Position numbers and translations under genes: made by a program. From NCBI GenBank assembly GCA_015063135.1, contig SUTA01000005.1, positions 54,560-118,559 of the forward strand: a DNA stretch of 64,000 nucleotides, read 5' to 3'. This DNA comes from Thermoplasmata archaeon (GTDB taxonomy: Archaea; Thermoplasmatota; Thermoplasmata; Methanomassiliicoccales; Methanomethylophilaceae). Positions 1-64,000 of this stretch are shown here, in pieces (the stretch's first letter is position 1; the number at the start of each line of letters is the position of its first letter). The notes beneath the pieces were generated by a model that had not been told where the DNA came from, did no database searches, and was given only the letters and a program-made list of their open reading frames with translations.

Positions 1-360
1 GACGAGAAGTCGCAGAAGTTCAAGGAGATCGTCTCCGTTTCCGAGGTCACGTACCTCATGAACGGGTCCACCGAGGAGCACACATTCTTCATCCGCCTGG
101 ACAAGGCCGTGACCCCGGAGGAGATCCAGGTCCTCGCCGACGTGGCGCTTGACATCCTCAAGAACTCCGAGGTCCCCTGCATCTCCATCGAGGACCAGGT
201 CCAGAGGTACCAGGTCGTCATCACCAACTGGGAGGAGCCCGAGATCATCGGCCTCAACAAGACCCCCGGCATGTCGTCCGGGCAGGTCTTCCTGCCCATC
301 ATCAAGGGCATGGATGCCCCGGGCAGGCCCAACAGCTCCATGCAGGATCAGTTCTTCCGA
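1..360 (+). CDS. 5'-truncated protein of unknown function, ends at CGA
   Basis: The frame is open from base 1, so the start lies outside the window; 119 residues are visible. The protein looks soluble, with no membrane segment, and I do not recognise the family. The standard frame stays open to TAG at 520-522, but everything after base 360 is antisense to the membrane protein gene and reads like shadow sequence. An in-frame CGA at 358-360, after residues QDQFF, is where I end the gene, matching 21 other CGA ends here. The two genes are then convergent and overlap by 13 bases. Confidence 0.55.
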
Positions 361-1445
361 ACCTGCACGGGGTCGAAGCAGGTCGAGGGATCCCTCCTGG
401 GGGTCCCCGGCGGCGCATCGGACAGCGACGGCACGTCGCCGCCCAGGCTGGAGCATATGCCTGAGGGCATGAACTCCCTCCTGGCCCTCTGTATAGCCTT
501 CACGGTGGTGCTCTCCAGATAGCCGTAGTACAGCTCGGACGCGATGACCACCATCGCCAGCATGACCACGATGGACATAGCGATGCTCACAAGCACGAAC
601 GGGTCCTTCCAGAGCACGATGGCCAGGAGGACGGTGGCGAGTGCCAGCGGTATGATGATGCGGCTCATGGTGCCCATCAGCCCGTCGTAGAGCCTGAACC
701 CACCGTGGTCGGTCTCGATCCTCACGTCCAGCGTCTCGAATGCGGACAGCGAGAGAACGGCGACGGCAATGTAGCCCATGGCGATGAACACCGCGTCCAC
801 CGAACCGGACGTGAACTCTGAGTAGTTCTGGTCCGCGAACATGAACATCCAGATGAACATGCAGAAGAACAGCGCGAGCAGGATCCTATTGGCTATCTCC
901 CTTACCGGGACGCCCTTCCTGCGGATGCCCTCCTCCATGTCTATGCGGCGGGTGTCCAGCCCCTTCGGGATGTCGAAGAGGTACAGTGCCAGCAGCTCCA
1001 GCGGGCTGCTGCGGTCCCTGCCGTTGACGAACTCTATGGTCCTGAGGATCCTGAAGAAGACCAGCCTCTGGATCATATCAGCGGCCACGGCCGCGCCCTC
1101 GAACCCGAACACCACGAGGATGGTCTCCACGGTCCCCCATGGCAGGAAGACTATGGCGATGACCGTCGCGGCGGAGGCGATGGCGAGCAGGATCCAGCGG
1201 GAGTGGACCACGTAGCCGTACACGCCCATGCCCATGAGCGGCAGGAGCATGAGGTTGAACGATTGGTACCAGGTGTAATCGCTGACGAACGGGACGATGA
1301 CCGCGAGTGCCAGACATACGATTATCGATGCGGCGAAACCGAGGAAGACCTTCCATTCCCTTGGTTCCAGCATGGCAGGAAGCGGCTCATCCTGCACCGG
1401 CGACCTGGCGGCGCGCCCCTTCGGCATCTTCAACTTGAGTTCCAT
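348..1445 (-). CDS. Multi-pass membrane protein, unknown function
   Basis: 365 residues with about seven or eight hydrophobic segments: roughly residues 31-53, 63-80 and 84-103, one near 110-125, and four more between 188 and 305. A charged cytoplasmic-looking stretch of about 60 residues separates the two halves. The start ATG at 1445 overlaps the CGA end of the gene upstream in the arrangement CGATG, so the two are probably co-transcribed and translationally coupled. It ends with a normal TGA. No family was recognised and no catalytic motif is visible. Confidence 0.8.
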   Translation of the reverse strand: MELKLKMPKGRAARSPVQDEPLPAMLEPREWKVFLGFAASIIVCLALAVIVPFVSDYTWYQSFNLMLLPLMGMGVYGYVVHSRWILLAIASAATVIAIVFLPWGTVETILVVFGFEGAAVAADMIQRLVFFRILRTIEFVNGRDRSSPLELLALYLFDIPKGLDTRRIDMEEGIRRKGVPVREIANRILLALFFCMFIWMFMFADQNYSEFTSGSVDAVFIAMGYIAVAVLSLSAFETLDVRIETDHGGFRLYDGLMGTMSRIIIPLALATVLLAIVLWKDPFVLVSIAMSIVVMLAMVVIASELYYGYLESTTVKAIQRARREFMPSGICSSLGGDVPSLSDAPPGTPRRDPSTCFDPVQVRKN

Positions 1446-1780
1446 CGCTTATCAATCCATGCTTCCAGGGTGACCTGGGCCTTCTCGCCCCTGTATATCC
1501 CCAATATGATGCCCATGCTGTCCATCGACTTCGTGGGGAACGGCCCGAACACCAACTCGGTCTGGTTCTCCTTGTGGCCGGCCGCGGAGCGGTCGTCGTT
1601 GGCCACGACGATGTCGACCGGGTTGTCCGACTTCAGGCTGACGTAGAGGTTCCTCCGGGGCTTCACATCCAGCGGAATCGTCACGACGTTGCGGTAGCAG
1701 CCGTCCACGGTGGGATCGAAGTCCCCTACGGATACCGTCTCGGGACCGAATACGGTGACCTTCTTGGCGAACAGGGACAT
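1445..1780 (-). CDS. Small conserved hypothetical protein, ends at CGA
   Basis: 111 residues from ATG at 1780; no membrane segment or recognised domain. The frame meets CGA at 1445-1447 after residues AWIDK. This CGA shares its last base with the ATG of the next gene (CGATG), exactly where a TGATG overlap would be expected. With the standard code the frame would add five residues to TGA at 1430. It lies 30 bases behind cbf5 and may be the tail of the ribosomal transcript. Confidence 0.65.
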
Positions 1781-1810
1781 GCCGAGGTGATGCAGATTTG
1801 ACTATTTGGG

Positions 1811-2806
1811 TCATTCGGGGAGCTCGGGGCCTTCGTAGCCCTCGATGTCCGTCGAGTACCGCCACATGCGGGGGTAATGGCCGGGCTCCATGAACACCCT
1901 CACGGTGTCCACCGCCCTTCCCTTATCAGAATCCATGACCTTCTGGGTGGACATGGACATCCTCCCCAGGGCTATGAGCTCCCCGCGGGCGGTGATCATC
2001 GCTACGAGCGCGTTCTTCCTTATGTCCTCGTCCAGCATGTGTACTCCGGATACCTGCAGGTCGGCCCCGTGACAGATGGCATCCACCGCCGTGGCTTTGA
2101 CGACGACCTTGGGCAGCGGCTGGATGAGCGCCTCCATGGGGAGCAGCATCTCCCTGAGCATCCTCTCCTTGCCGTTCTGCTGCCAGAATATGTACGCGTC
2201 GCGGATGTCCTGGAGGGTCCTGGCCCTCTCCTCTGTCATCTTGCCGGACCTGGTGCGCCTGAGCTCCTTCATGTTCGCTCCGCATCCGAGCATGTCGCCG
2301 ATGTCGGTACACATGGTGCGCACGTACGTCCCCGCATCGCAGGACACCCTGAACAGGATGTCCCTGCCCCTGATCTCCAGGATCTCCAGCTCGGCGATGT
2401 GGCGGATCCTCATCTGCCTCTTCACCGCGGACCTGACCGGGGGCAGCTGGTAGATGCGACCCTTGAACCTGCCCATGACCTCGCGGATCCTAGCCTCGGG
2501 ACGGTCCGCGTGGAGCTGCATGAGGCAGACGTACTCCTTGTCCGACGAGAGGACGACATCCGTCAGACGCACTGCCTTGCCCAGGGTTATCGGGAGAACG
2601 CCGCTCACATAGGGGTCCAGGGTGCCGCCGTGGCCGATGTGCTCCACGTGCAGCGCATCCCTCACCCATGCGGTAGCCTGGTGGGATGTGGGGCCTGACG
2701 GCTTGTCCAGGATGACCACCCCGCCCTGCAGCAGCTCGCCGACCGTCCTGTCGGACGGCTTCTTCCCCCACTTGTCGGGGATGGCATTCGGGTCCTTCAC
2801 AAGCAT
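1811..2806 (-). CDS. cbf5: Cbf5, RNA-guided pseudouridine synthase (H/ACA RNP)
   Basis: 331 residues, the usual length of archaeal Cbf5. It matches the family from its start (MLVKDPNAIPDKWG) through the catalytic GHGGTLDP motif (about residue 63), the KEYV and RSAVKR segments, the GTYVRT motif, and a C-terminal PUA domain. It forms the pseudouridylation enzyme with Nop10, Gar1 and L7Ae and modifies rRNA and tRNA. The ATG at 2806 follows directly on a CGA codon ending cmk, in the same frame, so the standard code reads both as one 507-residue protein. It ends with TGA. Confidence 0.92.
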   Translation of the reverse strand: MLVKDPNAIPDKWGKKPSDRTVGELLQGGVVILDKPSGPTSHQATAWVRDALHVEHIGHGGTLDPYVSGVLPITLGKAVRLTDVVLSSDKEYVCLMQLHADRPEARIREVMGRFKGRIYQLPPVRSAVKRQMRIRHIAELEILEIRGRDILFRVSCDAGTYVRTMCTDIGDMLGCGANMKELRRTRSGKMTEERARTLQDIRDAYIFWQQNGKERMLREMLLPMEALIQPLPKVVVKATAVDAICHGADLQVSGVHMLDEDIRKNALVAMITARGELIALGRMSMSTQKVMDSDKGRAVDTVRVFMEPGHYPRMWRYSTDIEGYEGPELPE

Positions 2807-3334
2807 TCGCGCACCGACCGCTTCCAGTATCCTCTGCAGGACCTGGTCGGGGTCGAGTTCGTCCGTGTTGATGACCAGGTCGTAGACGCTGAGGTCTTCG
2901 ATGTCTATGTTGTAGTACATCATGTACCTCTTGGCCTCGGACCTCTGCCTGTCGACCGTCTCGGCGACGGCCGCCTCCAGGCTCTGCCCCTCGCGCAGTC
3001 CGATGCGCACCATGCGAACCTCGGGGCTTGCATCGAGGTAGATCCTGAACGCGGGAATCCCGTTGCGGGTGAGCATGTAGGCCGCGAGCCTCGATTCGAG
3101 AATGATGTCCTCGTGGCGCCTTGCGGTCTCCACGAGGCGGGAATCGATCATCTGATCGATGGAGGGGTCCTGCTCGGCCAAAGCGCCGAGCTCCCCCAGG
3201 GAAATGTTTTTCTCTGCAGCGAGCTCGCGGAAGATCTTCCCGAAGACCACGGCCTCCAGGCCGAGTGTCTCCGCGAGCTTGCTGCAGGCGGTCGTCTTCC
3301 CGCTTCCGGGCGGACCGCTTATGGTTATCCTCAT
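2807..3334 (-). CDS. cmk: Cytidylate kinase (archaeal type), ends at CGA
   Basis: 175 residues, the normal size of archaeal CMP kinase. The P-loop GPPGSGKTT sits at residues 7-15, followed by the nucleoside monophosphate kinase fold with the RSEAKRY lid region. It phosphorylates CMP and dCMP. The start ATG overlaps the DUF106 stop as ATGA. The frame meets CGA at 2807-2809, immediately followed by the ATG of cbf5. CGAATG stands where TGAATG is expected, and both flanking proteins are full length on either side of it. I therefore read two genes, not a fusion. Confidence 0.9.
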
Positions 3335-4047
3335 GCGGGTTCTACCGTCCCGTTGTCGATCTCCTCGAGGCGCTTCTTCAGCATGATCCAGCGGATCAGC
3401 CTGGCCTCGATCTGCCCGATGGGCATGGAGATCAGGGTGTACATGACGATCCAGATGGGGATGAATCCCATCAGCCTGTCGTTCAGGTCGAGGTACCCCC
3501 AGGGCATGTTCACGATGACATCCTCTGCGAAGTAACCGCCGACGCTGGGGTCGATGAAGTAGTAGATCCAAGCATACACGGGGATGACGAACAGCATGGT
3601 TATGGGCATGGTCTTCATCTGGCTCATGCTCGTGTCCATGGTCATCGCCATGATCTTGGGCTGCTGCTCCTCCAGCTTCTTCAGCTTGAAGAGGTTGTTC
3701 TCGATCCTCGCCTGGCGCATCTCCTTGTTGAACTCGGACTGGATGTGCTGGTTGCGAGCCATCTTCACCGGGTCGGTAAGGAGGGTCCTCACGATGTTGG
3801 ACAGGGAGAAGGCGATGAGACCTGCTATCACGAGGGTCAGCATGGGGTAAAGGGGGACCCCGGAGGAGTCCTTGAACGTGATGAATTGGAACACCACGTC
3901 AAGGGCCCCTCCGATCTGGGTCCTGAACATCATGACGACCATCATGATGAGCATCGTGAACAGCATCCCCATCATGGTCTTGCTGGACATCGGGTTGGCG
4001 CCGCTCTGTGCCGCCGCCATCCTGTCAGGACTGCCTGGGTTTGCCAT
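3331..4047 (-). CDS. DUF106 (EMC3/Get1/YidC-superfamily) membrane protein
   Basis: 238 residues with three membrane segments (about 24-42, 66-88 and 150-170), a coiled cytoplasmic stretch between the first pair and the third, and a further hydrophobic segment near 195-215. This is the layout of the archaeal DUF106 family, related to the YidC/Oxa1/Get1 insertases. The position directly behind secY is the usual one and supports a role in membrane protein insertion. It ends in an ATGA overlap with cmk. Confidence 0.88.
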   Translation of the reverse strand: MANPGSPDRMAAAQSGANPMSSKTMMGMLFTMLIMMVVMMFRTQIGGALDVVFQFITFKDSSGVPLYPMLTLVIAGLIAFSLSNIVRTLLTDPVKMARNQHIQSEFNKEMRQARIENNLFKLKKLEEQQPKIMAMTMDTSMSQMKTMPITMLFVIPVYAWIYYFIDPSVGGYFAEDVIVNMPWGYLDLNDRLMGFIPIWIVMYTLISMPIGQIEARLIRWIMLKKRLEEIDNGTVEPA

Positions 4048-4053
4048 ATCTCA

Positions 4054-5577
4054 TCACTCTCCGCCGAAGAAGCCCCTCATGACAGGGTTCATCTCCATCA
4101 TCTGCTCGCGGCCGATGGCTTCGTACAGATGGATGATGATACCCACGGTCAGCAGGACTCCTGTTCCGCTTGCATTACCTGTCGTACCGATCATATCCGC
4201 GCCTGCCGCAAGGGCACCGACCAGAGCTCCCGACATGATGGTGATGGTTGGGATGTACCTTTCCAGCACCCTCTTCAGGACACGCGGGTCGCGACGGAAT
4301 CCGGGCATCTGCATGCCGCTCTTCTGGATCTGCTTGGCCACGGCCTCGGGACCGAGGTTGGTGGTTTCGACCCAGAATTTGGCGAACATGATTGAACCCA
4401 TGATCATCACCGACAGATAGACCATCATATGGGCTAAGTTCTGTATCGCGCTATGGCCGTTGCCGTACCCTAGCGGGTCTAGTATCGGCATCAGCCACGA
4501 GGTCAGTCCCTGAGGCGCCGACAGGTACCATGCGATACCTCCCGCCGCGTACGTCGAACCGTCCTCGAAGTATCCGATCGACGAGTTGTTGCCGATGAAC
4601 GGTATATGGCTGTTGTAGAGCAGCAGTGCGACCATGCTCACGATGGCGAGCAGCGCGGACATCAGGATGACCGGGATGTTGCTCGCGTACATCAGCTTGA
4701 TCGGGTAGCGGCCCCTAGCTCCTCTGGCATTGCCATGGGACAGCGGCAGCTCGATACGTGTGGACTCCAGATACGCCACGATCACGAAGATCACCAGCGT
4801 ACCCACTAGCGCTATCATCGGGTTCGGCGAACCTAGGAATATGCTTTCATACCCATAGCTCGACATCTCCTCCGGCGACAGCGTGAACACGTAGTATAGC
4901 GCCCTCGGGATCGTACCCGCTGGCGGATTACTTATGCTCATGTCTGCCGCTATATCGACCGGGTTCCAGTTCAGAGCTCCTGTGAACAGCGCTTGAGCCA
5001 CACCCGCTGCGATGAATAGCGATATACCGCTTCCTATACCCCATTTGCTCACCACCTCGTCCATCATGAAGATGATGTACGAGCCGATGAACAACTGGGC
5101 GATCAGGAGCAGCTTCGCGCCACCTGACCCCAATAGGTCCTCGGCGCCCGATGAGGGCACCAGGTAGCCGAAGACCTGGGGGATGGCCTCGAAGATGATC
5201 ATCACGATGACCAGGAGCTTGAGGACGGACTGGTAGCATGCCTTGTCCTCCCTCTTGCCCAGGTCGAGCTTGATGATCTTCGCTCCGACGAACAGCTGCA
5301 TTATGATAGATGCGGTGACGATCGGTCCGATACCGAGCTGGAGTAGCGATCCGGAAGCTCCTGCCATGATTGTCCTGTACTGGGCGAACAGGTCCAGGGA
5401 TTTCTCCTGGTCCAGCCCGTACAGGTAGACGTTGGTCATTATGAAGTAGATGACCAACACCACGATAACCCACATCATCTTGGTCCTGAAGTGCACGTGG
5501 CCTTCAGGCCTTTTGACGGAGGGGAGCCTGTCGGACAAGGGCTTCAGCTTGTACAACAGGCTAGGTGTCTCTTCCAT
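4054..5577 (-). CDS. secY: Preprotein translocase subunit SecY
   Basis: 507 residues with ten membrane segments; the channel-forming subunit that partners SecE and Sec-beta. I chose ATG at 5577 because the protein then begins MEETPSLLYKLKP like other archaeal SecY proteins, with a GGAGAG site upstream. A GTG at 5607 overlapping the L15 stop would add ten residues. The plug and cytoplasmic loops (GSGISLF, ELPLSHG, NIPVILMSAL) are present. It ends with TGA. Confidence 0.96.
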   Translation of the reverse strand: MEETPSLLYKLKPLSDRLPSVKRPEGHVHFRTKMMWVIVVLVIYFIMTNVYLYGLDQEKSLDLFAQYRTIMAGASGSLLQLGIGPIVTASIIMQLFVGAKIIKLDLGKREDKACYQSVLKLLVIVMIIFEAIPQVFGYLVPSSGAEDLLGSGGAKLLLIAQLFIGSYIIFMMDEVVSKWGIGSGISLFIAAGVAQALFTGALNWNPVDIAADMSISNPPAGTIPRALYYVFTLSPEEMSSYGYESIFLGSPNPMIALVGTLVIFVIVAYLESTRIELPLSHGNARGARGRYPIKLMYASNIPVILMSALLAIVSMVALLLYNSHIPFIGNNSSIGYFEDGSTYAAGGIAWYLSAPQGLTSWLMPILDPLGYGNGHSAIQNLAHMMVYLSVMIMGSIMFAKFWVETTNLGPEAVAKQIQKSGMQMPGFRRDPRVLKRVLERYIPTITIMSGALVGALAAGADMIGTTGNASGTGVLLTVGIIIHLYEAIGREQMMEMNPVMRGFFGGE

Positions 5578-5603
5578 CCTTAATCTCTCCAGTTGAAGTG
5601 ATC

Positions 5604-6026
5604 TCACTCTGCAACCGATCCGCCGGCGGCCTCGATCTTAGCACGGGCTTTCTCAGAGGCTTCGGCCACGGTCACGGTGACTGCGACGTCAATGCAACCA
5701 TTGCCTAATAGCTTATCGATGCCTGCCTCGGTGAGATCGACTTTGTAGCCGTCCCCTTCCTTGGTGGCGAAGCCCATGGAGACGAACCTCTCCATCTGCT
5801 CTCCGAGCTCTCCGACGTTGATCGTGCGGTTGGCCTCGACCATGCACTGGGGTCTCTTGAAGCCGTGGCGGCCGAAGTGGTCGCGGTCGTACTTCAGCAT
5901 CCCGATCTTGCCGGTCTTGCCCAATCCTGCCTGTCCGTGTCCGCCGATGATACCTGCTCCACGGCCGGATTTCTTACCGCGGCCGTGGGTCCTGTATCCC
6001 CTGAACTTCTTGGTTCTGCTAGGCAT
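5604..6026 (-). CDS. rpl15: 50S ribosomal protein L15 (uL15)
   Basis: 140 residues. The Gly/Arg/His-rich N-terminus (RGYRTHGRGKKSGRG) is typical of archaeal uL15, which threads into the large-subunit rRNA. It lies between L30 and SecY as in other euryarchaea. The TGA stop is followed closely by the secY start region, so coupling is likely. Confidence 0.97.
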   Translation of the reverse strand: MPSRTKKFRGYRTHGRGKKSGRGAGIIGGHGQAGLGKTGKIGMLKYDRDHFGRHGFKRPQCMVEANRTINVGELGEQMERFVSMGFATKEGDGYKVDLTEAGIDKLLGNGCIDVAVTVTVAEASEKARAKIEAAGGSVAE

Positions 6027-6036
6027 TTCTTACACC

Positions 6037-6501
6037 TCAGAGCATCCTGTTGATGAGGTCGTTGATCGCCGCTCCCCTGTATCCCAGGGCCCCGCCGTTC
6101 TGGTACGAGCGCTTGTTGCCCTCGTATCCCTTCACAGGGGGGTGCAGGCGGAAGACGGGCTTGGCGTCCTCGACGTCCTTCATCTTGTAGTCGTTCTCGA
6201 TGATCGCCTTGGCGAGCTCCTCGACGGAGGAGAACTCGGTCTTCTCCTTCAGGTAGTCGTCGGTGATGTCCTTGTCCCCGGCAATCTTGCCGCGGGAGCG
6301 GATCATCGCGGCGAGGGTCTCCTCGTCGACCTCTCCCCAGGTGCAGTAGTCCTTGATGACCTGCAGCATGCCCTTGGTGGAGGCGTTCTCGGGGACCACG
6401 GCGCAGTGGTTGACCCTGTTGAGGCCCATGAGCATCATGGTGTGCTCGATGTCGCGGTTGACATCGGGCTGGCCGCGCACCCTAATGACTGCGTATGCCA
6501 T
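6037..6501 (-). CDS. rpl30: 50S ribosomal protein L30 (uL30)
   Basis: 154 residues, the long archaeal form with a C-terminal extension relative to bacteria. I chose ATG at 6501 (MAYAVIRVRG) over an overlapping GTG at 6507. The start follows the S5 TGA by two bases. The N-terminal RVRGQPDVN motif and the C-terminal HPPVKGYEG stretch are family features. Confidence 0.96.
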   Translation of the reverse strand: MAYAVIRVRGQPDVNRDIEHTMMLMGLNRVNHCAVVPENASTKGMLQVIKDYCTWGEVDEETLAAMIRSRGKIAGDKDITDDYLKEKTEFSSVEELAKAIIENDYKMKDVEDAKPVFRLHPPVKGYEGNKRSYQNGGALGYRGAAINDLINRML

Positions 6502-6503
6502 GC

Positions 6504-7181
6504 TCACTCCTCCTCGTTGACGTCGGTCTCAGCGAACGAGATGCCCGTGGGACCGGACACGATGTTGAGCCTCTCGGCCTGCTCGTCGGTGACCCTCATG
6601 CGAGAGGTCATCTTGAGCGCCTCGAAGGTAGCCATCGCATAGTTGACCTTGGTCTTGGTGTTGCCCCTGGCGAATCCCCAGGCATCACGGACGCCCGCGA
6701 GGGTCAGCAGGGACTTGGCCACGTCTCCGACGGCCAGGGAGACACCGCGGGGTGCGGGCTTCAGGCTGACGGTGACGGATCCGGTGGACCCGACGACCTC
6801 GAAGGGCAGGGAGTGGGGCTGGCCGCATCCGCACTGCCAGGAACCGCATCCCCTCTTGATCTCGATCATGTTCAGTTTAGCGTTGTCGATCGCCTTCTTG
6901 ATGGAGGGGCCGACTTCCTTACCTTTCGCTCTTCCGATTCCGATGAATCCGTCGCCGTTACCTACGATGCATGTGACGGCGAACCTGACCCTCCTTCCGG
7001 AGTCGGTCATCCTCTGGACCATGTTGAGGTCGATGACCTCGTCTTTCAGGTCGGGCAGGAGGATGTCCACGATCTCGGGCTCGCGGAGGGGCAGCCTGGT
7101 GGCCAGGGCGTCGCTCATGGTGGTGATCTCTCCGTTGAGGACCATCTGCCCGAGCCTCGTCTTAGGTACCCAGTCAGTCAT
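6504..7181 (-). CDS. rps5: 30S ribosomal protein S5 (uS5)
   Basis: 225 residues with the N-terminal double-stranded-RNA-binding-like fold (GDGFIGIGRAKGKEV) and the C-terminal S5 domain (APRGVSLAVGD). It acts in decoding fidelity and mRNA entry on the small subunit. The TGA stop lies two bases before the L30 ATG. Confidence 0.97.
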   Translation of the reverse strand: MTDWVPKTRLGQMVLNGEITTMSDALATRLPLREPEIVDILLPDLKDEVIDLNMVQRMTDSGRRVRFAVTCIVGNGDGFIGIGRAKGKEVGPSIKKAIDNAKLNMIEIKRGCGSWQCGCGQPHSLPFEVVGSTGSVTVSLKPAPRGVSLAVGDVAKSLLTLAGVRDAWGFARGNTKTKVNYAMATFEALKMTSRMRVTDEQAERLNIVSGPTGISFAETDVNEEE

Positions 7182-7182
7182 T

Positions 7183-7683
7183 TCACTCTGCCTCCATCTT
7201 GTCTTTGAGGCTGCTCACGGCGGCCTCGATAGCCTCGTCGATGTGCTTCCCGTTGAGCCTGTCCTCGTCGGGGAGGACATCCTCGCCGTGGGGCACTTCC
7301 AGCCCGGCGTCGGTCATGCCGGCGACGGTGGCGAAGAGGACTCCGCCAGCCTGCACCTTCTGCATGCCGATGTCGAGGACTGCGTACTCGATTCCGGCTT
7401 TGATCGCTCTCTTTCCAGCAAGGTATCCGACCAGGTAGGCCGCGGGGATGGACGAGCAGGAGTACTCCCAGCCCATTCCCTTGAGCTCTTTCGTGCTGGC
7501 CGATGCGATGACCTTGTCACCCTCCATGCCGAACTCGGCGAACTGGATGGTGATGTTCTTGTTGGACCTCCTGACGATGGCCCTGGGCTCTCTCGCGGTG
7601 AGGAGCTTGCGGCGGGCGTAGTAGTCAGTGCGGTTCTCTCTTCTTCTGCGGAACGCAACGTTGTATCTAGGACCTGTAGCCAT
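7183..7683 (-). CDS. rpl18: 50S ribosomal protein L18 (uL18)
   Basis: 166 residues from ATG at 7683. The start MATGPRYNVAFRRRRE and the segment TDYYARRKLL are diagnostic of archaeal uL18, a 5S rRNA-binding protein of the central protuberance. The gene lies one base from the S5 start. Confidence 0.97.
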   Translation of the reverse strand: MATGPRYNVAFRRRRENRTDYYARRKLLTAREPRAIVRRSNKNITIQFAEFGMEGDKVIASASTKELKGMGWEYSCSSIPAAYLVGYLAGKRAIKAGIEYAVLDIGMQKVQAGGVLFATVAGMTDAGLEVPHGEDVLPDEDRLNGKHIDEAIEAAVSSLKDKMEAE

Positions 7684-7685
7684 GT

Positions 7686-8141
7686 TCACTCCTCCTTGAG
7701 GTGACCGGCAGCGATCATGTGCTGCCTCAGGTGCCTGCGGGACTTGAACATGCCGCCCTTGGCCTTCCTGTAGTACAGCCTGTAGACGGACGGCGTGATC
7801 TTGCCGTCGGCCCTCAGCTGCTTCAGCTCGGCACGGATGGGCCTGATGGTCCCCATCCAGCGCTCCTTGTCCCTGACGCGGGCGTTGGCGGTTCCCTTCC
7901 TGCTTCCGGGTCCCTTCCTCTTGCCGCTGGCCTTCTGGCCGGCGACGTACCTTATCCTGGCCTTGGAAGTACCGTTCTTCGGCTTGGCCTTGATGAGGCC
8001 GGAGTCGATCGCGGTGCGGATGTCGGCGCGGGTGATGCAGTCCTCGATGTCCTCGAGCTTGTCGGGGTTCATCCAGACCCTGTTCTCGCCGCACTTGAGG
8101 ATGTCCGCGGCCATCCTTCTCTGGTTCTTCAGATCTGCCAT
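7686..8141 (-). CDS. rpl19e: 50S ribosomal protein L19e (eL19)
   Basis: 151 residues from ATG at 8141. The basic RKGPGSRKG and GTANARV segments and the C-terminal RRHLRQHMIAAGHL helix are typical of eL19, a protein absent from bacteria. It sits in the usual archaeal order between L32e and L18. Confidence 0.97.
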   Translation of the reverse strand: MADLKNQRRMAADILKCGENRVWMNPDKLEDIEDCITRADIRTAIDSGLIKAKPKNGTSKARIRYVAGQKASGKRKGPGSRKGTANARVRDKERWMGTIRPIRAELKQLRADGKITPSVYRLYYRKAKGGMFKSRRHLRQHMIAAGHLKEE

Positions 8142-8143
8142 GG

Positions 8144-8824
8144 TCACACCATCCTGTTGAGGACCCTGATTCCGAGCTCGTCGGCCCTGTCCTCGATTGC
8201 CATCCTCTTCTTCGTTCCGACGGTTCCGCCGATGCGGACCGCCTGCTTCTTGGGGTCGATGCCCTCGAGCCCGTCCACGTTGTAGACGAGGACCTCCTCG
8301 AATCCCGAGGGGTGCAGGTCCCTGGCCGCGGCGGGTCCGCGGAATCCGATGTCGACCATCGGCGACCGCCTCTTGAGGCACCTCTTCATCTTGCTGTGGA
8401 TACCCTTGGGCTTCCTCCACTTCTCGCCGAGCTTGGAGTATCTGTACCACTCCTGCCTCTTGAAGGCGGGCCTCCTTCCGGAGATGATCGCCCTCTTGGC
8501 GAGCGCGTCAGCGGTCTCGTCGTCCAGCTCGGGCTTCTTCTTGACGGTGTACGCGCCGGTCTCGGCCTCGACGACCTCGGTGGCGGGCTCCTCCTTTGCC
8601 TCCTTCTTGGCCTCCTTCTTGGGCTCCTCGCCCTCGAACTGGGCCTTCCAGTTGGCGACGGTCTTGGGTCCGACTCCGGTCAGGGTCTTGATGACCTCCT
8701 TGACCTTGGCGTCGTCGTTCAGGGCCGCCTTGAGCTCGTCAGCGGAGCTGATGCCGATGCTGGCCAGCTCCTCGACGTTCTTGTCGTTCAGACCGTTCAG
8801 GTCCTTGAGATTCTTCACGGTCAT
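8144..8824 (-). CDS. rpl32e: 50S ribosomal protein L32e with N-terminal helix-hairpin-helix extension
   Basis: 226 residues, longer than the roughly 130-residue core of eL32. The core occupies about residues 100-226 (RPAFKRQEWYRYSKLGEKWR). It is preceded by a helix-hairpin-helix-like region (residues 1-65, with GVGPKTVANW) and a Lys/Glu/Ala-rich linker. Such extensions are known in some euryarchaeal L32e proteins. The start overlaps the L6 stop as ATGA. Confidence 0.95.
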   Translation of the reverse strand: MTVKNLKDLNGLNDKNVEELASIGISSADELKAALNDDAKVKEVIKTLTGVGPKTVANWKAQFEGEEPKKEAKKEAKEEPATEVVEAETGAYTVKKKPELDDETADALAKRAIISGRRPAFKRQEWYRYSKLGEKWRKPKGIHSKMKRCLKRRSPMVDIGFRGPAAARDLHPSGFEEVLVYNVDGLEGIDPKKQAVRIGGTVGTKKRMAIEDRADELGIRVLNRMV

Positions 8825-9372
8825 TCTTTCACCTTGTGAGATTTCTGGACGATGTAGATTCCGTCCTGGAACGTCCTCTTGTCGAATCCAACCCTGGAGG
8901 TGGCCCTCTCGATGTTGGCCGCGGTCTGTCCGCAGGCCTCGATGTCGATGCCCTCCACGGTCACATCCTGGCCGCTGACCTTGACGGTGCAGCCCTTGAC
9001 GATGTTGGCGTAGCGGGGGGCGTGGCCTCCCATGTAGTTGTTGATCTCAACGCGGTCGCCCTTGACTGCGACTTTCATCGGGAAGTGGTTGAATACGATC
9101 TTCAAGTGGTAGGTGAAACCCTCGGTGACGCCGTGGATCATGTTCTTCACATGGGCGACGTAGGTTCCGACCATTGCCTTGTCCTTGATTCTCGGGTACT
9201 CGCAGCTGACGCTGACCTGTCCTTCTCCGACGGCAATATCTATGCCAGGGTGCGCGAAGTTTCTGCTTAGTTCTCCCTTCGGTCCTTTGACCTTCATGAT
9301 GCCCGCGTCGTATGTCACGGACACTCCACCGGGGATAGCGATGGTGCTTTCGATTTTCCCTGCTATTGTCAT
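8821..9372 (-). CDS. rpl6: 50S ribosomal protein L6 (uL6)
   Basis: 183 residues made of two tandem alpha/beta repeats, the normal uL6 fold; it contacts the GTPase-associated region. The C-terminal half includes HFPMKVAVKGD and VEGIDIEACGQTAANIE, typical archaeal segments. It ends with TGA inside the L32e start. Confidence 0.97.
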   Translation of the reverse strand: MTIAGKIESTIAIPGGVSVTYDAGIMKVKGPKGELSRNFAHPGIDIAVGEGQVSVSCEYPRIKDKAMVGTYVAHVKNMIHGVTEGFTYHLKIVFNHFPMKVAVKGDRVEINNYMGGHAPRYANIVKGCTVKVSGQDVTVEGIDIEACGQTAANIERATSRVGFDKRTFQDGIYIVQKSHKVKE

Positions 9373-9381
9373 CTTTATTCC

Positions 9382-9771
9382 TCAGTACACATATGCCAGG
9401 AGTTTTCCGCCGATACCGAGCTCTTTGGCCCTGTCCTGCGTGATGACCCCTGCGGTTGTGGTCAGGATCAGGAGGCCGAAGTCCTGGGCGGGGAGGAACC
9501 TCGCCTCGAATTTCTCGACATCCGTCACTTTGACCGAATACCTGGGCTTGATAACCCCGCAGTCGTTGATTGCTCCTCCGAGCATGACGCGGAATTTGCC
9601 TGCTTTCCCGTCCTCGACGTACTCGAACTGGTTGATGTACCCGCTGTCCTGCATGACCTTCAGCACACGGCCGATGAGCTTGGAGGACGGCTGGATGGTG
9701 CACTCGCCTTTTCCGTCGTTGGCGGCATTCTTTATGACGCACATGGCGTCATTCAATGGATCGCTCTGCAT
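9382..9771 (-). CDS. rps8: 30S ribosomal protein S8 (uS8)
   Basis: 129 residues. It starts with MQSDPLNDAM and ends with the classical ITQDRAKELGIGGKLLAYVY block, which marks uS8. It binds the central domain of 16S rRNA. TGA stop. Confidence 0.97.
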   Translation of the reverse strand: MQSDPLNDAMCVIKNAANDGKGECTIQPSSKLIGRVLKVMQDSGYINQFEYVEDGKAGKFRVMLGGAINDCGVIKPRYSVKVTDVEKFEARFLPAQDFGLLILTTTAGVITQDRAKELGIGGKLLAYVY

Positions 9772-9783
9772 TTATGACACCTC

Positions 9784-9930
9784 TCACGAATACTTCTTGA
9801 ATCCGAGCTCGGGAGCCATGTCCCTGAAGCACTGGCGGCACAGGTGCATCCCGTACCTCCTGATGATTCCTCTCCTGCGTCCGCAGCGGGTGCAGCCTAC
9901 AGACCTTCCGAACTGCTTAGTTGGCTTCAC
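9784..9930 (-). CDS. rps14: 30S ribosomal protein S14, zinc-binding type (uS14)
   Basis: A 48-residue gene missed by length filters. It reads [13 protein letters not shown], then CxxC (residues 13 and 16) and a second CxxC (31 and 34, LCRQC), the zinc ribbon of archaeal uS14, and ends with LGFKKYS and TGA. The start is GTG at 9930, overlapping the L5 stop as GTGA. Its place between L5 and S8 is the standard order. Confidence 0.95.
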
Positions 9931-10436
9931 TGGACCACCTGAACCTCAAATTTCTCTTTCATGAACTCGATAGCCTCCGCGCGGTCTACGCGGTGGCTCT
10001 TGGGGATCCTCCTCTTGAGGAGGGCCCTCTGGGTAATCCTGTTACCGGGCCTCCTGAGGACGACGCTGATATCCATACCGAAGATACCGATCTCGGGGTC
10101 GTACTTCATACCCTCGAAGTCGGTGTAGTCGGAGATACCGAAGGACATGTTGCCCTCCTTGTCGAAGGAGTACTCGGGGACGCGCATCTCGCGGATGACG
10201 AGGGCCTTCCTGACGAAGTCCTCTGCGGTCTCTCCCCTGAGGGTGACCTTGCATCCGAGGGGCATGCCCTGCCTGATACCCAGGTCCCTGTTCACGGTCT
10301 TGGACACGGTCTCGACGGGCTTCTGCCCGGTGACCATCTCCAGGACCTTCTCTGCCTTGACGAGCCTCTCGCCCGCCTCGCCGACGCCGATGTTGACGAC
10401 GACCTTCTCGACCTTGAGATCCCTCATGGTGCTCAT
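9927..10436 (-). CDS. rpl5: 50S ribosomal protein L5 (uL5)
   Basis: 169 residues. The segments [17 protein letters not shown] and [16 protein letters not shown] identify archaeal uL5, which binds 5S rRNA with L18. It overlaps S4e upstream (ATGA) and S14 downstream (GTGA). Confidence 0.97.
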
Positions 10437-11140
10437 TCGGATGCCTCCGGGAGCTTGATCTCGGGCTTGTCGGCGCCGATGACGATGCAGTTCGAGGCGA
10501 CGGTCTCGGTCCCGTCGGTGAACAGGATGCGGTTCTCAGCGGGACCGCGGACGGTCTCGATGGCCTTGACGGACCTGACGGCACCGGCCTGGGATCCGAA
10601 GCGGATCAGGACGCAGGCGCCGGCTTGCATGGGGTAGTGCCCCTGGATGGCCTGGCCGTCGAAGGCGACCTTGAGGCTGTCGCCGCATTTGTAGTCGTTC
10701 TTGTCGAGGACGATGTTCCTTCCTCCGGAGAGGTTCAGCTGGAACTTGCCGCCCTTGACGATGGTCTTGTTCTCGATCTTGCAGATCTCCCAGGCGGCCT
10801 CGGCCTCGTCCACGGGGACGAGGGTCAGCTTTCCCTTGTCGGTCAGGAGCATCCTGTAGGTCAGGTTCATCTTGGGAACCTGCACGATGTCCATGAATCC
10901 GACGGGGGCCTTGGGGCTCTTCACGGCCTTGCCGTCGACGATCATCTCGCGGTTGCCGATGATCCTCTTGGCCTCTTTGGCCGTGTCGCATGCGCCGATC
11001 ATGTCCCTGAGGACGGTGACGGCGGGCATGGACTCCTCGATGGAGTGCGCTCCGGCGGTCTGCTTCGCTACGAAGACGTTGACCTTCCTCTTCAGGGGCC
11101 AGGACCTGGGCGCCGCCAGTCTCTTCATGTGGTCGCTCAT
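10433..11140 (-). CDS. rps4e: 30S ribosomal protein S4e (eS4)
   Basis: 235 residues with the N-terminal S4-like RNA-binding domain (HMKRLAAPRSWPLKRK), a central S4e domain and a C-terminal KOW-like region (GGRNIVLDKNDYKCGD). It is an archaeal/eukaryotic protein without a bacterial counterpart. It overlaps both neighbours by four bases. Confidence 0.97.
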   Translation of the reverse strand: MSDHMKRLAAPRSWPLKRKVNVFVAKQTAGAHSIEESMPAVTVLRDMIGACDTAKEAKRIIGNREMIVDGKAVKSPKAPVGFMDIVQVPKMNLTYRMLLTDKGKLTLVPVDEAEAAWEICKIENKTIVKGGKFQLNLSGGRNIVLDKNDYKCGDSLKVAFDGQAIQGHYPMQAGACVLIRFGSQAGAVRSVKAIETVRGPAENRILFTDGTETVASNCIVIGADKPEIKLPEASE

Positions 11141-11511
11141 TCTTTAGCCTCCTTGTTCTTGGAGAGGGAGTCCATCCTCCACTGGTCCTCGGTGTTCAGC
11201 TTGACGATCACGAGGTTGGAAGCGTGGATGGGGCGCTCGGTGGCGGTACCGTCGGCCTGGTTGATCGTGATCCCCTCGATGGAGACACGGCCGGTCTTGG
11301 TGTAGACCTCGAGGACCTTTCCCTCAATGTTCCTAATGTCTTCGTTGCCGCGGACGACGATGACGGTGTCTCCCTTGCAGACCCTGGCGCTGCGGACCCC
11401 GTATTTCTCACGGAGCTCGGAGCTGAGGTGCGCGGAGAGCATCTTCCTCTTGACGTGCGCGGAGGCGTTAGCCTGGTTCTTCCTCTGGACCCTTGCTTTG
11501 CTGCTCGGCAT
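11137..11511 (-). CDS. rpl24: 50S ribosomal protein L24 (uL24)
   Basis: 124 residues from ATG at 11511. The KOW motif (RVCKGDTVIVVRGNEDI) and the preceding LREKYGVRSAR are typical of archaeal uL24, an assembly initiator of the large subunit. It lies between L14 and S4e, with a TGA stop. Confidence 0.96.
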   Translation of the reverse strand: MPSSKARVQRKNQANASAHVKRKMLSAHLSSELREKYGVRSARVCKGDTVIVVRGNEDIRNIEGKVLEVYTKTGRVSIEGITINQADGTATERPIHASNLVIVKLNTEDQWRMDSLSKNKEAKE

Positions 11512-11521
11512 GTCTGGCACC

Positions 11522-11920
11522 TCACACGATAGTGTTGGCGGTCGCGGACACGCGGGGCCACCTCTCGGCGGCCTCCCTGGCGACGGGCCCTTTGATGTCT
11601 GTTCCCTTGGTCTCACCGGTCTCGGTGGTGATGACGGCGGCGTTGTCCTCGAAGTAGACCATCGTGCCGTCGGGCCTCCTCATGGGGCGCCTCTGGCGGA
11701 CGATGACTGCGAAGACGATCTGCCTCCTCATCTGAGGGGTTCCTTTCTTGACGGATGCGATGACGAGGTCGCCGACGCCTGCGGAGGGGACCCTCCTGGC
11801 GACGCCGTGGTAGCCGGGGACGGTGATGATCTCGATCTCCTTGGCTCCGGTGTTGTCGATCACGGCTAGGCGGGAGCCGTTCTGAAGGCCCCTGGTCTGG
11901 TTTCCGGAAATTCCCTTCAT
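11522..11920 (-). CDS. rpl14: 50S ribosomal protein L14 (uL14)
   Basis: 132 residues from ATG at 11920. The blocks SRLAVIDNTGAKEIE, ASVKKGTPQMRRQ and YFEDNAAVI are hallmarks of uL14, which sits at the subunit interface. TGA stop. Confidence 0.97.
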   Translation of the reverse strand: MKGISGNQTRGLQNGSRLAVIDNTGAKEIEIITVPGYHGVARRVPSAGVGDLVIASVKKGTPQMRRQIVFAVIVRQRRPMRRPDGTMVYFEDNAAVITTETGETKGTDIKGPVAREAAERWPRVSATANTIV

Positions 11921-11925
11921 CTGGC

Positions 11926-12258
11926 TCACTCCTTCTTCTCGACTACTACGAAGGACACGGTCTTGGCGATGGGGCGGCACTCCATGATGGTCACCCTGTC
12001 GCCGGCCTTGAGGCCGAGGCAGGAGGGCGCATGGGCGGTGTACCTGTTGCTCCTCTTCTCGTATCTCTCGTACTTCTTCTGATATTTGAGGTAGTTGCGC
12101 TCGACCACGACGGTTTTGTTCATCTTGACCGTGGCGACCACCCCGTCGATCGTCTGGCCGCGTACCGACAGGCTGCCGTGGAACGGGCAGTTCGGGTCGG
12201 TGCACTCCCCGGAGGGGGCCTTGACGTCGATTCCGATGTCTCTGATTTCTGCTGTCAT
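11926..12258 (-). CDS. rps17: 30S ribosomal protein S17 (uS17)
   Basis: 110 residues, the longer archaeal form. The OB-fold core contains MNKTVVVERNYLKY and the C-terminal GDRVTIMECRPIAKTVSF block. An N-terminal CTDPNCPFHG segment carries two cysteines. It follows Rpp29 and precedes L14. Confidence 0.96.
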   Translation of the reverse strand: MTAEIRDIGIDVKAPSGECTDPNCPFHGSLSVRGQTIDGVVATVKMNKTVVVERNYLKYQKKYERYEKRSNRYTAHAPSCLGLKAGDRVTIMECRPIAKTVSFVVVEKKE

Positions 12259-12265
12259 TCTTGAA

Positions 12266-12520
12266 TCACCTAACCTTCTTGATTCTGTCTTCTGGTTGGT
12301 GGGTTATTTTTGATCCGATGATGTCGACTGTTCTGCCCTCGTATGCGAACCTGAACACATTGCCTGGTTTGGGTACCATTCTCTCAGTTCCGGCCGATTC
12401 GATGGTGAACGTGTTCTTGGTCTCGTCGACCACCCTGCCGGCGATGCCGGAGAATGGCTTAGACAGCACTTCCACGTCCAGTCCGATGAGTTCAGTCCTG
12501 TAGACATCCATGTCTGTCAT
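12266..12520 (-). CDS. rnp1: Ribonuclease P protein component 1 (Rpp29/Pop4)
   Basis: 84 residues with the Sm-like beta-barrel of archaeal Rpp29: ELIGLDVEVLSKP, GIAGRVVDETKNTF, then ERMVPKPGNVFRF. It helps RNase P process the 5' ends of tRNA precursors. Its place between SUI1 and S17 is conserved in euryarchaea. The start ATG at 12520 overlaps the SUI1 stop by four bases. Confidence 0.93.
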   Translation of the reverse strand: MTDMDVYRTELIGLDVEVLSKPFSGIAGRVVDETKNTFTIESAGTERMVPKPGNVFRFAYEGRTVDIIGSKITHQPEDRIKKVR

Positions 12521-12816
12521 CTTGCCTCGGTGCGGAATCCCATCTCCTCGAGGACCGCCTTGACTTTCTTCTTGTGGTCCCCCTGGAGCTCGATGCGTCC
12601 GTCCTTGCAGGTTCCGCCGGTGGCGCATTTGTTCTTCAGCTGCTTGGCCAGGTCGCCGATGTCGATGTCGTTCTCATCGATACCGTCGATGACCGTGACG
12701 GTCTTCCCGTACCTGCGGCTGTCGATCGAGATCCTCACCGTCTGCTGCTCGCGTGCGATCTCCTCGCACATGCACAGCTCTTTTGGCAATCCGCATACAG
12801 AACAGATCTCTGCCAT
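12517..12816 (-). CDS. Translation initiation factor SUI1/eIF1-like (aIF1)
   Basis: 99 residues. An N-terminal CxxC-x4-CMC zinc-like motif (ICSVCGLPKELCMC) is followed by the SUI1 fold with GGTCKDGRIELQGDH. It is thought to guard start-codon selection on the small subunit. It lies between L29 and Rpp29 as usual and overlaps both. Confidence 0.94.
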   Translation of the reverse strand: MAEICSVCGLPKELCMCEEIAREQQTVRISIDSRRYGKTVTVIDGIDENDIDIGDLAKQLKNKCATGGTCKDGRIELQGDHKKKVKAVLEEMGFRTEAR

Positions 12817-13019
12817 CAGATCTCTTCCTCCTCCTTCTGTACGGTCAGAATGCGGGCGATGTTCAGCCTGAGGGCGCGGATCGCGCCGGGGCTGGAGGGG
12901 GCGCCTCCCATTGCGGAGACTCCCCTCTCGTGCATGAGCTCGTCGCGGAGCTCCTTCAGCTTCTGGTTGCGCTCCTCGGCGGACATGTTCCTGATCTCGG
13001 AGGTCTTGAGCGAGGACAT
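12816..13019 (-). CDS. rpl29: 50S ribosomal protein L29 (uL29)
   Basis: 67 residues, a two-helix hairpin starting MSSLKTSEIRNMSAEER. I chose ATG at 13019, which shares one base with the S3 TGA (TGATG). A GTG at 13022 would add one residue. It lies near the polypeptide exit tunnel. Confidence 0.95.
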   Translation of the reverse strand: MSSLKTSEIRNMSAEERNQKLKELRDELMHERGVSAMGGAPSSPGAIRALRLNIARILTVQKEEEEI

Positions 13020-13705
13020 CACTCCACCTCCTCAGCGGGTGCGTCGTCGACGACGGCGGGCTCCTCGGCGGGGGCGGTGAAGAGGTCCGGGAGGGCCTCT
13101 GCCGCCTCAGTCTTGTTGAGGATCTTGATGTCTGCGGGCATGGAGGAATCCTTGTCCATGATCTCCACGGTGACTCCGATGACTCCCATCTTGAGCTTGG
13201 CGACTGCGTAGCCGTGGCTCATGAAGTTCTCCTTCGTCTCTCCGCAGAACTTGATGTTGCCCTCTTTGAACTTCTCGGTCCTGTGCCTCTGTCCGGTCAG
13301 CTTGCCGGCGACGATGATGTGGCATCCGCGGGCACCGGCATCCATGATCCTGCGGACCGTGGAGTGTCCCGCCCTGCGGAAGTGCCAGCCCCTCTCGAGG
13401 GAGAAGGCCAGCTTCTCTGCCATTATCTGCGCGTTGAGGCTGGGGTTCTCGACTTCCTGGACCTCGATCTGGGGGTTCTCGAACCCGAAGCGCTCCTCGA
13501 TGACGGTGGTCAGGTTCTTGATGGTCTGACCGCGCCTGCCGATGACGAGCCCGGGCCTCTCGGTGATGAGGAGGACGCGGGTACCCATGGGGGTCCTCTG
13601 CACGTCCAGCCCGCCGAATCCAGCGCGGCTGACTTCCTTCATCAGGTACTCCTTGAGGAGCACCCTGCGGACGTTCTCGGCAACGAATTTCCTTTCTGCT
13701 GCCAT
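13019..13705 (-). CDS. rps3: 30S ribosomal protein S3 (uS3)
   Basis: 228 residues from ATG at 13705. The KH domain carries the LVIGRRGQTIKNL motif, and the C-terminal domain has GWHFRRAGHSTVRRIMDAGARG. It forms part of the mRNA entry helicase site. The acidic C-terminal tail is common in archaea. TGA stop. Confidence 0.97.
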   Translation of the reverse strand: MAAERKFVAENVRRVLLKEYLMKEVSRAGFGGLDVQRTPMGTRVLLITERPGLVIGRRGQTIKNLTTVIEERFGFENPQIEVQEVENPSLNAQIMAEKLAFSLERGWHFRRAGHSTVRRIMDAGARGCHIIVAGKLTGQRHRTEKFKEGNIKFCGETKENFMSHGYAVAKLKMGVIGVTVEIMDKDSSMPADIKILNKTEAAEALPDLFTAPAEEPAVVDDAPAEEVE

Positions 13706-13706
13706 T

Positions 13707-14156
13707 TCACTCAACCTCCTGGATGATGACTTCGACGTTGACGGTCTCCTGGTTCCACTGGGTGGCGCGTCCGTGGGCCCTGGGCATGTGCCCGGGGATG
13801 ACGCGGCCCCTGGAAACGGAGATGGTCGCGATGGCCATGTCGGAGACGGAGAGTCCCTTGTACTCGGCGTTGGAGGCCGCGGAGTTCAGCACATCCAGGA
13901 TGGCCTTGGCGGCCTTCACGGGGTACCTTCCGGGTCCTACGCCGGGCTTGTGGGAGACACGCTTGTTGTATCTCCTCAGGGGGACTGCCCTCTTCTTGTC
14001 GATGACGTCGGCCAGCGCCTGCTGGGCGGTCTCGACCTTCATTCCGCGGATCATACCGGCGACCTCGCGGGCGAACTTGGGGGAGCACGGGATCTCCTTA
14101 CCGAGCGCCTTCGCGGAGGTGTCGGGGTCGGCTGTTGCTGTGTATCCTGAAACCAT
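13707..14156 (-). CDS. rpl22: 50S ribosomal protein L22 (uL22)
   Basis: 149 residues. I chose ATG at 14156, which has a strong GAGGTGG site five bases upstream, over GTG at 14165. The start GYTATADPDTSAKALGKE and the C-terminal MPRAHGRATQWNQ block are typical of archaeal uL22, which lines the exit tunnel. Confidence 0.96.
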   Translation of the reverse strand: MVSGYTATADPDTSAKALGKEIPCSPKFAREVAGMIRGMKVETAQQALADVIDKKRAVPLRRYNKRVSHKPGVGPGRYPVKAAKAILDVLNSAASNAEYKGLSVSDMAIATISVSRGRVIPGHMPRAHGRATQWNQETVNVEVIIQEVE

Positions 14157-14166
14157 GTAATCCACC

Positions 14167-14628
14167 TCACTTCAGCGGCATGAACTTCGAGGACCTGGTA
14201 GCACCGACTCCGGGTCCGGAGTGCTGCGGGGCCTTCCTTGTCTGCGCGAACTCGCCGAGGAAGCATCCGATCATCTCGGGCTTGATCTCGACGTCTTTGA
14301 ACTCTTTACCGTTGTAGATGCTGACGGTCTTCCCCACGAACTGGGGGATGATCGGCAGGTCCCTGCGGTGGGTCCTGACCGGCTCGGTCGCGTCCTTCAG
14401 CTTGTCGAACAGGAGCTGCTGCTCGTAGTTGAGGCCGCGGAGGTAGGTCCTCCTGGCCCTGGAGGGCAGCAGCTCGAGGATCTCCTCGAAGGGTTTCTCG
14501 AGGAGCTCTTCCATCGTGAATCCGCGGTACAGGAACTCCTTCTTCCTCCTCGCCTGGATTGCCGATGCCTTCTTCCTGGACTTCCTCCTCGAGGCCTTTG
14601 CCGATCCTGCAATAATCTTTCTTGCCAT
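14167..14628 (-). CDS. rps19: 30S ribosomal protein S19 (uS19)
   Basis: 153 residues. The C-terminal two thirds carry the uS19 core (THRRDLPIIPQFVGKTVSI, MIGCFLGEFAQTRK, GPGVGATRSSKF). A basic N-terminal extension is usual in archaea. ATG at 14628 is my choice; GTG at 14637 overlapping the L2 stop is possible. The L22 ribosome binding site begins at its TGA. Confidence 0.95.
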   Translation of the reverse strand: MARKIIAGSAKASRRKSRKKASAIQARRKKEFLYRGFTMEELLEKPFEEILELLPSRARRTYLRGLNYEQQLLFDKLKDATEPVRTHRRDLPIIPQFVGKTVSIYNGKEFKDVEIKPEMIGCFLGEFAQTRKAPQHSGPGVGATRSSKFMPLK

Positions 14629-14633
14629 TGCAA

Positions 14634-15329
14634 TCACTTCTTTATTTTCTTCTTAGGAGGCAGGAATCCTACCTTCTGACCGGGCGATGCGGTCCTCTTC
14701 TGACAGTTGGGTCCTCCGACGTGGGCGTGGCTTCCGCCTCCGTGGGGGTGGTCGACGGGGTTCATCGCGACTCCCTTCGTCTTGAAGGGGGCGGTGGACC
14801 TCGACCTGAGGGTGTGGACGTTCTTTCCCGCCTTGGCGAGGGGCTTGTCTCCCCTGCCGCCGCCTGCGACGACGCCGATGGCGGCGCGGCAGTTGGGGCT
14901 GAACTCCTTGATCTCGCCGGAGGGCATGAGCACCATGACCTTCTCTCCCCTGGAGACGACGGTCGCGGATGCGCCTGCGACTTTGGCGAACTTTCCACCG
15001 TCTCCGGGGCGGGCCTCGACATTGTTGATGAGGGTTCCCTCGGGGATGTTGGAGAGCATTGTGATGTTACCGGCCTTGATCTCGGTTCCTCCAATCTGGA
15101 TGGTCTGGCCGACCTTGGTGCCCTCGACTGCCAGCTGGTAGTCGGTGACGCCGTTCACATCGAGAACGGCGAGGGGGCAGGTCCTGCCGGGAGCCTGGAT
15201 CAGGTCTTTGATGACGGCGGTTCCCTCGTTGAAGGCGGGAAGCCTGACGTCGTCGACGTGCCTGTGGCTGGGCGAGCGGTACAGCATTGTGCCGCGGCCG
15301 CGCCTCTGTGGAATCAATCTCTTTCCCAT
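14634..15329 (-). CDS. rpl2: 50S ribosomal protein L2 (uL2)
   Basis: 231 residues from ATG at 15329. The peptidyl-transferase-proximal block AMNPVDHPHGGGSHAHVG with its conserved histidine is present, as is the N-terminal RLIPQRRGRGT. One of the core proteins of the large subunit. TGA stop. Confidence 0.97.
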   Translation of the reverse strand: MGKRLIPQRRGRGTMLYRSPSHRHVDDVRLPAFNEGTAVIKDLIQAPGRTCPLAVLDVNGVTDYQLAVEGTKVGQTIQIGGTEIKAGNITMLSNIPEGTLINNVEARPGDGGKFAKVAGASATVVSRGEKVMVLMPSGEIKEFSPNCRAAIGVVAGGGRGDKPLAKAGKNVHTLRSRSTAPFKTKGVAMNPVDHPHGGGSHAHVGGPNCQKRTASPGQKVGFLPPKKKIKK

Positions 15330-15341
15330 GTTCACTCACCT

Positions 15342-15623
15342 TCAGAAGATACCTACCCTCATCGCGACATCCTCGGCGGAGTATCCCTCCGCGAGCTTGA
15401 TGACGGCGTGCTTTCCATCCTTCTGGATCCTGACCCATACCTTCTCGACCTTGACCTCGAAGCGCTCTTCGAAGGCGGCCTTGATGGCGGCCTTGTCGGC
15501 TGCCCTGTGGACGATGAACTCGATCTTGTTCCCGTCGGTGTAGTTCTGGGTGCGGGTTCCGGAGACGTAGTTGGTCGACTTCTCAGTGTAGTACGGCCTG
15601 ATCAGTATGTCGCTGGTCTTCAC
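15342..15623 (-). CDS. rpl23: 50S ribosomal protein L23 (uL23)
   Basis: 93 residues. I chose GTG at 15623 (reading VKTSDILIRPYYTEKS), which overlaps the L4 stop as GTGA and has a GGGGGTGG site upstream. GTG at 15632 would add three residues. It is the exit-tunnel docking site for SRP and chaperones. Confidence 0.94.
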   Translation of the reverse strand: MKTSDILIRPYYTEKSTNYVSGTRTQNYTDGNKIEFIVHRAADKAAIKAAFEERFEVKVEKVWVRIQKDGKHAVIKLAEGYSAEDVAMRVGIF

Positions 15624-16396
15624 TGGGTCCACCCCCCGATCGCATCGATGGCGGATTTCGTGTAGACGGTCAGCCTGCCTGCGTCGCCACCGGGCGCCAG
15701 GACGCTGGTGTTCAGAGTCTTGACTTCCTCGACGGTGACTCCGGGGATGTTGGCCGCGCTCTTGAAGATGGGCGCGTCCCTCTCCTCGCTGCTGACGACG
15801 ACGAGCACGGAGACGGGGGTGCGGTACTTCCTGTTCCTCATGGTTCCCCTTCCTGCCCTGATCTTGCGGCCCTCCTTGGCCCTCTCGATGTCGTAGGCGA
15901 TGCCGATCTTCTCGAACACCTCGACGACCTCCGCGGTCGTCTTGACGTCCTGGAAGGCATCCTCGACCACGATGGGGAAGGAGACCTTGTCGTCGAACTG
16001 GTGGCCGCGGGCCTTGACGCAGTCCGCGCAGCCGGTGGCTGCGAGGGCGGAGGCCTTCGCGATCTTCAGCTCTTTCTTGTTGACTTTCTGTGCCCAGATC
16101 CTCTCCGGCCTCGGGGGGTGCGCCCTCCTTCCGGACACGTTGTTGGGAGACTCGGTGGCCTTCCTTCCATCGTGTACCCTCTGGACGCGCGCGGTTCCGC
16201 GGCCCTTGCCCCAGGTGCTAACGGAGTGCCTCATGCCGGAGCCCTCAGCGGGTCCGTAGGGCTGCCTCTTGTTGGCTGCTGCGGCGAGGACGGCCTTCTT
16301 GATTATGTCGGGCCTGTAAGGGGTCTGGAATGCCTCGGGGACGTCGACCGATCCGGCGACGCCGCCGCTGACTGCATAAACATTGGTTGTTGCCAT
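15620..16396 (-). CDS. rpl4: 50S ribosomal protein L4 (uL4)
   Basis: 258 residues, the archaeal uL4 length. The conserved loop (GKGRGTARVQRVHDGRKATESPN) reaches the exit tunnel, and the C-terminal alpha/beta domain includes RKIRAGRGTMRNRKYR. ATG start, TGA stop overlapping L23. Confidence 0.97.
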   Translation of the reverse strand: MATTNVYAVSGGVAGSVDVPEAFQTPYRPDIIKKAVLAAAANKRQPYGPAEGSGMRHSVSTWGKGRGTARVQRVHDGRKATESPNNVSGRRAHPPRPERIWAQKVNKKELKIAKASALAATGCADCVKARGHQFDDKVSFPIVVEDAFQDVKTTAEVVEVFEKIGIAYDIERAKEGRKIRAGRGTMRNRKYRTPVSVLVVVSSEERDAPIFKSAANIPGVTVEEVKTLNTSVLAPGGDAGRLTVYTKSAIDAIGGWTQ

Positions 16397-16400
16397 TCAA

Positions 16401-17399
16401 TCATGCCCCCTGCTTGGATTCGGTCGAGACGTAGGTGACATCGACCGCGCCGGTCTCCGCCTTCTTGGGGAGCCTGGTTGCATCTCTGAATCTGACGAGC
16501 CTCTTGGTGGGTCCGGGGACGGAGCCGTGGACGAGGACGTAGGTGTTCCTGACCTCTCCGTAGTTGAGGAAGCCGCCCTTGGGGGTGACCTCGGCGCCCT
16601 CGTCGCCGACCTTGATGACTCTCTTGTTGAACTCGGTCCTCTGGTGGTATCCCATCTGACCGGAGCCGGGGACGGTGGACCTGACGTAGCCGGGCCTCTT
16701 GGGTCCGAGGTTACCGATTCCGCGGCGGTGCTTGGAGTTCCTGTGCGAGAGGAGCTTGACTCCCCAGCGCTTGGTGACTCCCTGGAATCCCTTTCCCTTG
16801 GTGACGGCGATCACGTCGACGAAGTTGCCCTCGGCGACGAAGTCGGTGAATCCGACCTCGGTTCCGAGGATGCTCTTGGCGTACTCGATCCTCTCGGGGA
16901 TGGTTCCTCCGCCGATCCTGAGCTCCATGAGGTCGGGGACCTTCTTGGGGACTCCGCTGACCTTCTTGGGCTGGGTGTAGGCAAGGACGCGGACGTCCTC
17001 GACCTCAAGCCCGTCGTACTTGGCGAACGTGGACTCGTCGTGGTTCTTGGGGACGTTCAGGCGCTTGTCGAGGAGGGAGTCCAGGTCCTTTGCCCAGACC
17101 TCTCCGGCGGTTTTCAGCCCGAGGATGTCGTTCTCGTAGAATCTGACGGCCGCAATCTTCATCGGGGGGACCTCGATGACGGTCACGGGTGTCTGGACCT
17201 CCATTCCGGAGGTCGTGCTCTTTGCGCGCTTGTCGACCACGAACGCGTGGGTCATACCGGCCTTGTATCCGGCGAAGCCCTGGATTTTAGGGGCTCCGCT
17301 GATCTCGGGCCACGAGTCGAGCCTTGGCGTCTGCGACTGCGCTCTCTTCCTAGGGCCGTATGCCCTGGATCCTCTCTTGGGACGTCTTCTTTGCGGCAT
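16401..17399 (-). CDS. rpl3: 50S ribosomal protein L3 (uL3), first gene of the operon
   Basis: 332 residues, the long archaeal uL3. Family blocks include GYKAGMTHAFVVD near residue 44, VTKGKGFQGVTKRWGVK, and KRPGYVRSTVPGSGQMGYHQRTE. It is the first gene of the ribosomal cluster. Two AT-rich TATA-like boxes lie about 200 bases upstream, so the transcript may carry a leader of roughly 175 bases. Confidence 0.97.
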   Translation of the reverse strand: MPQRRRPKRGSRAYGPRKRAQSQTPRLDSWPEISGAPKIQGFAGYKAGMTHAFVVDKRAKSTTSGMEVQTPVTVIEVPPMKIAAVRFYENDILGLKTAGEVWAKDLDSLLDKRLNVPKNHDESTFAKYDGLEVEDVRVLAYTQPKKVSGVPKKVPDLMELRIGGGTIPERIEYAKSILGTEVGFTDFVAEGNFVDVIAVTKGKGFQGVTKRWGVKLLSHRNSKHRRGIGNLGPKRPGYVRSTVPGSGQMGYHQRTEFNKRVIKVGDEGAEVTPKGGFLNYGEVRNTYVLVHGSVPGPTKRLVRFRDATRLPKKAETGAVDVTYVSTESKQGA

Positions 17400-17593
17400 A
17401 TTTTACACATACCTGCGAGGGTTTCTTCGCTAACCTCGCGCTTTATCAGACGAACGTCTTAATGCACCGACCGTGACGCCTCGATCGCCCCCAGAACCTC
17501 ATGGGACGGGGCGGACATGGGATGCCGATTCTGCATTGCCCGTTGCGTCTGGTCGGACACTATTATGTCCAATCTAAGCGCTCGTAAGAGGAT

Positions 17594-17633
17594 GTTATAT
17601 TTAAAAGATGCCCTCGCGTCCCTATAATATAAG
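17594..17633 (-). promoter_or_regulatory. Candidate promoter of the ribosomal protein operon (two TATA-like boxes)
   Basis: On the minus strand there are two AT-rich boxes in otherwise GC-rich DNA: CTTATATTATAGG at 17621-17633 and CTTTTAAATATAAC at 17594-17607. Either could be an archaeal TATA box for transcription toward rpl3. The predicted start points (about 17600 or 17575) leave a long untranslated leader before 17399. The leader contains a small hairpin (GGACA/TGTCC near 17553-17570). The assignment is by sequence only. Confidence 0.5.
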
Positions 17634-17655
17634 CAGGGCGCGGGGGCGGAATTTT

Positions 17656-17979
17656 TCAAAGGGTGCCTTCCTTGGCCTTTTTCTGGGCCCTCTTCATGCG
17701 GGCCTTGGCGTCGAAGCCGGTCGCCTTCTCGGCGAACTCGTTGAGCTTCCTCTTGCTGGCGAGGATCTCGTCGTCGGTGAAGGTGCCCTTGCCGTTGACG
17801 GTTGTGATGTCGAGCTTGTCCTTGGCGAGGATCTTTACCTCGATGCGGTCGAGGACCCCGTAGGAGGAGACCATGGTGTCGCCCTCCACCTTGACGTTGC
17901 CGAAGACCTCTTCCATCATATGTGCCAGATTGTCGCCTTCGATGTTCTTGAACCATCCTTTCTTGATGTCGTAATCCAT
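17656..17979 (-). CDS. DUF5611 family protein
   Basis: 107 residues. It resembles the archaeal DUF5611 family: a small alpha/beta domain (KKGWFKNIEGDNLAHMMEEVF, then VSSYGVLDRIEVKILAKDKL) followed by a basic helical C-terminus (KARMKRAQKKAKEG). Its function is unknown. It lies four bases behind the RaSEA gene, so the two are probably co-transcribed. It ends with TGA directly before the ribosomal operon promoter. Confidence 0.75.
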   Translation of the reverse strand: MDYDIKKGWFKNIEGDNLAHMMEEVFGNVKVEGDTMVSSYGVLDRIEVKILAKDKLDITTVNGKGTFTDDEILASKRKLNEFAEKATGFDAKARMKRAQKKAKEGTL

Positions 17980-17983
17980 CCTA

Positions 17984-18976
17984 TCATCCTCTCAGAACCA
18001 ACTCGTTCTCGAAGTCGCGCTCCAGGTCGGCTGGCGACCCCAGCAGGGCCTCCGACCTCCTGTACGACTCCCATTTCGAAATGCATGCGCAGCTCACTTC
18101 CAGGTCCTTCGGGTCCTGGGAGAAGCTGAACCTCTCGATCGCGTCGAGCGCCTTCCTGTCGCACTCGCCGCAGTTGTGGACGCCCCTCATCGCACCCCCT
18201 CCGGAGGGCGATGACATGAGCCTCGCATTGACTGTGCCAGACAGCTGCTTCATGACATCTATCAGGGACCAGATCCAGGGTGACCTGAACTCCCCGCGCT
18301 TCCACAGCCTCTCAACATAGGTACCCCTCTGGACGTTCAGCGGGTTCACGGAAATCTCGTCGGAGAAGGGGTCCGCGAACCTGGCGGACCTCACCGCGTC
18401 CTCGATGGCCATGTCCTCGGTCATGAACGGGGGCTTGAGCAGCAGGTACGTCCTCACGCCCAGGCCATGCTCCTTGAGCAGAGTGCCAGCGCGCTTGATG
18501 TCATCGGGGGTGAACCCCTTCCTCACGGAGACCTTCAGGACCTCCGGGTCGGAGCTCTCCAGGCCCAGGGCCACGGTGACGTTGGCGGGAAGCGTGGCGA
18601 CGACCTCCGGGGTGATGAACTCCGGGCGGCTCTCGAACAGGATCCTCCTGCAGTCCTTGAACTCCTCGAAGACCCTGGCCCTCACGGTCGGGGGCACTTC
18701 GTTGTCGTCCAGGAAGCTCCCGGAAGTGTAGAACTTCACGAACGGCTCGCCCTTGTACTTGGACAGGGCCTGGTCTATCTGCTTGTTGAGGTCCTCCTCC
18801 GTCACATGTGACAGCGATGCCTCCCTGTATCCGCACATCGTGCAGCCGCCGCATTTGACCCAGCAGCAGCCGTTGGTGCGCATGATGACCACCATGGCCT
18901 TGACCTTCTCCCCGCCGGCCATGTCGTCCTCCTTCCAGAGGGCCTCCAGCTGGTCCGGGGATCTCTTCTCCTTCAT
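17984..18976 (-). CDS. raSEA: Archaeosine biosynthesis radical SAM protein RaSEA
   Basis: 330 residues. The N-terminal cluster CCWVKCGGCTMCGY contains the three cysteines that bind the 4Fe-4S cluster of this radical SAM subfamily. The remainder follows the RaSEA pattern (KFYTSGSFLDDNEV, LGLESSD, RTYLLLKPPFMTE). In the known pathway RaSEA works with ArcS to convert the preQ0-lysine adduct at tRNA position 15 to archaeosine. The ATG at 18976 lies about 70 bases from a shared AT-rich promoter region. TGA stop. Confidence 0.88.
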   Translation of the reverse strand: MKEKRSPDQLEALWKEDDMAGGEKVKAMVVIMRTNGCCWVKCGGCTMCGYREASLSHVTEEDLNKQIDQALSKYKGEPFVKFYTSGSFLDDNEVPPTVRARVFEEFKDCRRILFESRPEFITPEVVATLPANVTVALGLESSDPEVLKVSVRKGFTPDDIKRAGTLLKEHGLGVRTYLLLKPPFMTEDMAIEDAVRSARFADPFSDEISVNPLNVQRGTYVERLWKRGEFRSPWIWSLIDVMKQLSGTVNARLMSSPSGGGAMRGVHNCGECDRKALDAIERFSFSQDPKDLEVSCACISKWESYRRSEALLGSPADLERDFENELVLRG

Positions 18977-19043
18977 CGGATGTACCTTCTACGCATGGGA
19001 TAGCCTCAGCGACGATAATATCCTTTCCGCGCCCCATTTATTA

Positions 19044-19053
19044 ATTTTATATA
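19044..19053. promoter_or_regulatory. Shared divergent TATA region
   Basis: The AT-rich stretch ATTTTATATA sits between two divergent genes. On the plus strand its centre is about 27 bases before a GTG at 19078 and 38 before the ATG at 19087, so the flavoprotein mRNA may be nearly leaderless. On the minus strand it reads TATATAAAAT and can serve the RaSEA gene. Confidence 0.5.
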
Positions 19054-19086
19054 CGACGGCCCTTTAACGTCCCCATAGTGAGCCTA

Positions 19087-20439
19087 ATGGCCAAGAAGAT
19101 AATTGTCATCGGATCGGGCGCCGCGGGCATGACCGCCGCGTCCGCCGCCAAAGCCCAGTGCCCGGAGGCGGAGGTCACCGTCTTCACTGAGGACACCGAC
19201 ATCGCCTACTCGCCCTGCGCCATCCCCTTCGCCATCGAAGGGAAGAGCGGCTGGGAGAACATCGTCATGCACGACCCCGCCTTCTACGAGAAGGAGAGGG
19301 GCATAAAGGTCCTCACGGAGACCAGGGTCGAGTCCGTGGACGAGGAGAAGAAGGCCGTCGTTGCCGCAGGAAAGGAGCACGCCTACGACTCGCTCGTCAT
19401 CGCCACCGGCGGAAGGGTGTTCGTGCCCCCCATACCGGGCGCCGACCTCGGCAACGTGTTCATCGTCAGGACCATCAGGGACGGCAAGGCCATCCAGTCC
19501 GCCCTCAAGGGCGCCGACAAGGTCGTCATCGGCGGAGCGGGCGTCATCGGCCTCGAGCTCGCCGTATCCCTCCACAACATGGGCAAGGACGTCACTATCA
19601 TCGAGATGATGCCCCAGGTCATCCCCCGCATCGCGGACAAGGACATGGCCGACATCATCCAGAAGGACCTGGAGGCCATGGGCATCAAGTTCGTCATGAA
19701 GGCCCCCATCCAGTCCGTCAACGGAGAGGGCAAGGTCCAGAGCGTCACCGCCGACGGCAAGGAGTACCCCTGCCAGGTGATGATCTTCGCCACCGGCATC
19801 CGCGCCAACCTGGACCTCCCCAAGGCCCTCGGATACGACATAGGCCAGCTGGGGGCGCTCGCAGTCTCCCCCACCCTCCAGCCCTACAGGAGGGGCCGCC
19901 TGGTGCCCGACGTCTACATCGCCGGGGACCTGATGCAGTGCGAGTCCGCGGTCATGCCCGGGCCCACCATGAGCCAACTCGGCTCCACCGCGGTCAAGCA
20001 GGGCCGCATCGCCGGCCACAACGCCGCATGCAAGGAGAAGCTCCTCTTCGGGCCCGTCGCCAGCCCATGGGTCAGCGTCATCGCCGACAGGCAGATCGCC
20101 GGCACCGGCCTCTCGCTGGGCCTCGCGTCCTGGTACGGCCTCGACGTCGTCGTCGGGAAGGCCGAGGGGCTCACCCGCGCCAGGTACTACCCCGGCGGCA
20201 CCCCCATGACCGTCAAGGTCCTCGCGGACAAATCCACCCACAGGATCATCGGCGCGCAGATCGTCGCCGGCGAGGAGGCCACCGGGCGCATCGACTGGCT
20301 CACCGCCGCGGTCGTCAACCACATGACCGCCGAGGAGTTCCTCATGAAGAGCGAGAACGCATACTGCCCGCCGACCTCCATGGTCCAGGACCCCGTCATC
20401 ACCGCGGTCATCGACCTGTGCAGGAACCTCGGGAACCGA
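19087..20439 (+). CDS. NADH oxidase / CoA-disulfide reductase-like flavoprotein, ends at CGA
   Basis: 450 residues, the normal length of this pyridine nucleotide-disulfide oxidoreductase class. The N-terminal FAD-binding motif is IGSGAAGMTAAS (residues 7-18). The redox cysteine lies in YSPCAIPF (about residue 43), and the NAD-binding motif is GGAGVIGLELA (about 157-167). It probably reduces a disulfide or oxygen with NAD(P)H. CGA at 20437-20439 stands four bases before the ATG of the next gene, where a stop is expected. With the standard code the frame runs on to 21384 in the shadow frame of that gene, adding Arg/Pro-rich sequence without homology. The start could also be GTG at 19078. Confidence 0.85.
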
Positions 20440-20443
20440 TACG

Positions 20444-21211
20444 ATGCGCTACGAGGAGTACAAGCAGCTCTACGACAGCCTGAGGACCGCCAAGGACGTC
20501 CGCAGGCTCGAGTCCACCTACGACGACAAGCTCCTGGACACCCTGTTCACCCAGAAGGTCAACAGGGAGGTCAAGAAGCGCTTCTACATCGTCAAGCAGA
20601 ACTCCAAGAAGATGCTGAAGGACTGGCAGAAGGGCACCACCATCATGGAGCTCTCCGACCGCTACAGGTTCCCCCCGATCCTCATCGCGATGTTCCTGTT
20701 CCTCGAGGACGGGGCGTCGAAGAAGGAGTTCTGGGGCTACATCAACGACCCCGACCAGCTCGAGCCCGGAACCGCAGAAGAGCTCAGGGAGGCCGTGGAG
20801 AACGACATCGTCTACTCCCCCGACGCGAACATCCGCCAGAGGGAGAGGGGGCTGTGGGGCGAGGACCTGCTGCACCAGTGGCTGGACGGCCAAGGCGTCA
20901 CCTATCGCACCGAGAACGACCTCCGCGGCGAGGAGACCACCAAGACCCCCGACTGCCTCCTGGACCACCCCGTGGTGTACCAGGGGCACGTGATCAACTG
21001 GGTCGAGAGCAAGGCCTCCTTCGGCGACAACACCGAGTTCAAGTTCAACTCCAGGAAGCAGCTCGTCCCCTACACCGAGCTCTTCGGGCCCGGCCTCGTG
21101 GTCTACTGGGTCGGCTGCCTGGACGACCTCCAGTGCCCCCAGGACGTCTACGTCAACGACATCTCCGTCATGGACATCAAGCTGGAGAAGACCGAGGAGT
21201 GGGGGGAGCGA
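20444..21211 (+). CDS. TPD-motif protein (CDIN1/C15orf41-like), putative PD-(D/E)XK nuclease fold, ends at CGA
   Basis: 255 residues. The C-terminal half has the pattern of the TPD family: GEDLLHQWL, then TPDCLLDHPV (the TPD motif), then INWVESKASFGD, consistent with a D...ExK nuclease-like active site. Homologues in eukaryotes include CDIN1; the archaeal function is unknown. A helical N-terminal part (about residues 1-110) may bind nucleic acid. The frame meets CGA at 21209-21211 after residues KTEEWGE. The standard reading would add 100 residues to 21514, mostly antisense to the ATPase gene. It lies in an operon with the flavoprotein. Confidence 0.82.
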
Positions 21212-21259
21212 TCCCCCCATCCGCTTCCGGTCTGCGTCAGCGTTTTTGCGATCCAAGCA

Positions 21260-22627
21260 TCACTCAGACGACAGCAGATCGTCAGGGATGCTATCATCTG
21301 CCATTTCGTCGGCGAAGAGAAACAGCTCGTAAAACGGCAGCGTCAGTATCCTGCGACCCTCATCGTAGCCGTAGTTGTTCCTAGACACCTTGACGGCATA
21401 GGCGTACGAGTTGTTGTTACCGAATGCTTCGAGGGAGTTCATCGCCCCATGCCCCTTCTTGACATCCATCGGGATTATCTCGCCGTTCTTCCCGAATATG
21501 AACTCGAATTCTGAGTTCTTCCTGCCCGTCCAGTAGAACAGGTTAAGTCCCCTTGACCTGAGTTCCTGGGCCGCGAAGTTCTCATAGAATATCCCGGCCA
21601 GCGTGTTTCTGCCGTCGTCTGTAATGAATGATACTGGATCTATTGCGCTCTGGTAGGCGAACATCCCCACGTCGCAGAGGTATATCCTGAACGAGTTGTC
21701 TGTCTCCATCAGGGGGATCGTGACATGCCCCTCTATCCTCCTGCAGACGTTTATGACATGGGCCTCCGTGAGCCAGTCTATCGGGTGTAACATATCGCGG
21801 CTGCGTGAGCCCTTTTCGATCATCGTGGGGCTAAATGTCTTGGAGGTCCTGTTGAGCATCTTGTAGATGGTCGAGAAGATGGCCCTGGAGCGGACTATGG
21901 ATTCCTGACTCGCCTGGTAGAGCTCCATATCGGCCAGGTAATTTGCGTATAGATCCTTCAGCACCAACCTGGATTCGTTGAAGCTGCCGGTTTCCAGGTA
22001 GACGGCGACCGATTCCGGCATGCCACCGATTAGGAGATACTCGTAGAATATGCCCATGGCCATCTCATGGAACGCAGGTTCCATCGGGACCTTCATTTTA
22101 TAATGATCCACGATGGCATCGTACATCACGGGATTCCTGTTCATCAGGTACTCATCGAAGGACATGGGGGAGATGGTGATCTCGTTGATCTTGCCGATTG
22201 GAAACAGGAAGCCGTCGTTTTCGACTCCCCTCTTCTTTCTCTTTATCCTTATCCTCACCATGGACCCTGTGACGATAATCGGGATTTCACGATAGTCCTG
22301 GCACATGTATTTCATCATGGTGATGATGGCGGGGCATTCCTGCGCCTCGTCTATTATCAGGAGGGTGGATCCGTCTACGTCTACCCCCTTATCCATGGAG
22401 ATGAAGCGGAGGACGTCCGAGGGATCGGGATGGCTATCGCAATACCTGCAGAAATCAGGCTCCTCTCTGCAATCGATATAGATGTAACGGCCCTTGTAGA
22501 ACCTCTCCGCGAAGATGTCCTTGACCAGGTATGTCTTCCCCACCTGCCTGGCCCCCCAGACGATCAGGGGCTTGCGGCGAGGATCGGCGTTCCACCTCTC
22601 CAGATCCTTAAGGTACCTTCTTTCCAT
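21260..22627 (-). CDS. AAA ATPase with DUF4143-like C-terminus, probably acquired
   Basis: 455 residues from ATG at 22627. It has a Walker A motif GARQVGKTYLV near residue 25, Walker B LLIIDEAQECP near 92, and the C-terminal region of the AAA_14/DUF4143 ATPases (LRSRGLNLFYWTGRKNSEFEFIF). Such ATPases are common in mobile and toxin-antitoxin-like settings, and their cellular role is unknown. The gene is visibly less GC-rich than its neighbours, uses more AGA and ATA codons, and ends with TGA. Three direct repeats lie upstream of its start. Confidence 0.8.
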   Translation of the reverse strand: MERRYLKDLERWNADPRRKPLIVWGARQVGKTYLVKDIFAERFYKGRYIYIDCREEPDFCRYCDSHPDPSDVLRFISMDKGVDVDGSTLLIIDEAQECPAIITMMKYMCQDYREIPIIVTGSMVRIRIKRKKRGVENDGFLFPIGKINEITISPMSFDEYLMNRNPVMYDAIVDHYKMKVPMEPAFHEMAMGIFYEYLLIGGMPESVAVYLETGSFNESRLVLKDLYANYLADMELYQASQESIVRSRAIFSTIYKMLNRTSKTFSPTMIEKGSRSRDMLHPIDWLTEAHVINVCRRIEGHVTIPLMETDNSFRIYLCDVGMFAYQSAIDPVSFITDDGRNTLAGIFYENFAAQELRSRGLNLFYWTGRKNSEFEFIFGKNGEIIPMDVKKGHGAMNSLEAFGNNNSYAYAVKVSRNNYGYDEGRRILTLPFYELFLFADEMADDSIPDDLLSSE

Positions 22628-22644
22628 GCGTTCCTCCACGTAAT

Positions 22645-22726
22645 TAATTACACGTTTTGAATAGTTTTTCAAGTACTTAATTACACGTTTTGACGCACTT
22701 CTGAAAAACTTAATTTCACATTTTTA
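22645..22726. repeat. Three direct repeats with 33-base period upstream of the ATPase
   Basis: TAATTACACGTTTTGA occurs exactly at 22645-22660 and 22678-22693. A degenerate third copy, TAATTTCACATTTTTA, lies at 22711-22726. The spacing is 33 bases each time, about three helical turns, so proteins would bind on one face of the DNA. The first copy overlaps the palindrome GTAATTAATTAC. The position just upstream of the ATPase start suggests an operator. Three short units without unique spacers do not make a CRISPR. Confidence 0.7.
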
Positions 22727-22792
22727 AATACTCAGAAGCACAAAAGCTACGCTAAACAGAAGACTGAATATCCGATGGAATAGCGAGCTGGA

Positions 22793-23674
22793 TCGGTTCT
22801 CTGTGCGGAGCTCCCCGAGGGTGCCCTCCCTCTGGGCGTACGCGTTGTGCTTATGGATCGACTCCTCGGACTCGCTCTCCACGACGACGTATGTCTCGTC
22901 GGGGAGGTCCTTGAACCTGTCCACGACCCTTACCAGGACATCTCTGACGACGTCCTCGACGAACTTAGTGTTCTCGTGGGCGTTGATGATGACCTGGCCC
23001 TCGTCCGGCCTCTTGAGGAGCTCGAACGTGGGAGAGGAGAACGAGGCCTCGGCGATATCGATGAGGTCGTCGGCCTCCACGCTCTTCCCGGCAGGGAGGG
23101 TTAGCTTGAGGGTGATCACATTGCGCTGGTTATGGGTCATGACCACGATGCCGTCGGAATAGCCCATCATCTCGGTGACGGTCTGCTGCCCGCAGGGGCA
23201 GGCGGTCATACCGATGACCTTGACGCCGATGGTGCGCTCGGGCTCATGGCCGCGCTCCTGCCTGCAACCGGCGAGGAGGGTGTAGGACTCGTAGGTGTCC
23301 TTGCCGAGGGGGGTCTTGCTGGCCCTGAAGTACTCGGCGGAGATGGAAATCTCCACGAAGCGGGCATACTCGTGGCGCACGAGGAGTTTCTGGCATATGG
23401 AGGACGACATATCCTCCAGGCCGGTAATCGGCTCACTGACGCTCTCCCTGACGACCTCGTTGAGGACCTCGACGTTGCGGCTCATGTGTGAGCCCTTCTG
23501 ATCGGCCGGGAGGTCGACGAATATATCAAAGGAGCAGTTGAGGGCGTTGTTGAGCTTGCGCCCCCTGTCGTCCCTCTGGACCAGGACAGGCTTGTGGACG
23601 CCCCTGACCCCCACGCGGGAGAGCCTGAAGCTTGCATCGCCCCTGCCGTACTGCAGGTCGCATTTGAGCGTCAT
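22793..23674 (-). CDS. mptA: GTP cyclohydrolase MptA (type IV), ends at CGA
   Basis: 293 residues. It resembles the archaeal MptA/FolE2 family: RLSRVGVRGVHKPV near the start, CDI-type beta strands, ARFVEISISAEY, and the metal-site region VIGMTACPCGQQ. MptA opens tetrahydromethanopterin synthesis by converting GTP to a cyclic phosphate of dihydroneopterin. The frame meets CGA at 22793-22795 after LGELRTEN. The standard frame adds 23 hydrophobic residues read from the AT-rich spacer, ending at 22724. Confidence 0.9.
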
Positions 23675-23730
23675 ATAACTGAGTCATACGGAAACTAACT
23701 TAAAACCTATACGCCTACAACTGTCCTGGT

Positions 23731-24378
23731 ATGGGCATGTTCTGCGGGGTCGATGAGGCAGGCAGGGGATCGGTCATGGGGCCGCTCGTCGTCGGGACGG
23801 TTTTCGTCGAGGACGACTCCATCCTCAGAGAGATGGGCGTCAAGGACTCCAAGAAGCTCACCCCCAAGGCCCGCGAGAGGATCTACGCCGAGATAATTGA
23901 CACCGTCCCGTTCTGGAGGACCGTCATATGCTCCGCCGAGGACATAGACAGGTTCCGCCTGGAGATGTCCCTCAACGAGATCGAGCTGAGGATGTTCGCC
24001 GACGCCACCCGCGACAGCGGGGCATCGCAGATATACGCCGACTGCCCTGATGTCAACGAATCCGCCTTCCAGGACCGCTTGGGGGCCCTGTGCCCGGGCG
24101 CCGAAATAATAGCAAGGCATAAAGCCGATGACACTTACCCCGTCGTATCCGCAGCGTCCATCGTCGCCAAGGTGACGAGGGACAGGATGATAGAGGACAT
24201 CCGTCGGGAGTTCGGGACGGACATCGGCAGCGGATACCCGAGCGACCGCTACACCATGGATTTCATAGAGTCCTGGATAAAGGAGAACGGTCGCGCCCCG
24301 GAGCACACGAGGTGCTCATGGGAGCCCGTGAGGCAGATGCTCTCGAAAAGGGCGAACACGAAGATCACAGACTGGTGA
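23731..24378 (+). CDS. rnhB: Ribonuclease HII
   Basis: 215 residues. The start MFCGVDEAGRGSVMGPLVVG carries the first catalytic Asp/Glu pair (GVDEAGRG), followed by KDSKKLTPK and YADCPDV with the third acidic residue. It removes RNA from RNA-DNA hybrids and single ribonucleotides from DNA. TGA stop, four bases before the next ATG. Confidence 0.95.
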   Translation: MGMFCGVDEAGRGSVMGPLVVGTVFVEDDSILREMGVKDSKKLTPKARERIYAEIIDTVPFWRTVICSAEDIDRFRLEMSLNEIELRMFADATRDSGASQIYADCPDVNESAFQDRLGALCPGAEIIARHKADDTYPVVSAASIVAKVTRDRMIEDIRREFGTDIGSGYPSDRYTMDFIESWIKENGRAPEHTRCSWEPVRQMLSKRANTKITDW

Positions 24379-24382
24379 AGAC

Positions 24383-24715
24383 ATGAGCATGGAACCCGAG
24401 GTCCTGAAGCTGATAGAGAAGTTCCGCAAGAAGATCGCTGACCACGAGGAGATCAGGAAGGAGGTCGAGCCCATCGAAAAGACCTTCTGCGTCGACCTGG
24501 GGGAGGAGGTGTACTCATTCAGGCTGTCCCACGCGGAGGTCGTCGACTACAAGCCGGAGCGCCTCGAGAACGCCGATGTCACCATCACCACGACCCCCGA
24601 GAACTTCAAGGCCCTGGTGGACGGCGAGCTCAGGGTCATGAGGGCGTACGTCACCAAGAAGGTCAAGATCAAAGGGAAAATCGACGACCTCATGCACCTC
24701 AAGAAATTCCTTTGA
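24383..24715 (+). CDS. Small SCP2-like (sterol carrier domain) protein
   Basis: 110 residues. The centre (VYSFRLSHAEVVDYK, then ADVTITTTPENFKALVDGEL) follows the SCP2/sterol-carrier fold, a hydrophobic-ligand-binding domain, and the C-terminus is KVKIKGKIDDLMHLKKFL. The archaeal role is unknown. It is co-directional with rnhB and separated by four bases, so it belongs to the same transcript. TGA stop followed by a terminator hairpin. Confidence 0.75.
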   Translation: MSMEPEVLKLIEKFRKKIADHEEIRKEVEPIEKTFCVDLGEEVYSFRLSHAEVVDYKPERLENADVTITTTPENFKALVDGELRVMRAYVTKKVKIKGKIDDLMHLKKFL

Positions 24716-24725
24716 ACATTCACAT

Positions 24726-24746
24726 CCCCTCCCGATGCGGGAGGGG
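24726..24746 (+). terminator. Terminator hairpin after the rnhB operon
   Basis: CCCCTCCC and GGGAGGGG form an eight-base-pair stem around a short loop, 11 bases behind the TGA of the SCP2-like gene. Confidence 0.6.
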
Positions 24747-24800
24747 GCCTTCCCCCTCAACCATCGATTTTTTATAATATGCCCTCTTAGAGATGACTAT

Positions 24801-24878
24801 AGCGAGGTGGGGTAGCCAGGATATCCCGTCGGGCTCATAACCCGGAGACCGGTCGTTCAAATCGACCCCTCGCTACCA
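24801..24878 (+). tRNA. Initiator tRNA-Met (CAT), CCA encoded
   Basis: The cloverleaf folds with acceptor AGCGAGG/CCTCGCT, anticodon loop CTCATAA (anticodon CAT), and T-loop TTCAAAT. A1-U72 and the three G-C pairs flanking the anticodon loop (GGGCTCATAACCC) are features of archaeal initiator tRNA. The terminal CCA is encoded at 24876-24878. A TATA-like TTTATAATATG lies about 25-35 bases upstream. The standard-code reading of the ABC ATPase gene on the other strand would run into its 3' end. Confidence 0.95.
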
Positions 24879-24927
24879 TACTCTCCTTCTTCTACCATCC
24901 ATGTGCCAAATGGTCGATCGATGGATC

Positions 24928-24943
24928 CGGCCCTTCCGGGCCG
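24928..24943 (-). terminator. Hairpin downstream of the ABC ATPase CGA end
   Basis: CGGCCC and GGGCCG pair around TTCC, 20 bases beyond the proposed CGA end of the ATPase gene. There is no clear T-run, so the terminator role is only likely. Confidence 0.4.
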
Positions 24944-24962
24944 TAAATGGTTTCTCGTGGAT

Positions 24963-25952
24963 TCGCTGCTCGGGTTCCTTCGGCTTGCGCTTGAAGGAAA
25001 TTGTCACGGTGTCCTTCTTCTTGGGAGCGACTTCGCCCTCCCGGCCGTCCGCAGGCTCCTTGGGCTTGCGCTTCAGCGAGATGTTAACGGTATTGCTCTT
25101 GCCCTTGGTGGGGGCCACCGGGGTGCTGCGGTCCTCTGCATCGTCGTGGACCACGTAGTTCTCGTCAAGGTGGGAATCGAGCTCGTCGCCGTCCAGAAGG
25201 GCTATGTGCGGCCTGCCCTGGAGCTGCATGACCTCGCAATCGATCCCGTACAGCCTGACGATGTTGTCGTGCGTCAGCACCTCATCTACCGTGCCGTCGG
25301 CGTATATGCTGCCGTCGTAGAGCATCAGGATGCGGTCGGCGTACATCGCCGTGACGTTCAGGTCGTGGCAGATCGTGATGACAGTGATGCCCTTCAGTTT
25401 GGCGACGTCGCGGAGCATCCTCATGACGAGCATCTGGTACTTCACATCCAGATTGGCGGTCGGCTCGTCCAGGAGCATTATCCTGGGCTCCTGCGCCAAA
25501 CTCCTGGCTATCATCACCTTCTGGTGCTGACCGGCGGATAGTTCATCGAAGTTGTGCATGGCGAAGCTCTGCATGCCCAGGAGCTTGATGTTCTCGGCTG
25601 CGATGCGCACATCGTCGGATGTCATCAGGTTCCCGCTGTGCGGTATCCTGCCCATCAGCACCGTGTCCAGCACGGTCATGGAGAACGTGGTATCCTCTTG
25701 ATGCGGCACGAAGCTGATGATCTTCGAGAGGTCCTTCAGGCTGAATTCCTGCAGATCGTGCCCGTCCAGCAGCACCCTGCCCTCGGTCGGGACGGAAAGC
25801 TTGTTGAGGCAGTGCATCAGCGTGGACTTCCCGGCCCCGTTCGGTCCCAGGATGCAGACGAGCTCCGGTTTGTCGATGGTCACATTGACGTTCCGAAAGA
25901 TCATCTTCTGATCGTAGGCGAAACCGAGGTTCTCCAGCTTTATCTCGGTCAT
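24963..25952 (-). CDS. ABC transporter ATP-binding protein (FecE/BtuD type), ends at CGA
   Basis: 329 residues. Walker A GPNGAGKSTL (about 35-44), signature LSAGQHQKV, Walker B RIMLLDEPTANLD and a switch histidine (ITICHDLN) mark an importer ATPase of the iron-siderophore/cobalamin family. A charged C-terminal extension holds two copies of the KRKPKEP motif. CGA at 24963-24965 follows KRKPKEPEQ. The standard frame would continue 30 residues through a hairpin and stop only at TAG inside the tRNA gene. The gene lies one base behind the permease. Confidence 0.9.
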
Positions 25953-25953
25953 C

Positions 25954-27044
25954 TCACCACACCTCCTTCTTCTGCCTGATGATCAGGAACAGGAACATCG
26001 GGCCGCCGATGAAAGCGGTCACGATACCTATGGGGAGCGTTACGTTGGTGAACAACTTGGCGAAGATATCGCAGACCACGATGGCGATGGCGCCCACAAG
26101 CATGGATCCCGGGATGAGGATCTTGTTATCCGATCCGAGGAAGATTCTGGTGATGTGAGGCCCTACCAATCCGATGAATCCTATGATACCGGTGAACGAT
26201 ACTATGCCGGCGGCTATGATGGATATGATGACCAGGATGACGATCCTGATCGTCTTGACATCCACTCCGACTGTCTTGGCGTAGTTGTCCCCGGAATTCA
26301 TGGCGTTGAGGTACTTGGTCATGCACATTATGGCGATGGAACCTGCCAGCACTATGCCGAACATTATCGGCAGATTGTCCCAGCTCGCCTTGCTTAGCGT
26401 ACCGATGGTCCATTCGTAGGCGGCCGCCATGGTCTGCTCGTCCACAACCAGCATGAGATACTGGGTCAGGGCGTTGAATATGTACATCACGGAGATACCG
26501 GCGAGGATCATCATGGAGGGCGTCGTCTTCTTGAAGGTGGACAGCACGATGATGACGCCCGCGGGGACGAGCGCGCAGACGAATGCTAAGACGGTAGTTC
26601 CCGCGTTCAGGGACCCTATAACTATGCCGAATGCTATTGCAATCGTCGCACCGAAGGATGCGCCCGAGGATATGCCCGTGGTATAGGGGTCCGCCAGCGG
26701 ATTCTTCATCATGCTCTGCATCGCGGCTCCGGCCGCGGAGAGCCCGGCGCCCACGAGGATCCCTGTCAGAAGGCGCGGCATGCGCTGGTCCCATACGACG
26801 CGCTCGGACACCGTTTTCATATCCCAATCCCAATTGATCAGGTGATCGAACACTATGCTGTAGACATCAGTGAAGCTGATGTTGAGGAGCCTACGGTCAG
26901 CCCGTACAGCGCCGCCACTATCAGCACCACAATCAGGATGAGGATCGTGAGGACCTTCTTGCTGCGGGATACGCTGTACTGATGGTACATCGCATCTACA
27001 TCTTCGTCCCCCGAAGCCACTGCTTTCTCTCTTCTGAGTTTCAT
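25954..27044 (-). CDS. FecCD/BtuC-type ABC permease, with a one-base frameshift near 26895
   Basis: The permease is split between two frames. ATG at 27044 opens a frame (MKLRREKAVASGDEDVD, then a membrane segment, to YGLTVGSS) that hits TAG at about 26856. The second frame carries the rest from NISFTDVYSIVFDH onward, about 300 residues with eight or more membrane segments and ending with TGA at 25954. Joining them by restoring one base near 26895 gives a normal FecCD permease. The missing base may be a sequencing error or a real mutation; no slippery heptamer is visible. It pairs with the ATPase behind it and the divergent binding protein. Confidence 0.75.
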
Positions 27045-27097
27045 CTTCCGACCTCCGTCCGTGCGCGGACGAGCCCTTGTCATCAGAGAATGTAGTT

Positions 27098-27110
27098 CAT
27101 TTATATTTAT
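27098..27110 (+). promoter_or_regulatory. TATA box of the substrate-binding protein gene
   Basis: ATTTATATTTATG lies 17-29 bases before the ATG at 27127, which suggests a leaderless or nearly leaderless transcript. Confidence 0.5.
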
Positions 27111-27126
27111 GTTGGATGATACATCC

Positions 27127-28542
27127 ATGGATAATATGGAAGTATCCAAAAACGTGCTGATTGCAGTGGCCGTCGTGGCTATCCTCATAGTAGCCGGTGC
27201 GGCCTGGGCCCTGACAAGGGGCGGAAGCGACGAGGGAGGGTCCGACATCGATGATTATTCCGATGATCCCATACTCTGGATCAAAGGTAACGTCAATGGA
27301 GATCACCTCATAACCAAAGCCGATGTGAAGCTGATCGAGAAAATCGTCAAGGCCGAGGGAACTTACGCGAAGTACCCCTGGGCAGACGCCAACAACGACA
27401 AGAAGATCACACAGGCAGATGCCGATTACGTTCAGTCTATGGTCGACGGAAAGGCTACCAAGCTCTACTTCAAGAACATCGACGGCAACATCGCATCCCA
27501 TGTGGTCCGCGACCAGATCTACGCCATCACGGTCAACAAGTGCCAGGCGGAGATCGCAACACTTCTCTTCAACGACAATGGCAAGGGAGTCATCGTCGGA
27601 GGGGACAACCAGTGCTACAAGTACAACAACGAGCTCGCCCTCAGCTGGGACCTCGATACCGCCAAGAAGGGCTCCGTCTACCGCGTCGGTGTCAACCACG
27701 ATGCAGAGACCGAGAAAATCTCCGAGCTCGAGGCCCTGTACGGCAACGTGGCCCTCATGGCAGGATCCATCAGCAGGTACGCCAAGGCCGCCGATGCCGC
27801 ATTCGAGGGCGACGACAACGTGTCCATCATCAGGCTCCCATCCTGGGAGGACGGCACCATCAGCGGTGTGATGACCTATGGATACCTCTTCGGAGGAGTC
27901 CAGGACAACGCCATCTGGAAGAAGGCGCTGACCTACTACGACTGGTACATGGGCTACTACGACAAGATCACCGAGGCCGTGGCGAAGATCCCCGAATCCG
28001 AGAGGCCCAAGGTACTCATAGCCTACACCACGGACTGCTTCCCCGGTGCGACCAACCAGATCCTCTCGAAGACCAGCGGAGACTACGAGAAGAGCATCCT
28101 GTGCGGAGCGAACAACGTCGGGGACTACTTCGGAACCGGCTATGTGAACTTCGACCTTGACGACCTGGCGGCATGCTACCAGAAGTACGGCGGAATCGAC
28201 TACTTCATCACCGAGCCCTCCGCGGTCTACGACACCAAGGAGCCCGGCGACGGCAAGCAGGCCATCATCGATGCCCTCGAAATCGCCGTCGACGAGCTCG
28301 ACGGATACATCGGAACGGACACCCAGTTCTACGCCCTGTCCTTCATGGTCACCGCGGGATGCGGATGCCCCGTGAGCTTCGCGTTCTACGCAAGCACGCT
28401 CTTCCCGGACGACAAGGTCCTGGGAGGATTCGATGTGGAGGACACCTTCCAGGAGTTCCTCGAGCTCATGGGATGGGATGACCGTACCGATGTCTCCGAC
28501 ATCGTCTCCTACGGACCCGAGCACACCGTGACGCCCCTGTGA
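27127..28542 (+). CDS. ABC transporter substrate-binding protein with N-terminal dockerin-like repeats
   Basis: 471 residues. An N-terminal membrane anchor or signal (about residues 6-25, KNVLIAVAVVAILIV) is followed by two EF-hand-like dockerin repeats, GNVNGDHLITKADV (about 49) and ADANNDKKITQADADYV (about 87). The rest is a periplasmic-binding-protein fold of the siderophore/cobalamin class. It is divergent from the permease and ATPase genes and probably delivers their ligand at the cell surface. I start at ATG 27127 because of the TATA box spacing; ATG 27136 is also possible. TGA stop and terminator follow. Confidence 0.83.
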   Translation: MDNMEVSKNVLIAVAVVAILIVAGAAWALTRGGSDEGGSDIDDYSDDPILWIKGNVNGDHLITKADVKLIEKIVKAEGTYAKYPWADANNDKKITQADADYVQSMVDGKATKLYFKNIDGNIASHVVRDQIYAITVNKCQAEIATLLFNDNGKGVIVGGDNQCYKYNNELALSWDLDTAKKGSVYRVGVNHDAETEKISELEALYGNVALMAGSISRYAKAADAAFEGDDNVSIIRLPSWEDGTISGVMTYGYLFGGVQDNAIWKKALTYYDWYMGYYDKITEAVAKIPESERPKVLIAYTTDCFPGATNQILSKTSGDYEKSILCGANNVGDYFGTGYVNFDLDDLAACYQKYGGIDYFITEPSAVYDTKEPGDGKQAIIDALEIAVDELDGYIGTDTQFYALSFMVTAGCGCPVSFAFYASTLFPDDKVLGGFDVEDTFQEFLELMGWDDRTDVSDIVSYGPEHTVTPL

Positions 28543-28550
28543 TGTCCAAA

Positions 28551-28568
28551 GGCGGGCCTCGGCCCGCC
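28551..28568 (+). terminator. Terminator hairpin after the binding protein gene
   Basis: GGCGGGCC and GGCCCGCC pair around a two-base loop, eight bases behind the TGA. A pyrimidine-rich stretch follows. Confidence 0.6.
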
Positions 28569-28624
28569 ACCTTTCCCTTCCCTTCTCCGCCAATCTTTAT
28601 CACAGCACCCGACGATTGCGCCGC

Positions 28625-29326
28625 ATGGAACCCAAGGACGCCATCTACACCAGGCGCAGCGTGCGCTCGTACGTCATGGAACCGCTCGACGAGGCCACCC
28701 TCGACAGGATCGACGGCTGGATAAAAGACGCGAAAAGGCTCACCGACGACCCCTTCGAGTACGACTAGCTGGGACCAGACCAGATAAAGACCCAGATGAA
28801 CTGGAAGGCGCCCCATTACATCGCGATCTACAGCAACGACGACGACATGTCGGCTGTAAACGTGGGGTTCGTCTTCCAGCAGGTGGACCTCAGGATGCAG
28901 GCCGAGGGCATCGGCAGCTGCTGGCTGGGAATGGCCAAGCCCGCTAAGAAGACGGAGCACTCCGGCATGGACTGGGGCGTGAGCATGAGCTTCGGGAAGC
29001 CCACGGAGTACCCCGAGGTCAACAAAGGAGCCAACAGGAAGCCGCTGAAGGACATCTGTGACACGGGGGACGAGAGGCTGGAGCCCGCCAGGCTCGCACC
29101 GTCCGCCGTGAACTCGCAGACATGGTATTTCAAGAGGAACGGGGACGCCTACGACCTGTTCTACAAGCCCGGCCTGAAGAAGCTCCCGTTCCCCGGGATC
29201 ACCTACTGGAACCACAACGACCTCGGCATATGCCTGGCACATCTGTACATGTCCTATCCGGACACCTTCTCCTTCGTCCGCAACGAGTCCAAGGAGAAGA
29301 AGTACATCGGCACCGTGAGCTTCTGA
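28625..29326 (+). CDS. Nitroreductase-family flavoprotein with in-frame TAG (codon 48, candidate pyrrolysine)
   Basis: Read through TAG, the gene gives 233 residues of continuous nitroreductase sequence. It starts MEPKDAIYTRRSVRSYV, the FMN-binding N-terminus, and continues WKAPHYIAIYS, GFVFQQVDLRMQAEGIGSCWLGMAKP and APSAVNSQTW. TAG lies at 28766-28768 between FEYD and LGPDQIK, within the family-typical linker, so both halves belong to one gene. Starting after the TAG (ATG 28796) would remove the FMN-binding N-terminus. A CTTTATCA box lies about 30 bases upstream. In a pyrrolysine-decoding archaeon TAG would be read as pyrrolysine; the alternative is a nonsense mutation or base error. TGA stop. 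Confidence 0.75.
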
Positions 29327-29340
29327 TTTTAATAGAAAAT

Positions 29341-29363
29341 GGGGGAGGGGAGCCCCCTCCCCC
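29341..29363 (-). terminator. Terminator hairpin of the amt-glnK operon
   Basis: On the minus strand GGGGGAGGGG and CCTCCCCC pair around a small loop, followed by ATTTTCTATT. It lies 20 bases beyond the CGA end of glnK, inside the tail that the standard code would translate. Confidence 0.65.
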
Positions 29364-29382
29364 GACCGCGGTGAAAGAGGCG

Positions 29383-29709
29383 TCGGGCGCCGCGGTTCCT
29401 TATCTTTATCGACCTCTCGATGGGCAGGACGAATATCCTCCCGTCCCCCGGGTTGCCGGTGTAGGCGGCGTCCTGGATCGCGTCTATGACCTGATCCACC
29501 AGGTCGTCGTCCTCCACGGCTATCTCCACCTTCACCTTCTCCAGCTCGTCCACCTTGAACGAACCGACCCTGTTGGTGAAGGTTATCCCCATCTGCTCCC
29601 CGCGGCCGGTGACGTGTGTTATGGTCATCCCGTGGACCGGGGTCTCCGACAGCGCATCCTTGACCGCCTGGAGCCCCTCCGGGCGGAACATAGCTATTAC
29701 CATCTTCAT
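29383..29709 (-). CDS. glnK: P-II nitrogen regulatory protein (GlnK), ends at CGA
   Basis: 108 residues, close to the normal 112. It starts MKMVIAMFRPEGLQAVKDAL; the T-loop region is GRGEQMGITFTNRVGSF, shorter and less canonical than in bacterial GlnB (no YRG motif), and the C-terminal block GDGRIFVLPIERSIKIR is typical. It senses ATP/ADP and 2-oxoglutarate and gates the Amt channel encoded just upstream. ATG at 29709 has a GAGGTGG site whose first bases overlap the amt CGA. CGA at 29383-29385 follows IRNRGA. The standard frame adds 17 residues through the terminator to TAA at 29329. Confidence 0.9.
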
Positions 29710-29719
29710 CTCAGCCACC

Positions 29720-31042
29720 TCGCATCACGTAGGCGGGCTCGCCGTGCTCGACGAGGTCCTGCCCGACCATCTCCTCGGACTCCGACACGCGGGATCCCTT
29801 CATCAGCTTCGATATGACCCAGATGATCACATACGACACGGCGAAGCAGAACGCCAGGGTGATCAGCACCGCGACAATCTGGCCGGCCAGGAGGTGCCAG
29901 TCCCCGGAGCCTATGAGCCCTCCGAGGTCCGCGTAGGCGAAGATGCCGGTGGCGATGGCGCCCCAGATGCCTCCTATGCCGTGTATCCCCATCACATCCA
30001 GCGCATCGTCGAACCCGGACCTGCGCATCAGGATCACACCGTAGTAGCAGACCGCGCCGCCTATGGCTCCGATTATTATAGAATCCGAGGCGGAGACGTA
30101 GCCGGCGCCGGGGGTGATGGCCACCAGGCCCGCGACCGCTCCCGCGATCAGCCCCAGCGCACCGACGCGACCCGCCTGGAGGTACTGGACGACCGCCCAT
30201 GCCGCCATCCCGAACAGCGACGCTATGACAGAGGTGGACAGCGCGTTGATCGCCGTGCCGTCCGCCGCCAGGCCGGAGCCGCCGTTGAAGCCCATCCAGC
30301 CCATCCACAGCAGCAGGAACCCGATGAAGGTCATCGGGACGCTGTGGGAGCGGATGGACACCTTCTCGGACCTGCGGCCCAGGAAGGCCACCAGGGCCAA
30401 TCCGGATGCCCCGGCGCATATGTGGACCACCGTCCCTCCGGCGAAGTCCAGGGTGGACAGCCCGAACGGGAGGTTGTCCATGAGTCCGCCACCCCAGACC
30501 ATGTGGGCCATGGGGGCGTAGACCAGAATGGACCAGACGGCCAGGAAGGCCACGACCACCGGGAACCTCATGCGCTCCGCGCAGGACCCCAGCACGATGG
30601 CGCCGGTCAGCATGGCGAAGGTCATCTGGAACAGCATGAACTCCATGTCCGGGATCGTGTCGTTGGTCATCCCGATGGTGTCGAACCCTATGTTATGCAG
30701 CAGGACGTAGTCGAACCCGCCGATCACGTCGTTGCCGGAGGCGAAGGCGAACGAGAAGCCCACCAGCACCCACATGATCCCCATGACCGCCATGGCGATC
30801 ATCGTTTGGGTCATCGTTGCAGTCATGCTCTGCTTCCTCAGCATCCCTCCGTAGAACAGGGCTATGCCCGGGGACATGATCATCACCAGGACGGTGCAGA
30901 CCATCATCCACGAGATGTTGGAGAAATCGGCGGGGTCATCGCCGATGGCGTGCTCGGCCGAGACCTCGCCCGAGGCGATCAGGCCGACGGTCAGCGCCAG
31001 GAGCGCGGCCGCGGCAACCATCATCTTCACTATCATCCTCAT
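29720..31042 (-). CDS. amt: Ammonium transporter Amt, ends at CGA
   Basis: 440 residues with a cleavable-looking N-terminal hydrophobic segment and eleven membrane helices. The conserved substrate-site residues are in DFAGGTVVHICAG (Asp and first pore His) and GIHGIGGIWG (second pore His). The C-terminal regulatory tail VGQDLVEHGEPAYVM matches the family. CGA at 29720-29722 follows it directly; the standard frame adds three residues to TGA at 29711. It is paired with glnK as in most prokaryotes. A palindrome overlaps the probable promoter. Confidence 0.93.
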
Positions 31043-31078
31043 GCCGGAACCTTCCTCCGTCTAGTATTTTCTGATTCG

Positions 31079-31094
31079 TTAGACATTTGTCTAA
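31079..31094. promoter_or_regulatory. Palindromic operator TTAGACATTTGTCTAA at the amt promoter
   Basis: TTAGACATTTGTCTAA is an inverted repeat with seven-base arms. On the minus strand it lies immediately downstream of the TATA-like AAATATATT, where a repressor would block transcription of amt. A near-identical copy lies 91 bases away. Confidence 0.65.
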
Positions 31095-31169
31095 TATATT
31101 TGAATATTTGCAGAAAAATATCGATTTCAATGCCCAAAATGGTTCAATCGTCTATAAGAATGGATACAA

Positions 31170-31185
31170 TTAGACATTCGTCTAA
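31170..31185. promoter_or_regulatory. Second copy of the palindrome, TTAGACATTCGTCTAA
   Basis: It differs from the copy at 31079 only in the central base and is flanked by A and T that extend the arms. It lies in the same spacer, farther upstream of amt and behind the TPR gene. Two matching sites suggest one regulator binding cooperatively. Confidence 0.6.
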
Positions 31186-31248
31186 TGGGAGGAACGATTG
31201 GAAGAAAAGATGCCCCGATTGACCCCGGGGCAGGGAGTAGTGAAGCGT

Positions 31249-31761
31249 TTACAGGAGGCTCTTAGCCTCTTCGGGTTCCATGTCGATGGCCATGAGGAGG
31301 TACTTCAGGGCCTTCTTGCCGTAGGGGGCGCGGGCCTTGGGGTCTTCCATGATCTCGCCGTAGGATGCCATGACGTGGTTGTAGTACTCGATGGCGAACT
31401 CGGCGTAGAGCTGGGCGGTCATGGACTCGTCGATCTCGGCGGCCGCCTTGTACGCCTCCTCTGCCTCGTCGTATTTGCCGATGGAGATGCAGAACAGGCC
31501 GTAGGACTGGAAGTAGTCGACCCTCTCGGAATCGAGCTCCATGGCCTTCTTGTAGGCGTCCATGATCTCCTTCTCGTCGGCCTTGGCGCCGAACATGCCC
31601 GAGGCGTAGTTCCCGGACTCAGCCTTGCAATACCAGCACTCGGCGCTCTCTGGGAACTCGACGACGAGCTTCTTGAAAGCGGAGTACGCCTTCTTGAAAT
31701 CCCCTTCGTCCATCGCCTTCATCGCTGCGGCGATCTTCTTATCGGGCGTTGTATCTGCCAT
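31249..31761 (-). CDS. Tetratricopeptide-repeat-like protein
   Basis: 170 residues, almost entirely helical with about four TPR-like units (AMKAMDEGDFKKAYSAFKKL, CWYCKAESGNYASG, DAYKKAMELDSERVDYF, YDEAEEAYKAAAEID). TPR arrays bind other proteins; the partner is unknown. One of four genes in the window ending with TAA. It lies 67 bases behind the NFACT gene and may have its own promoter. Confidence 0.75.
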   Translation of the reverse strand: MADTTPDKKIAAAMKAMDEGDFKKAYSAFKKLVVEFPESAECWYCKAESGNYASGMFGAKADEKEIMDAYKKAMELDSERVDYFQSYGLFCISIGKYDEAEEAYKAAAEIDESMTAQLYAEFAIEYYNHVMASYGEIMEDPKARAPYGKKALKYLLMAIDMEPEEAKSLL

Positions 31762-31828
31762 GGGGCTTCCGACTACCTGACCCGAATATATACCCTCGCG
31801 ATTAGATTTATAAAGTGATGATGAAGGG

Positions 31829-33766
31829 TCGCTCGTCCTCGGGCTCGTCGCGGGGCCAAACCTCCCCGACGATCTCCACGTCTCCGGGCGGGAGGATCCT
31901 CGAGATCTCCTCCTCGGGGACCTGGAAGCGCTTCGCCATCTCGCTGGACTTCCTTCCGGACTTGCCCCTGCCGGGCGCGATGAGGAACATCCTCTCGCAA
32001 CCCTCGAAGCAGTCCTCCGGCCCGCACATGACCTTCCTGGCGCCCTGGTAGTAGACTTCCCCCACGGCCAGCCTCATCGGGAGGTGGTACTCGTAGTTCC
32101 TCTTGCCGCGGATGATGAAGGCCCCCCTGGGGACGAACTCCCCGGGGTTCGGCGTCTTGCTGACCTGGTCGGGGTACACCCAGAATGCGCTCCCCTCGCT
32201 CAGCGCCGCGACCCAGGCCTTGGACTGGACCAGGGCGAACTGGCAGGCCTCCCTGAGCTCCTGCTCTGAGGCCTTGGCGCCGTCCTTGACTATGACTGAC
32301 GGGGCGCCGTGGACGTCCGCGTGGGCGTAGAGGTCGCCCTCCTTCAGATGCTTCTTGACTATGTTGTCGTTGGTGTGGGCGTCCCTCCCGGCGATGACCA
32401 GGCGGCCGCCGGGGGTCAGGAACCACTTGTAGCGCTCGAACCAGAACTGCTTGGTGGGCTGCGCCTTGGCAGCGGCCAGGGCCCTGGCCCTGTCGATGCC
32501 CTTCTGCTTCTTGGCGAGCTCGGCGCGGCTGGCCTCCAGGGCCTCCTCCGCGCGCTTCGCCTTCTCCCCGACCTCCTTCCCCTTCTGGTAGAGGTCGGAC
32601 GCGTTGGCGTCCACGCCCTTGGTGTAGTCCAGGACCACGGTCTGGCCGCCCAGGACGGCGGTAACCGTGTGCTTGGACGGATCGATGGCCTTGACGAACG
32701 GTATCTTCATGGCGCCGTCGGTCAGCTTCTCCCAGTTGAGCCTCTGCGACTGCTGCTGGAGCACGGTCAGGAGCTCGTTGGCCTTCTGGTAGTCCATGTA
32801 GACCGCCTCGGCCCTGGCCCTCTCCTCGTCGCACTGCATCCTGTACTCGTCCAGGGTCTCCTCCTGCTTGGATATCCTGCGGTTGAGCTTCTCGACCTCC
32901 GGGTCGACGAACGCCTCCTCCTCCGCGTCGGAGATCTCCTCCATGTATGCGCTGATGACCTTGGACATGGTCTCGTAGCGCTTGGACTCCAGGCCCTCCC
33001 TGGACAGCAGCTCCATGGGGGCGAAGTCCTCTATGTGGCCGTCCTCGAGGTATGCGGTGGGCACAGGGGCGTCCAGGACGTGGGACATGACGTCCCTCAT
33101 GGCGTCGTAGAGCCCCCTCAGCATGGCATCGTCCACCTCGGCGGAGGGCGTGTTCTTCCCCACGCCAGCGCGCCTGCAGACCTCCTCGGCGTACTGGCCG
33201 CCGAGGTTGACGGCGGTTGCGAGGGTCCTGACGCAATCCGAATCCGAGGACCTGAACGCCTCGACGAACTGCTCCATGGTGGAATCCGTGGGGTCGAACC
33301 TGGACTTCGGGGGGCAGTAGTCCTCCCCCGGGCGCGTGGCGCGGTCCCTCCAGGTCTTGTGGATCAGGCAGTTGAGGATCTTCCCGTCCTTGACCAGCAG
33401 CACGTTGCCGCCGCCGAACATCTCGAAGATCAGCAGGTAGTCGCCGTCGGACTTTGTGAGCTCCATCTCCACGACCCTGTCGAATCCGGCCTGGCGGACC
33501 TTCCCGACGCGGGCGTTGTCGACGTACTTCCTGAGGAACGATGCGAAGGAGGTGGGCTGGGTGGGCGTCTCCGGCTTCACTTCCGGGGAGAACAGCCACT
33601 TCTTGTCCTTGAAGAAGAGCTCCTTCTTCCCCTCGCCCGAGACGTTCAGGCGGAAGAGGACGTTCCCGGCACCCCAGTGGAAGATCTTGTCCATGTGGGC
33701 GCCCTCCAGGACTGACAGCTCCGTGACAACCGCACGGACGTCGAACGAGCTCATCTCCTTCTTCAT
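31829..33766 (-). CDS. NFACT/Rqc2-family ribosome quality control protein, ends at CGA
   Basis: 645 residues with the NFACT layout: an N-terminal domain (SSFDVRAVVTELSVLEGAHMD), a long coiled coil (about 270-330 and 390-440), and the NFACT-R domain (KQFWFERYKWF, GGRLVIAGRDAHTND, HADVHGAPSVIVKDG). Family members bind the large subunit carrying peptidyl-tRNA and extend stalled chains. CGA at 31829-31831 follows WPRDEPEDE. The standard frame adds only six residues to TAA at 31808, so this end is less certain than others. Confidence 0.88.
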
Positions 33767-33797
33767 GGGCGGGCCATGGCTGGATATTATGATAATA

Positions 33798-34505
33798 TTA
33801 TGGTTCGGGGGCGCAGGCGATGCCGTCCTTCAGGTCCGCGACGCGGTATCCCATGATGCGGATGTCGCCGCCCTCCACGATGGAGGCCACCCTGTCGACC
33901 GTGGCCCTTAGCGCGAAAGCGGGCATCTGGGTCATCATCGAGGCAGCCTGCAGGAGCCCCTCCAGGACCTCCCTGTATTCCTTGGAGAGGCCGTGGGCGT
34001 ACATCCCGCACAGGTTGCCGGTGGCGCCGATCATCGCCACGATCCCGGCCTTGAAGTCCTCGTCCTCGATGCGGTCGTGGAAGTGCTCCGACCATATCCC
34101 CTTGAGCCAATCGGTGTAGAGGCCCACGTACATCTCCACCGTGCCCCAGGACTTGTGGGCCTGGTAGATGAGATCCGCCAGGCGAGAGTCCATGGATGCC
34201 AGGTACAGCTCGACGCCGATCGGGACGGCCAGGGAGACGATGGGGTCCTTCTCCTCCCTGAACACCCTCTCGTTATCGTCGAGGAACGAGCCGAGGATGT
34301 CCGCGATGATGCTCATCAGGATCTCGTCCTTGCTCTTGAAGCGGTTGTAGAGGCTTCCGTTCAGGATCCCGGCGGCCTTGACGATGTCGCGGGTGGTCGT
34401 CGCCTCGAATCCCTTGGTGTAGAACAGGTCGAGCGCCGCCTCCTGGATCGCGCGGCGGGATTCCTCGCGCTTCGATTCGGACGGTGACTTTGGCTGCCTC
34501 GCCAT
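33798..34505 (-). CDS. TetR/AcrR-family transcriptional regulator
   Basis: 235 residues from ATG at 34505. The N-terminal helix-turn-helix occupies about residues 15-60 (IQEAALDLFYTKGFEATTTR, then AAGILNGSLYNRFKSKDEIL). The C-terminal domain would bind an effector. It is divergent from the MMPL exporter, and palindromes lie in the 188-base spacer, so it probably represses that exporter and itself. TAA stop. Confidence 0.88.
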   Translation of the reverse strand: MARQPKSPSESKREESRRAIQEAALDLFYTKGFEATTTRDIVKAAGILNGSLYNRFKSKDEILMSIIADILGSFLDDNERVFREEKDPIVSLAVPIGVELYLASMDSRLADLIYQAHKSWGTVEMYVGLYTDWLKGIWSEHFHDRIEDEDFKAGIVAMIGATGNLCGMYAHGLSKEYREVLEGLLQAASMMTQMPAFALRATVDRVASIVEGGDIRIMGYRVADLKDGIACAPEP

Positions 34506-34545
34506 GTTGCTCTCAAAGCCGATGGGCCTATTAAACTTTTTGACT

Positions 34546-34563
34546 CTGCTCAAATTTTTTTGA
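34546..34563. promoter_or_regulatory. Candidate TetR operator GCTCAAATTTTTTTGAGC
   Basis: Inverted repeat GCTCAAA/TTTGAGC with a four-base spacer, 41 bases before the regulator start. It shares the TTTGAGC half-site with the palindrome near 34631. Confidence 0.5.
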
Positions 34564-34630
34564 GCGCGGTCAACATAGGTTGATTTAATTGACTTGATTT
34601 TGTAGGTATCCCGCCCTGCAGATACTCGAT

Positions 34631-34650
34631 ATTTTGAGCATGTTCAAAAT
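34631..34650. promoter_or_regulatory. Candidate TetR operator and promoter of the exporter
   Basis: ATTTTGA and TCAAAAT form perfect seven-base arms around GCATGT. A TATA-like CTTATATAC follows directly, about 35 bases before the ATG of the exporter. A repressor here would occlude the promoter. Confidence 0.55.
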
Positions 34651-34693
34651 TCTTATATACAGTATTGTAATAGAGTGTCCTAGGAGAGATAGA

Positions 34694-37282
34694 ATGTTCT
34701 CTGGACTAGCGAACGCAGTGAGCAGGCATTCCAAGCTGATAGTCGTAGCCTGGATAGCCGTGCTCTTGGTATCCGTGCCCTTCATGATGAAGAGCGGGGA
34801 CGTCCTGGTGTACGACATGACCGAGATGTCCGGCTCAAGCACGGAATCGTCCCAGGGATCCGCGATTATGGGAGAATACTTCGATAATACGATGGACCTC
34901 TCGGACATACTCGTCATCGAATACGGCGACGCCTCGCAGATGGCGTCCGCCCAGGCCATCTACGTCGCATTCAGCGGCCTCATGGCCGACAAGTACGGCG
35001 ACAAGCTGACAGTGTCCAGCTACGGGACGTACTCGAAGGCCGGGGAGACCGGCGGGATATACCTCGTGGCGATATCCAACAACGCCGAGGGATTCGACAT
35101 CGGCGACGAGACCGGCAATATCAGGGACCTCGTTTCCGAGGCCAAGGAGAGCGTCGGAGCGACCAACCCCTCGTACCTGACCGGCTCCGCGCCCATAGGG
35201 TACGACACCGAGAAGTCCTCCATGGAGGACGTCGCCAAGGTCGACCCCCTGAGCATCGCCCTGATCTTCGTCCTGCTGGGCCTGTTCTTCTACGCCCTGG
35301 TGACCGCTGTCCTGCCCCCGGCCGTCGTCGGAATGGCATACGGCATCGTCCTCATGGCGCTCTACTTCATCGGCTGCGTCCTGGACATCTTCTACATCAC
35401 GCAGGTCCTGATCCTGGTCTCCATGCTGGGAGCCGGCTGCGACTACGCCATCTTCATCATCACCAGGTACAGGGACGAGTGCAGGAAGGGCAAGTCCCAC
35501 GACGAGGCCCTCCACGAGGCCGTCGTTTGGGGAGGCGAGGCCGTGTTCACCTCCGGCATCTCCGTCATCATCGGATTCGCCGCTCTCATGCTGTGCAACT
35601 TCTCCCTGGTCCAGACCATGGGTATGATCCTGGCCCTGGGAATCGCGGTCGCCCTGCTGGCCGCCCTGACCTTCATCCCCTCGCTCATCAACCTGCTGCA
35701 CGACAGGATCTTCTGGCCCAGCAACATCGAGAAGTACAAGGCGGTCGACGAGAGAGTCGCCTCCGAAGGCAAGAAGGGGGCCCGCGCGGCCGCCATCTCC
35801 GGCTTCAGGAGATACTTCGACTGGCTCTCCCGCGTCACCGAGAAGCGCGCCGTGCCCATCATCATCGTGCTCGCGCTCGTCGCGGTCCCATCGATCTACT
35901 ACTACACCCAGACCGAGGACTCCGCGGATATGATCTCCGTCATGCCCGACTCCGAGTCCGTGGACGGATTGAACGCCATCATGGAGCATGCCGACGGAGG
36001 CATGATCATGCCCACCTACGTGGTCCTGGACCTCAACGAGCCCATCGGGACGGTCGGCGCCATTAGCCTGATGGGCCAGAGCCTGCCCACGGTCAAGTGG
36101 AACGAGTTCGGTCTGAGAATAGATCCCTCCACCGGGAAGCCTATGGGCGCAGTGCCTGCGATAATGCTCATGTCCAACCAGCTCGCTGAGAAGTACAAGG
36201 ACGAGGCCGGCACCATCAGCGGGGTCAACTCCTGGCAGGTCATCTACATGCAGACCGCCGCTGCCGTCGGCACCGATGACCCCGCGACCGTCAACTACGC
36301 CGTCATCATGTCCGGTGCCCTCCCGGCTGCCGTGAGCCAGCCGATCATCGCCATCCTCGCCGCAGCATCCGGCCAGGACCCCACCCACCCCGACATCACC
36401 AGCCTGACCGCTTCCTGGAACTCCCCCATCGATGCCCAGGGCAACACCGTGGCCAACGTCATCGACGGTATCGTGAACGTCAAGACCGGCATCCTGAACA
36501 CCGCCGCCGACCACGTCGCCATGATGGTGGTCACATCCGGCGAGCCCATGGCGGACGAGACCCTGGACTTCATCGAGGAGCTGAGGCAGGACTTCCACGG
36601 CGAGGGCGGATACGACACCGCCATGTCGGCGGTCTGGTCCGCATCCTACATCACAGGGACCCCCGCATCCATGCTGGACATCTCCAGCGAGGTCGAGGGG
36701 CAGTTCTCCATGATCAGGATCATCGTCGCGGTCCTGCTGATCGCCCTGCTGTTTTTCATCCTCGGCAGCTACCTGACCCCCATCAGGGGAGTCATCGCCA
36801 TCCTGCTGAGCGTCATCATCACGGTGGCCCTCACCCGCCTGGTGTTCGCAGAGCTCCTCAGCACCCCCGTGCTGTTCCTGGTCCCGATCGTCCTGTTCGT
36901 GGTCCTGCTGGGGCTGGGGATGGACTATGAGATCTTCCTCACCACCAAGATACGCGAGAACAAGACCCGCGGCATGGACAACCACAAGGCCATCTCCCAG
37001 GCGATCAAGGACGCAGGCCCCGTCATCAGCCTGTGCGCCCTTATCATGGGGGGAACCTTCCTCACCCTGGTCCTGGCCGGGTCCTCCATGCTGAAGGAGT
37101 TCGGCTTCGCCCTCGGAGTCGGAATCCTGATCGACGGCCTGCTCATGGTCGGCTTCTGCAGCCCCGCCATGATGCACCTGATGGGCGACTGGAGCTGGAA
37201 GGGCCCTGGTTTCCTCACCAGGAAGCACGGGATGAACCCCGACGGATCCGCCATGGAGCCCGCCGAGGAAAAGTCCGAGCGA
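34694..37282 (+). CDS. RND-superfamily (MMPL-type) exporter, probable CGA end
   Basis: 862 residues. Two repeats each hold one membrane segment, a large extracytoplasmic domain and five more membrane segments. The start MFSGLANAVSRHSKLIVVAWI is typical; conserved membrane motifs include GAGCDYAIFIITRYRDE and GLGMDYEIFLTTKIRE. It probably exports lipids or drugs with proton motive force. ATG at 34694 is preferred over an in-frame upstream start. CGA at 37280-37282 follows PAEEKSE; the standard frame adds five residues to TGA at 37298, directly before a terminator, so either end is possible. It is likely controlled by the divergent TetR regulator. Confidence 0.9.
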
Positions 37283-37300
37283 TCTAGAAACCTCTTCTGA

Positions 37301-37320
37301 GGCCCCCGGCGACGGGGGCC
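37301..37320 (+). terminator. Terminator hairpin after the exporter
   Basis: GGCCCCCG and CGGGGGCC form an eight-base-pair stem around GCGA. Confidence 0.65.
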
Positions 37321-37404
37321 GCCCCCTTCTCTGCCAGCATCCCCTCCATGCCACGACATTGGACCTCGGCAAACAATAAATGCGAACAAACGCTCCAAGT
37401 ACGT

Positions 37405-38202
37405 ATGCGCACAGCAGTAATCGCGGTTATCGCGGCGGCGATTGTGATCGCCGCATCGGCGGTGACGGTGGCCTTCATCCACCACGAGAACGACGGAACC
37501 GAAGAGGTCTACGGCATAATCGTGGCCATAGACGAGGAGGCGGAACTGCTCATCGAGAACATGACCAAGGAGAAGGTTGAGAGCATCGGCAGCTCAAATT
37601 ACCATATAGGAGAGCTCTGCGGCAAATCCGTCGTGGTCGTCAAATGCGGCATGGGGAAGGTGAACAGCGCCATGTGCACCCAGACTCTGATAGAACACTT
37701 CGGCGCCACCGCAGTCATCAATTCCGGGGTCGCCGGAACGCTGAGCGACGATGTGGACATAGGCGACATAGTCGTCTCCACAGAGACGGTGCAACACGAT
37801 TTCGACGCATCGGAGATCGGCTACAAACCTGGAGAGGTCCCCGGCACCGGCATGGTGGCGATCCCGGCCGATCCCACCCTCATCAATACGGCAGTGCACT
37901 CGATCAGCGAAGTCGCCGTCGGATGCCAGGTCTTCCAGGGCAGGATCTGCACCGGCGACCAGTTCATCAGCGGTGCAGATGAGAAGCACGCGATCACAGA
38001 CAAATTCGGCGGGCTCTGCTGCGAGATGGAGGGCGGAGCCATGGCACAGGTGTGCTTCCTCAACAAGGTCCCGTTCGTCGTCATCCGCGCCATATCGGAC
38101 GACGTGGACGGCCGCGGACCCGCGGATTACGATGAGTTCATGGAAGAGATGGCCAGGCTCTGCGCCGCCATGACCATGGAGATGCTCAAGGAACTCAGGT
38201 GA
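37405..38202 (+). CDS. MTA/SAH nucleosidase-like protein with N-terminal membrane anchor
   Basis: 265 residues from ATG at 37405. Residues about 5-25 form a hydrophobic segment (AVIAVIAAAIVIAASAV), after which a nucleoside phosphorylase fold begins: YGIIVAIDEEAELL, VVKCGMGKVNSAMCTQ, INSGVAG, TGDQFIS, CCEMEGGAMAQ and AISDDVDG. These blocks match 5'-methylthioadenosine/S-adenosylhomocysteine nucleosidases, which are normally cytoplasmic. The anchor suggests the catalytic domain faces outside, perhaps for purine salvage. TGA stop. Confidence 0.85.
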   Translation: MRTAVIAVIAAAIVIAASAVTVAFIHHENDGTEEVYGIIVAIDEEAELLIENMTKEKVESIGSSNYHIGELCGKSVVVVKCGMGKVNSAMCTQTLIEHFGATAVINSGVAGTLSDDVDIGDIVVSTETVQHDFDASEIGYKPGEVPGTGMVAIPADPTLINTAVHSISEVAVGCQVFQGRICTGDQFISGADEKHAITDKFGGLCCEMEGGAMAQVCFLNKVPFVVIRAISDDVDGRGPADYDEFMEEMARLCAAMTMEMLKELR

Positions 38203-38280
38203 GGTCCAGCATAGCCCATGTGCCCGTTCGACGGAACCAAACCTTTATGAATGAGATTCGGATAAGGACGAATCACACAA

Positions 38281-38352
38281 GCCGCCGTGGCTAAGGGGTA
38301 TAGCGATGCCTTGGTAAGGCATAGGTCGTGGGTTCGATTCCCATCGGCGGCT
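38281..38352 (+). tRNA. tRNA-Thr (GGT)
   Basis: The cloverleaf folds with acceptor GCCGCCG/CGGCGGC, D-stem GCTA/TAGC, anticodon stem ATGCC/GGCAT with loop TTGGTAA (anticodon GGT), and T-arm GTGGG/CCCAT with loop TTCGATT. No CCA is encoded. It reads ACC and ACU. Confidence 0.95.
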
Positions 38353-38473
38353 CTCATTTTCCATTCAATCTTGACGGCAACGGCCATCCGGTACGTTCCG
38401 GAGCCTTCGTGGATCCGACGCATAGCTGACGCTGAACGGTACATTATCTGGGGTTCGGAAGGCCGCTTCGGAT

Positions 38474-39655
38474 TCGCCTCATGAGGTAGAACACGAACCC
38501 GGACCAGATCTTCGGGAAGAAGAAGGTGGTCTTCTTGGGCATGCGCTTCCCGGCCATGGAGAGGTCCCAGATGCTCTGGAGGCTGGGATCGTTGAGCACG
38601 ATGGCCAGGTCGTGCTTCTTCTCCGCCATGGCGGCCTTCACGGAGGAGTACTCCGCATCGTAGGAGACGGTCGCCTTGCCCTCGTCGGACTTGTAGACGC
38701 CCTTCAGGATCTTCTCCTGGGCGACATAGGTGTCCAGCTTCCACATGCCCTCGCCGTCGTAGTCGGCCAGCATGCACAGGCCGGATTTGAACATCAGGCC
38801 CATCATGTGGTCCTTCAGGCCGGCCTCCATCTCCTCCAGGGAGACCTCCTGGACCTTCAGCTCCTTGGAGATGCCCTTGACGGCGTTCTTCTCGGAGATG
38901 TTTCCGGTGTCCACCAGGCGGTGGGTGGGCCAGATCACGAGACCGGCATCGTCGGCTGCCACGAGGGTGGTCAGGACGTAGCCCTTCTTCTCGTTCCCAG
39001 GGTTCTCCAGGGAGTAGTTCAGAGCGGTCTCGTACCTGTGGTGGCCGTCCGCGATCAGCATCTTCTGGCCCTTCAGCTCCTCGGTGACCTGGGAGGTGAT
39101 CTCGGGGTCGGATAGGGTGTAGTACTTGTGCTCCACGCCGGCATCGTCAACGAACCTGTAGGCGAGCCTGGCGTTATCCTTGATCTTCCTGTTGAGCTCG
39201 GGGGTGAAGCCCTCGTAGATGCCGAAGATTGACTCCAGGTGGGCCTCCATGTCCCTCAGGAGGTTCAGGCGGTCCGCCTTGACCTTGGAGAAGGTCTCCT
39301 CGTGGGGGATGATGTTGCCTTCCTCGTACTTCTCGGTCTTGAGGATCCCGACGATCCCTGTGCGGACCCTCTGGGTGCCCTTGTCGTCGAAGGTCTGCTC
39401 GTAGATGTAGAAGGAGTCGGAGTCCTGTTTCAGGGCGCCGCTCTCGATCCAGGAGTCCAGCGTTGCGCGGGAGGTCCTGTACCTCTTGTCCGCGTCGGGG
39501 CTGAGCGTGAGGTTGGTGACGTTGAACGGGCGGGACTTGAGATCCTTTAGATACTCCTCCCCGATGACGTCGTAGGGAGGGGAGATGCGGTCGCCGACGT
39601 GCTCACCGGCGCGGATGTTCGGTCTGTAGCCTTTGAAAGGAAGGAATGTCACCAT
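38474..39655 (-). CDS. DUF1015 family protein, ends at CGA
   Basis: 393 residues from ATG at 39655. The start VTFLPFKGYRPNI, the block ISPPYDVIG, and LIADGHHRYETAL are diagnostic of DUF1015, a widespread family of unknown function often next to serine or amino acid metabolism genes. Family members end soon after the conserved MPKK(S/T)T-F-PK-SG block, and here FVFYLMR is followed by CGA at 38474-38476. A second in-frame CGA lies at 38468-38470. The standard frame adds 11 residues to TAA at 38444. Confidence 0.87.
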
Positions 39656-39758
39656 GGTGGAGCCTCTATCGGAGTGTATCGGGTGCTCCTTAAAATGGAT
39701 GTCGATAAATGTGCATCCGCCCGTCGCCAGGCGGATGCACAGTGATGAATGAAAACGT

Positions 39759-40805
39759 TCAGCAGATTCTGGGAACGGGGTCCCCTGCGGGGGCCTCGAG
39801 GATCCTGCGGCCGCCGACCTCGGTCCTGAGGACGACCCTCTCGACGCCATCCACGGCGTGCCCTATGATGGCCGCATCGCGGCCCTCGTGGGTCCTCCTG
39901 AGCGCCTTGACGACCTCCTCGGCCATCTCCGGGACCACTCCGATGACGCACTTGCCCTCGTTGCCTATGGACAGCGGGTCGATCCCCAGCATGTCGCAGG
40001 CATTGGCGACGCCTTCCCTGACGGGGATGGCGGATGAGTCGATCTCCATGCCGATGTGGGACTTGGAGCACCACTCGTTCAGGGTGTTCGCCAGTCCGCC
40101 GCGGGTGGGGTCCTTCATCGCCACGATGCCGCCGGCCTTCAGGCCCTCGGCGATCATCTTGTTCAGCGGGGCCACGTCGCTCTCGAGCTCTGTATCGAAA
40201 CCGTAACCCTCCCTGAAGGACAGCAGCGCCACTCCGTGGTCTCCCATGTAACCGGAGACGATGATGGCATCGCCGGGCCTCACATTGGAGTCGGTGCACC
40301 ACCTGTGGTCGACCTTGCGGTACTCCTCCGCCTTGGCGAGATCTGAATCCAGAAGGGCGGACCTCTTCCCTATGGCGGATGTGGAGATGAACATCTGGTC
40401 CACCGCCCCGGGGCCGACGACCTTGGTGTCGCCGGTGGCGATCGGCACGCCGCATCCGGCAGCCGTCTTCCCCATGCTGTCGAAGACCCTGTCCACCACA
40501 TCCATGTCCAGTCCCTCCTCGATGACTGCGGAGCATGCGAGCGCGATGGGCGTGGCGCCCATGACCGAGATGTCGTTGACGGTCCCTGCCACGGAGAGCT
40601 TCCCGATGTCCCCTCCGGGGAAGAAGAGCGGCTTGACGGTGTGCCCGTCGATGGTGAACACCACGTCGTCCACCACGGCGGAGTCGTCCATGGAGTCCAG
40701 CGGGACGTCCGCATCCATCTTAGGGAAGTGGTTGGTCACATGCTTGACGAGGAACTCCTGCATGAGCTCCCCGCCCGCGCCGTGGTTGAGGATGACCTTG
40801 GGCAT
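39759..40805 (-). CDS. hypE: HypE, hydrogenase maturation protein (cyano-ligand synthesis)
   Basis: 348 residues with the PurM/AIR-synthase fold. The N-terminal HGAGGELMQEFL and the C-terminal DPVPRIC are hallmarks; the final cysteine carries the thiocarbamoyl group that becomes the cyanide ligand of NiFe hydrogenase. The middle has GGDIGKLSVAGTVNDISVMG and ATGDTKVV. ATG start with a TATA-like CCTTATATC at about the right distance for leaderless transcription. TGA stop directly after the cysteine. Confidence 0.94.
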   Translation of the reverse strand: MPKVILNHGAGGELMQEFLVKHVTNHFPKMDADVPLDSMDDSAVVDDVVFTIDGHTVKPLFFPGGDIGKLSVAGTVNDISVMGATPIALACSAVIEEGLDMDVVDRVFDSMGKTAAGCGVPIATGDTKVVGPGAVDQMFISTSAIGKRSALLDSDLAKAEEYRKVDHRWCTDSNVRPGDAIIVSGYMGDHGVALLSFREGYGFDTELESDVAPLNKMIAEGLKAGGIVAMKDPTRGGLANTLNEWCSKSHIGMEIDSSAIPVREGVANACDMLGIDPLSIGNEGKCVIGVVPEMAEEVVKALRRTHEGRDAAIIGHAVDGVERVVLRTEVGGRRILEAPAGDPVPRIC

Positions 40806-40825
40806 ATCCAGAGGATATGAGGGGT

Positions 40826-40841
40826 CTGATATAAGGCACTC
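40826..40841 (-). promoter_or_regulatory. TATA-like box of hypE
   Basis: On the minus strand CCTTATATC is centred about 28 bases before the ATG at 40805, so the hypE transcript is probably leaderless. Confidence 0.45.
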
Positions 40842-41172
40842 GCCCCGGATCGAACCGCGTCCCGTACGGCCCCCTGCGGGGACGAAAACAACGGAAACCG
40901 ATCGGATGAGCCGTGAAAAGGGGTTGACCCGTGCTCTCGCACGGGTAAATCGTTTCTCAGCGCCTCCTGAGGACGGCGATGACGGCGATGACCGCTATCG
41001 TATAAAATTGGCCGAAAGATGCTCGGAGTTTTTAAAGAGTATATAAGCAACACGTGTGTAAAATCCAGTTGCCCTTCTGCATCGGATGGATTCGCCAATA
41101 TCCGACCGATGCTCATCGCGGCGAAGGGAAATACGCTCCCCGGACCCACGTCCGGAGAGCGCGGAAAGATGA
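40842..41172. other. Intergenic region between hypE and the PEBP gene
   Basis: No convincing gene. It holds a perfect hairpin ACCCGTGC/GCACGGGT at 40927-40946, AT-rich TATA-like sequence near 41030-41046, and a GC-rich hairpin at 41140-41155. On the minus strand a short frame ending ATAVIAVIAVLRRR-like at about 40961 resembles the hydrophobic C-terminus of a surface protein and may be a relic. Confidence 0.4.
41140..41155 (-). terminator. Terminator hairpin after the PEBP gene
   Basis: CCGGAC and GTCCGG pair around a four-base loop, 18 bases beyond the CGA end at 41173. The standard-code tail of the PEBP gene would be translated straight through it. Confidence 0.5.
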
Positions 41173-41679
41173 TCGGGATTGCTTCTTGGGCGAGTACTTC
41201 CCCACCAAGGTCGCGTGTGCCAGCACATGCCCCTGCATGGCAAAGAACAGGTCGTTCATCATGAATCCGCGAGGCAGTCCCAGCTCGCAGTCCAGGGCGT
41301 ACACCCTCAGAGTGTACCTGTGCTCCCTGTCGGGGGGAGCGGGGCCGCCGTACCCGGTGGCCTGGGCCGCCGTGAGCTCGTCGGCGATGCTATGCCAGCT
41401 GTTGCATCCCTCGGTGAAGTCCCCGGACTTCCCGGACTCGCCCTCTGCGACGGATGCCCTCTTGAGGTCGCATACCAGCCAGTGGATCCAGTCGAACCCG
41501 CACACGGGGACGGCGTCGTAATCGTCGAAAACGACCGCGAACGACCTGGTCCCCTCGGGGGCCCCTACAATCTCGAAGGGGATGGACAGCGACGGCATGC
41601 CGTCCCTGAACTGGGTCCCCTTGGAGCCGTAGCGGTCGGCGATGATGCCGTTCTCGATCGCGCTGCTGGTGACCTGCAT
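41173..41679 (-). CDS. PEBP/YbhB-YbcL family protein, ends at CGA
   Basis: 168 residues. Family blocks are ENGIIADRYGSKGTQF near the start, LSIPFEIVGAPEGTRSFAVV, VCGFDWIHWLVCDL (with the ligand-site His), YGGPAPPDREHRYTLRVYAL and the C-terminal GHVLAHATLVGKY. Members bind small anionic ligands; the archaeal role is unknown. The ATG shares a base with the apt CGA end (CGATGC). CGA at 41173-41175 follows SPKKQS. The standard frame adds 19 residues through a hairpin to 41113. Confidence 0.87.
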
Positions 41680-42203
41680 CGGGCTCCCTCGTAAACGAGG
41701 AGGGACTCGACGTCGTAGCCCTTGAGCCTCTCGCGGCCCTTCAGGCCGGCCAGCTCCATGACGAACAGGATCTTCACGACCTCGCCGCCGAGCCTCTCGA
41801 CCATCTTGACGATGGCCTCGGTGGTGCCGCCGGTGGCAATGAGGTCGTCGACGATGACTACCTTCTGGCCGGGCTTGACGGAGTCCTTGTGCATCTCGAG
41901 GGTGGCGGATCCGTACTCCAGGTCGTAGTCCTCGGAGATGGTCTCCCTGGGGAGCTTGCCCTTCTTCCTGACCAGGATGAACCCCTTGTTCGCCAGGTAG
42001 GCGACGGGGGTACCGAAGATGAACCCTCTGGACTCGGAGCCCAGGACGAGGTCGAAGTCGACGCCCTCGAGGCGGTCCATCAGGCCGTCGACGGCCAGCT
42101 TGAAGCCGTCCGGGTCGCTCATGATGGTGGTGATGTCCCTGAACATGATGCCGGGCTTGGGGAAGTCCGGGATCGTCGTGACGTAGTCTTCCAAAGATTT
42201 CAT
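41679..42203 (-). CDS. apt: Adenine phosphoribosyltransferase-like protein, ends at CGA
   Basis: 174 residues. The start YVTTIPDFPKPGIMFRDIT and the PRPP-binding loop VVIVDDLIATGGTT (about 122-135) are typical of Apt, which joins adenine and PRPP to AMP. CGA at 41679-41681 follows SLLVYEGA and overlaps the next ATG by one base. Without it the frame would run on into the shadow frame of the PEBP gene. It probably shares a transcript with the PEBP gene. Confidence 0.9.
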
Positions 42204-42238
42204 CGGACGGTGTATCCGCTGGTACGATAAAAAGGAAG

Positions 42239-42266
42239 GTGGGAAGGGGGCGGGCCCCCCTCCCTT
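42239..42266 (-). terminator. Terminator hairpin after the SPFH operon
   Basis: On the minus strand GGGAGGGGG and CCCCCTTCCC pair around GCCCG, followed within about ten bases by TTCCTTTTTAT. It begins five bases beyond the CGA end of the SPFH gene. Confidence 0.75.
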
Positions 42267-42268
42267 GA

Positions 42269-43369
42269 TCGGTAGAGCTGCTCCGAGCAGTACGGGCAGT
42301 ACTTCGGGGTCTTCGGGAGCCCGCTGATGTCCTGGCCGCAGTAGGGGCAGACCTTGAACGCCAGGGGAGCCCCTCCGGCAGGCGCGGGGCCTGCTCCGGC
42401 GGGCGCCGCCGGGGGCGCCTGGGCCGCCTGCTGCTGGGGCGACGGCTTCCCGCAGTTCCCGCAGAACTTGTAGGGATAGTCGTTGGGGTTGCCGCAGTAA
42501 GGGCAGAGCACCTTGGGCGCCTGCTGCATCTGGGCCTGCTGCCCCTGCACACCCTGCACGGGCTGCTGCTGGAGCTGCTGGTACATCTGCGGGAACAGAA
42601 GCATTCCGGTTCCCATCGCCGCACCTCCCTGGGAGTTGCCTATCGCATCGGCCATCCTGTCCATGACCTCGTACTTCTTGAAGGCCTCTCCGTTGGCGCT
42701 GCTGAACTGCAGGTACTCGAAGATCTTCTGCTGGTCCTCCTCGGTGGTCCTCGCCTCGGCGATCTTCAGCGAGAGGAGCTCTATGCCCCTCTGGGTGAAG
42801 TACTGCTCGACGAGCACCTTGGTGGTGGTGGAGGCCTGCTCCAGGTTGTTCAGCATCTCCATGTAGTACTGCTTGGAGAGCTGCTGGGTGATCTGCTCGT
42901 TGATGAACGCCTTCATGAAGGCGTTGAGGTCGCCTGTGGTGTAGGACCTGAGGCCGCCTAGTACCTGGGTGTAGAACACCGGCACGTCGCTGACGCGGAA
43001 CTGGTAGTCGCCGTTCGCCATCAGCGTGACGGGGACCTCGTATCCCTGGGCAGCCTTGATCATTCCGCGGATGCCCCATTTCCCGTTGAACATCTTCAGG
43101 GAGATGAAGATGATCTGCACCTTGAAGGGGCTCTCCTTGTATCCCATGGCCAGCTGGTACAGCTTGGTGAGCCAGGGGATGTTGCTGGAGGTGATCATGT
43201 GCTTGCCGGGCTGCAGGACGCCCTGGAGCTGCCCGTCCCTGGCGAAGACGGCCACGGCGTGCTCCGGGACGGTGACTGCCGTCAGCGTCCTCAGGTCGTC
43301 GTGCTCGTAAGCGTAGATTATGTCGTCTGGGCCCTGCGACTCCCAGAACACAACGTTGGTCTTTCCCAT
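42269..43369 (-). CDS. SPFH/Band 7 protein with C-terminal zinc ribbons, ends at CGA
   Basis: 366 residues from ATG at 43369. The N-terminal SPFH domain includes AVFARDGQLQGVLQPGKH and SLKIAEARTTEEDQQKIFEYL. A Gln/Pro/Ala-rich linker leads to two CxxC zinc ribbons (CPYCGNPNDYPYKFCGNCG; then CPYCGQDISG with CPYCSEQLY). SPFH proteins assemble into membrane rings or act as scaffolds. CGA at 42269-42271 follows EQLY directly. The standard frame adds 22 residues, passing through the terminator to TGA at 42200. Last gene of a five-gene operon. Confidence 0.88.
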
Positions 43370-43374
43370 TCGAA

Positions 43375-43899
43375 TCACTCCTGTATGCCCTTCATGACCG
43401 CTTCCCTCTGGTTGTAGTCCTCGACCAGGGAGTCGATGCCCCTCTCGAAGTTGCGGATCTCGGCCTTGCAGTCCAGCCCCATGTCGACGCTCTTCAGGAG
43501 GTCCGCCGCGGCGGTCCTCATGTCCTGGATGTCGTCCATCAGCTTAGCGTCCCAGTGGACCAGGCGGTCCAGGTCGGCCTCCGTGACCTTCAGGGAGGCG
43601 TGGAACGCGCTGTAGCCGTTCACGGCCTTCTTGATGTCGATGTCGTAGCGGTCGACCTTGGTGCGGATCCTCTCCACATCCATGATCAGCGGGGAGCCTA
43701 CCAGCTCCCTCTGGACGCTCGCCAGGTCCGCCTTGGTGCCCTGGATGCAGCGGGAGAGCTCCTGCCTCACGGCCCTGTCCTCGTCCCTGCGGAGGTTCCT
43801 CTCCCTGTACCCCTTGTAGCCGGGGATGTACATGGCGACCCTCTGGGTGAGGGTCAGCTCGCTTTTCATCTTGTCCTTGATTCCGTCCTCGAATCCCAT
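43375..43899 (-). CDS. Coiled-coil protein of the SPFH operon
   Basis: 174 residues, strongly helical, with long heptad-like stretches (DLASVQRELVGSP, VERIRTKVDRYDIDIKK, ADLDRLVHWDAKLMDDIQDM). A conserved-looking MYIPGYKGYRERNLRRDEDRA segment sits near residue 22. No enzymatic motif. ATG at 43899 lies two bases behind the CGA of the small membrane protein gene. TGA stop five bases before the SPFH start. Confidence 0.75.
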   Translation of the reverse strand: MGFEDGIKDKMKSELTLTQRVAMYIPGYKGYRERNLRRDEDRAVRQELSRCIQGTKADLASVQRELVGSPLIMDVERIRTKVDRYDIDIKKAVNGYSAFHASLKVTEADLDRLVHWDAKLMDDIQDMRTAAADLLKSVDMGLDCKAEIRNFERGIDSLVEDYNQREAVMKGIQE

Positions 43900-43901
43900 T
43901 C

Positions 43902-44261
43902 TCGCACGCTCCTGTTCTTGACTGCCATCACTATTCCGGTGACCGCGACGACCACGAGGATCACGACCGCGGTGTAGACGACCTCGCCGGTGTAGGTGTA
44001 CACCAGGCCGGCCGCCCCCAGTCCTGCCATGACGACCCCTCCGGCCACCATGACGTCGGCCTCCGACGGGCCGAACGAATCGTTGCTGTCGCTCTTGAGC
44101 CTGGACGCGACCATCACGTACAGGCCGAACACGATCAGCACCACCCAGACCGCCGAAAGGTAGTCTCCGGTGGTGAACCCGACGAGGAGCCCGAAGGCCA
44201 CCGCCAGGAGGAAGGCCCCGACGGATATCGCCGAGGAGGTCCTTGAGTTGATTTGTGCCAT
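43902..44261 (-). CDS. Small membrane protein, ends at CGA
   Basis: 119 residues from ATG at 44261, with four hydrophobic segments (about 10-30, 34-51, 68-85 and 88-108). No family recognised. CGA at 43902-43904 follows VKNRSV; after two more bases the next gene starts, so CGAGAATGG stands where TGAGAATGG is expected. The standard frame would continue 12 residues inside the next gene to 43866. Confidence 0.72.
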
Positions 44262-44273
44262 TCCCTTCACCTC

Positions 44274-45818
44274 TCAAATCTTGATTATGGCGGCCATGGA
44301 GCCGTCCTTGAGCACCCACGGATACAGCCCGTCGAACTCCTTGGGGAGCTTCGGGACGTAGCCGTCCATGGTGCACGGTATGTATACCAGGCGCTTGACC
44401 TCCGGCCTGCTCAGCTTGAGCTTGGAGTTCTGCGACGAGGCGTACTTCATGTAGTTGTCTATCAGCTTGGCCGCCTCCGCGCGCGTGGACAGCGGCACGA
44501 CCACGGACCTGGATCCGGGCGATGACGGGGACGCAGAGTCCGTGAGCCTCCCGATGCCGGCCCCGCCGCTGATGCTGCTCTCGCTGCCGGAGATGCGGTC
44601 CATCATGGAAGAGCCGCCTCCCGCGGAGAAGATGTCCGTCAAGGCGCAGACCGGGTTGCGGAGCGCCGCGGCGCAGAGGGTGAACGTGGCCGGCAGGAGG
44701 ATGTCCTCCTCTACCTCCACGACCTTCTTGTTGAACATCGTGCCGGTGGTGAAGCTGTACTTCAGGTCGATATCCCAGAACGGGTAGAGGGTGTCGCCCC
44801 CGCCCGTGCATATCATGATGGTGCCGCTGCTCCTGGCAGTCACGATGCCCTCGACGTTGGCGATGAGCTCCTTCTCCCTGTCCTTCTTACCGTTGAGCAT
44901 CTCCCAGCCTGGGACGGACGGGTACTGGATCGACGAGACCTTGTTGATCAGCTCCAGGGTGCCCAGCGCATCCTTGCCGGTGCCGGACATGGCGCCGTCG
45001 GCGGCGGATTTCAGGGTCTTGCCCTGAGTGATCTCGATGTCCAGGGCGCGGATCATCATGGTCAGTTTGGGGGTGGCCAGGACGTCCTTCTTCGCCTTCT
45101 CGAGCATGCCGATGGCCTTCTCGGCCTTCATCGAGCATCCCAACTGGTCCCCGTTGAGGACCATGTCGGACGAGGTGCACAGCTCCGAGAGCGCGTCCAG
45201 CCTGGACGCCAGGGGCTCGAGGCCCTTGCATCTGGACAGGTCGTCGGCCGCCTCCTTGAAGTTCTTGGACATCATGGCGAAGCGGCCCGGAGTGGTCTCC
45301 GTCAGGAGCTTGGAGTTGTTGATGATGAGCGCGTAGGCGGCGGTTATGTTCTCTGCCTCCAGGATCGCGGTGCGGTTCTCGCCGTCCACGGCCAGCGGCT
45401 CCACGCTCTTGAGCCTGGCGTTGAACTCAAACGCCTGAGTGGAGGTATGGACGAACTTGACCGGCTTGCCCTCGTTGAACGGGAGGACGATGAGCGGCGA
45501 GGACGCCGCGGTGGTGAGCGCGAAGCGGTACTCGCGGATCTCCAGGTCCACCATGGGCTTCACGTTGCTCATGTAGATGTTGTGCCTCGCTATGGGGTCA
45601 ACGTTCTCCTGCTGGGCCACGGAGAACCCGCCGGGGATTGCCTTGCTGATCCATGACTGGATCTGGCCCATCATCTGGTCCATGTAGGCCTTGGCGTCGA
45701 CCCTCTGCTGGGTGGTTCCGCAGCTCTGGCAGGTCACGTACGGCGAATCCGACTCGATCTGCTCGCGGTCCAGCGGGGCCCCGCAGTACTTGCACCTGAG
45801 CTCTATCATCTGGTCCAT
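44274..45818 (-). CDS. Zinc-ribbon protein of the SPFH operon, unknown function
   Basis: 514 residues. The N-terminus carries a CxxC...CxxC zinc ribbon (ELRCKYCGAPLDRE and VTCQSCGTTQQ). The rest is a large alpha/beta protein with no motif I recognise, including a Ser/Gly-rich insertion near residue 420. It overlaps nothing and lies one base from its upstream neighbour. TGA stop. Confidence 0.75.
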   Translation of the reverse strand: MDQMIELRCKYCGAPLDREQIESDSPYVTCQSCGTTQQRVDAKAYMDQMMGQIQSWISKAIPGGFSVAQQENVDPIARHNIYMSNVKPMVDLEIREYRFALTTAASSPLIVLPFNEGKPVKFVHTSTQAFEFNARLKSVEPLAVDGENRTAILEAENITAAYALIINNSKLLTETTPGRFAMMSKNFKEAADDLSRCKGLEPLASRLDALSELCTSSDMVLNGDQLGCSMKAEKAIGMLEKAKKDVLATPKLTMMIRALDIEITQGKTLKSAADGAMSGTGKDALGTLELINKVSSIQYPSVPGWEMLNGKKDREKELIANVEGIVTARSSGTIMICTGGGDTLYPFWDIDLKYSFTTGTMFNKKVVEVEEDILLPATFTLCAAALRNPVCALTDIFSAGGGSSMMDRISGSESSISGGAGIGRLTDSASPSSPGSRSVVVPLSTRAEAAKLIDNYMKYASSQNSKLKLSRPEVKRLVYIPCTMDGYVPKLPKEFDGLYPWVLKDGSMAAIIKI

Positions 45819-45819
45819 G

Positions 45820-46755
45820 TCATCTGCCCATCCTTGCGAACGCGATCTGGCTCTGCAGCGCCGCGATCTCGGCCTGCAGCCTGGCCTCGGTGGCCCTCAG
45901 CTCCGCCATCCCGCGGTCGAAGTAGACCCTGGAGATCTCGTCGGCCTTGTTGGACACGGCGGTGTAGCAAGCCCTGCAGATGTAAATGTGCTGGCCGTCC
46001 GCCGGGCTGGACTTGGCCGGCCCTCCCGCAGACTCCTTCTCGAGGGCCCCGGAGACCTCCGCGGGGGCGCTGAAGAAGTGTATGCCCTCGCCGGTGGCGA
46101 CCCTCCCGCACAGCCAGCACTTGCTTGTGTTGGCGAACTGCCTGATCCTGGTGGCGTTGGCCTCCCCGGACTGGCCGTTCTGCTGGCGGTAGCCCATGGC
46201 GATCTGCTCGTACTCGGCGGCCTGGGACGGGTCGTCCCATACCGTGGCCTCGGACATCATCTCGTACGACGTGGCCATGAGGTTGAAGAACTCGGTGGTC
46301 CCGGTGACGGTGGAGTCCTTCCTGAATATCTCGGGGATGATCAGGGTGCGGTCCCCCATCTGGGCCTGGAAGTCCTGGGCGACCTCCTGCAGCTCCTTGG
46401 CGGCCTCCATCTTGGAGTCGCGGTTGGTCCCCTTCGCCAGGGCCATGAGCTTGCGAGCGGTGAGCGCGCACTCCTGGATCAGCTCGTCGCGCTTCACATC
46501 GGTCAAGCCGAACACGAAATCACCCGCTGAGCAGGATGCGAGGGCCTCCTGGAGCCTCTGGTAGCTGGCGGGGTTGGCCTGCGCCTTGCCCACGTCGATC
46601 AGCGCCACCATGGCAGCCGCTATGTCGTCGGCTCCACCCTCCTTCTCGATTGACTTCTGGAGGATGTCGCGGGCTTTGCCGAACTCTCCCCTTTTAATGA
46701 GCTCGTTGCCCTGCTCGTACAGGTCGTCTCCAGATTTGAATAGCTTGAACGCCAT
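45820..46755 (-). CDS. First gene of the SPFH operon, TPR-like and cysteine-rich protein
   Basis: 311 residues. The N-terminal 120 residues are helical and TPR-like (LFKSGDDLYEQGNELIKRG, EFGKARDILQKSIEKEGG). A central CWLCGR and a later YICRACY provide four cysteines for a possible zinc site. The C-terminus is a coiled coil. No family assigned. It begins the operon behind a 137-base spacer shared with glutamine synthetase. Confidence 0.72.
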   Translation of the reverse strand: MAFKLFKSGDDLYEQGNELIKRGEFGKARDILQKSIEKEGGADDIAAAMVALIDVGKAQANPASYQRLQEALASCSAGDFVFGLTDVKRDELIQECALTARKLMALAKGTNRDSKMEAAKELQEVAQDFQAQMGDRTLIIPEIFRKDSTVTGTTEFFNLMATSYEMMSEATVWDDPSQAAEYEQIAMGYRQQNGQSGEANATRIRQFANTSKCWLCGRVATGEGIHFFSAPAEVSGALEKESAGGPAKSSPADGQHIYICRACYTAVSNKADEISRVYFDRGMAELRATEARLQAEIAALQSQIAFARMGR

Positions 46756-46892
46756 GTCCTCACCTAAGTAAGGGCCGTATACGCATCCGCGAAATAAGGG
46801 TATTGCCCGTTAGCTCGGGGCGCTTGGCATATGGGCCTGGGATAAGGGGGCGCGTGTTAGTCTTTATTTATCCCTAATTGCAATTAAGGCGC

Positions 46893-49076
<2,184 letters not shown>

Positions 49077-49194
49077 AACCTTTCCAGGGGCCCCGGCCCC
49101 TTCCCCCATTCTCAAACCTGATAACGCTTAATATCCCGCCCGACGTATCATAACCCAGAGGCGCTCCGCACGGACGGGGCGCAGGAGGTTCCAC

Positions 49195-50073
49195 ATGCCT
49201 GAGAAAGAGCGCGACGAGACGCTGGACGACTGGGTAGACAAGCTCGAAGAAGAGGAGAAGGCCGAGGAGGAGAAAGCCACCGTGGGCGACATGGTGGGCG
49301 ATGTCGGCGTCAAGGCGGTACCCGCCCTCAAAGGGATGCTCGCCGAGATGACCATCCTCCCCGTGAAGGCCTCCGACGAAGAGAGGGACACGGGGTACTC
49401 CAACCCGTCCATGCTCCCGCTGGTGGGCGTGGTGCTCGGCATGGCCATGATGATCATCCTGTGGGTCGTCGCCAAGATCGAGGATGTGTTCAATGCGCCG
49501 CTCTGGCCCATATTCGCGCTGTTCGCCGTGGCATCCTCCATGGTGATCTTCAAGTTCGCCTTCCTCGGCGACCTCGCCAGGTTCGGGGACATGCTGTTCC
49601 CGCAGGCGTCGAAGGACTCCGGCACGCCACTCGGCGGCATCGCCGTCATGATCGTCTGCGTGGCGGCCAGCGTCGCCATGTACATCACCCTCGACGGGAA
49701 CGTGGGCTCGGAGGTCGCGGCCGTCGCCGTCGGCCTCACAGAGGTCTGCATCCTGAACGCGATGGTCTGCACCAGGTCCTTCGCCAGCTCCGGGTTCAAC
49801 ATGAAGAACGTGGCGATGTCCACGCTGATCAGCATCGTCGGAGCCCTGATCATCACGCTCATCTGGATGGTCCTCGTGGGGGACGTGGACGTCAGGCACG
49901 TAATCGTCGCCATCCTGACCGTGGTGTTCTCCATCATCGGCGGCTTCGCCGTGGGATTCATCGCCAAGAAGGGCATCGGCTACGTTCCCGACGACGCCGC
50001 CGGCGCCGCGGTGGAGCTCACCAGGCCGGTCCTCGTATTCCTGGTGGTGTTCTTCTTCTGGGCCCTCAACCGA
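49195..50073 (+). CDS. Multi-pass membrane protein with acidic N-terminus, ends at CGA
   Basis: 292 residues. An acidic, Glu/Lys-rich cytoplasmic N-terminus (about 1-70) is followed by about seven membrane segments. No family recognised. CGA at 50071-50073 follows VVFFFWALN, at the end of the last membrane helix. The standard frame adds 45 residues that read through a GC-rich repeat and the TATA box of the thermosome gene, ending at TAG 50209-50211. That would make it the only gene here ending in TAG. Confidence 0.75.
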
Positions 50074-50162
50074 GGCCCTCCCCGCCGGGCGCTGGCCCGG
50101 TCCCAAACCCCTTCCCTGCTCCCGTTCCCCCATACCCCCGTTCGCTGGGGGATAGATAATCA

Positions 50163-50174
50163 AATTTATATAGA
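50163..50174 (+). promoter_or_regulatory. TATA box of the thermosome gene
   Basis: AAATTTATATAG is a strong archaeal TATA box about 60 bases before the ATG at 50232. A GGAGGA ribosome binding site precedes the start. Confidence 0.6.
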
Positions 50175-50231
50175 AGAACAAACTTCACTTGCACAGTCAA
50201 TCCTATATTAGAGGATTCGGAGGAAGATAAA

Positions 50232-51863
50232 ATGGGAATGGGTAACACCCCTGTCATCATCCTTAGGGAAGGAACCAAGAGAGAGAAAGGAAAGGACGCT
50301 CAGTTCAACAACATCTCGGCCGCCAGGGCCATCTCCGACGCTGTCAGGAGCAGCCTCGGGCCCAGGGGAATGGACAAGATGCTCGTCGACTCCATGGGAG
50401 ACGTCGTCATCACCAACGACGGAGTCACCATCCTGAAGGAGATGGACGTCCAGCACCCCGCCGCCAAGATGCTCGTCGAGGTCGCCAAGACCCAGGACGA
50501 CGAGGTCGGGGACGGAACCACCACATCCGTCATCCTCGCCGGCGAGCTCCTCAAAAAGGCCACCGACCTGATCGACGCCAACGTCCACCCCACCATCATC
50601 GCCAGCGGATACAGGCTCGCCAACGACAAGGCCCAGGAGGTCCTCGTCAAGGTCGCCAAGAAGGTCTCCATCAAGGACGAGGAGACCCTCAAGCTGCTCG
50701 CCCAGGCCGCCATGAACTCCAAGCAGGTCAACCAGGCCAAGGTCGTCTTCTCCGAGATGGTCGTCGAGGCCGTCAAGACCGTCGTCGACAAGGACAAGGA
50801 CGGCAACTACGTCGTCGACCTGAAGAACATCCAGACCGTCAAGAAGGCTGGCGCTAGGATGGAGGAGTCCGAGATCGTCAAGGGACTGATCATCGACAAG
50901 GAGCCCGTCCAGCAGAACATGCCCAGGTCCGTCAAGAACGCCAAGATCGCCCTGATCGACGCCCCCTTCGAGGTCAAGAAGACCGAGATCGACGCCAAGA
51001 TCCAAATCACCGACCCCTCCCAGCTCGCGGGATTCATCGCAGAGGAGGAGAAGATGCTGAAGGACATGGTCATGAAGGTCAAGGCCACCGGAGCCAACGT
51101 CGTCTTCTGCCAGAAGGGAATCGACGACCTCGCCCAGCACTTCTTCGCCAAGGAGGGCATCTACGCCTGCAGGCGCGTCAAGAAGTCCGACATGGAGAGG
51201 CTCGGGAAGTCCACCGGCGCCAACATCATCAACAAGATCGCCGAGATGGAGGCCGCGGACCTCGGATTCGCCGAGACCGTCGAGCTCAGGAAGGTCGAGG
51301 ACGAGGAGATGACGTTCATCACCGGCTGCAAGGACCCCAAGACCGTGTCCGTGCTCGTCAGGGGAGGAACCAACCACGTCGCTGACGAGGTCGAGAGGTC
51401 CCTGGTCGATGCCTGGTCCGTCGTCAAGGTCGCCATCGAGGACGGCCTCATGGTCACCGGCGGAGGATCCACCGCCATGGAGATTGCCATGCAGCTCCGC
51501 GACTACGCCGCATCCGTCGGCGGAAGGAAGCAGATCGCCATCGAGGCCTACGCCTCCGCCATGGAGATCATCCCCAGCACCCTCGCTGAGAACGCCGGTC
51601 TGGACCCCATCGACATCGTCATCGAGATGAGGAAGCAGCACAAGGCGGGCAAGAAGTACGCCGGACTCAACCCCTTCACCGGAAAGGTCGAGGACATGAT
51701 GAAGCTGAACGTCATCGAGCCCCACAGGATCGGCAAGCAGGCCATCAACTCCGCCACCGATGCGGCGGTCATGATCCTGAGGATCGACGACGTCATCGCC
51801 TCCAAGGCCAGCCCCATGCCGCAGGTCGGCGAGGGCGGAATGCCTCCGGGAATGGACGACTGA
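50232..51863 (+). CDS. thsA: Thermosome subunit (group II chaperonin)
   Basis: 543 residues. The equatorial ATPase motifs are [15 protein letters not shown] (about residue 94) and [11 protein letters not shown] (about 413), and the C-terminus has the usual Gly/Met-rich tail ([15 protein letters not shown]). It forms the two-ring folding chamber. Arg codons are AGG, CGC and one AGA; there is no CGA. TGA stop followed by a strong terminator. Confidence 0.97.
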
Positions 51864-51882
51864 AAACGCTGAAAATCAAACA

Positions 51883-51903
51883 GCGGGGCCGTCCTGGCCC
51901 CGC
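51883..51903 (+). terminator. Terminator after the thermosome gene
   Basis: GCGGGGCC and GGCCCCGC form an eight-base-pair stem, followed by TTTCCTTTG. Confidence 0.75.
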
Positions 51904-51938
51904 TTTCCTTTGTCAAACCGACTACAGAGGCAGAACGG

Positions 51939-52448
51939 ATGACTGATAAGTCTAAAGAGAAGGACGCGGCAGAAGAGCAGGAGCCGCAAGAGGAGTTCGC
52001 CATCGAGGAGGACCCCCTGGCGGAGGCCCAGGCCCAGGCCGAGAAGTACCTGGACATGGCCCGCAGGCTGCAGGCGGACTTCGACAACTACCGCAAGCGG
52101 ACCCAGAAGGAGAACGAGGAGTTCAGGAAGTTCGCCTGCTCATCCATCGTCTCCGACCTGCTGACGGTGGTCGACGACCTCGACCGCGCGCTGGAGCACG
52201 CGGGAGAGGAGACGGACCTCGTCAAGGGGATCCGCGGCGTCAGGTCCAACCTGATGAAGATCCTGGAGGCCAACGGCCTGCAGGAGATCCCCGCAGAGGG
52301 GAAGTTCGACCCCAACCTCCACGAGGCCCTGTGCACCGTGGACGGGGAGGAGGACGACATGGTAGCGGAGGTTTTCCAAAAGGGATACACTCTCAACGGG
52401 AAGGTCCTCAGGTACAGCAAGGTCAAGGTGACCAGGAAAACCAGTTAA
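51939..52448 (+). CDS. grpE: GrpE, nucleotide exchange factor
   Basis: 169 residues. A long N-terminal helix ([32 protein letters not shown], a coiled-coil dimer segment) is followed by the beta-domain ([24 protein letters not shown]). It releases ADP from DnaK. The ORF ends with TAA. First gene of grpE-dnaK-dnaJ. Confidence 0.95.
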
Positions 52449-52471
52449 TCAAACCAAGGAAGGTGAGCGGA

Positions 52472-54340
52472 ATGTCAAGAATCATCGGAATCGATCTCGG
52501 AACAAGCAACTCGGCCGCCTCCATCATGGAGGGAGGGAGGCCTACAATGATCCCCAGCGCAGAGGGGACCAGCGTCGGAGGGAAGTCCTTCCCCTCGTAC
52601 GTAGCATTCACCAAGGACGGGCAGCTCCTGGTCGGAGAGCCCGCCAGGAGGCAGGCGGTCACGAACCCCGACGGCACCATCAAGAACGTCAAGAGGAAGA
52701 TGGGCAGCAGCGAGAAGGTCACCGCCCTGGGCAAGGAGTACACCCCCCAGCAGATCTCCGCGTTCATCCTGCAGAAGATCAAGAAGGACGCCGAGTCCTA
52801 CCTCGGCGAGACCATCGACAAGGCGGTCATCACAGTGCCGGCCTACTTCAACGACAACCAGAGGCAGGCCACCAAGGATGCCGGCGCCATCGCCGGCCTG
52901 GAGGTCGTCAGGATCATCAACGAGCCCACCGCGGCCGCACTGGCATACGGCCTGGACAAATCCGACGTCGAGCAGAAGATCATGGTCTTCGACCTCGGCG
53001 GAGGTACCCTGGATGTCACCATCATGGACTTCTCCGACGGAGTGTTCGAGGTGCTGTCCACCTCGGGAGACACCCAGCTGGGAGGATCCGACATGGACGA
53101 GGCCCTCACGAAGTACGTGATCGGGGAGTTCCAGAAGGAGACCGGCATCGACCTCGCGACCGACAACATGGCGTTCTGGAGGGTCAGGGAGGCATGCGAG
53201 AAGGCCAAGATCGAGCTCTCGACCACCATGCAGACCGAGGTGAACCTCCCGTTCATCTTCTCCGACGCATCCGGCCCCAAGCACCTGGTCCAGACCATCA
53301 CCCGCGCCAAGCTGGAGGAGCTCGTCGAGCCCATCGTCTCCAGGTGCAGGCAGTCCATCACCCAGGCGATCTCCGACGCCCACCTCAGCAACGACAAAAT
53401 CGACAAAGTCATCATGGTCGGGGGACCCACCAGGATGCCCATCGTCCAGAACTTCGTGGAGAACATCGTCGGACCCAAGATCCAGCGCGGAATCGACCCG
53501 ATGGAGTGCGTATCCATGGGAGCGTCCATCCAGGGAGCCGTCCTGTCCGGAGAGGTCAAGGACGTGCTGCTGCTGGACGTCACCCCGCTGTCCCTCGGAA
53601 TCGAGACCCTCGGCGGAGTCGCCACCAAGCTCATCGACAGGAACACCACCATCCCCACCAAGAAGAGCCAGGTGTTCAGCACCGCGGCCGACAACCAGCC
53701 CTCCGTCGAGATCAACGTGGTTCAGGGAGAGAGGCCCATGGCGGCGGACAACACCAGCCTCGGCAGGTTCATCCTGGACGGCATACCGGCCGCACCCCGC
53801 GGAGTGCCCCAGATCGAGGTCACCTTCGACATCGACGCGAACGGCATCATCAACGTCACCGCCAAGGACAAGGGGACCGGCAAGGAGCAGAAGATCACCA
53901 TCGCCTCCTCCAACAAGCTCAGCAAGGAGGAGATCGACGCCATGGTCAAGCAGGCCGAGCAGTTCGCCGATGCCGACAAGAAGAAGATGGAGGTCGTCGA
54001 GGCCCACAACCAGGCCGAGACCGCGGTCTTCACCGTCAAGAAGTCCCTCGACGAGCTGGGCGGCAAGGTCACCCAGGAGGAGAGGGCCAGGGTCGAGGCC
54101 GCCATCAGCGACCTGGAGGCCGCCAACAAGACCGACAACGTCGAGGACATCAAGGCCAAGATGGACGCCCTCATGAAGGTCATGGGGCCCATCAGCGAGA
54201 GGATCTACAAGGAGGCCTCCCAGCAGCAGGGCGCCAACCCCGGCGCCGGAGCCGGCCCAGAGCAGCCCAGGCAGCAGTCCCAGGAGGGCGCCCAGGGCGA
54301 CTTCGTGGACGCCGACTACAAGATCGTCGACGACGAGTGA
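52472..54340 (+). CDS. dnaK: DnaK (Hsp70 chaperone)
   Basis: 622 residues. The ATPase domain begins [19 protein letters not shown]; phosphate and adenosine motifs [14 protein letters not shown] and [11 protein letters not shown] are present, followed by the linker [19 protein letters not shown] and the substrate-binding domain. The C-terminus is Gln/Gly-rich. An AAGGTGAG ribosome binding site precedes ATG 52472. Archaeal hsp70 operons are of bacterial origin by transfer. No CGA codon in the gene. TGA stop. Confidence 0.97.
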
Positions 54341-54345
54341 TCCAG

Positions 54346-55479
<1,134 letters not shown>

Positions 55480-55483
55480 AACC

Positions 55484-55512
55484 ACGGAGCGGGGGCTCCC
55501 GCCTCCCTCCGT
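55484..55512 (+). terminator. Terminator after dnaJ
   Basis: ACGGAG and CTCCGT enclose a GC-rich inner stem (GCGGG/CCCGC), followed by CTTTTAC. Confidence 0.5.
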
Positions 55513-55810
55513 CTTTTACATCCCAACCTTGGCGCCTGCATGAGCGGATCAACATGCTGGCACATCTGATTTTCACCGACCGTTCACGACCACCACATCG
55601 AGAAGGCCCCATACCCATCGAGGATCGGAGAAGATGCAGCACCGGATCGACCGGCGGTCTGGGCGATCGCCGCCGTCGCGTTCTACGTGGTCAGGTCCAA
55701 GAAGGCTTGAAACCCCGAATAAACCCCAATCGGCCGGTCCCGGGTTCACCGGGGCCGGCCAAGAACCTTCTGCTGATATCGTGTGTTTTAAGAATCTGGA
55801 ATGGCGACGG
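55513..55810. other. Intergenic region with a possible gene relic
   Basis: Apart from the terminator hairpins there is no intact gene. On the plus strand a short frame ending at TGA 55708-55710 encodes a hydrophobic stretch (VWAIAAVAFYVVRSKKA) that looks like the C-terminal anchor of a surface protein, without any start. It contains an in-frame CGA at 55648-55650 and is best read as a relic. Confidence 0.4.
55732..55760 (-). terminator. Terminator hairpin after the DUF169 gene
   Basis: GGCCGG-T-CCCGG and CCGGG-G-CCGGCC pair around GTTCA. On the minus strand it lies 50 bases beyond the CGA end of the DUF169 gene, inside the standard-code tail. Confidence 0.6.
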
Positions 55811-56560
55811 TCGCAGGCAGGCGTCCATGTACTCCTTGTACCTCGGCTTGGCCAGGAACGACGCGTCGATGTCCTCTTCCATCCTCCGGTACAGCTTGTA
55901 TGGGACGGCGAAGGACATCCTGTCCTTGTCGACATACCGCCTTGCATAGAGGTCGGTCATCCCTATGACGGCGTGCGGGTCATCGGACTCGCCCTCGCCC
56001 CTCGGGATGGCGTACACCTGCTGGCAGGCATGGCCGTACGGCATTATGGCCGCCGGGCCCGGGGCTGTCTTGGAGAATGCCGCGAGCTGCTGCAGCACGG
56101 ACAGGCGCATCGGGTCCACCAGGAACGCGACGACCTCTATCGGCCTGCCTTGGGACAGCGCATCGTCCAGGTCCTGGAACACGATGGCGTCGCTCCCGTC
56201 CCCGTAATCCCTGATGGGCTCCATCTGCAGCAGCGCTATCTCGGAGGTCGCGAAATAGGACATCCCCGAGCTCCCGTGGGCCATGCCGCTGCGGACCTCC
56301 TCGGGAACCGTGGACGCCGACCAGGCGGACCTCTGGCGGTCCGCGATGCCGCCGAATCCGAAGCCGCTCTTCGATCCGTGGCACGGGGAATGGGCGGAAT
56401 CCGCGGCGCACTTGCCGCCGAGGCGGGTGCAGCGGACGAAAAGGGAAGGTATGGTGCAGTGGCCGTTCTGAGGAACGAAGGCATCCTCAGGCAGCGTCTG
56501 CTCGCGGTAGATCGCGACCGCATGGTTATCCAATCTGATGATCTCGGCTAGCCTGCTCAT
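55811..56560 (-). CDS. DUF169 family protein, ends at CGA
   Basis: 249 residues from ATG at 56560. It resembles DUF169, with LDNHAVAIYREQTLPE near the start, SEIALLQMEPIRDYGDGSD in the middle and GMTDLYARRYVDKDRMSFAVPY toward the end. The function is unknown; family members are frequent in methanogens. CGA at 55811-55813 follows YKEYMDACL. The standard frame adds 39 residues through a terminator to 55691. A perfect inverted repeat overlaps the start codon region. Confidence 0.83.
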
Positions 56561-56587
56561 ATTATTGGAATAATCATCCAATAATAT
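56559..56587. promoter_or_regulatory. Perfect inverted repeat at the DUF169 start
   Basis: ATATTATTGGA (56559-56569) and TCCAATAATAT (56577-56587) are perfect 11-base arms around a seven-base spacer. The repeat touches the start codon at 56560, so binding there, or an mRNA hairpin if transcribed, could control expression. Confidence 0.65.
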
Positions 56588-56630
56588 AGGCTCTGCCGTG
56601 CGGCGGACCGCATCCGATTCCGGGAAGGCT

Positions 56631-56903
56631 TCAGCTCTTCTTCTCGTGGGTGACGACCCAGCCGGCGACGACCATCTTGATGCGGATGGTGTCTCCGTCG
56701 CTCAGGTCCATGACCTTGTTGCCGGAGATTGCTGAAAGGGCCTTGGCATAGAAGTCGTGCTCCCCGGCGGTGGTCCTGTACTCGATGGACTCGCCGTTCT
56801 TCAGCTTCCCGATCTCCTCCCCATCCATGATGAGAGTGGCCGCCGTCTTGCTCATGATGAAAGCCTTGTCGCGGGTGATTGTGACCGTGATCTCGTCTGA
56901 CAT
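56631..56903 (-). CDS. Small beta-rich hypothetical protein
   Basis: 90 residues with alternating hydrophobic strands (ITVTITRDKAFIM, TLIMDGEEIGKLKNGESIEY, TIRIKMVVAGWVVT). No membrane segment and no family recognised. The upstream sequence holds repeated GGTAACAT elements near 56904-56940, possibly regulatory. TGA stop. Confidence 0.65.
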   Translation of the reverse strand: MSDEITVTITRDKAFIMSKTAATLIMDGEEIGKLKNGESIEYRTTAGEHDFYAKALSAISGNKVMDLSDGDTIRIKMVVAGWVVTHEKKS

Positions 56904-57231
56904 GTTACCTGGTACGCTAACAGGTATGTTACCATAAAACCGTTATCACACGATGGCCGGCCATCGGCAGGACCTCATGATGCCGTAGCCGTGCATATGG
57001 TGCCGGCGAGGTTTCCGCCGCAGGGAGGACCGGGCTATGCCCGTCCATGAGCCCGTATTCTCGGCCATGCAGTCCCAGTCCTACGGATAATTCCGCACGA
57101 GATCCTTGGGCATCCCGGAATGCAGGAGCGCGAACGCGGTCACGTTCTGGATCAGGACGGCTTCGCCCTATTCCTATCCATAGACGGTAATCGCTCAGCT
57201 GGTTCATGACCAGGCGCGTCCGGATGAGGAT
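56904..57231. other. Intergenic region behind the ferredoxin-nitroreductase gene
   Basis: No gene is supported here. The standard code would read most of it as a 101-residue C-terminal tail of the nitroreductase, but the tail has no nitroreductase similarity, is rich in Arg and Pro and itself contains further CGA codons. A GC-rich imperfect hairpin lies near 57026-57045. Confidence 0.5.
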
Positions 57232-58020
57232 TCGCTTCCAGAGCACCGGCCTATCGTCCCTCGGCACCGTGCGCCTGAACCTGATGCGCGGATGGCCGAT
57301 CACGAAAACCGCGTAGACACTCAGGCCCTCCCCGACCTCGGGGAAGAACGACATGAACCTCTCCGGGTCGTTCTCTGATGCCTGCAGGATCCATCTGGAA
57401 TGGAATCCCCCCAGCCCCATCGAGAAGGCCATAAGGTCCAGCTGCTCCATGGCTATGATGGCATCTATGGGCAGACGGGAGAATGCGATGATCAGCTGCC
57501 TCCCCTCCCATGTGAACGGGTTGTTCCTCCCCACCATCCCGCCTTCCACGTAATCCACGAACTGTGCCAACCTCGGATGCTCATGGGTATGGGATTTCAG
57601 GATGGAAGCGACCAGCCTCATGAAGTCGTCGAACCCCTCGTCCACCACGGCGAACTGGACGGCCTGGGAGTTCTCCGCCGTGGGGGAGTACCTCAGGGAC
57701 GCAGTCAGCCCCTCCAGCTCCTCCCTCGTGCATCCCCTGTCGAACCAGCGGAGGCTGCGCCTCCTGCGGTACAGCTCCGCCAGGGCCCCGGGGGGCACCG
57801 GGCATCCCGAGACGGCCTCCTGCTCCTCGCCGAGGTGGTCCAGCATGGCTATGGCGCCCTTCGGGCAGACCGCCCCGCAGTGCCCGCATCTGAAGCAGCT
57901 GTACGGGGATTCGATCTCCACCGCCCTGCCTCCCTCTATGGCCAGATGCCCGCGTATGCAGACCTTGGCGCACTGCCCGCATCCTATGCAGGAGTCAGAT
58001 ATCATTAGCGTCCGTTCCAT
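57232..58020 (-). CDS. Ferredoxin-nitroreductase fusion protein, ends at CGA
   Basis: 262 residues from ATG at 58020. Two 4Fe-4S motifs lie at the N-terminus (CIGCGQCAKVC, about residue 10, and CFRCGHCGAVCP, about 40). A nitroreductase domain follows (RRRRSLRWFDRG, SPTAENSQAVQFAVVD, MGLGGFHSRWI, VFVIGHPRIRFRRTVPR). It probably passes electrons from the clusters to FMN. CGA at 57232-57234 follows DDRPVLWK, a typical end for the family (RxxPR...V.W). The standard frame runs on to 56929. Confidence 0.88.
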
Positions 58021-58167
58021 CATATCCCCTCTTCGACCCATCCGCAGGGCGTAATCTCCGGGCACATGCCGTTATTCCAGCATAAAGGTACCCTTCTCAC
58101 CCCATTCCAGGCACTCGGCTGTCAGAACATGGCATGGGCTGCTCCCCCGGGCTGCCTGGTCTGCGAT

Positions 58168-58950
58168 TCGGAGATCCGCCACGATTTCCGAGACGGCCAC
58201 CAGAACCGCCTTCCCGCTTATGCCCATCCTCCCGTTGCCGCGCGGTTCGCAGAGCAGATACCCGCCCCTCCTGGAAGCCTGGTAGGCATGGATGGATTCC
58301 TTTCCGAGCTCCTTGGCCCAGTAATCGGCGATCTGGCAATGCGCCGATCCGCACACAGGGTCCTCGGGGACCAGGAGCTTGGGGAAGAAGCTCCTTGACA
58401 CGCAATCCGCATCCTCCCCCCTGGCGGTGATGCTCTGCCCGCGGCCTGGGAGCCTCGCCAAGGCGGCCTGATCCGGCTGCATGCTGCGGACCTGGTCCTC
58501 CGATTCGAAGACGCAGACTAGATCGGTCCCCAGGATAGCCTTCGCAGGTCTGACCCCGAATGCCCTCTCCATATCGTCCGTCACCGGGATCTCGTGCTGC
58601 TCGCATACGGGGAAGTCCATCTCGTACAGGTCGCCCTTCCTTGCGACCGACAGCCTCCCGCCGAGCGTGATGAACTCTATCTCGTCCCCATCCTGGCGGA
58701 AGTGGTTGAACAGCACGAAGGAAGATGCCAGTGTGGCATGGCCGCAGAGCCCGATCTCCCCGCCGGGGGTGAACCATCTCAGACGGTAGCCCCCGCTCTC
58801 CTTCACTATGAACGCCGTCTCGCTCAGATTGTTCTCCATCGCGAGCTTGAGCATCGAGCCATCCGCCGGCCATCCCTCCATCACGCAGACGGCCGCGGGG
58901 TTCCCCGCAAAAGGCTCGTCCGTGAAGGCATCGACGATGTATTGCCTCAT
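58168..58950 (-). CDS. PhzF-family isomerase, ends at CGA
   Basis: 260 residues from ATG at 58950. Family blocks: YIVDAFTDEPFAGNPAAV, NLSETAFIV (with the catalytic Glu), RWFTPGGEIGLCGHATLA, and DPVCGSAHCQIADYW in the second half. The PhzF fold catalyses isomerisations; the substrate here is unknown. CGA at 58168-58170 follows VAVSEIVADL, matching the usual end after the GKAV block. The standard frame adds 32 residues to 58072. Confidence 0.88.
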
Positions 58951-59040
58951 CTCATCGCATCCTCGCATTGCGCATATAGGGAACCTGCATCCATGCCTAT
59001 AAAGAATGCCAGAGAGCCGATGGCATGGACGCTGATGACA

Positions 59041-59889
59041 TCATGCTAGGAACGTTTTGCATTCGGCATACAGGTCGTCGGTCGGCTGGAGGCTCCCCCA
59101 TTCCTCGTCGGGCACCCTCTCCAGCAACCCAGAGGTCTTCCGCAGCTCTTCGAGAGCGGCCTCGAATTCCTCCCTGTCGCCCAGGCCGGTCTCGATCCTG
59201 AAGTAGTACTCGTATCCTCCCGACCTGAGCAGCCACCTCTCGTAGGCGTTGGGCCCCGGCTCTATCCCCAGCTCCTTCAACGTCCCCTCGTCCAGGCTGG
59301 CCATGGCGGCCTCGGATGCCGCGTTGTTGGCGGCGTTAAACTCCTCTTTGTTCACCGCGAATGCCGGGAACACGTAGATGTGCTTGGGGTACCTCTCCAT
59401 CAGCTCCAGATATCTGGGGCCGCCCGCGATGTTAACTCCGACGCAGTCCGGGCACAGGTTCCCATGGAGGTCGCGGAAGGTGGCGGACGGCTTGAATCCC
59501 ATGCCGCTGCACCATGCCGGCAGGTCCCAGCCCTCGTTCCCGCACGTCCCGATATAGTACCCGATCGCATCCACGACATGCTGCATATCCCTCGTCAGGC
59601 TCTCCACCCTGTCCCTCAGCACATCTGGCCTGGCATGGAGCCCCAGATCCAACGCATAGACCAATACCGTGTACCTGCTGCGATCGAATGCGGCATCCCC
59701 TGAGAGTATGCCGCCCCAATCCGATATGCTGTACGGGATCCCGTACTCCCCCAGCTTCCTGGCGATGGGACCCTGGCTCCCGGTATCGGCGAGGACCACG
59801 TCCTTCTCCTCCGGGTCGGCGCCGAGGCTGTGCACCAGATTGTCGCCCAGCATAGGGCAGATGATGATGCCGAGGATGCCCTTCGCCAT
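59041..59889 (-). CDS. DUF1638 family protein
   Basis: 282 residues from ATG at 59889. It resembles DUF1638: IICPMLGDNLVHSLGAD at the start, then VVLADTGSQGPIARKL. CCSG-like cysteines follow (DLPAWCSGMGF, NLCPDCVGVN). The family is common in methanogens near corrinoid methyltransferases; its role is unknown. It is in the same frame as the LysR gene upstream, separated by CGA and 66 bases, so the standard code fuses the two. TGA stop. Confidence 0.8.
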   Translation of the reverse strand: MAKGILGIIICPMLGDNLVHSLGADPEEKDVVLADTGSQGPIARKLGEYGIPYSISDWGGILSGDAAFDRSRYTVLVYALDLGLHARPDVLRDRVESLTRDMQHVVDAIGYYIGTCGNEGWDLPAWCSGMGFKPSATFRDLHGNLCPDCVGVNIAGGPRYLELMERYPKHIYVFPAFAVNKEEFNAANNAASEAAMASLDEGTLKELGIEPGPNAYERWLLRSGGYEYYFRIETGLGDREEFEAALEELRKTSGLLERVPDEEWGSLQPTDDLYAECKTFLA

Positions 59890-59955
59890 GCGTACGCATA
59901 AGCGATGGGCGCGTAAGTAGCTGACGATGCCAGCTCCCGAGGGATCGCACCGGTC

Positions 59956-60840
59956 TCGGAGGTATCCGTCGTATGAGTCGTAGAGCTCTTTCATGATCTC
60001 CACGAATCTCCTGACCGGCGCCCTCTCATCGTTCGCCTTGGTGCAGAGGACGCAATCGAACCTCTCCGGGCAGTCGAAAGGTATCCATCTGTATCCGGGA
60101 TCGTCGCCCTTGAGGAAACCGGGGGATAGGCAGACCCCCTTCCCGACGGCGACGTTGACCATGGTCGTATCGTGGTCGTGGCTGTTGTAGTATCCGACGT
60201 CGGCATACCTGATGACCCTCTGCTGCACGGCGATGAGCTCCGGAGGGGAGCCGCCCCCGACCATCAGGAGCCTGCCGCCCATGTCCTCCACGCCTATCAC
60301 ATCCTTGGAGGCCAGGGGGTCGTCGTCCCTCGTTATGAGGTATATCCCGCTGTAGAACAGGTGGTCCTCCCTCACGCCCGGGGACCCGTCGAGCTCGCCC
60401 TGGGCCGTGAACTCCATATCAGTCCCTCCTGATAGGAATGAGGTGAAATCCCCGTACGGATGGAAGACCGGAGTCACCGATACGTCGGAGTATTCCTCCG
60501 AAAACCTCCTGACTGCATCGGGGAGGAGCCTGAGCGCGGACCTGACCGGCAGTCCTACCCTGATGTCCTGCCTGTACGTCCCGCTGATGTTCTGGCAGTG
60601 CTCGATGAGCTTTCTCAGCTCCGTGCGGAGCGCGAACAACCCGGAGCAGAGCTGATCGCCAGCCGGCGTGATGGCCATGTTCCTGCCGTTGCGCTCGAAT
60701 ATCTCGAAACCCACCTCCCTCTCGATCTGCTTCAGCTGGTAGGAGAGGGTGGGCTGGGACACGCCTAGGGATTCGGCCGCCTGGTTGAGGCTCATCGTTT
60801 TCCTGATCTCGAGCAGATAATTTACCTGTCTGGTGTCCAT
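59956..60840 (-). CDS. LysR-family transcriptional regulator, ends at CGA
   Basis: 294 residues, the normal LysR length. The helix-turn-helix is at residues 1-60 (RQVNYLLEIRKTMSLNQAAE, then LGVSQPTLSYQLKQIERE), followed by the effector domain (QDIRVGLPVRSALRLLPDA). It is divergent from the flavodoxin operon, with a very AT-rich spacer, so it likely regulates that operon. CGA at 59956-59958 follows LYDSYDGYL. The standard frame would run through the DUF1638 gene to give 599 residues. None of its roughly 30 Arg codons before the end is CGA. Confidence 0.92.
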
Positions 60841-60938
60841 GCCATCACTTTAAATATTTAATTTAATTTTTTAATTAGTTATAAAGTTTTATTATAAAAA
60901 TATTTAATAAATACACTTCGAATGAACATATCGATACC

Positions 60939-61457
60939 ATGACCAGAAACCTGATCGTATACTACTCCCGCAAGGGAGAGAACTACTTCGGCGGCTCCAT
61001 CCGCGACATCCCGAAGGGGAACACCGAATACATCGCCGAGTACATCGCATCCGCCGTCGGCGGCGACCTGTTCGAAGTGGACACCGCGGAGAGCTATCCC
61101 TCGGACTACATGGAGTGCACCGAGGTCGCTAAGAGGGAGCTGAGGCAGGGGGCCAGGCCCGAGCTGAAGAGATATCTCGATTCAATCGACGGATACGACA
61201 ACGTCTTCGTGTGCGGCCCCTGCTGGTGGGGGACCTACCCCATGGCGGTCTTCACCCTGCTCGAGAGACTCGACTGGAGAGGCAAGAGGGTCTTCGCGGT
61301 CATGACCCACGAGGGGAGCGGGATGGGCTCCTCCGAGCGCGACCTGAAGAACGCATGCAAGGGTGCTGTCCTCGCCGGGTCCCTGGCAATAAGCGGGAGC
61401 CAGGCGCAGTCATCCGAGAAGAAGGCAGCCGACTGGGCCAGGTCGTGTCTGGGGCGA
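60939..61457 (+). CDS. Flavodoxin, ends at CGA
   Basis: 172 residues. The phosphate-binding loop region is NLIVYYSRKGENYFG, followed by VGGDLFEVDTAESYPSDY and the flavin-contact block FVCGPCWWGTYPMAVF and GSGMGSSERDL. It carries electrons with FMN. CGA at 61455-61457 ends the gene four bases before the next ATG (CGATATCATG). With the standard code it would extend to 62576 through two other genes (545 residues). It lies behind an AT-rich promoter region shared with LysR. Confidence 0.9.
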
Positions 61458-61461
61458 TATC

Positions 61462-62010
61462 ATGGAATGCGAGGAATTCAGAGTAGACATGAGGGAGATG
61501 ACCCCCGAGGAAGGGCTCAGGGCGGTGGAGACCGCCCAGCTGATCTTCAGGATCAACCATACGATGCCGTTCACGCCGGAGTACGATGGCCTTGTGAAGG
61601 AATTGTTCGGCGACAGGATCGGAGAAGGCTCAAGGATCACCGCTCCATTCAACCTCATCGCATCCGACAATCTCCGCATAGGAAAGAACGTGTACATCGG
61701 AGGCAACATGCTGGGCATGTGCAAGGGCGGGGTGGAGATCGAGGACGATGTGATGATCGCCGCCAACGTGTCGCTGATATCGAACAACCACGACCTCTAC
61801 GACAGGCAGGTCCTGACCTGCAGGCCCGTCAGGATATGCAAGGGCGCCTGGATAGGCGCTGGAGCGCACATCATGCCAGGAGTGAGGGTGGGGAGGTACG
61901 CAGTGGTCGGAGCCGGGTCGGTCGTGACCAAGGACGTCGGCGACTGTCAGGTCGTCGTGGGCAGCCCGGCCAGAGCGATAAAGGAGCTGGACCAGTCCAG
62001 ATTCGAATAA
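61462..62010 (+). CDS. Hexapeptide-repeat acyltransferase (maltose O-acetyltransferase-like)
   Basis: 182 residues. The left-handed beta-helix repeats begin near residue 65 (NLRIGKNVYIGGNMLG, VEIEDDVMIAANVSLI), with the catalytic His in NNHDLYDR and the C-terminal cap VVVGSPARAIKEL. It transfers acetyl groups to a sugar or similar acceptor. TAA stop. It is in an operon with flavodoxin and the aldo/keto reductase. Confidence 0.88.
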   Translation: MECEEFRVDMREMTPEEGLRAVETAQLIFRINHTMPFTPEYDGLVKELFGDRIGEGSRITAPFNLIASDNLRIGKNVYIGGNMLGMCKGGVEIEDDVMIAANVSLISNNHDLYDRQVLTCRPVRICKGAWIGAGAHIMPGVRVGRYAVVGAGSVVTKDVGDCQVVVGSPARAIKELDQSRFE

Positions 62011-62025
62011 GATGGGTGAATGTGA

Positions 62026-62859
62026 ATGATGAAACTGAACAACGGAATCGAATGCCCCGAGATAGGGATCGGGACCTACATGCTAAGCCCCGAGGATGCG
62101 GAGAACAGCGTGAGGGAGGCTCTGAAGATGGGCTATCGCATGATAGACACGGCCAACGCCTACGTCAACGAGAGGGCCTGCGGCCGCGGGATCAGGGAGA
62201 GCGGTGTGGACAGGTCGGAGATATTCGTCTCCACCAAGCTCTGGCCCAGCGAATACACCAACCCCGATGCGGTCGACGAGACCCTCGAGCGCCTCGGCCT
62301 GGACTACGTGGACCTCCTGTACATCCATCAGCCCGCCGGGGACTGGCTCTCCGGATACAGGCTCCTGGAAAGGGCTTACAGGGAGGGCAAGGCGAGGTCC
62401 ATAGGGATATCCAACTTCGAAGGGAGGTACATCGAGGAGCTGATGGAGAAATGGGAGATCGCACCACAGTTCATGCAGGTCGAGGCCCACCCATATTTCA
62501 CCCAGAGGGACCTCCGCTCCCTGATCGGGAAGTACGGCATCAGGATCATGAGCTGGTACCCCCTGGGCCACGGTGACAGCAGGCTCATGGCCGAGCCAGT
62601 GTTCGCCGAGCTCGCCTCGAAGTACTCCAAGACGCCCGCGCAGATCATACTCCGCTGGCATACGCAGATGGGGTTCGCGGTCATCCCCGGCAGCAGGAAC
62701 GTCGACCACATCAGGGACAACTTCAGCATCTTCGATTTCAACCTCACCGAGGATGAGATGGCCCGCATAGCTCGGCTCGACCGCGGCGAGAGGTACTACC
62801 ACCGCACCGAGGAGCAGCTCGCGCAGTTCGCCAAATGGCGCCCAGATTACGAGGCCTGA
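62026..62859 (+). CDS. Aldo/keto reductase
   Basis: 277 residues from ATG at 62026. The catalytic tetrad is visible: Asp and Tyr in MIDTANAY (about 38-45), Lys in VSTKLW (about 70) and His in YIHQPAGDW (about 102). The NADPH-binding C-terminus has VIPGSRNVDHIRDN. It reduces aldehydes or ketones. TGA stop. Last gene of the flavodoxin operon. Confidence 0.93.
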   Translation: MMKLNNGIECPEIGIGTYMLSPEDAENSVREALKMGYRMIDTANAYVNERACGRGIRESGVDRSEIFVSTKLWPSEYTNPDAVDETLERLGLDYVDLLYIHQPAGDWLSGYRLLERAYREGKARSIGISNFEGRYIEELMEKWEIAPQFMQVEAHPYFTQRDLRSLIGKYGIRIMSWYPLGHGDSRLMAEPVFAELASKYSKTPAQIILRWHTQMGFAVIPGSRNVDHIRDNFSIFDFNLTEDEMARIARLDRGERYYHRTEEQLAQFAKWRPDYEA

Positions 62860-63420
62860 AACATCAAACAGGCACATCCTCGGATGTGCCGAATTCACTT
62901 TTTATCAGCTCGGTCCGCGTTTGCTATTACATTTTTATGATTCATATAGGATTATCCCTTGGGATGAACGCCATGGGATCCACAGGATGGTCGCAATCCC
63001 GTCTTCATCGATCTGTACAGATGGCTGTCGGAGTATCCGCCGGATGATGCATGACACGGAAGCATGAGCATCGGAGGAGAACCGGCAGGCGATGAGGTCA
63101 CTGCTGGACGATAACGTACCTCGTGATGACCATCGAATACGGCTATGGATAAGGAAATGGCGCCGAGAGAGATGCAAAACGCATTGAGCCAGACAATTCG
63201 GGCGCTTCGCTATAAGGCGGGGTTTTCGTGAGTTGTTTGGCAGCCTCTCTTCGCCATGTCTTGCATAAATCTACAACTCTTAACTTCATTCTACCTCCGG
63301 ATTTCGTGTAATTTTGCTGAATTTCTCGTAGTGTTGAAACCACTTCAATCAACGAATTGCGAGGAATCAGAAATGGCAATTGGTAACATAGGAAATGATG
63401 TCATACAGACATTCGGAACA
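62860..63420. other. Non-coding, decayed region
   Basis: No intact gene. A short hairpin (CACATCC/GGATGTG near 62873-62887) may terminate the operon. A fragment near 62970-63047 encodes RNPVFIDLYRWLSEYPPDDA and stops, which looks like the C-terminal remnant of a lost gene. Base composition is more AT-rich than in the gene clusters. Confidence 0.45.
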
Positions 63421-63742
63421 TCAGCACAGCCACCTCTCTACGAACGCCCTGACCTGACCAAGCGGCTGGCTGAAATAGACCGGGGATCCGAGTACGATGG
63501 CATCGGCTCCTCTGAGCTTCTCAAGGACGGGCGCAGGTCATCCTTCATCGTACACACGCCATTGATCTTCGCATCCTTCAGCTTGCATTCGAAGCAACTC
63601 GTGCAGCCTTTGAACGTGTAATCATAGAGGTCTATTCTCTCTACCTCGAATCCATGTCCTTCAGGGCCTCTCCTGCCTTGTCGATGGCCTGCGTAGTGTT
63701 CCATTTCTTGCGGGGACTTCCGTTGATAACAAATGCCTTCAT
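63421..63742 (-). pseudogene. Frameshifted NADPH-dependent FMN reductase/iron-sulfur flavoprotein remnant
   Basis: ATG at 63742 opens MKAFVINGSPRKKWNTTQ, the FMN-binding start of this family. A base is missing near 63651 (frame change before GFEVERIDLYDYTFKGC) and another near 63528 (before LEKLRGADAIVLGSPVYF). The sequence then stops at TGA 63421 after FVERWLC, well short of the normal roughly 180 residues. Two frameshifts and truncation point to a pseudogene, though sequence errors could explain the frameshifts. Confidence 0.7.
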
Positions 63743-63949
63743 GATGTGAGGGCTTGTTCAAGAGATATAAAGTCATAATATCGAAGGTCACACCTGAGCA
63801 ATCCAAGATGGTCACACCTGTTCTTCAATACTCTGTAAACGAAAGGATCCATCTTTGCTGTTTGATCAGTTTCAACCTGACTTTGACACACCTGCGCGAT
63901 AGCGTCTGCTGACAGAATCGGGAACCGGCATAATTTGACAGTAGCCCAT

Positions 63950-63968
63950 GACCCCGCTGCGCGGGGTC
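63950..63968. terminator. Hairpin near the window end
   Basis: GACCCCGC and GCGGGGTC pair around TGC, followed by TTAGG. A terminator or small structured element; the transcript it would serve lies outside the window. Confidence 0.4.
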
Positions 63969-64000
63969 TTAGGATACTGCTGTCCCCCTGCTTTTGCGCA

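Follow-up and report, generated by a model that had tools for sequence, protein, structure and literature searches.

CGA is likely (with a probability of about 80%) a fourth stop codon in the genome of an uncultured archaeon belonging to the Methanomethylophilaceae, a family of methanogens. From comparison of genomes it is predicted to be read by the ordinary archaeal release factor, aRF1, with tRNA-Arg(UCG) apparently gone. Among known sense-to-stop changes this would be the first cellular, as opposed to organellar, one. Recoding was among the explanations offered in the initial annotation of the window, the 64,000-nt stretch analyzed here (own genome, G000), and it is now strengthened by the wide use of CGA at gene ends, the lack of interior CGA, the failure to find tRNA-Arg(UCG) and an internal CGA in the aRF1 gene of relatives, the last of which ties the codon to the release factor.

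CGA at the ends of genes

A codon-usage gene caller, run on the window with CGA treated as a stop, gave 73 genes (not the 74 counted originally), ending in TGA (46), CGA (22), TAA (4) or TAG (1). Its CGA ends are the same 22 that the initial annotation had picked out, all in frame at their positions (Table 1), and CGA stands inside none of the 73 genes. The observation, made for most genes, that no CGA precedes these ends also stood: it is lacking before them in the standard-code frames that cover real genes, in contrast to shadow frames, which are rich in it. The occurrence of CGA at gene ends in the window is far beyond chance. Two ends had been considered weaker, and they part here: at 31829 all 13 orthologues end within 10 residues, 9 of them at the same residue, while the end at 37280 stays weak. 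In cmk, the CGA at 2807 directly abuts, in frame, the ATG of truB, and a similar cmk CGA junction occurs in 7 named relatives.

Table 1. CGA-ended genes and tRNA loci of the window; the last column counts orthologous places whose end lies at most 10 residues from that of the gene in the window, unless stated otherwise
Feature	Coordinates	Strand	CGA at	Pfam	Orthologous ends and remarks
Gene, 5' cut by window start	1..360	+	358		49/49; TGA 47, TAA 2
Conserved small gene	1445..1780	-	1445	No matches	40/40; TGA 37, CGA 2, TAA 1
Cytidylate kinase (cmk)	2807..3334	-	2807	Cytidylate_kin2	65/69; TGA 40, TAA 16, CGA 9
FAD/NAD(P) disulphide-oxidoreductase-type gene	19087..20439	+	20437	Pyr_redox_2, Pyr_redox_dim, upstream of CGA	One orthologue, same residue, TGA
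TPD-family gene	20444..21211	+	21209	TPD, 110-239 of 255	One orthologue, TGA
GTP cyclohydrolase, folE2 type	22793..23674	-	22793	GCHY-1, reaching profile position 260/260 ahead of CGA	One orthologue, TGA
ABC transporter ATPase	24963..25952	-	24963	ABC_tran	1/3 matched places
P-II regulator	29383..29709	-	29383	P-II, 1-105 of 108 residues	
Ammonium transporter	29720..31042	-	29720	Ammonium_transp, reaching profile position 399/399 at residue 438 of 440	
NFACT-family protein	31829..33766	-	31829	NFACT_N, NFACT-R_1	Same residue in 9/13
MMPL transporter	34718..37282	+	37280	MMPL	Weak case; normal stop ≤6 codons on
DUF1015 protein	38474..39655	-	38474	DUF1015	4/4 same residue, TGA
Phosphatidylethanolamine-binding-type protein	41173..41679	-	41173	PBP, to profile end	8/8; TGA 5, CGA 3
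Phosphoribosyltransferase	41679..42194	-	41679	Pribosyltran	7/7 same residue; TGA 6, CGA 1
SPFH/Band 7 zinc-ribbon protein	42269..43369	-	42269	Band_7_1, DZR	5/5 same residue, TGA
Small gene	43902..44270	-	43902	No matches	3/3 same residue, TGA
Gene	49195..50073	+	50071	No matches	From gene caller
DUF169 protein	55811..56560	-	55811	DUF169, 3-229, profile to 208/209	
Ferredoxin/nitroreductase-type protein	57232..58005	-	57232	Nitroreductase, Fer4_7	One orthologue (46% identity), same residue, TGA
PhzF-type protein	58168..58950	-	58168	PhzC-PhzF, 6-252 of 260	
LysR-type regulator	59956..60840	-	59956	HTH_1, LysR_substrate 89-285	
Gene	60939..61457	+	61455		From gene caller
tRNA-Thr(GGT)	38281..38353	+			Retained here; in relatives it neighbors tRNA-Arg(UCG)
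Empty orthologous site of tRNA-Arg(UCG)	40806..41172	.			In relatives the tRNA sits between orthologues of genes 39759-40805 and 41173-41679

Natural gene ends were fixed by orthologues in relatives. The comparison listed 67 entries, or 65 distinct genes once two duplicates had been merged (one TGA and one TAG entry, second views of the genes ending at 1445 and 358, whose alignment crosses the terminal CGA by one codon). Of these genes, 48 end in TGA and 17 in CGA. Fifteen of the 17 CGA ends are at most 10 residues away from the standard stop of the relative, 12 of them at offset 0; the remaining two are 35 and 72 off, in matches of 44% and 41% identity that are perhaps paralogues. The next standard stop in this anchored set lies a median of 43 codons beyond the CGA. 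The 16,122 aligned codons include 968 arginine codons other than CGA and no true internal CGA, the sole two CGAs being the terminal ones of 1445 and 358. Orthologous places were compared for 14 of the window's 22 CGA-ended genes (all but those ending at 29383, 29720, 37280, 50071, 55811, 58168, 59956 and 61455). They number 205, a count in which some genomes are represented twice, and in 199 of them the end lies no more than 10 residues from that of the gene in the window. Their stops are TGA (163), TAA (20) and CGA (16); relatives mostly stop with TGA where the window gene has CGA.

The pattern extends to a sample of 418,860 bases, comprising the window and 20 further stretches (~23% of the genome, itself a draft assembly of 40 contigs and 87.5% complete). 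Among 399 sampled genes, 192 end in TGA, 173 in CGA, 20 in TAA and 4 in TAG, with 10 cut by an edge, giving CGA 173 of the 389 called ends, to be set against its absence from the interior of the aligned codons. One hundred and seven of the TGA stops share their T with the ATGA or GTGA start of the next gene, and when these are set aside CGA is the commonest stop in the sample (173, against 85 TGA). The base following the stop (+4) is C after 16/173 CGA stops and 29/192 TGA stops, whereas C follows 28.9% of CGA triplets overall (Fisher P = 5e-10 for CGA stops against all CGA triplets). Such a scarcity would be expected if a release factor disfavors C at +4. Past the first CGA, 115 of the 129 standard-code genes that contain one show a negative coding signal; of the 8 with a strong signal there, 5 were judged to be two adjacent genes, 2 a matter of start choice and 1 a shadow frame.

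The arginine tRNA and the release factor

tRNA-Arg(UCG) was not found among 43 RF00005 places in the assembled part of the genome, where the arginine anticodons are GCG, CCG, CCT and TCT only. The same screen of a closed relative (G030) gave the identical set plus TCG, and the gene is kept in 27 of 30 same-genus relatives. Nor was it found at its orthologous locus in the window, whose flanks match those of the relatives' locus on both sides in G001, G020 and G026 and on one side in G029 and G028. ARAGORN detected no tRNA-Arg(UCG) in this spot, and alignment gave no score there beyond the top one among 100 shuffles. Three other tRNAs, Tyr(GTA), Pro(GGG) and one with anticodon CAT, were also not found in this genome; because the same method did not find the same three in the closed G030, they were probably missed rather than absent. 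On this evidence the tRNA-Arg(UCG) gene appears to have been lost from the window's genome, or it may have moved to an unassembled place, given the 87.5% completeness.

In relatives, CGA ends 0-26% of genes, as judged mostly by missing coding signal in tails, many of which are short. It has been almost fully purged from within their genes, with aRF1 as the striking exception. Across 20 relatives and about 250,000 codons, 20 interior CGAs have coding signal behind them and 17 of these are in aRF1; a winged-helix/TPR-like regulator is a second gene with such a codon, one in each of three relatives and at differing positions. A 520-kb sample of the closed relative G014, with 464 genes and 139,358 codons, has what was judged a true interior CGA only in aRF1. 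In the relatives' tRNA-Arg(UCG), the last pair of the anticodon stem is mismatched in one part of the genus, and C33 replaces U33 in the other.

The aRF1 gene carries an in-frame CGA at one conserved arginine (column 65) in 24/24 relatives, compared with 0/408 cells at 17 other conserved arginine columns. This CGA is followed by C in all 24, against 16/173 at the CGA ends of G000, and we infer that C at +4 is a weak termination context in these archaea. Conservation of the codon is what suggests feedback, and it looks like an RF2-style feedback codon. An RF2-type frameshift site was rejected, as the reading frame is the same before and after the CGA with no +1 shift; the mechanism would be readthrough, which may work alike. 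In G000, the column-65 codon is CGC, and the gene itself ends in CGA. The aRF1 tree places G000 outside the 24 relatives, a position that would also fit a later gain of the CGA in the others, but the same CGA occurs in another genus (G114, G117), which favors loss in G000. A further genus within the family (G065, G066) has almost no CGA, and none in aRF1. The initial annotation had proposed an altered aRF1. The substitutions K53N and N54H, just after NIKS and opposite L69 and S70 of human eRF1 (human numbers hand-counted from the alignment), are unique among 25 genomes and point weakly that way, but the NIKS and YxCxxxF motifs are intact and the changes are absent from relatives with CGA ends. 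We infer that the aRF1 of this species recognizes CGA.

Alternatives and a proposed path

An alternative hypothesis is that CGA has no reader at all, so that ribosomes stall with an empty A site and are freed by rescue (aPelota/ABCE1 or similar). The missing tRNA-Arg(UCG) and an aPelota encoded in the genome would fit, as would the termination at rare codons that NIKS-mutant eRF1 is reported to retain in part in Neurospora (PMC6755126). CGA ends occur in relatives with the tRNA too, however, and the CGA kept in all 24 of them lies in the aRF1 gene and in no rescue-factor gene; the avoidance of C at +4 resembles a release-factor context, and rescue at so large a share of gene ends, cmk and folE2 among them, would presumably be costly. 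We consider rescue unlikely. C-to-U editing of the terminal CGA in mRNA, giving UGA, would fit with orthologues of the CGA-ended genes having mostly TGA, a difference at the first base of the stop. Against it, there is no sequence motif strong enough to mark the 173 sites, the missing interior CGA requires no editing machinery, and the CGA in the relatives' aRF1 would be edited as well, truncating the protein. Editing explains less than recoding, and we find it hard to credit. TAA and TAG stops are too rare in this genome for a strong test of the CAA and CAG ends expected from general editing. An artefact of sequencing or assembly, or of reading ordinary genes whose long tails lack conservation, is very unlikely to the point of being negligible, despite a draft assembly of 40 contigs, because separately assembled relatives share the pattern, a T-to-C error limited to stop codons is implausible, and the coding signal is negative past the CGA in 115/129 genes.

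For CGA as a stop read by aRF1, we propose that within the genus aRF1 and a weakened tRNA-Arg(UCG) at first competed for the codon, which was kept within the aRF1 gene as a feedback sensor of the amount of aRF1. When aRF1 is plentiful its own chain would end early; when it is scarce the tRNA would insert arginine. Point changes from TGA to CGA at gene ends could then have been tolerated and have spread to the levels seen in relatives, and loss of the tRNA in the window's genome would complete the reassignment. That the genus shows such a path, from contest with a tRNA that otherwise has almost nothing to read through an aRF1 CGA thermostat and species-by-species spread to loss of both tRNA and thermostat codon and a four-stop code (UAA, UAG, UGA, CGA), is a proposal in which we place moderate confidence.

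If true, the use in a cell of a stop that begins with C, read by an eRF1-type factor, would change the view of what release factors can recognize. The genus would present living intermediates, with 0 to about 45% CGA ends and the tRNA changed or lost, in which codon-capture and ambiguous-intermediate models become directly testable. Standard-code annotation of such genomes adds false tails and fuses neighbors, cmk and truB for instance. A code-prediction tool unable to call stops would overlook a CGA stop.

Comparison with known systems

Bacterial RF2 (prfB) is autoregulated through an in-frame stop in the release-factor gene itself, passed by a +1 frameshift. A giant-virus eRF1 gene is described with a readthrough stop, UGA-C (PMC3521657). 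Like both, the relatives' aRF1 has an in-frame stop-type codon followed by C and could thereby limit its own synthesis; unlike RF2, the codon is a sense CGA in the same frame, and its reader would be tRNA-Arg(UCG).

Arginine codons are reported by Codetta to be reassigned in bacteria where they are rare (CGA, CGG), with tRNA-UCG missing in three Firmicute CGG cases (PMC8629427), and an arginine codon is described as glutamine in Peptacetobacter (PMC13092985). The bacterial codons in the Codetta cases became amino acids (Trp; Gln), whereas here CGA would be a stop. A change of this kind would be invisible to a Codetta survey, because the method is described as unable to detect sense-to-stop changes (PMC9825746). 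In Neurospora, eRF1 is reported to compete with tRNAs and end chains at rare codons, and ribosomes to stall at CGA, where tRNA-Arg(UCG) is scarce (PMC6755126). Whereas termination there lowers protein output from rare-codon mRNAs, a large share of genes would normally end in this way here.

Sense-to-stop changes are known from organelles, for UCA/UCG in Scenedesminia mitochondria (PMC6821328) and for UUA and UCA in peDinoflagellate plastids, the latter presented in its report as the first outside mitochondria (PMC12574857). As in those cases, a former sense codon stands at gene ends as a stop, and a changed release factor was proposed there. Unlike the organelles, with their bacterial-type release factors, the genome here is that of an archaeal cell with a release factor of eRF1 type; its new stop would begin with C, and its relatives show intermediate stages.

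CGA at gene ends and inside genes

The initial annotation held that the arginine codon CGA ends 22 genes of the window and saw none before the ends in most genes read by eye; this stands, and the codon is banned from gene interiors. All 22 triplets lie in frame, and a codon-usage caller that counts CGA as a stop places its CGA ends at the same 22 positions, its 73 genes ending in TGA (46), CGA (22), TAA (4) or TAG (1). Sampling was extended to the window plus 20 stretches of the same genome (G000), 418,860 bases or about 23% of an assembly of 1.86 Mb in 40 contigs that is 87.5% complete. Here 399 genes, again called with CGA as a stop, end in TGA (192), CGA (173), TAA (20), TAG (4) or at an edge (10). 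A SecY scan places G000 among Methanomethylophilaceae, adjoining UBA71, RGIG6046 and RGIG6908; many such genomes come from ruminant guts. TAG is very rare as a stop (4/389 called ends in the window and L032-L051). Methanomassiliicoccales is a pyrrolysine-using order, in which a rare TAG stop might be expected.

Two checks do not rely on the callers' use of CGA as a stop: the standard-code frames of the window and a comparison with orthologue ends. In the latter, the references were relatives' called genes with a standard stop and no CGA, and offsets are medians over matching relatives. Genes 1445 and 358 (named by the lowest base of the terminal CGA) each appear a second time among the 67 entries, with an alignment that crosses that codon, so the distinct genes number 65. 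Forty-eight of these genes end in TGA, all at most 10 residues off, and 17 end in CGA, 15 of them within 10 residues of the reference end and 12 at offset 0; the two far-off genes are perhaps paralogues. Past the terminal CGA of the anchored genes, the median distance to the next standard stop is 43 codons. Comparable orthologous places exist for 14 of the window's 22 CGA genes, and 199 of 205 places, some genomes being counted twice under two locus ids, end within 10 residues; the stops there are TGA (163), TAA (20) and CGA (16). An earlier version of the test took every CGA-free open frame of the relatives as a reference (57 internal CGA in 36,013 codons; TGA 83, TAG 75, CGA 43, TAA 7); antisense shadow frames of ribosomal genes dominated it, and the version with called genes only took its place.

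Pfam matches were found in 17 of 20 CGA-ended window genes scanned, the exceptions being genes 1445, 43902 and 50071, and in several of the 17 the domain is complete directly before the CGA. The ammonium transporter match runs to the end of its profile (399/399) at residue 438 of 440, and that of folE2 also reaches the profile end (260/260). Inside genes, no true CGA occurs in 16,122 aligned codons, which hold 968 other Arg codons. Standard-code frames of true genes, for example one of 733 codons, have zero CGA, and shadow frames have dozens. When the G000 sample is called with the standard code, CGA falls inside 129 of 348 genes, and 115 of these have a negative coding signal after the first CGA. 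Eight have a strong signal, which we read as five neighboring gene pairs in one frame, two cases of start choice and one shadow frame.

TGA nevertheless remains at many ends. In the G000 sample, 107 of 192 TGA stops share their T with an ATGA or GTGA at which the following gene may start, and would resist change because T-to-C would destroy that start. Without them, CGA stands at 173 against 85 for TGA. The shared-T kind makes up 31 of 46 TGA stops in the window, which may explain why the ribosomal-protein cluster there has a low share of CGA ends. A separate arrangement is seen at cmk and truB, where cmk ends in CGA and the truB ATG follows directly in frame, so that the junction reads as one fused gene under the standard code; cmk-CGA and the truB ATG also stand about one codon apart in relatives' stretches L112, L117, L122, L125, L126, L129, L130, L297 and L298.

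Coordinates of features in the window, in relatives' stretches (L) and in relatives' genomes (G)
Feature	Sequence	Position	Strand
cmk-truB junction	window	2800-2809	
tRNA-Thr(GGT)	window	38281-38353	
Interval searched for tRNA-Arg(UCG)	window	40806-41172	
True-gene frame with zero CGA	window	46878-49076	
Putative regulator, G007	L179	6425-6769	-
Putative regulator, G009	L176	4021-4383	-
Putative regulator, G005	L171	11164-11529	+
aRF1 with one in-frame TAG	G109:C21	6184-7389	
aRF1 with one in-frame TAA	G087:C10	9931-11139	

The tRNA for CGA

The tRNA that would read CGA, tRNA-Arg(UCG), had been proposed to be absent, and it was not found in G000: ARAGORN over 43 tRNA places gives Arg anticodons GCG, CCG, CCT and TCT only. 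The same screen of the closed relative G030 gives this set plus TCG. Tyr(GTA), Pro(GGG) and a third CAT tRNA were found in neither genome by this screen; since the closed G030 shows the same gaps, these are probably misses of the screen. In G001, G020 and G026, tRNA-Arg(UCG) lies between orthologues of window genes 39759-40805 and 41173-41679. It also adjoins the 39759-40805 orthologue in G029, where the second flank was not called, and in G028, where a different gene is on the far side. A tRNA-Thr(GGT) lies a few kb away in relatives and is present in G000 near the empty spot. In the corresponding 367 bases of G000, none of nine tRNA-Arg(UCG) sequences aligns above the best of 100 shuffles.

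Among 30 same-genus relatives, 27 have tRNA-Arg(UCG) (loci compared: L232-L250, L338, L354-L373), and it is odd in all of them: in 19 the last anticodon-stem pair (31-39) is A.A or C.A, and the other eight have C33 in place of the usual U33. Both features are lacking in eight copies from other genera. A sub-clade-wide lack of the tRNA was considered and rejected, as the full tRNA list of G030 revealed a diverged C33 copy, and eight such relatives carry one; a DNA search at ≥80% identity, which matched in 19 of 31 genomes, had missed diverged copies. Only G000, G013, G016 and G017 are without it, and incompleteness is the simple explanation for the last three (87, 88 and 66% complete, respectively). 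That the tRNA is retained in 27 genomes although its codon is used about once is remarkable.

CGA in the release factor gene and in relatives

The archaeal release factor (aRF1) of G000 retains NIKS and YxCxxxF. The Arg codon of SIA(A/S)RLKTY (alignment column 65) is CGA in all 24 relatives whose aRF1 is full-length, always preceded by GCT (15/24) or TCT (9/24), a conserved NCT; the 17 other conserved Arg columns give 408 cells, none of them with CGA. G000 has CGC at this site, and its aRF1 gene itself ends in CGA. In the aRF1 tree G000 stands beside the other 24, not nested within them. All 24 relatives and G000 share CGT, a rare Arg codon, at column 173 (QSSVRFERL). The aRF1 of G001 (L169) has NIRS instead of NIKS, in a genome where CGA ends 13/92 genes; the residue changed in NIRS probably contacts the first stop-codon base.

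In other genera of the family, aRF1 has at least one CGA in 21 of 24 genomes (L282-L301, L077-L081), none being present in G065, G066 and G083. Its place is mostly column 12, 65 or 110, depending on the lineage, and sometimes another. In some of these genomes CGA is nearly absent from the rest, counts that leave out L287, L295 and L301, whose self-trained callers gave implausible values; G114 and G117 have the aRF1 CGA at column 65 and a count of just one CGA over the genes called on the stretch. Two aRF1 genes, of the further family members G109 and G087, contain one in-frame TAG and one in-frame TAA, respectively, possibly pyrrolysine, autoregulation or error.

Across about 250,000 codons in stretches of 20 relatives, 20 interior CGA have a coding signal behind them; a CGA within codons 1-40, or one whose tail codes only weakly, would be classed differently. 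Seventeen are in aRF1, one per genome in 17 genomes, and three are in a regulator near aRF1 with one in-frame CGA at differing positions, putatively labeled winged-helix/TPR-like from the look of its sequence. Judged from tail coding signal, for which short tails are weak evidence, CGA ends 78 of 841 genes in these 20 relatives, which would stand as intermediates: 26/101 in G027, 7/31 in G026, 7/33 in G029, 9/52 in G009, 13/92 in G001, 5/37 in G021, 5/108 in G014 and at most one gene in each of the remaining 13 (e.g., 0/65 in G030). Orthologue-anchored CGA ends are few but give direct evidence: the gene 1445 orthologue and truB in L086, and truB in L098. A 520-kb sample of the closed G014 (464 genes, 139,358 codons, 8,099 of them for Arg) has 14 genes with a CGA end, and we read aRF1 as the sole gene with CGA truly inside. 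Under the standard code, 16 of 461 genes there contain CGA: aRF1, another coding-tail case that looks like a gene boundary, three with CGA in the first seven codons, which we read as start choice, and 11 with it near the end.

Mechanism, rivals and known cases

CGA is most likely accepted as a stop by aRF1 in G000, a reading that rests on CGA standing only at gene ends, the tRNA missing at its locus, orthologues ending mostly in TGA and the CGA of relatives' aRF1. C-to-U editing of the terminal CGA and ribosome rescue at CGA are kept as rivals. If aRF1 does accept CGA, it would take the codon whenever tRNA-Arg(UCG) is slow or absent; in relatives, a contest between factor and tRNA at the CGA of the aRF1 gene would give feedback, and in G000 this contest may be finished. 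N53/H54 after NIKS in G000 (aligned to human eRF1 L69/S70) are candidate residues that might tighten the grip of aRF1 on CGA.

At 173 CGA ends in G000 the following base is T (72), A (44), G (41) or C (16), and C follows 29 of 192 TGA ends and 28.9% of all CGA triplets (depletion at CGA ends, p = 5e-10). The aRF1-internal CGA is followed by C in 24/24 relatives. The in-frame UGA-C of giant-virus eRF1 is described as terminating weakly and being read through (PMC3521657). By this likeness, the aRF1-internal CGA would be leaky and gene-end CGA firm.

Sense-to-stop changes are described in mitochondria (PMC6821328) and in plastids (PMC12574857), where the factors are of bacterial type, and Codetta is stated to be blind to such changes (PMC9825746). 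The literature consulted, partial and largely without subscription papers and bioRxiv, showed no sense-to-stop change in a cell, with CGA or otherwise, and no such change in Methanomassiliicoccales. UGA readthrough is reported for a tRNA-Trp whose anticodon stem has 4 bp, with RF2 competition discussed (PMC13092985); there it is mostly the top stem pair that is concerned, whereas in tRNA-Arg(UCG) of the genus it is the bottom pair. In Neurospora, eRF1 terminates at rare codons, and CGA, whose tRNA is scarce, stalls ribosomes (PMC6755126), behavior that fits an aRF1 accepting CGA when its tRNA is slow or absent.
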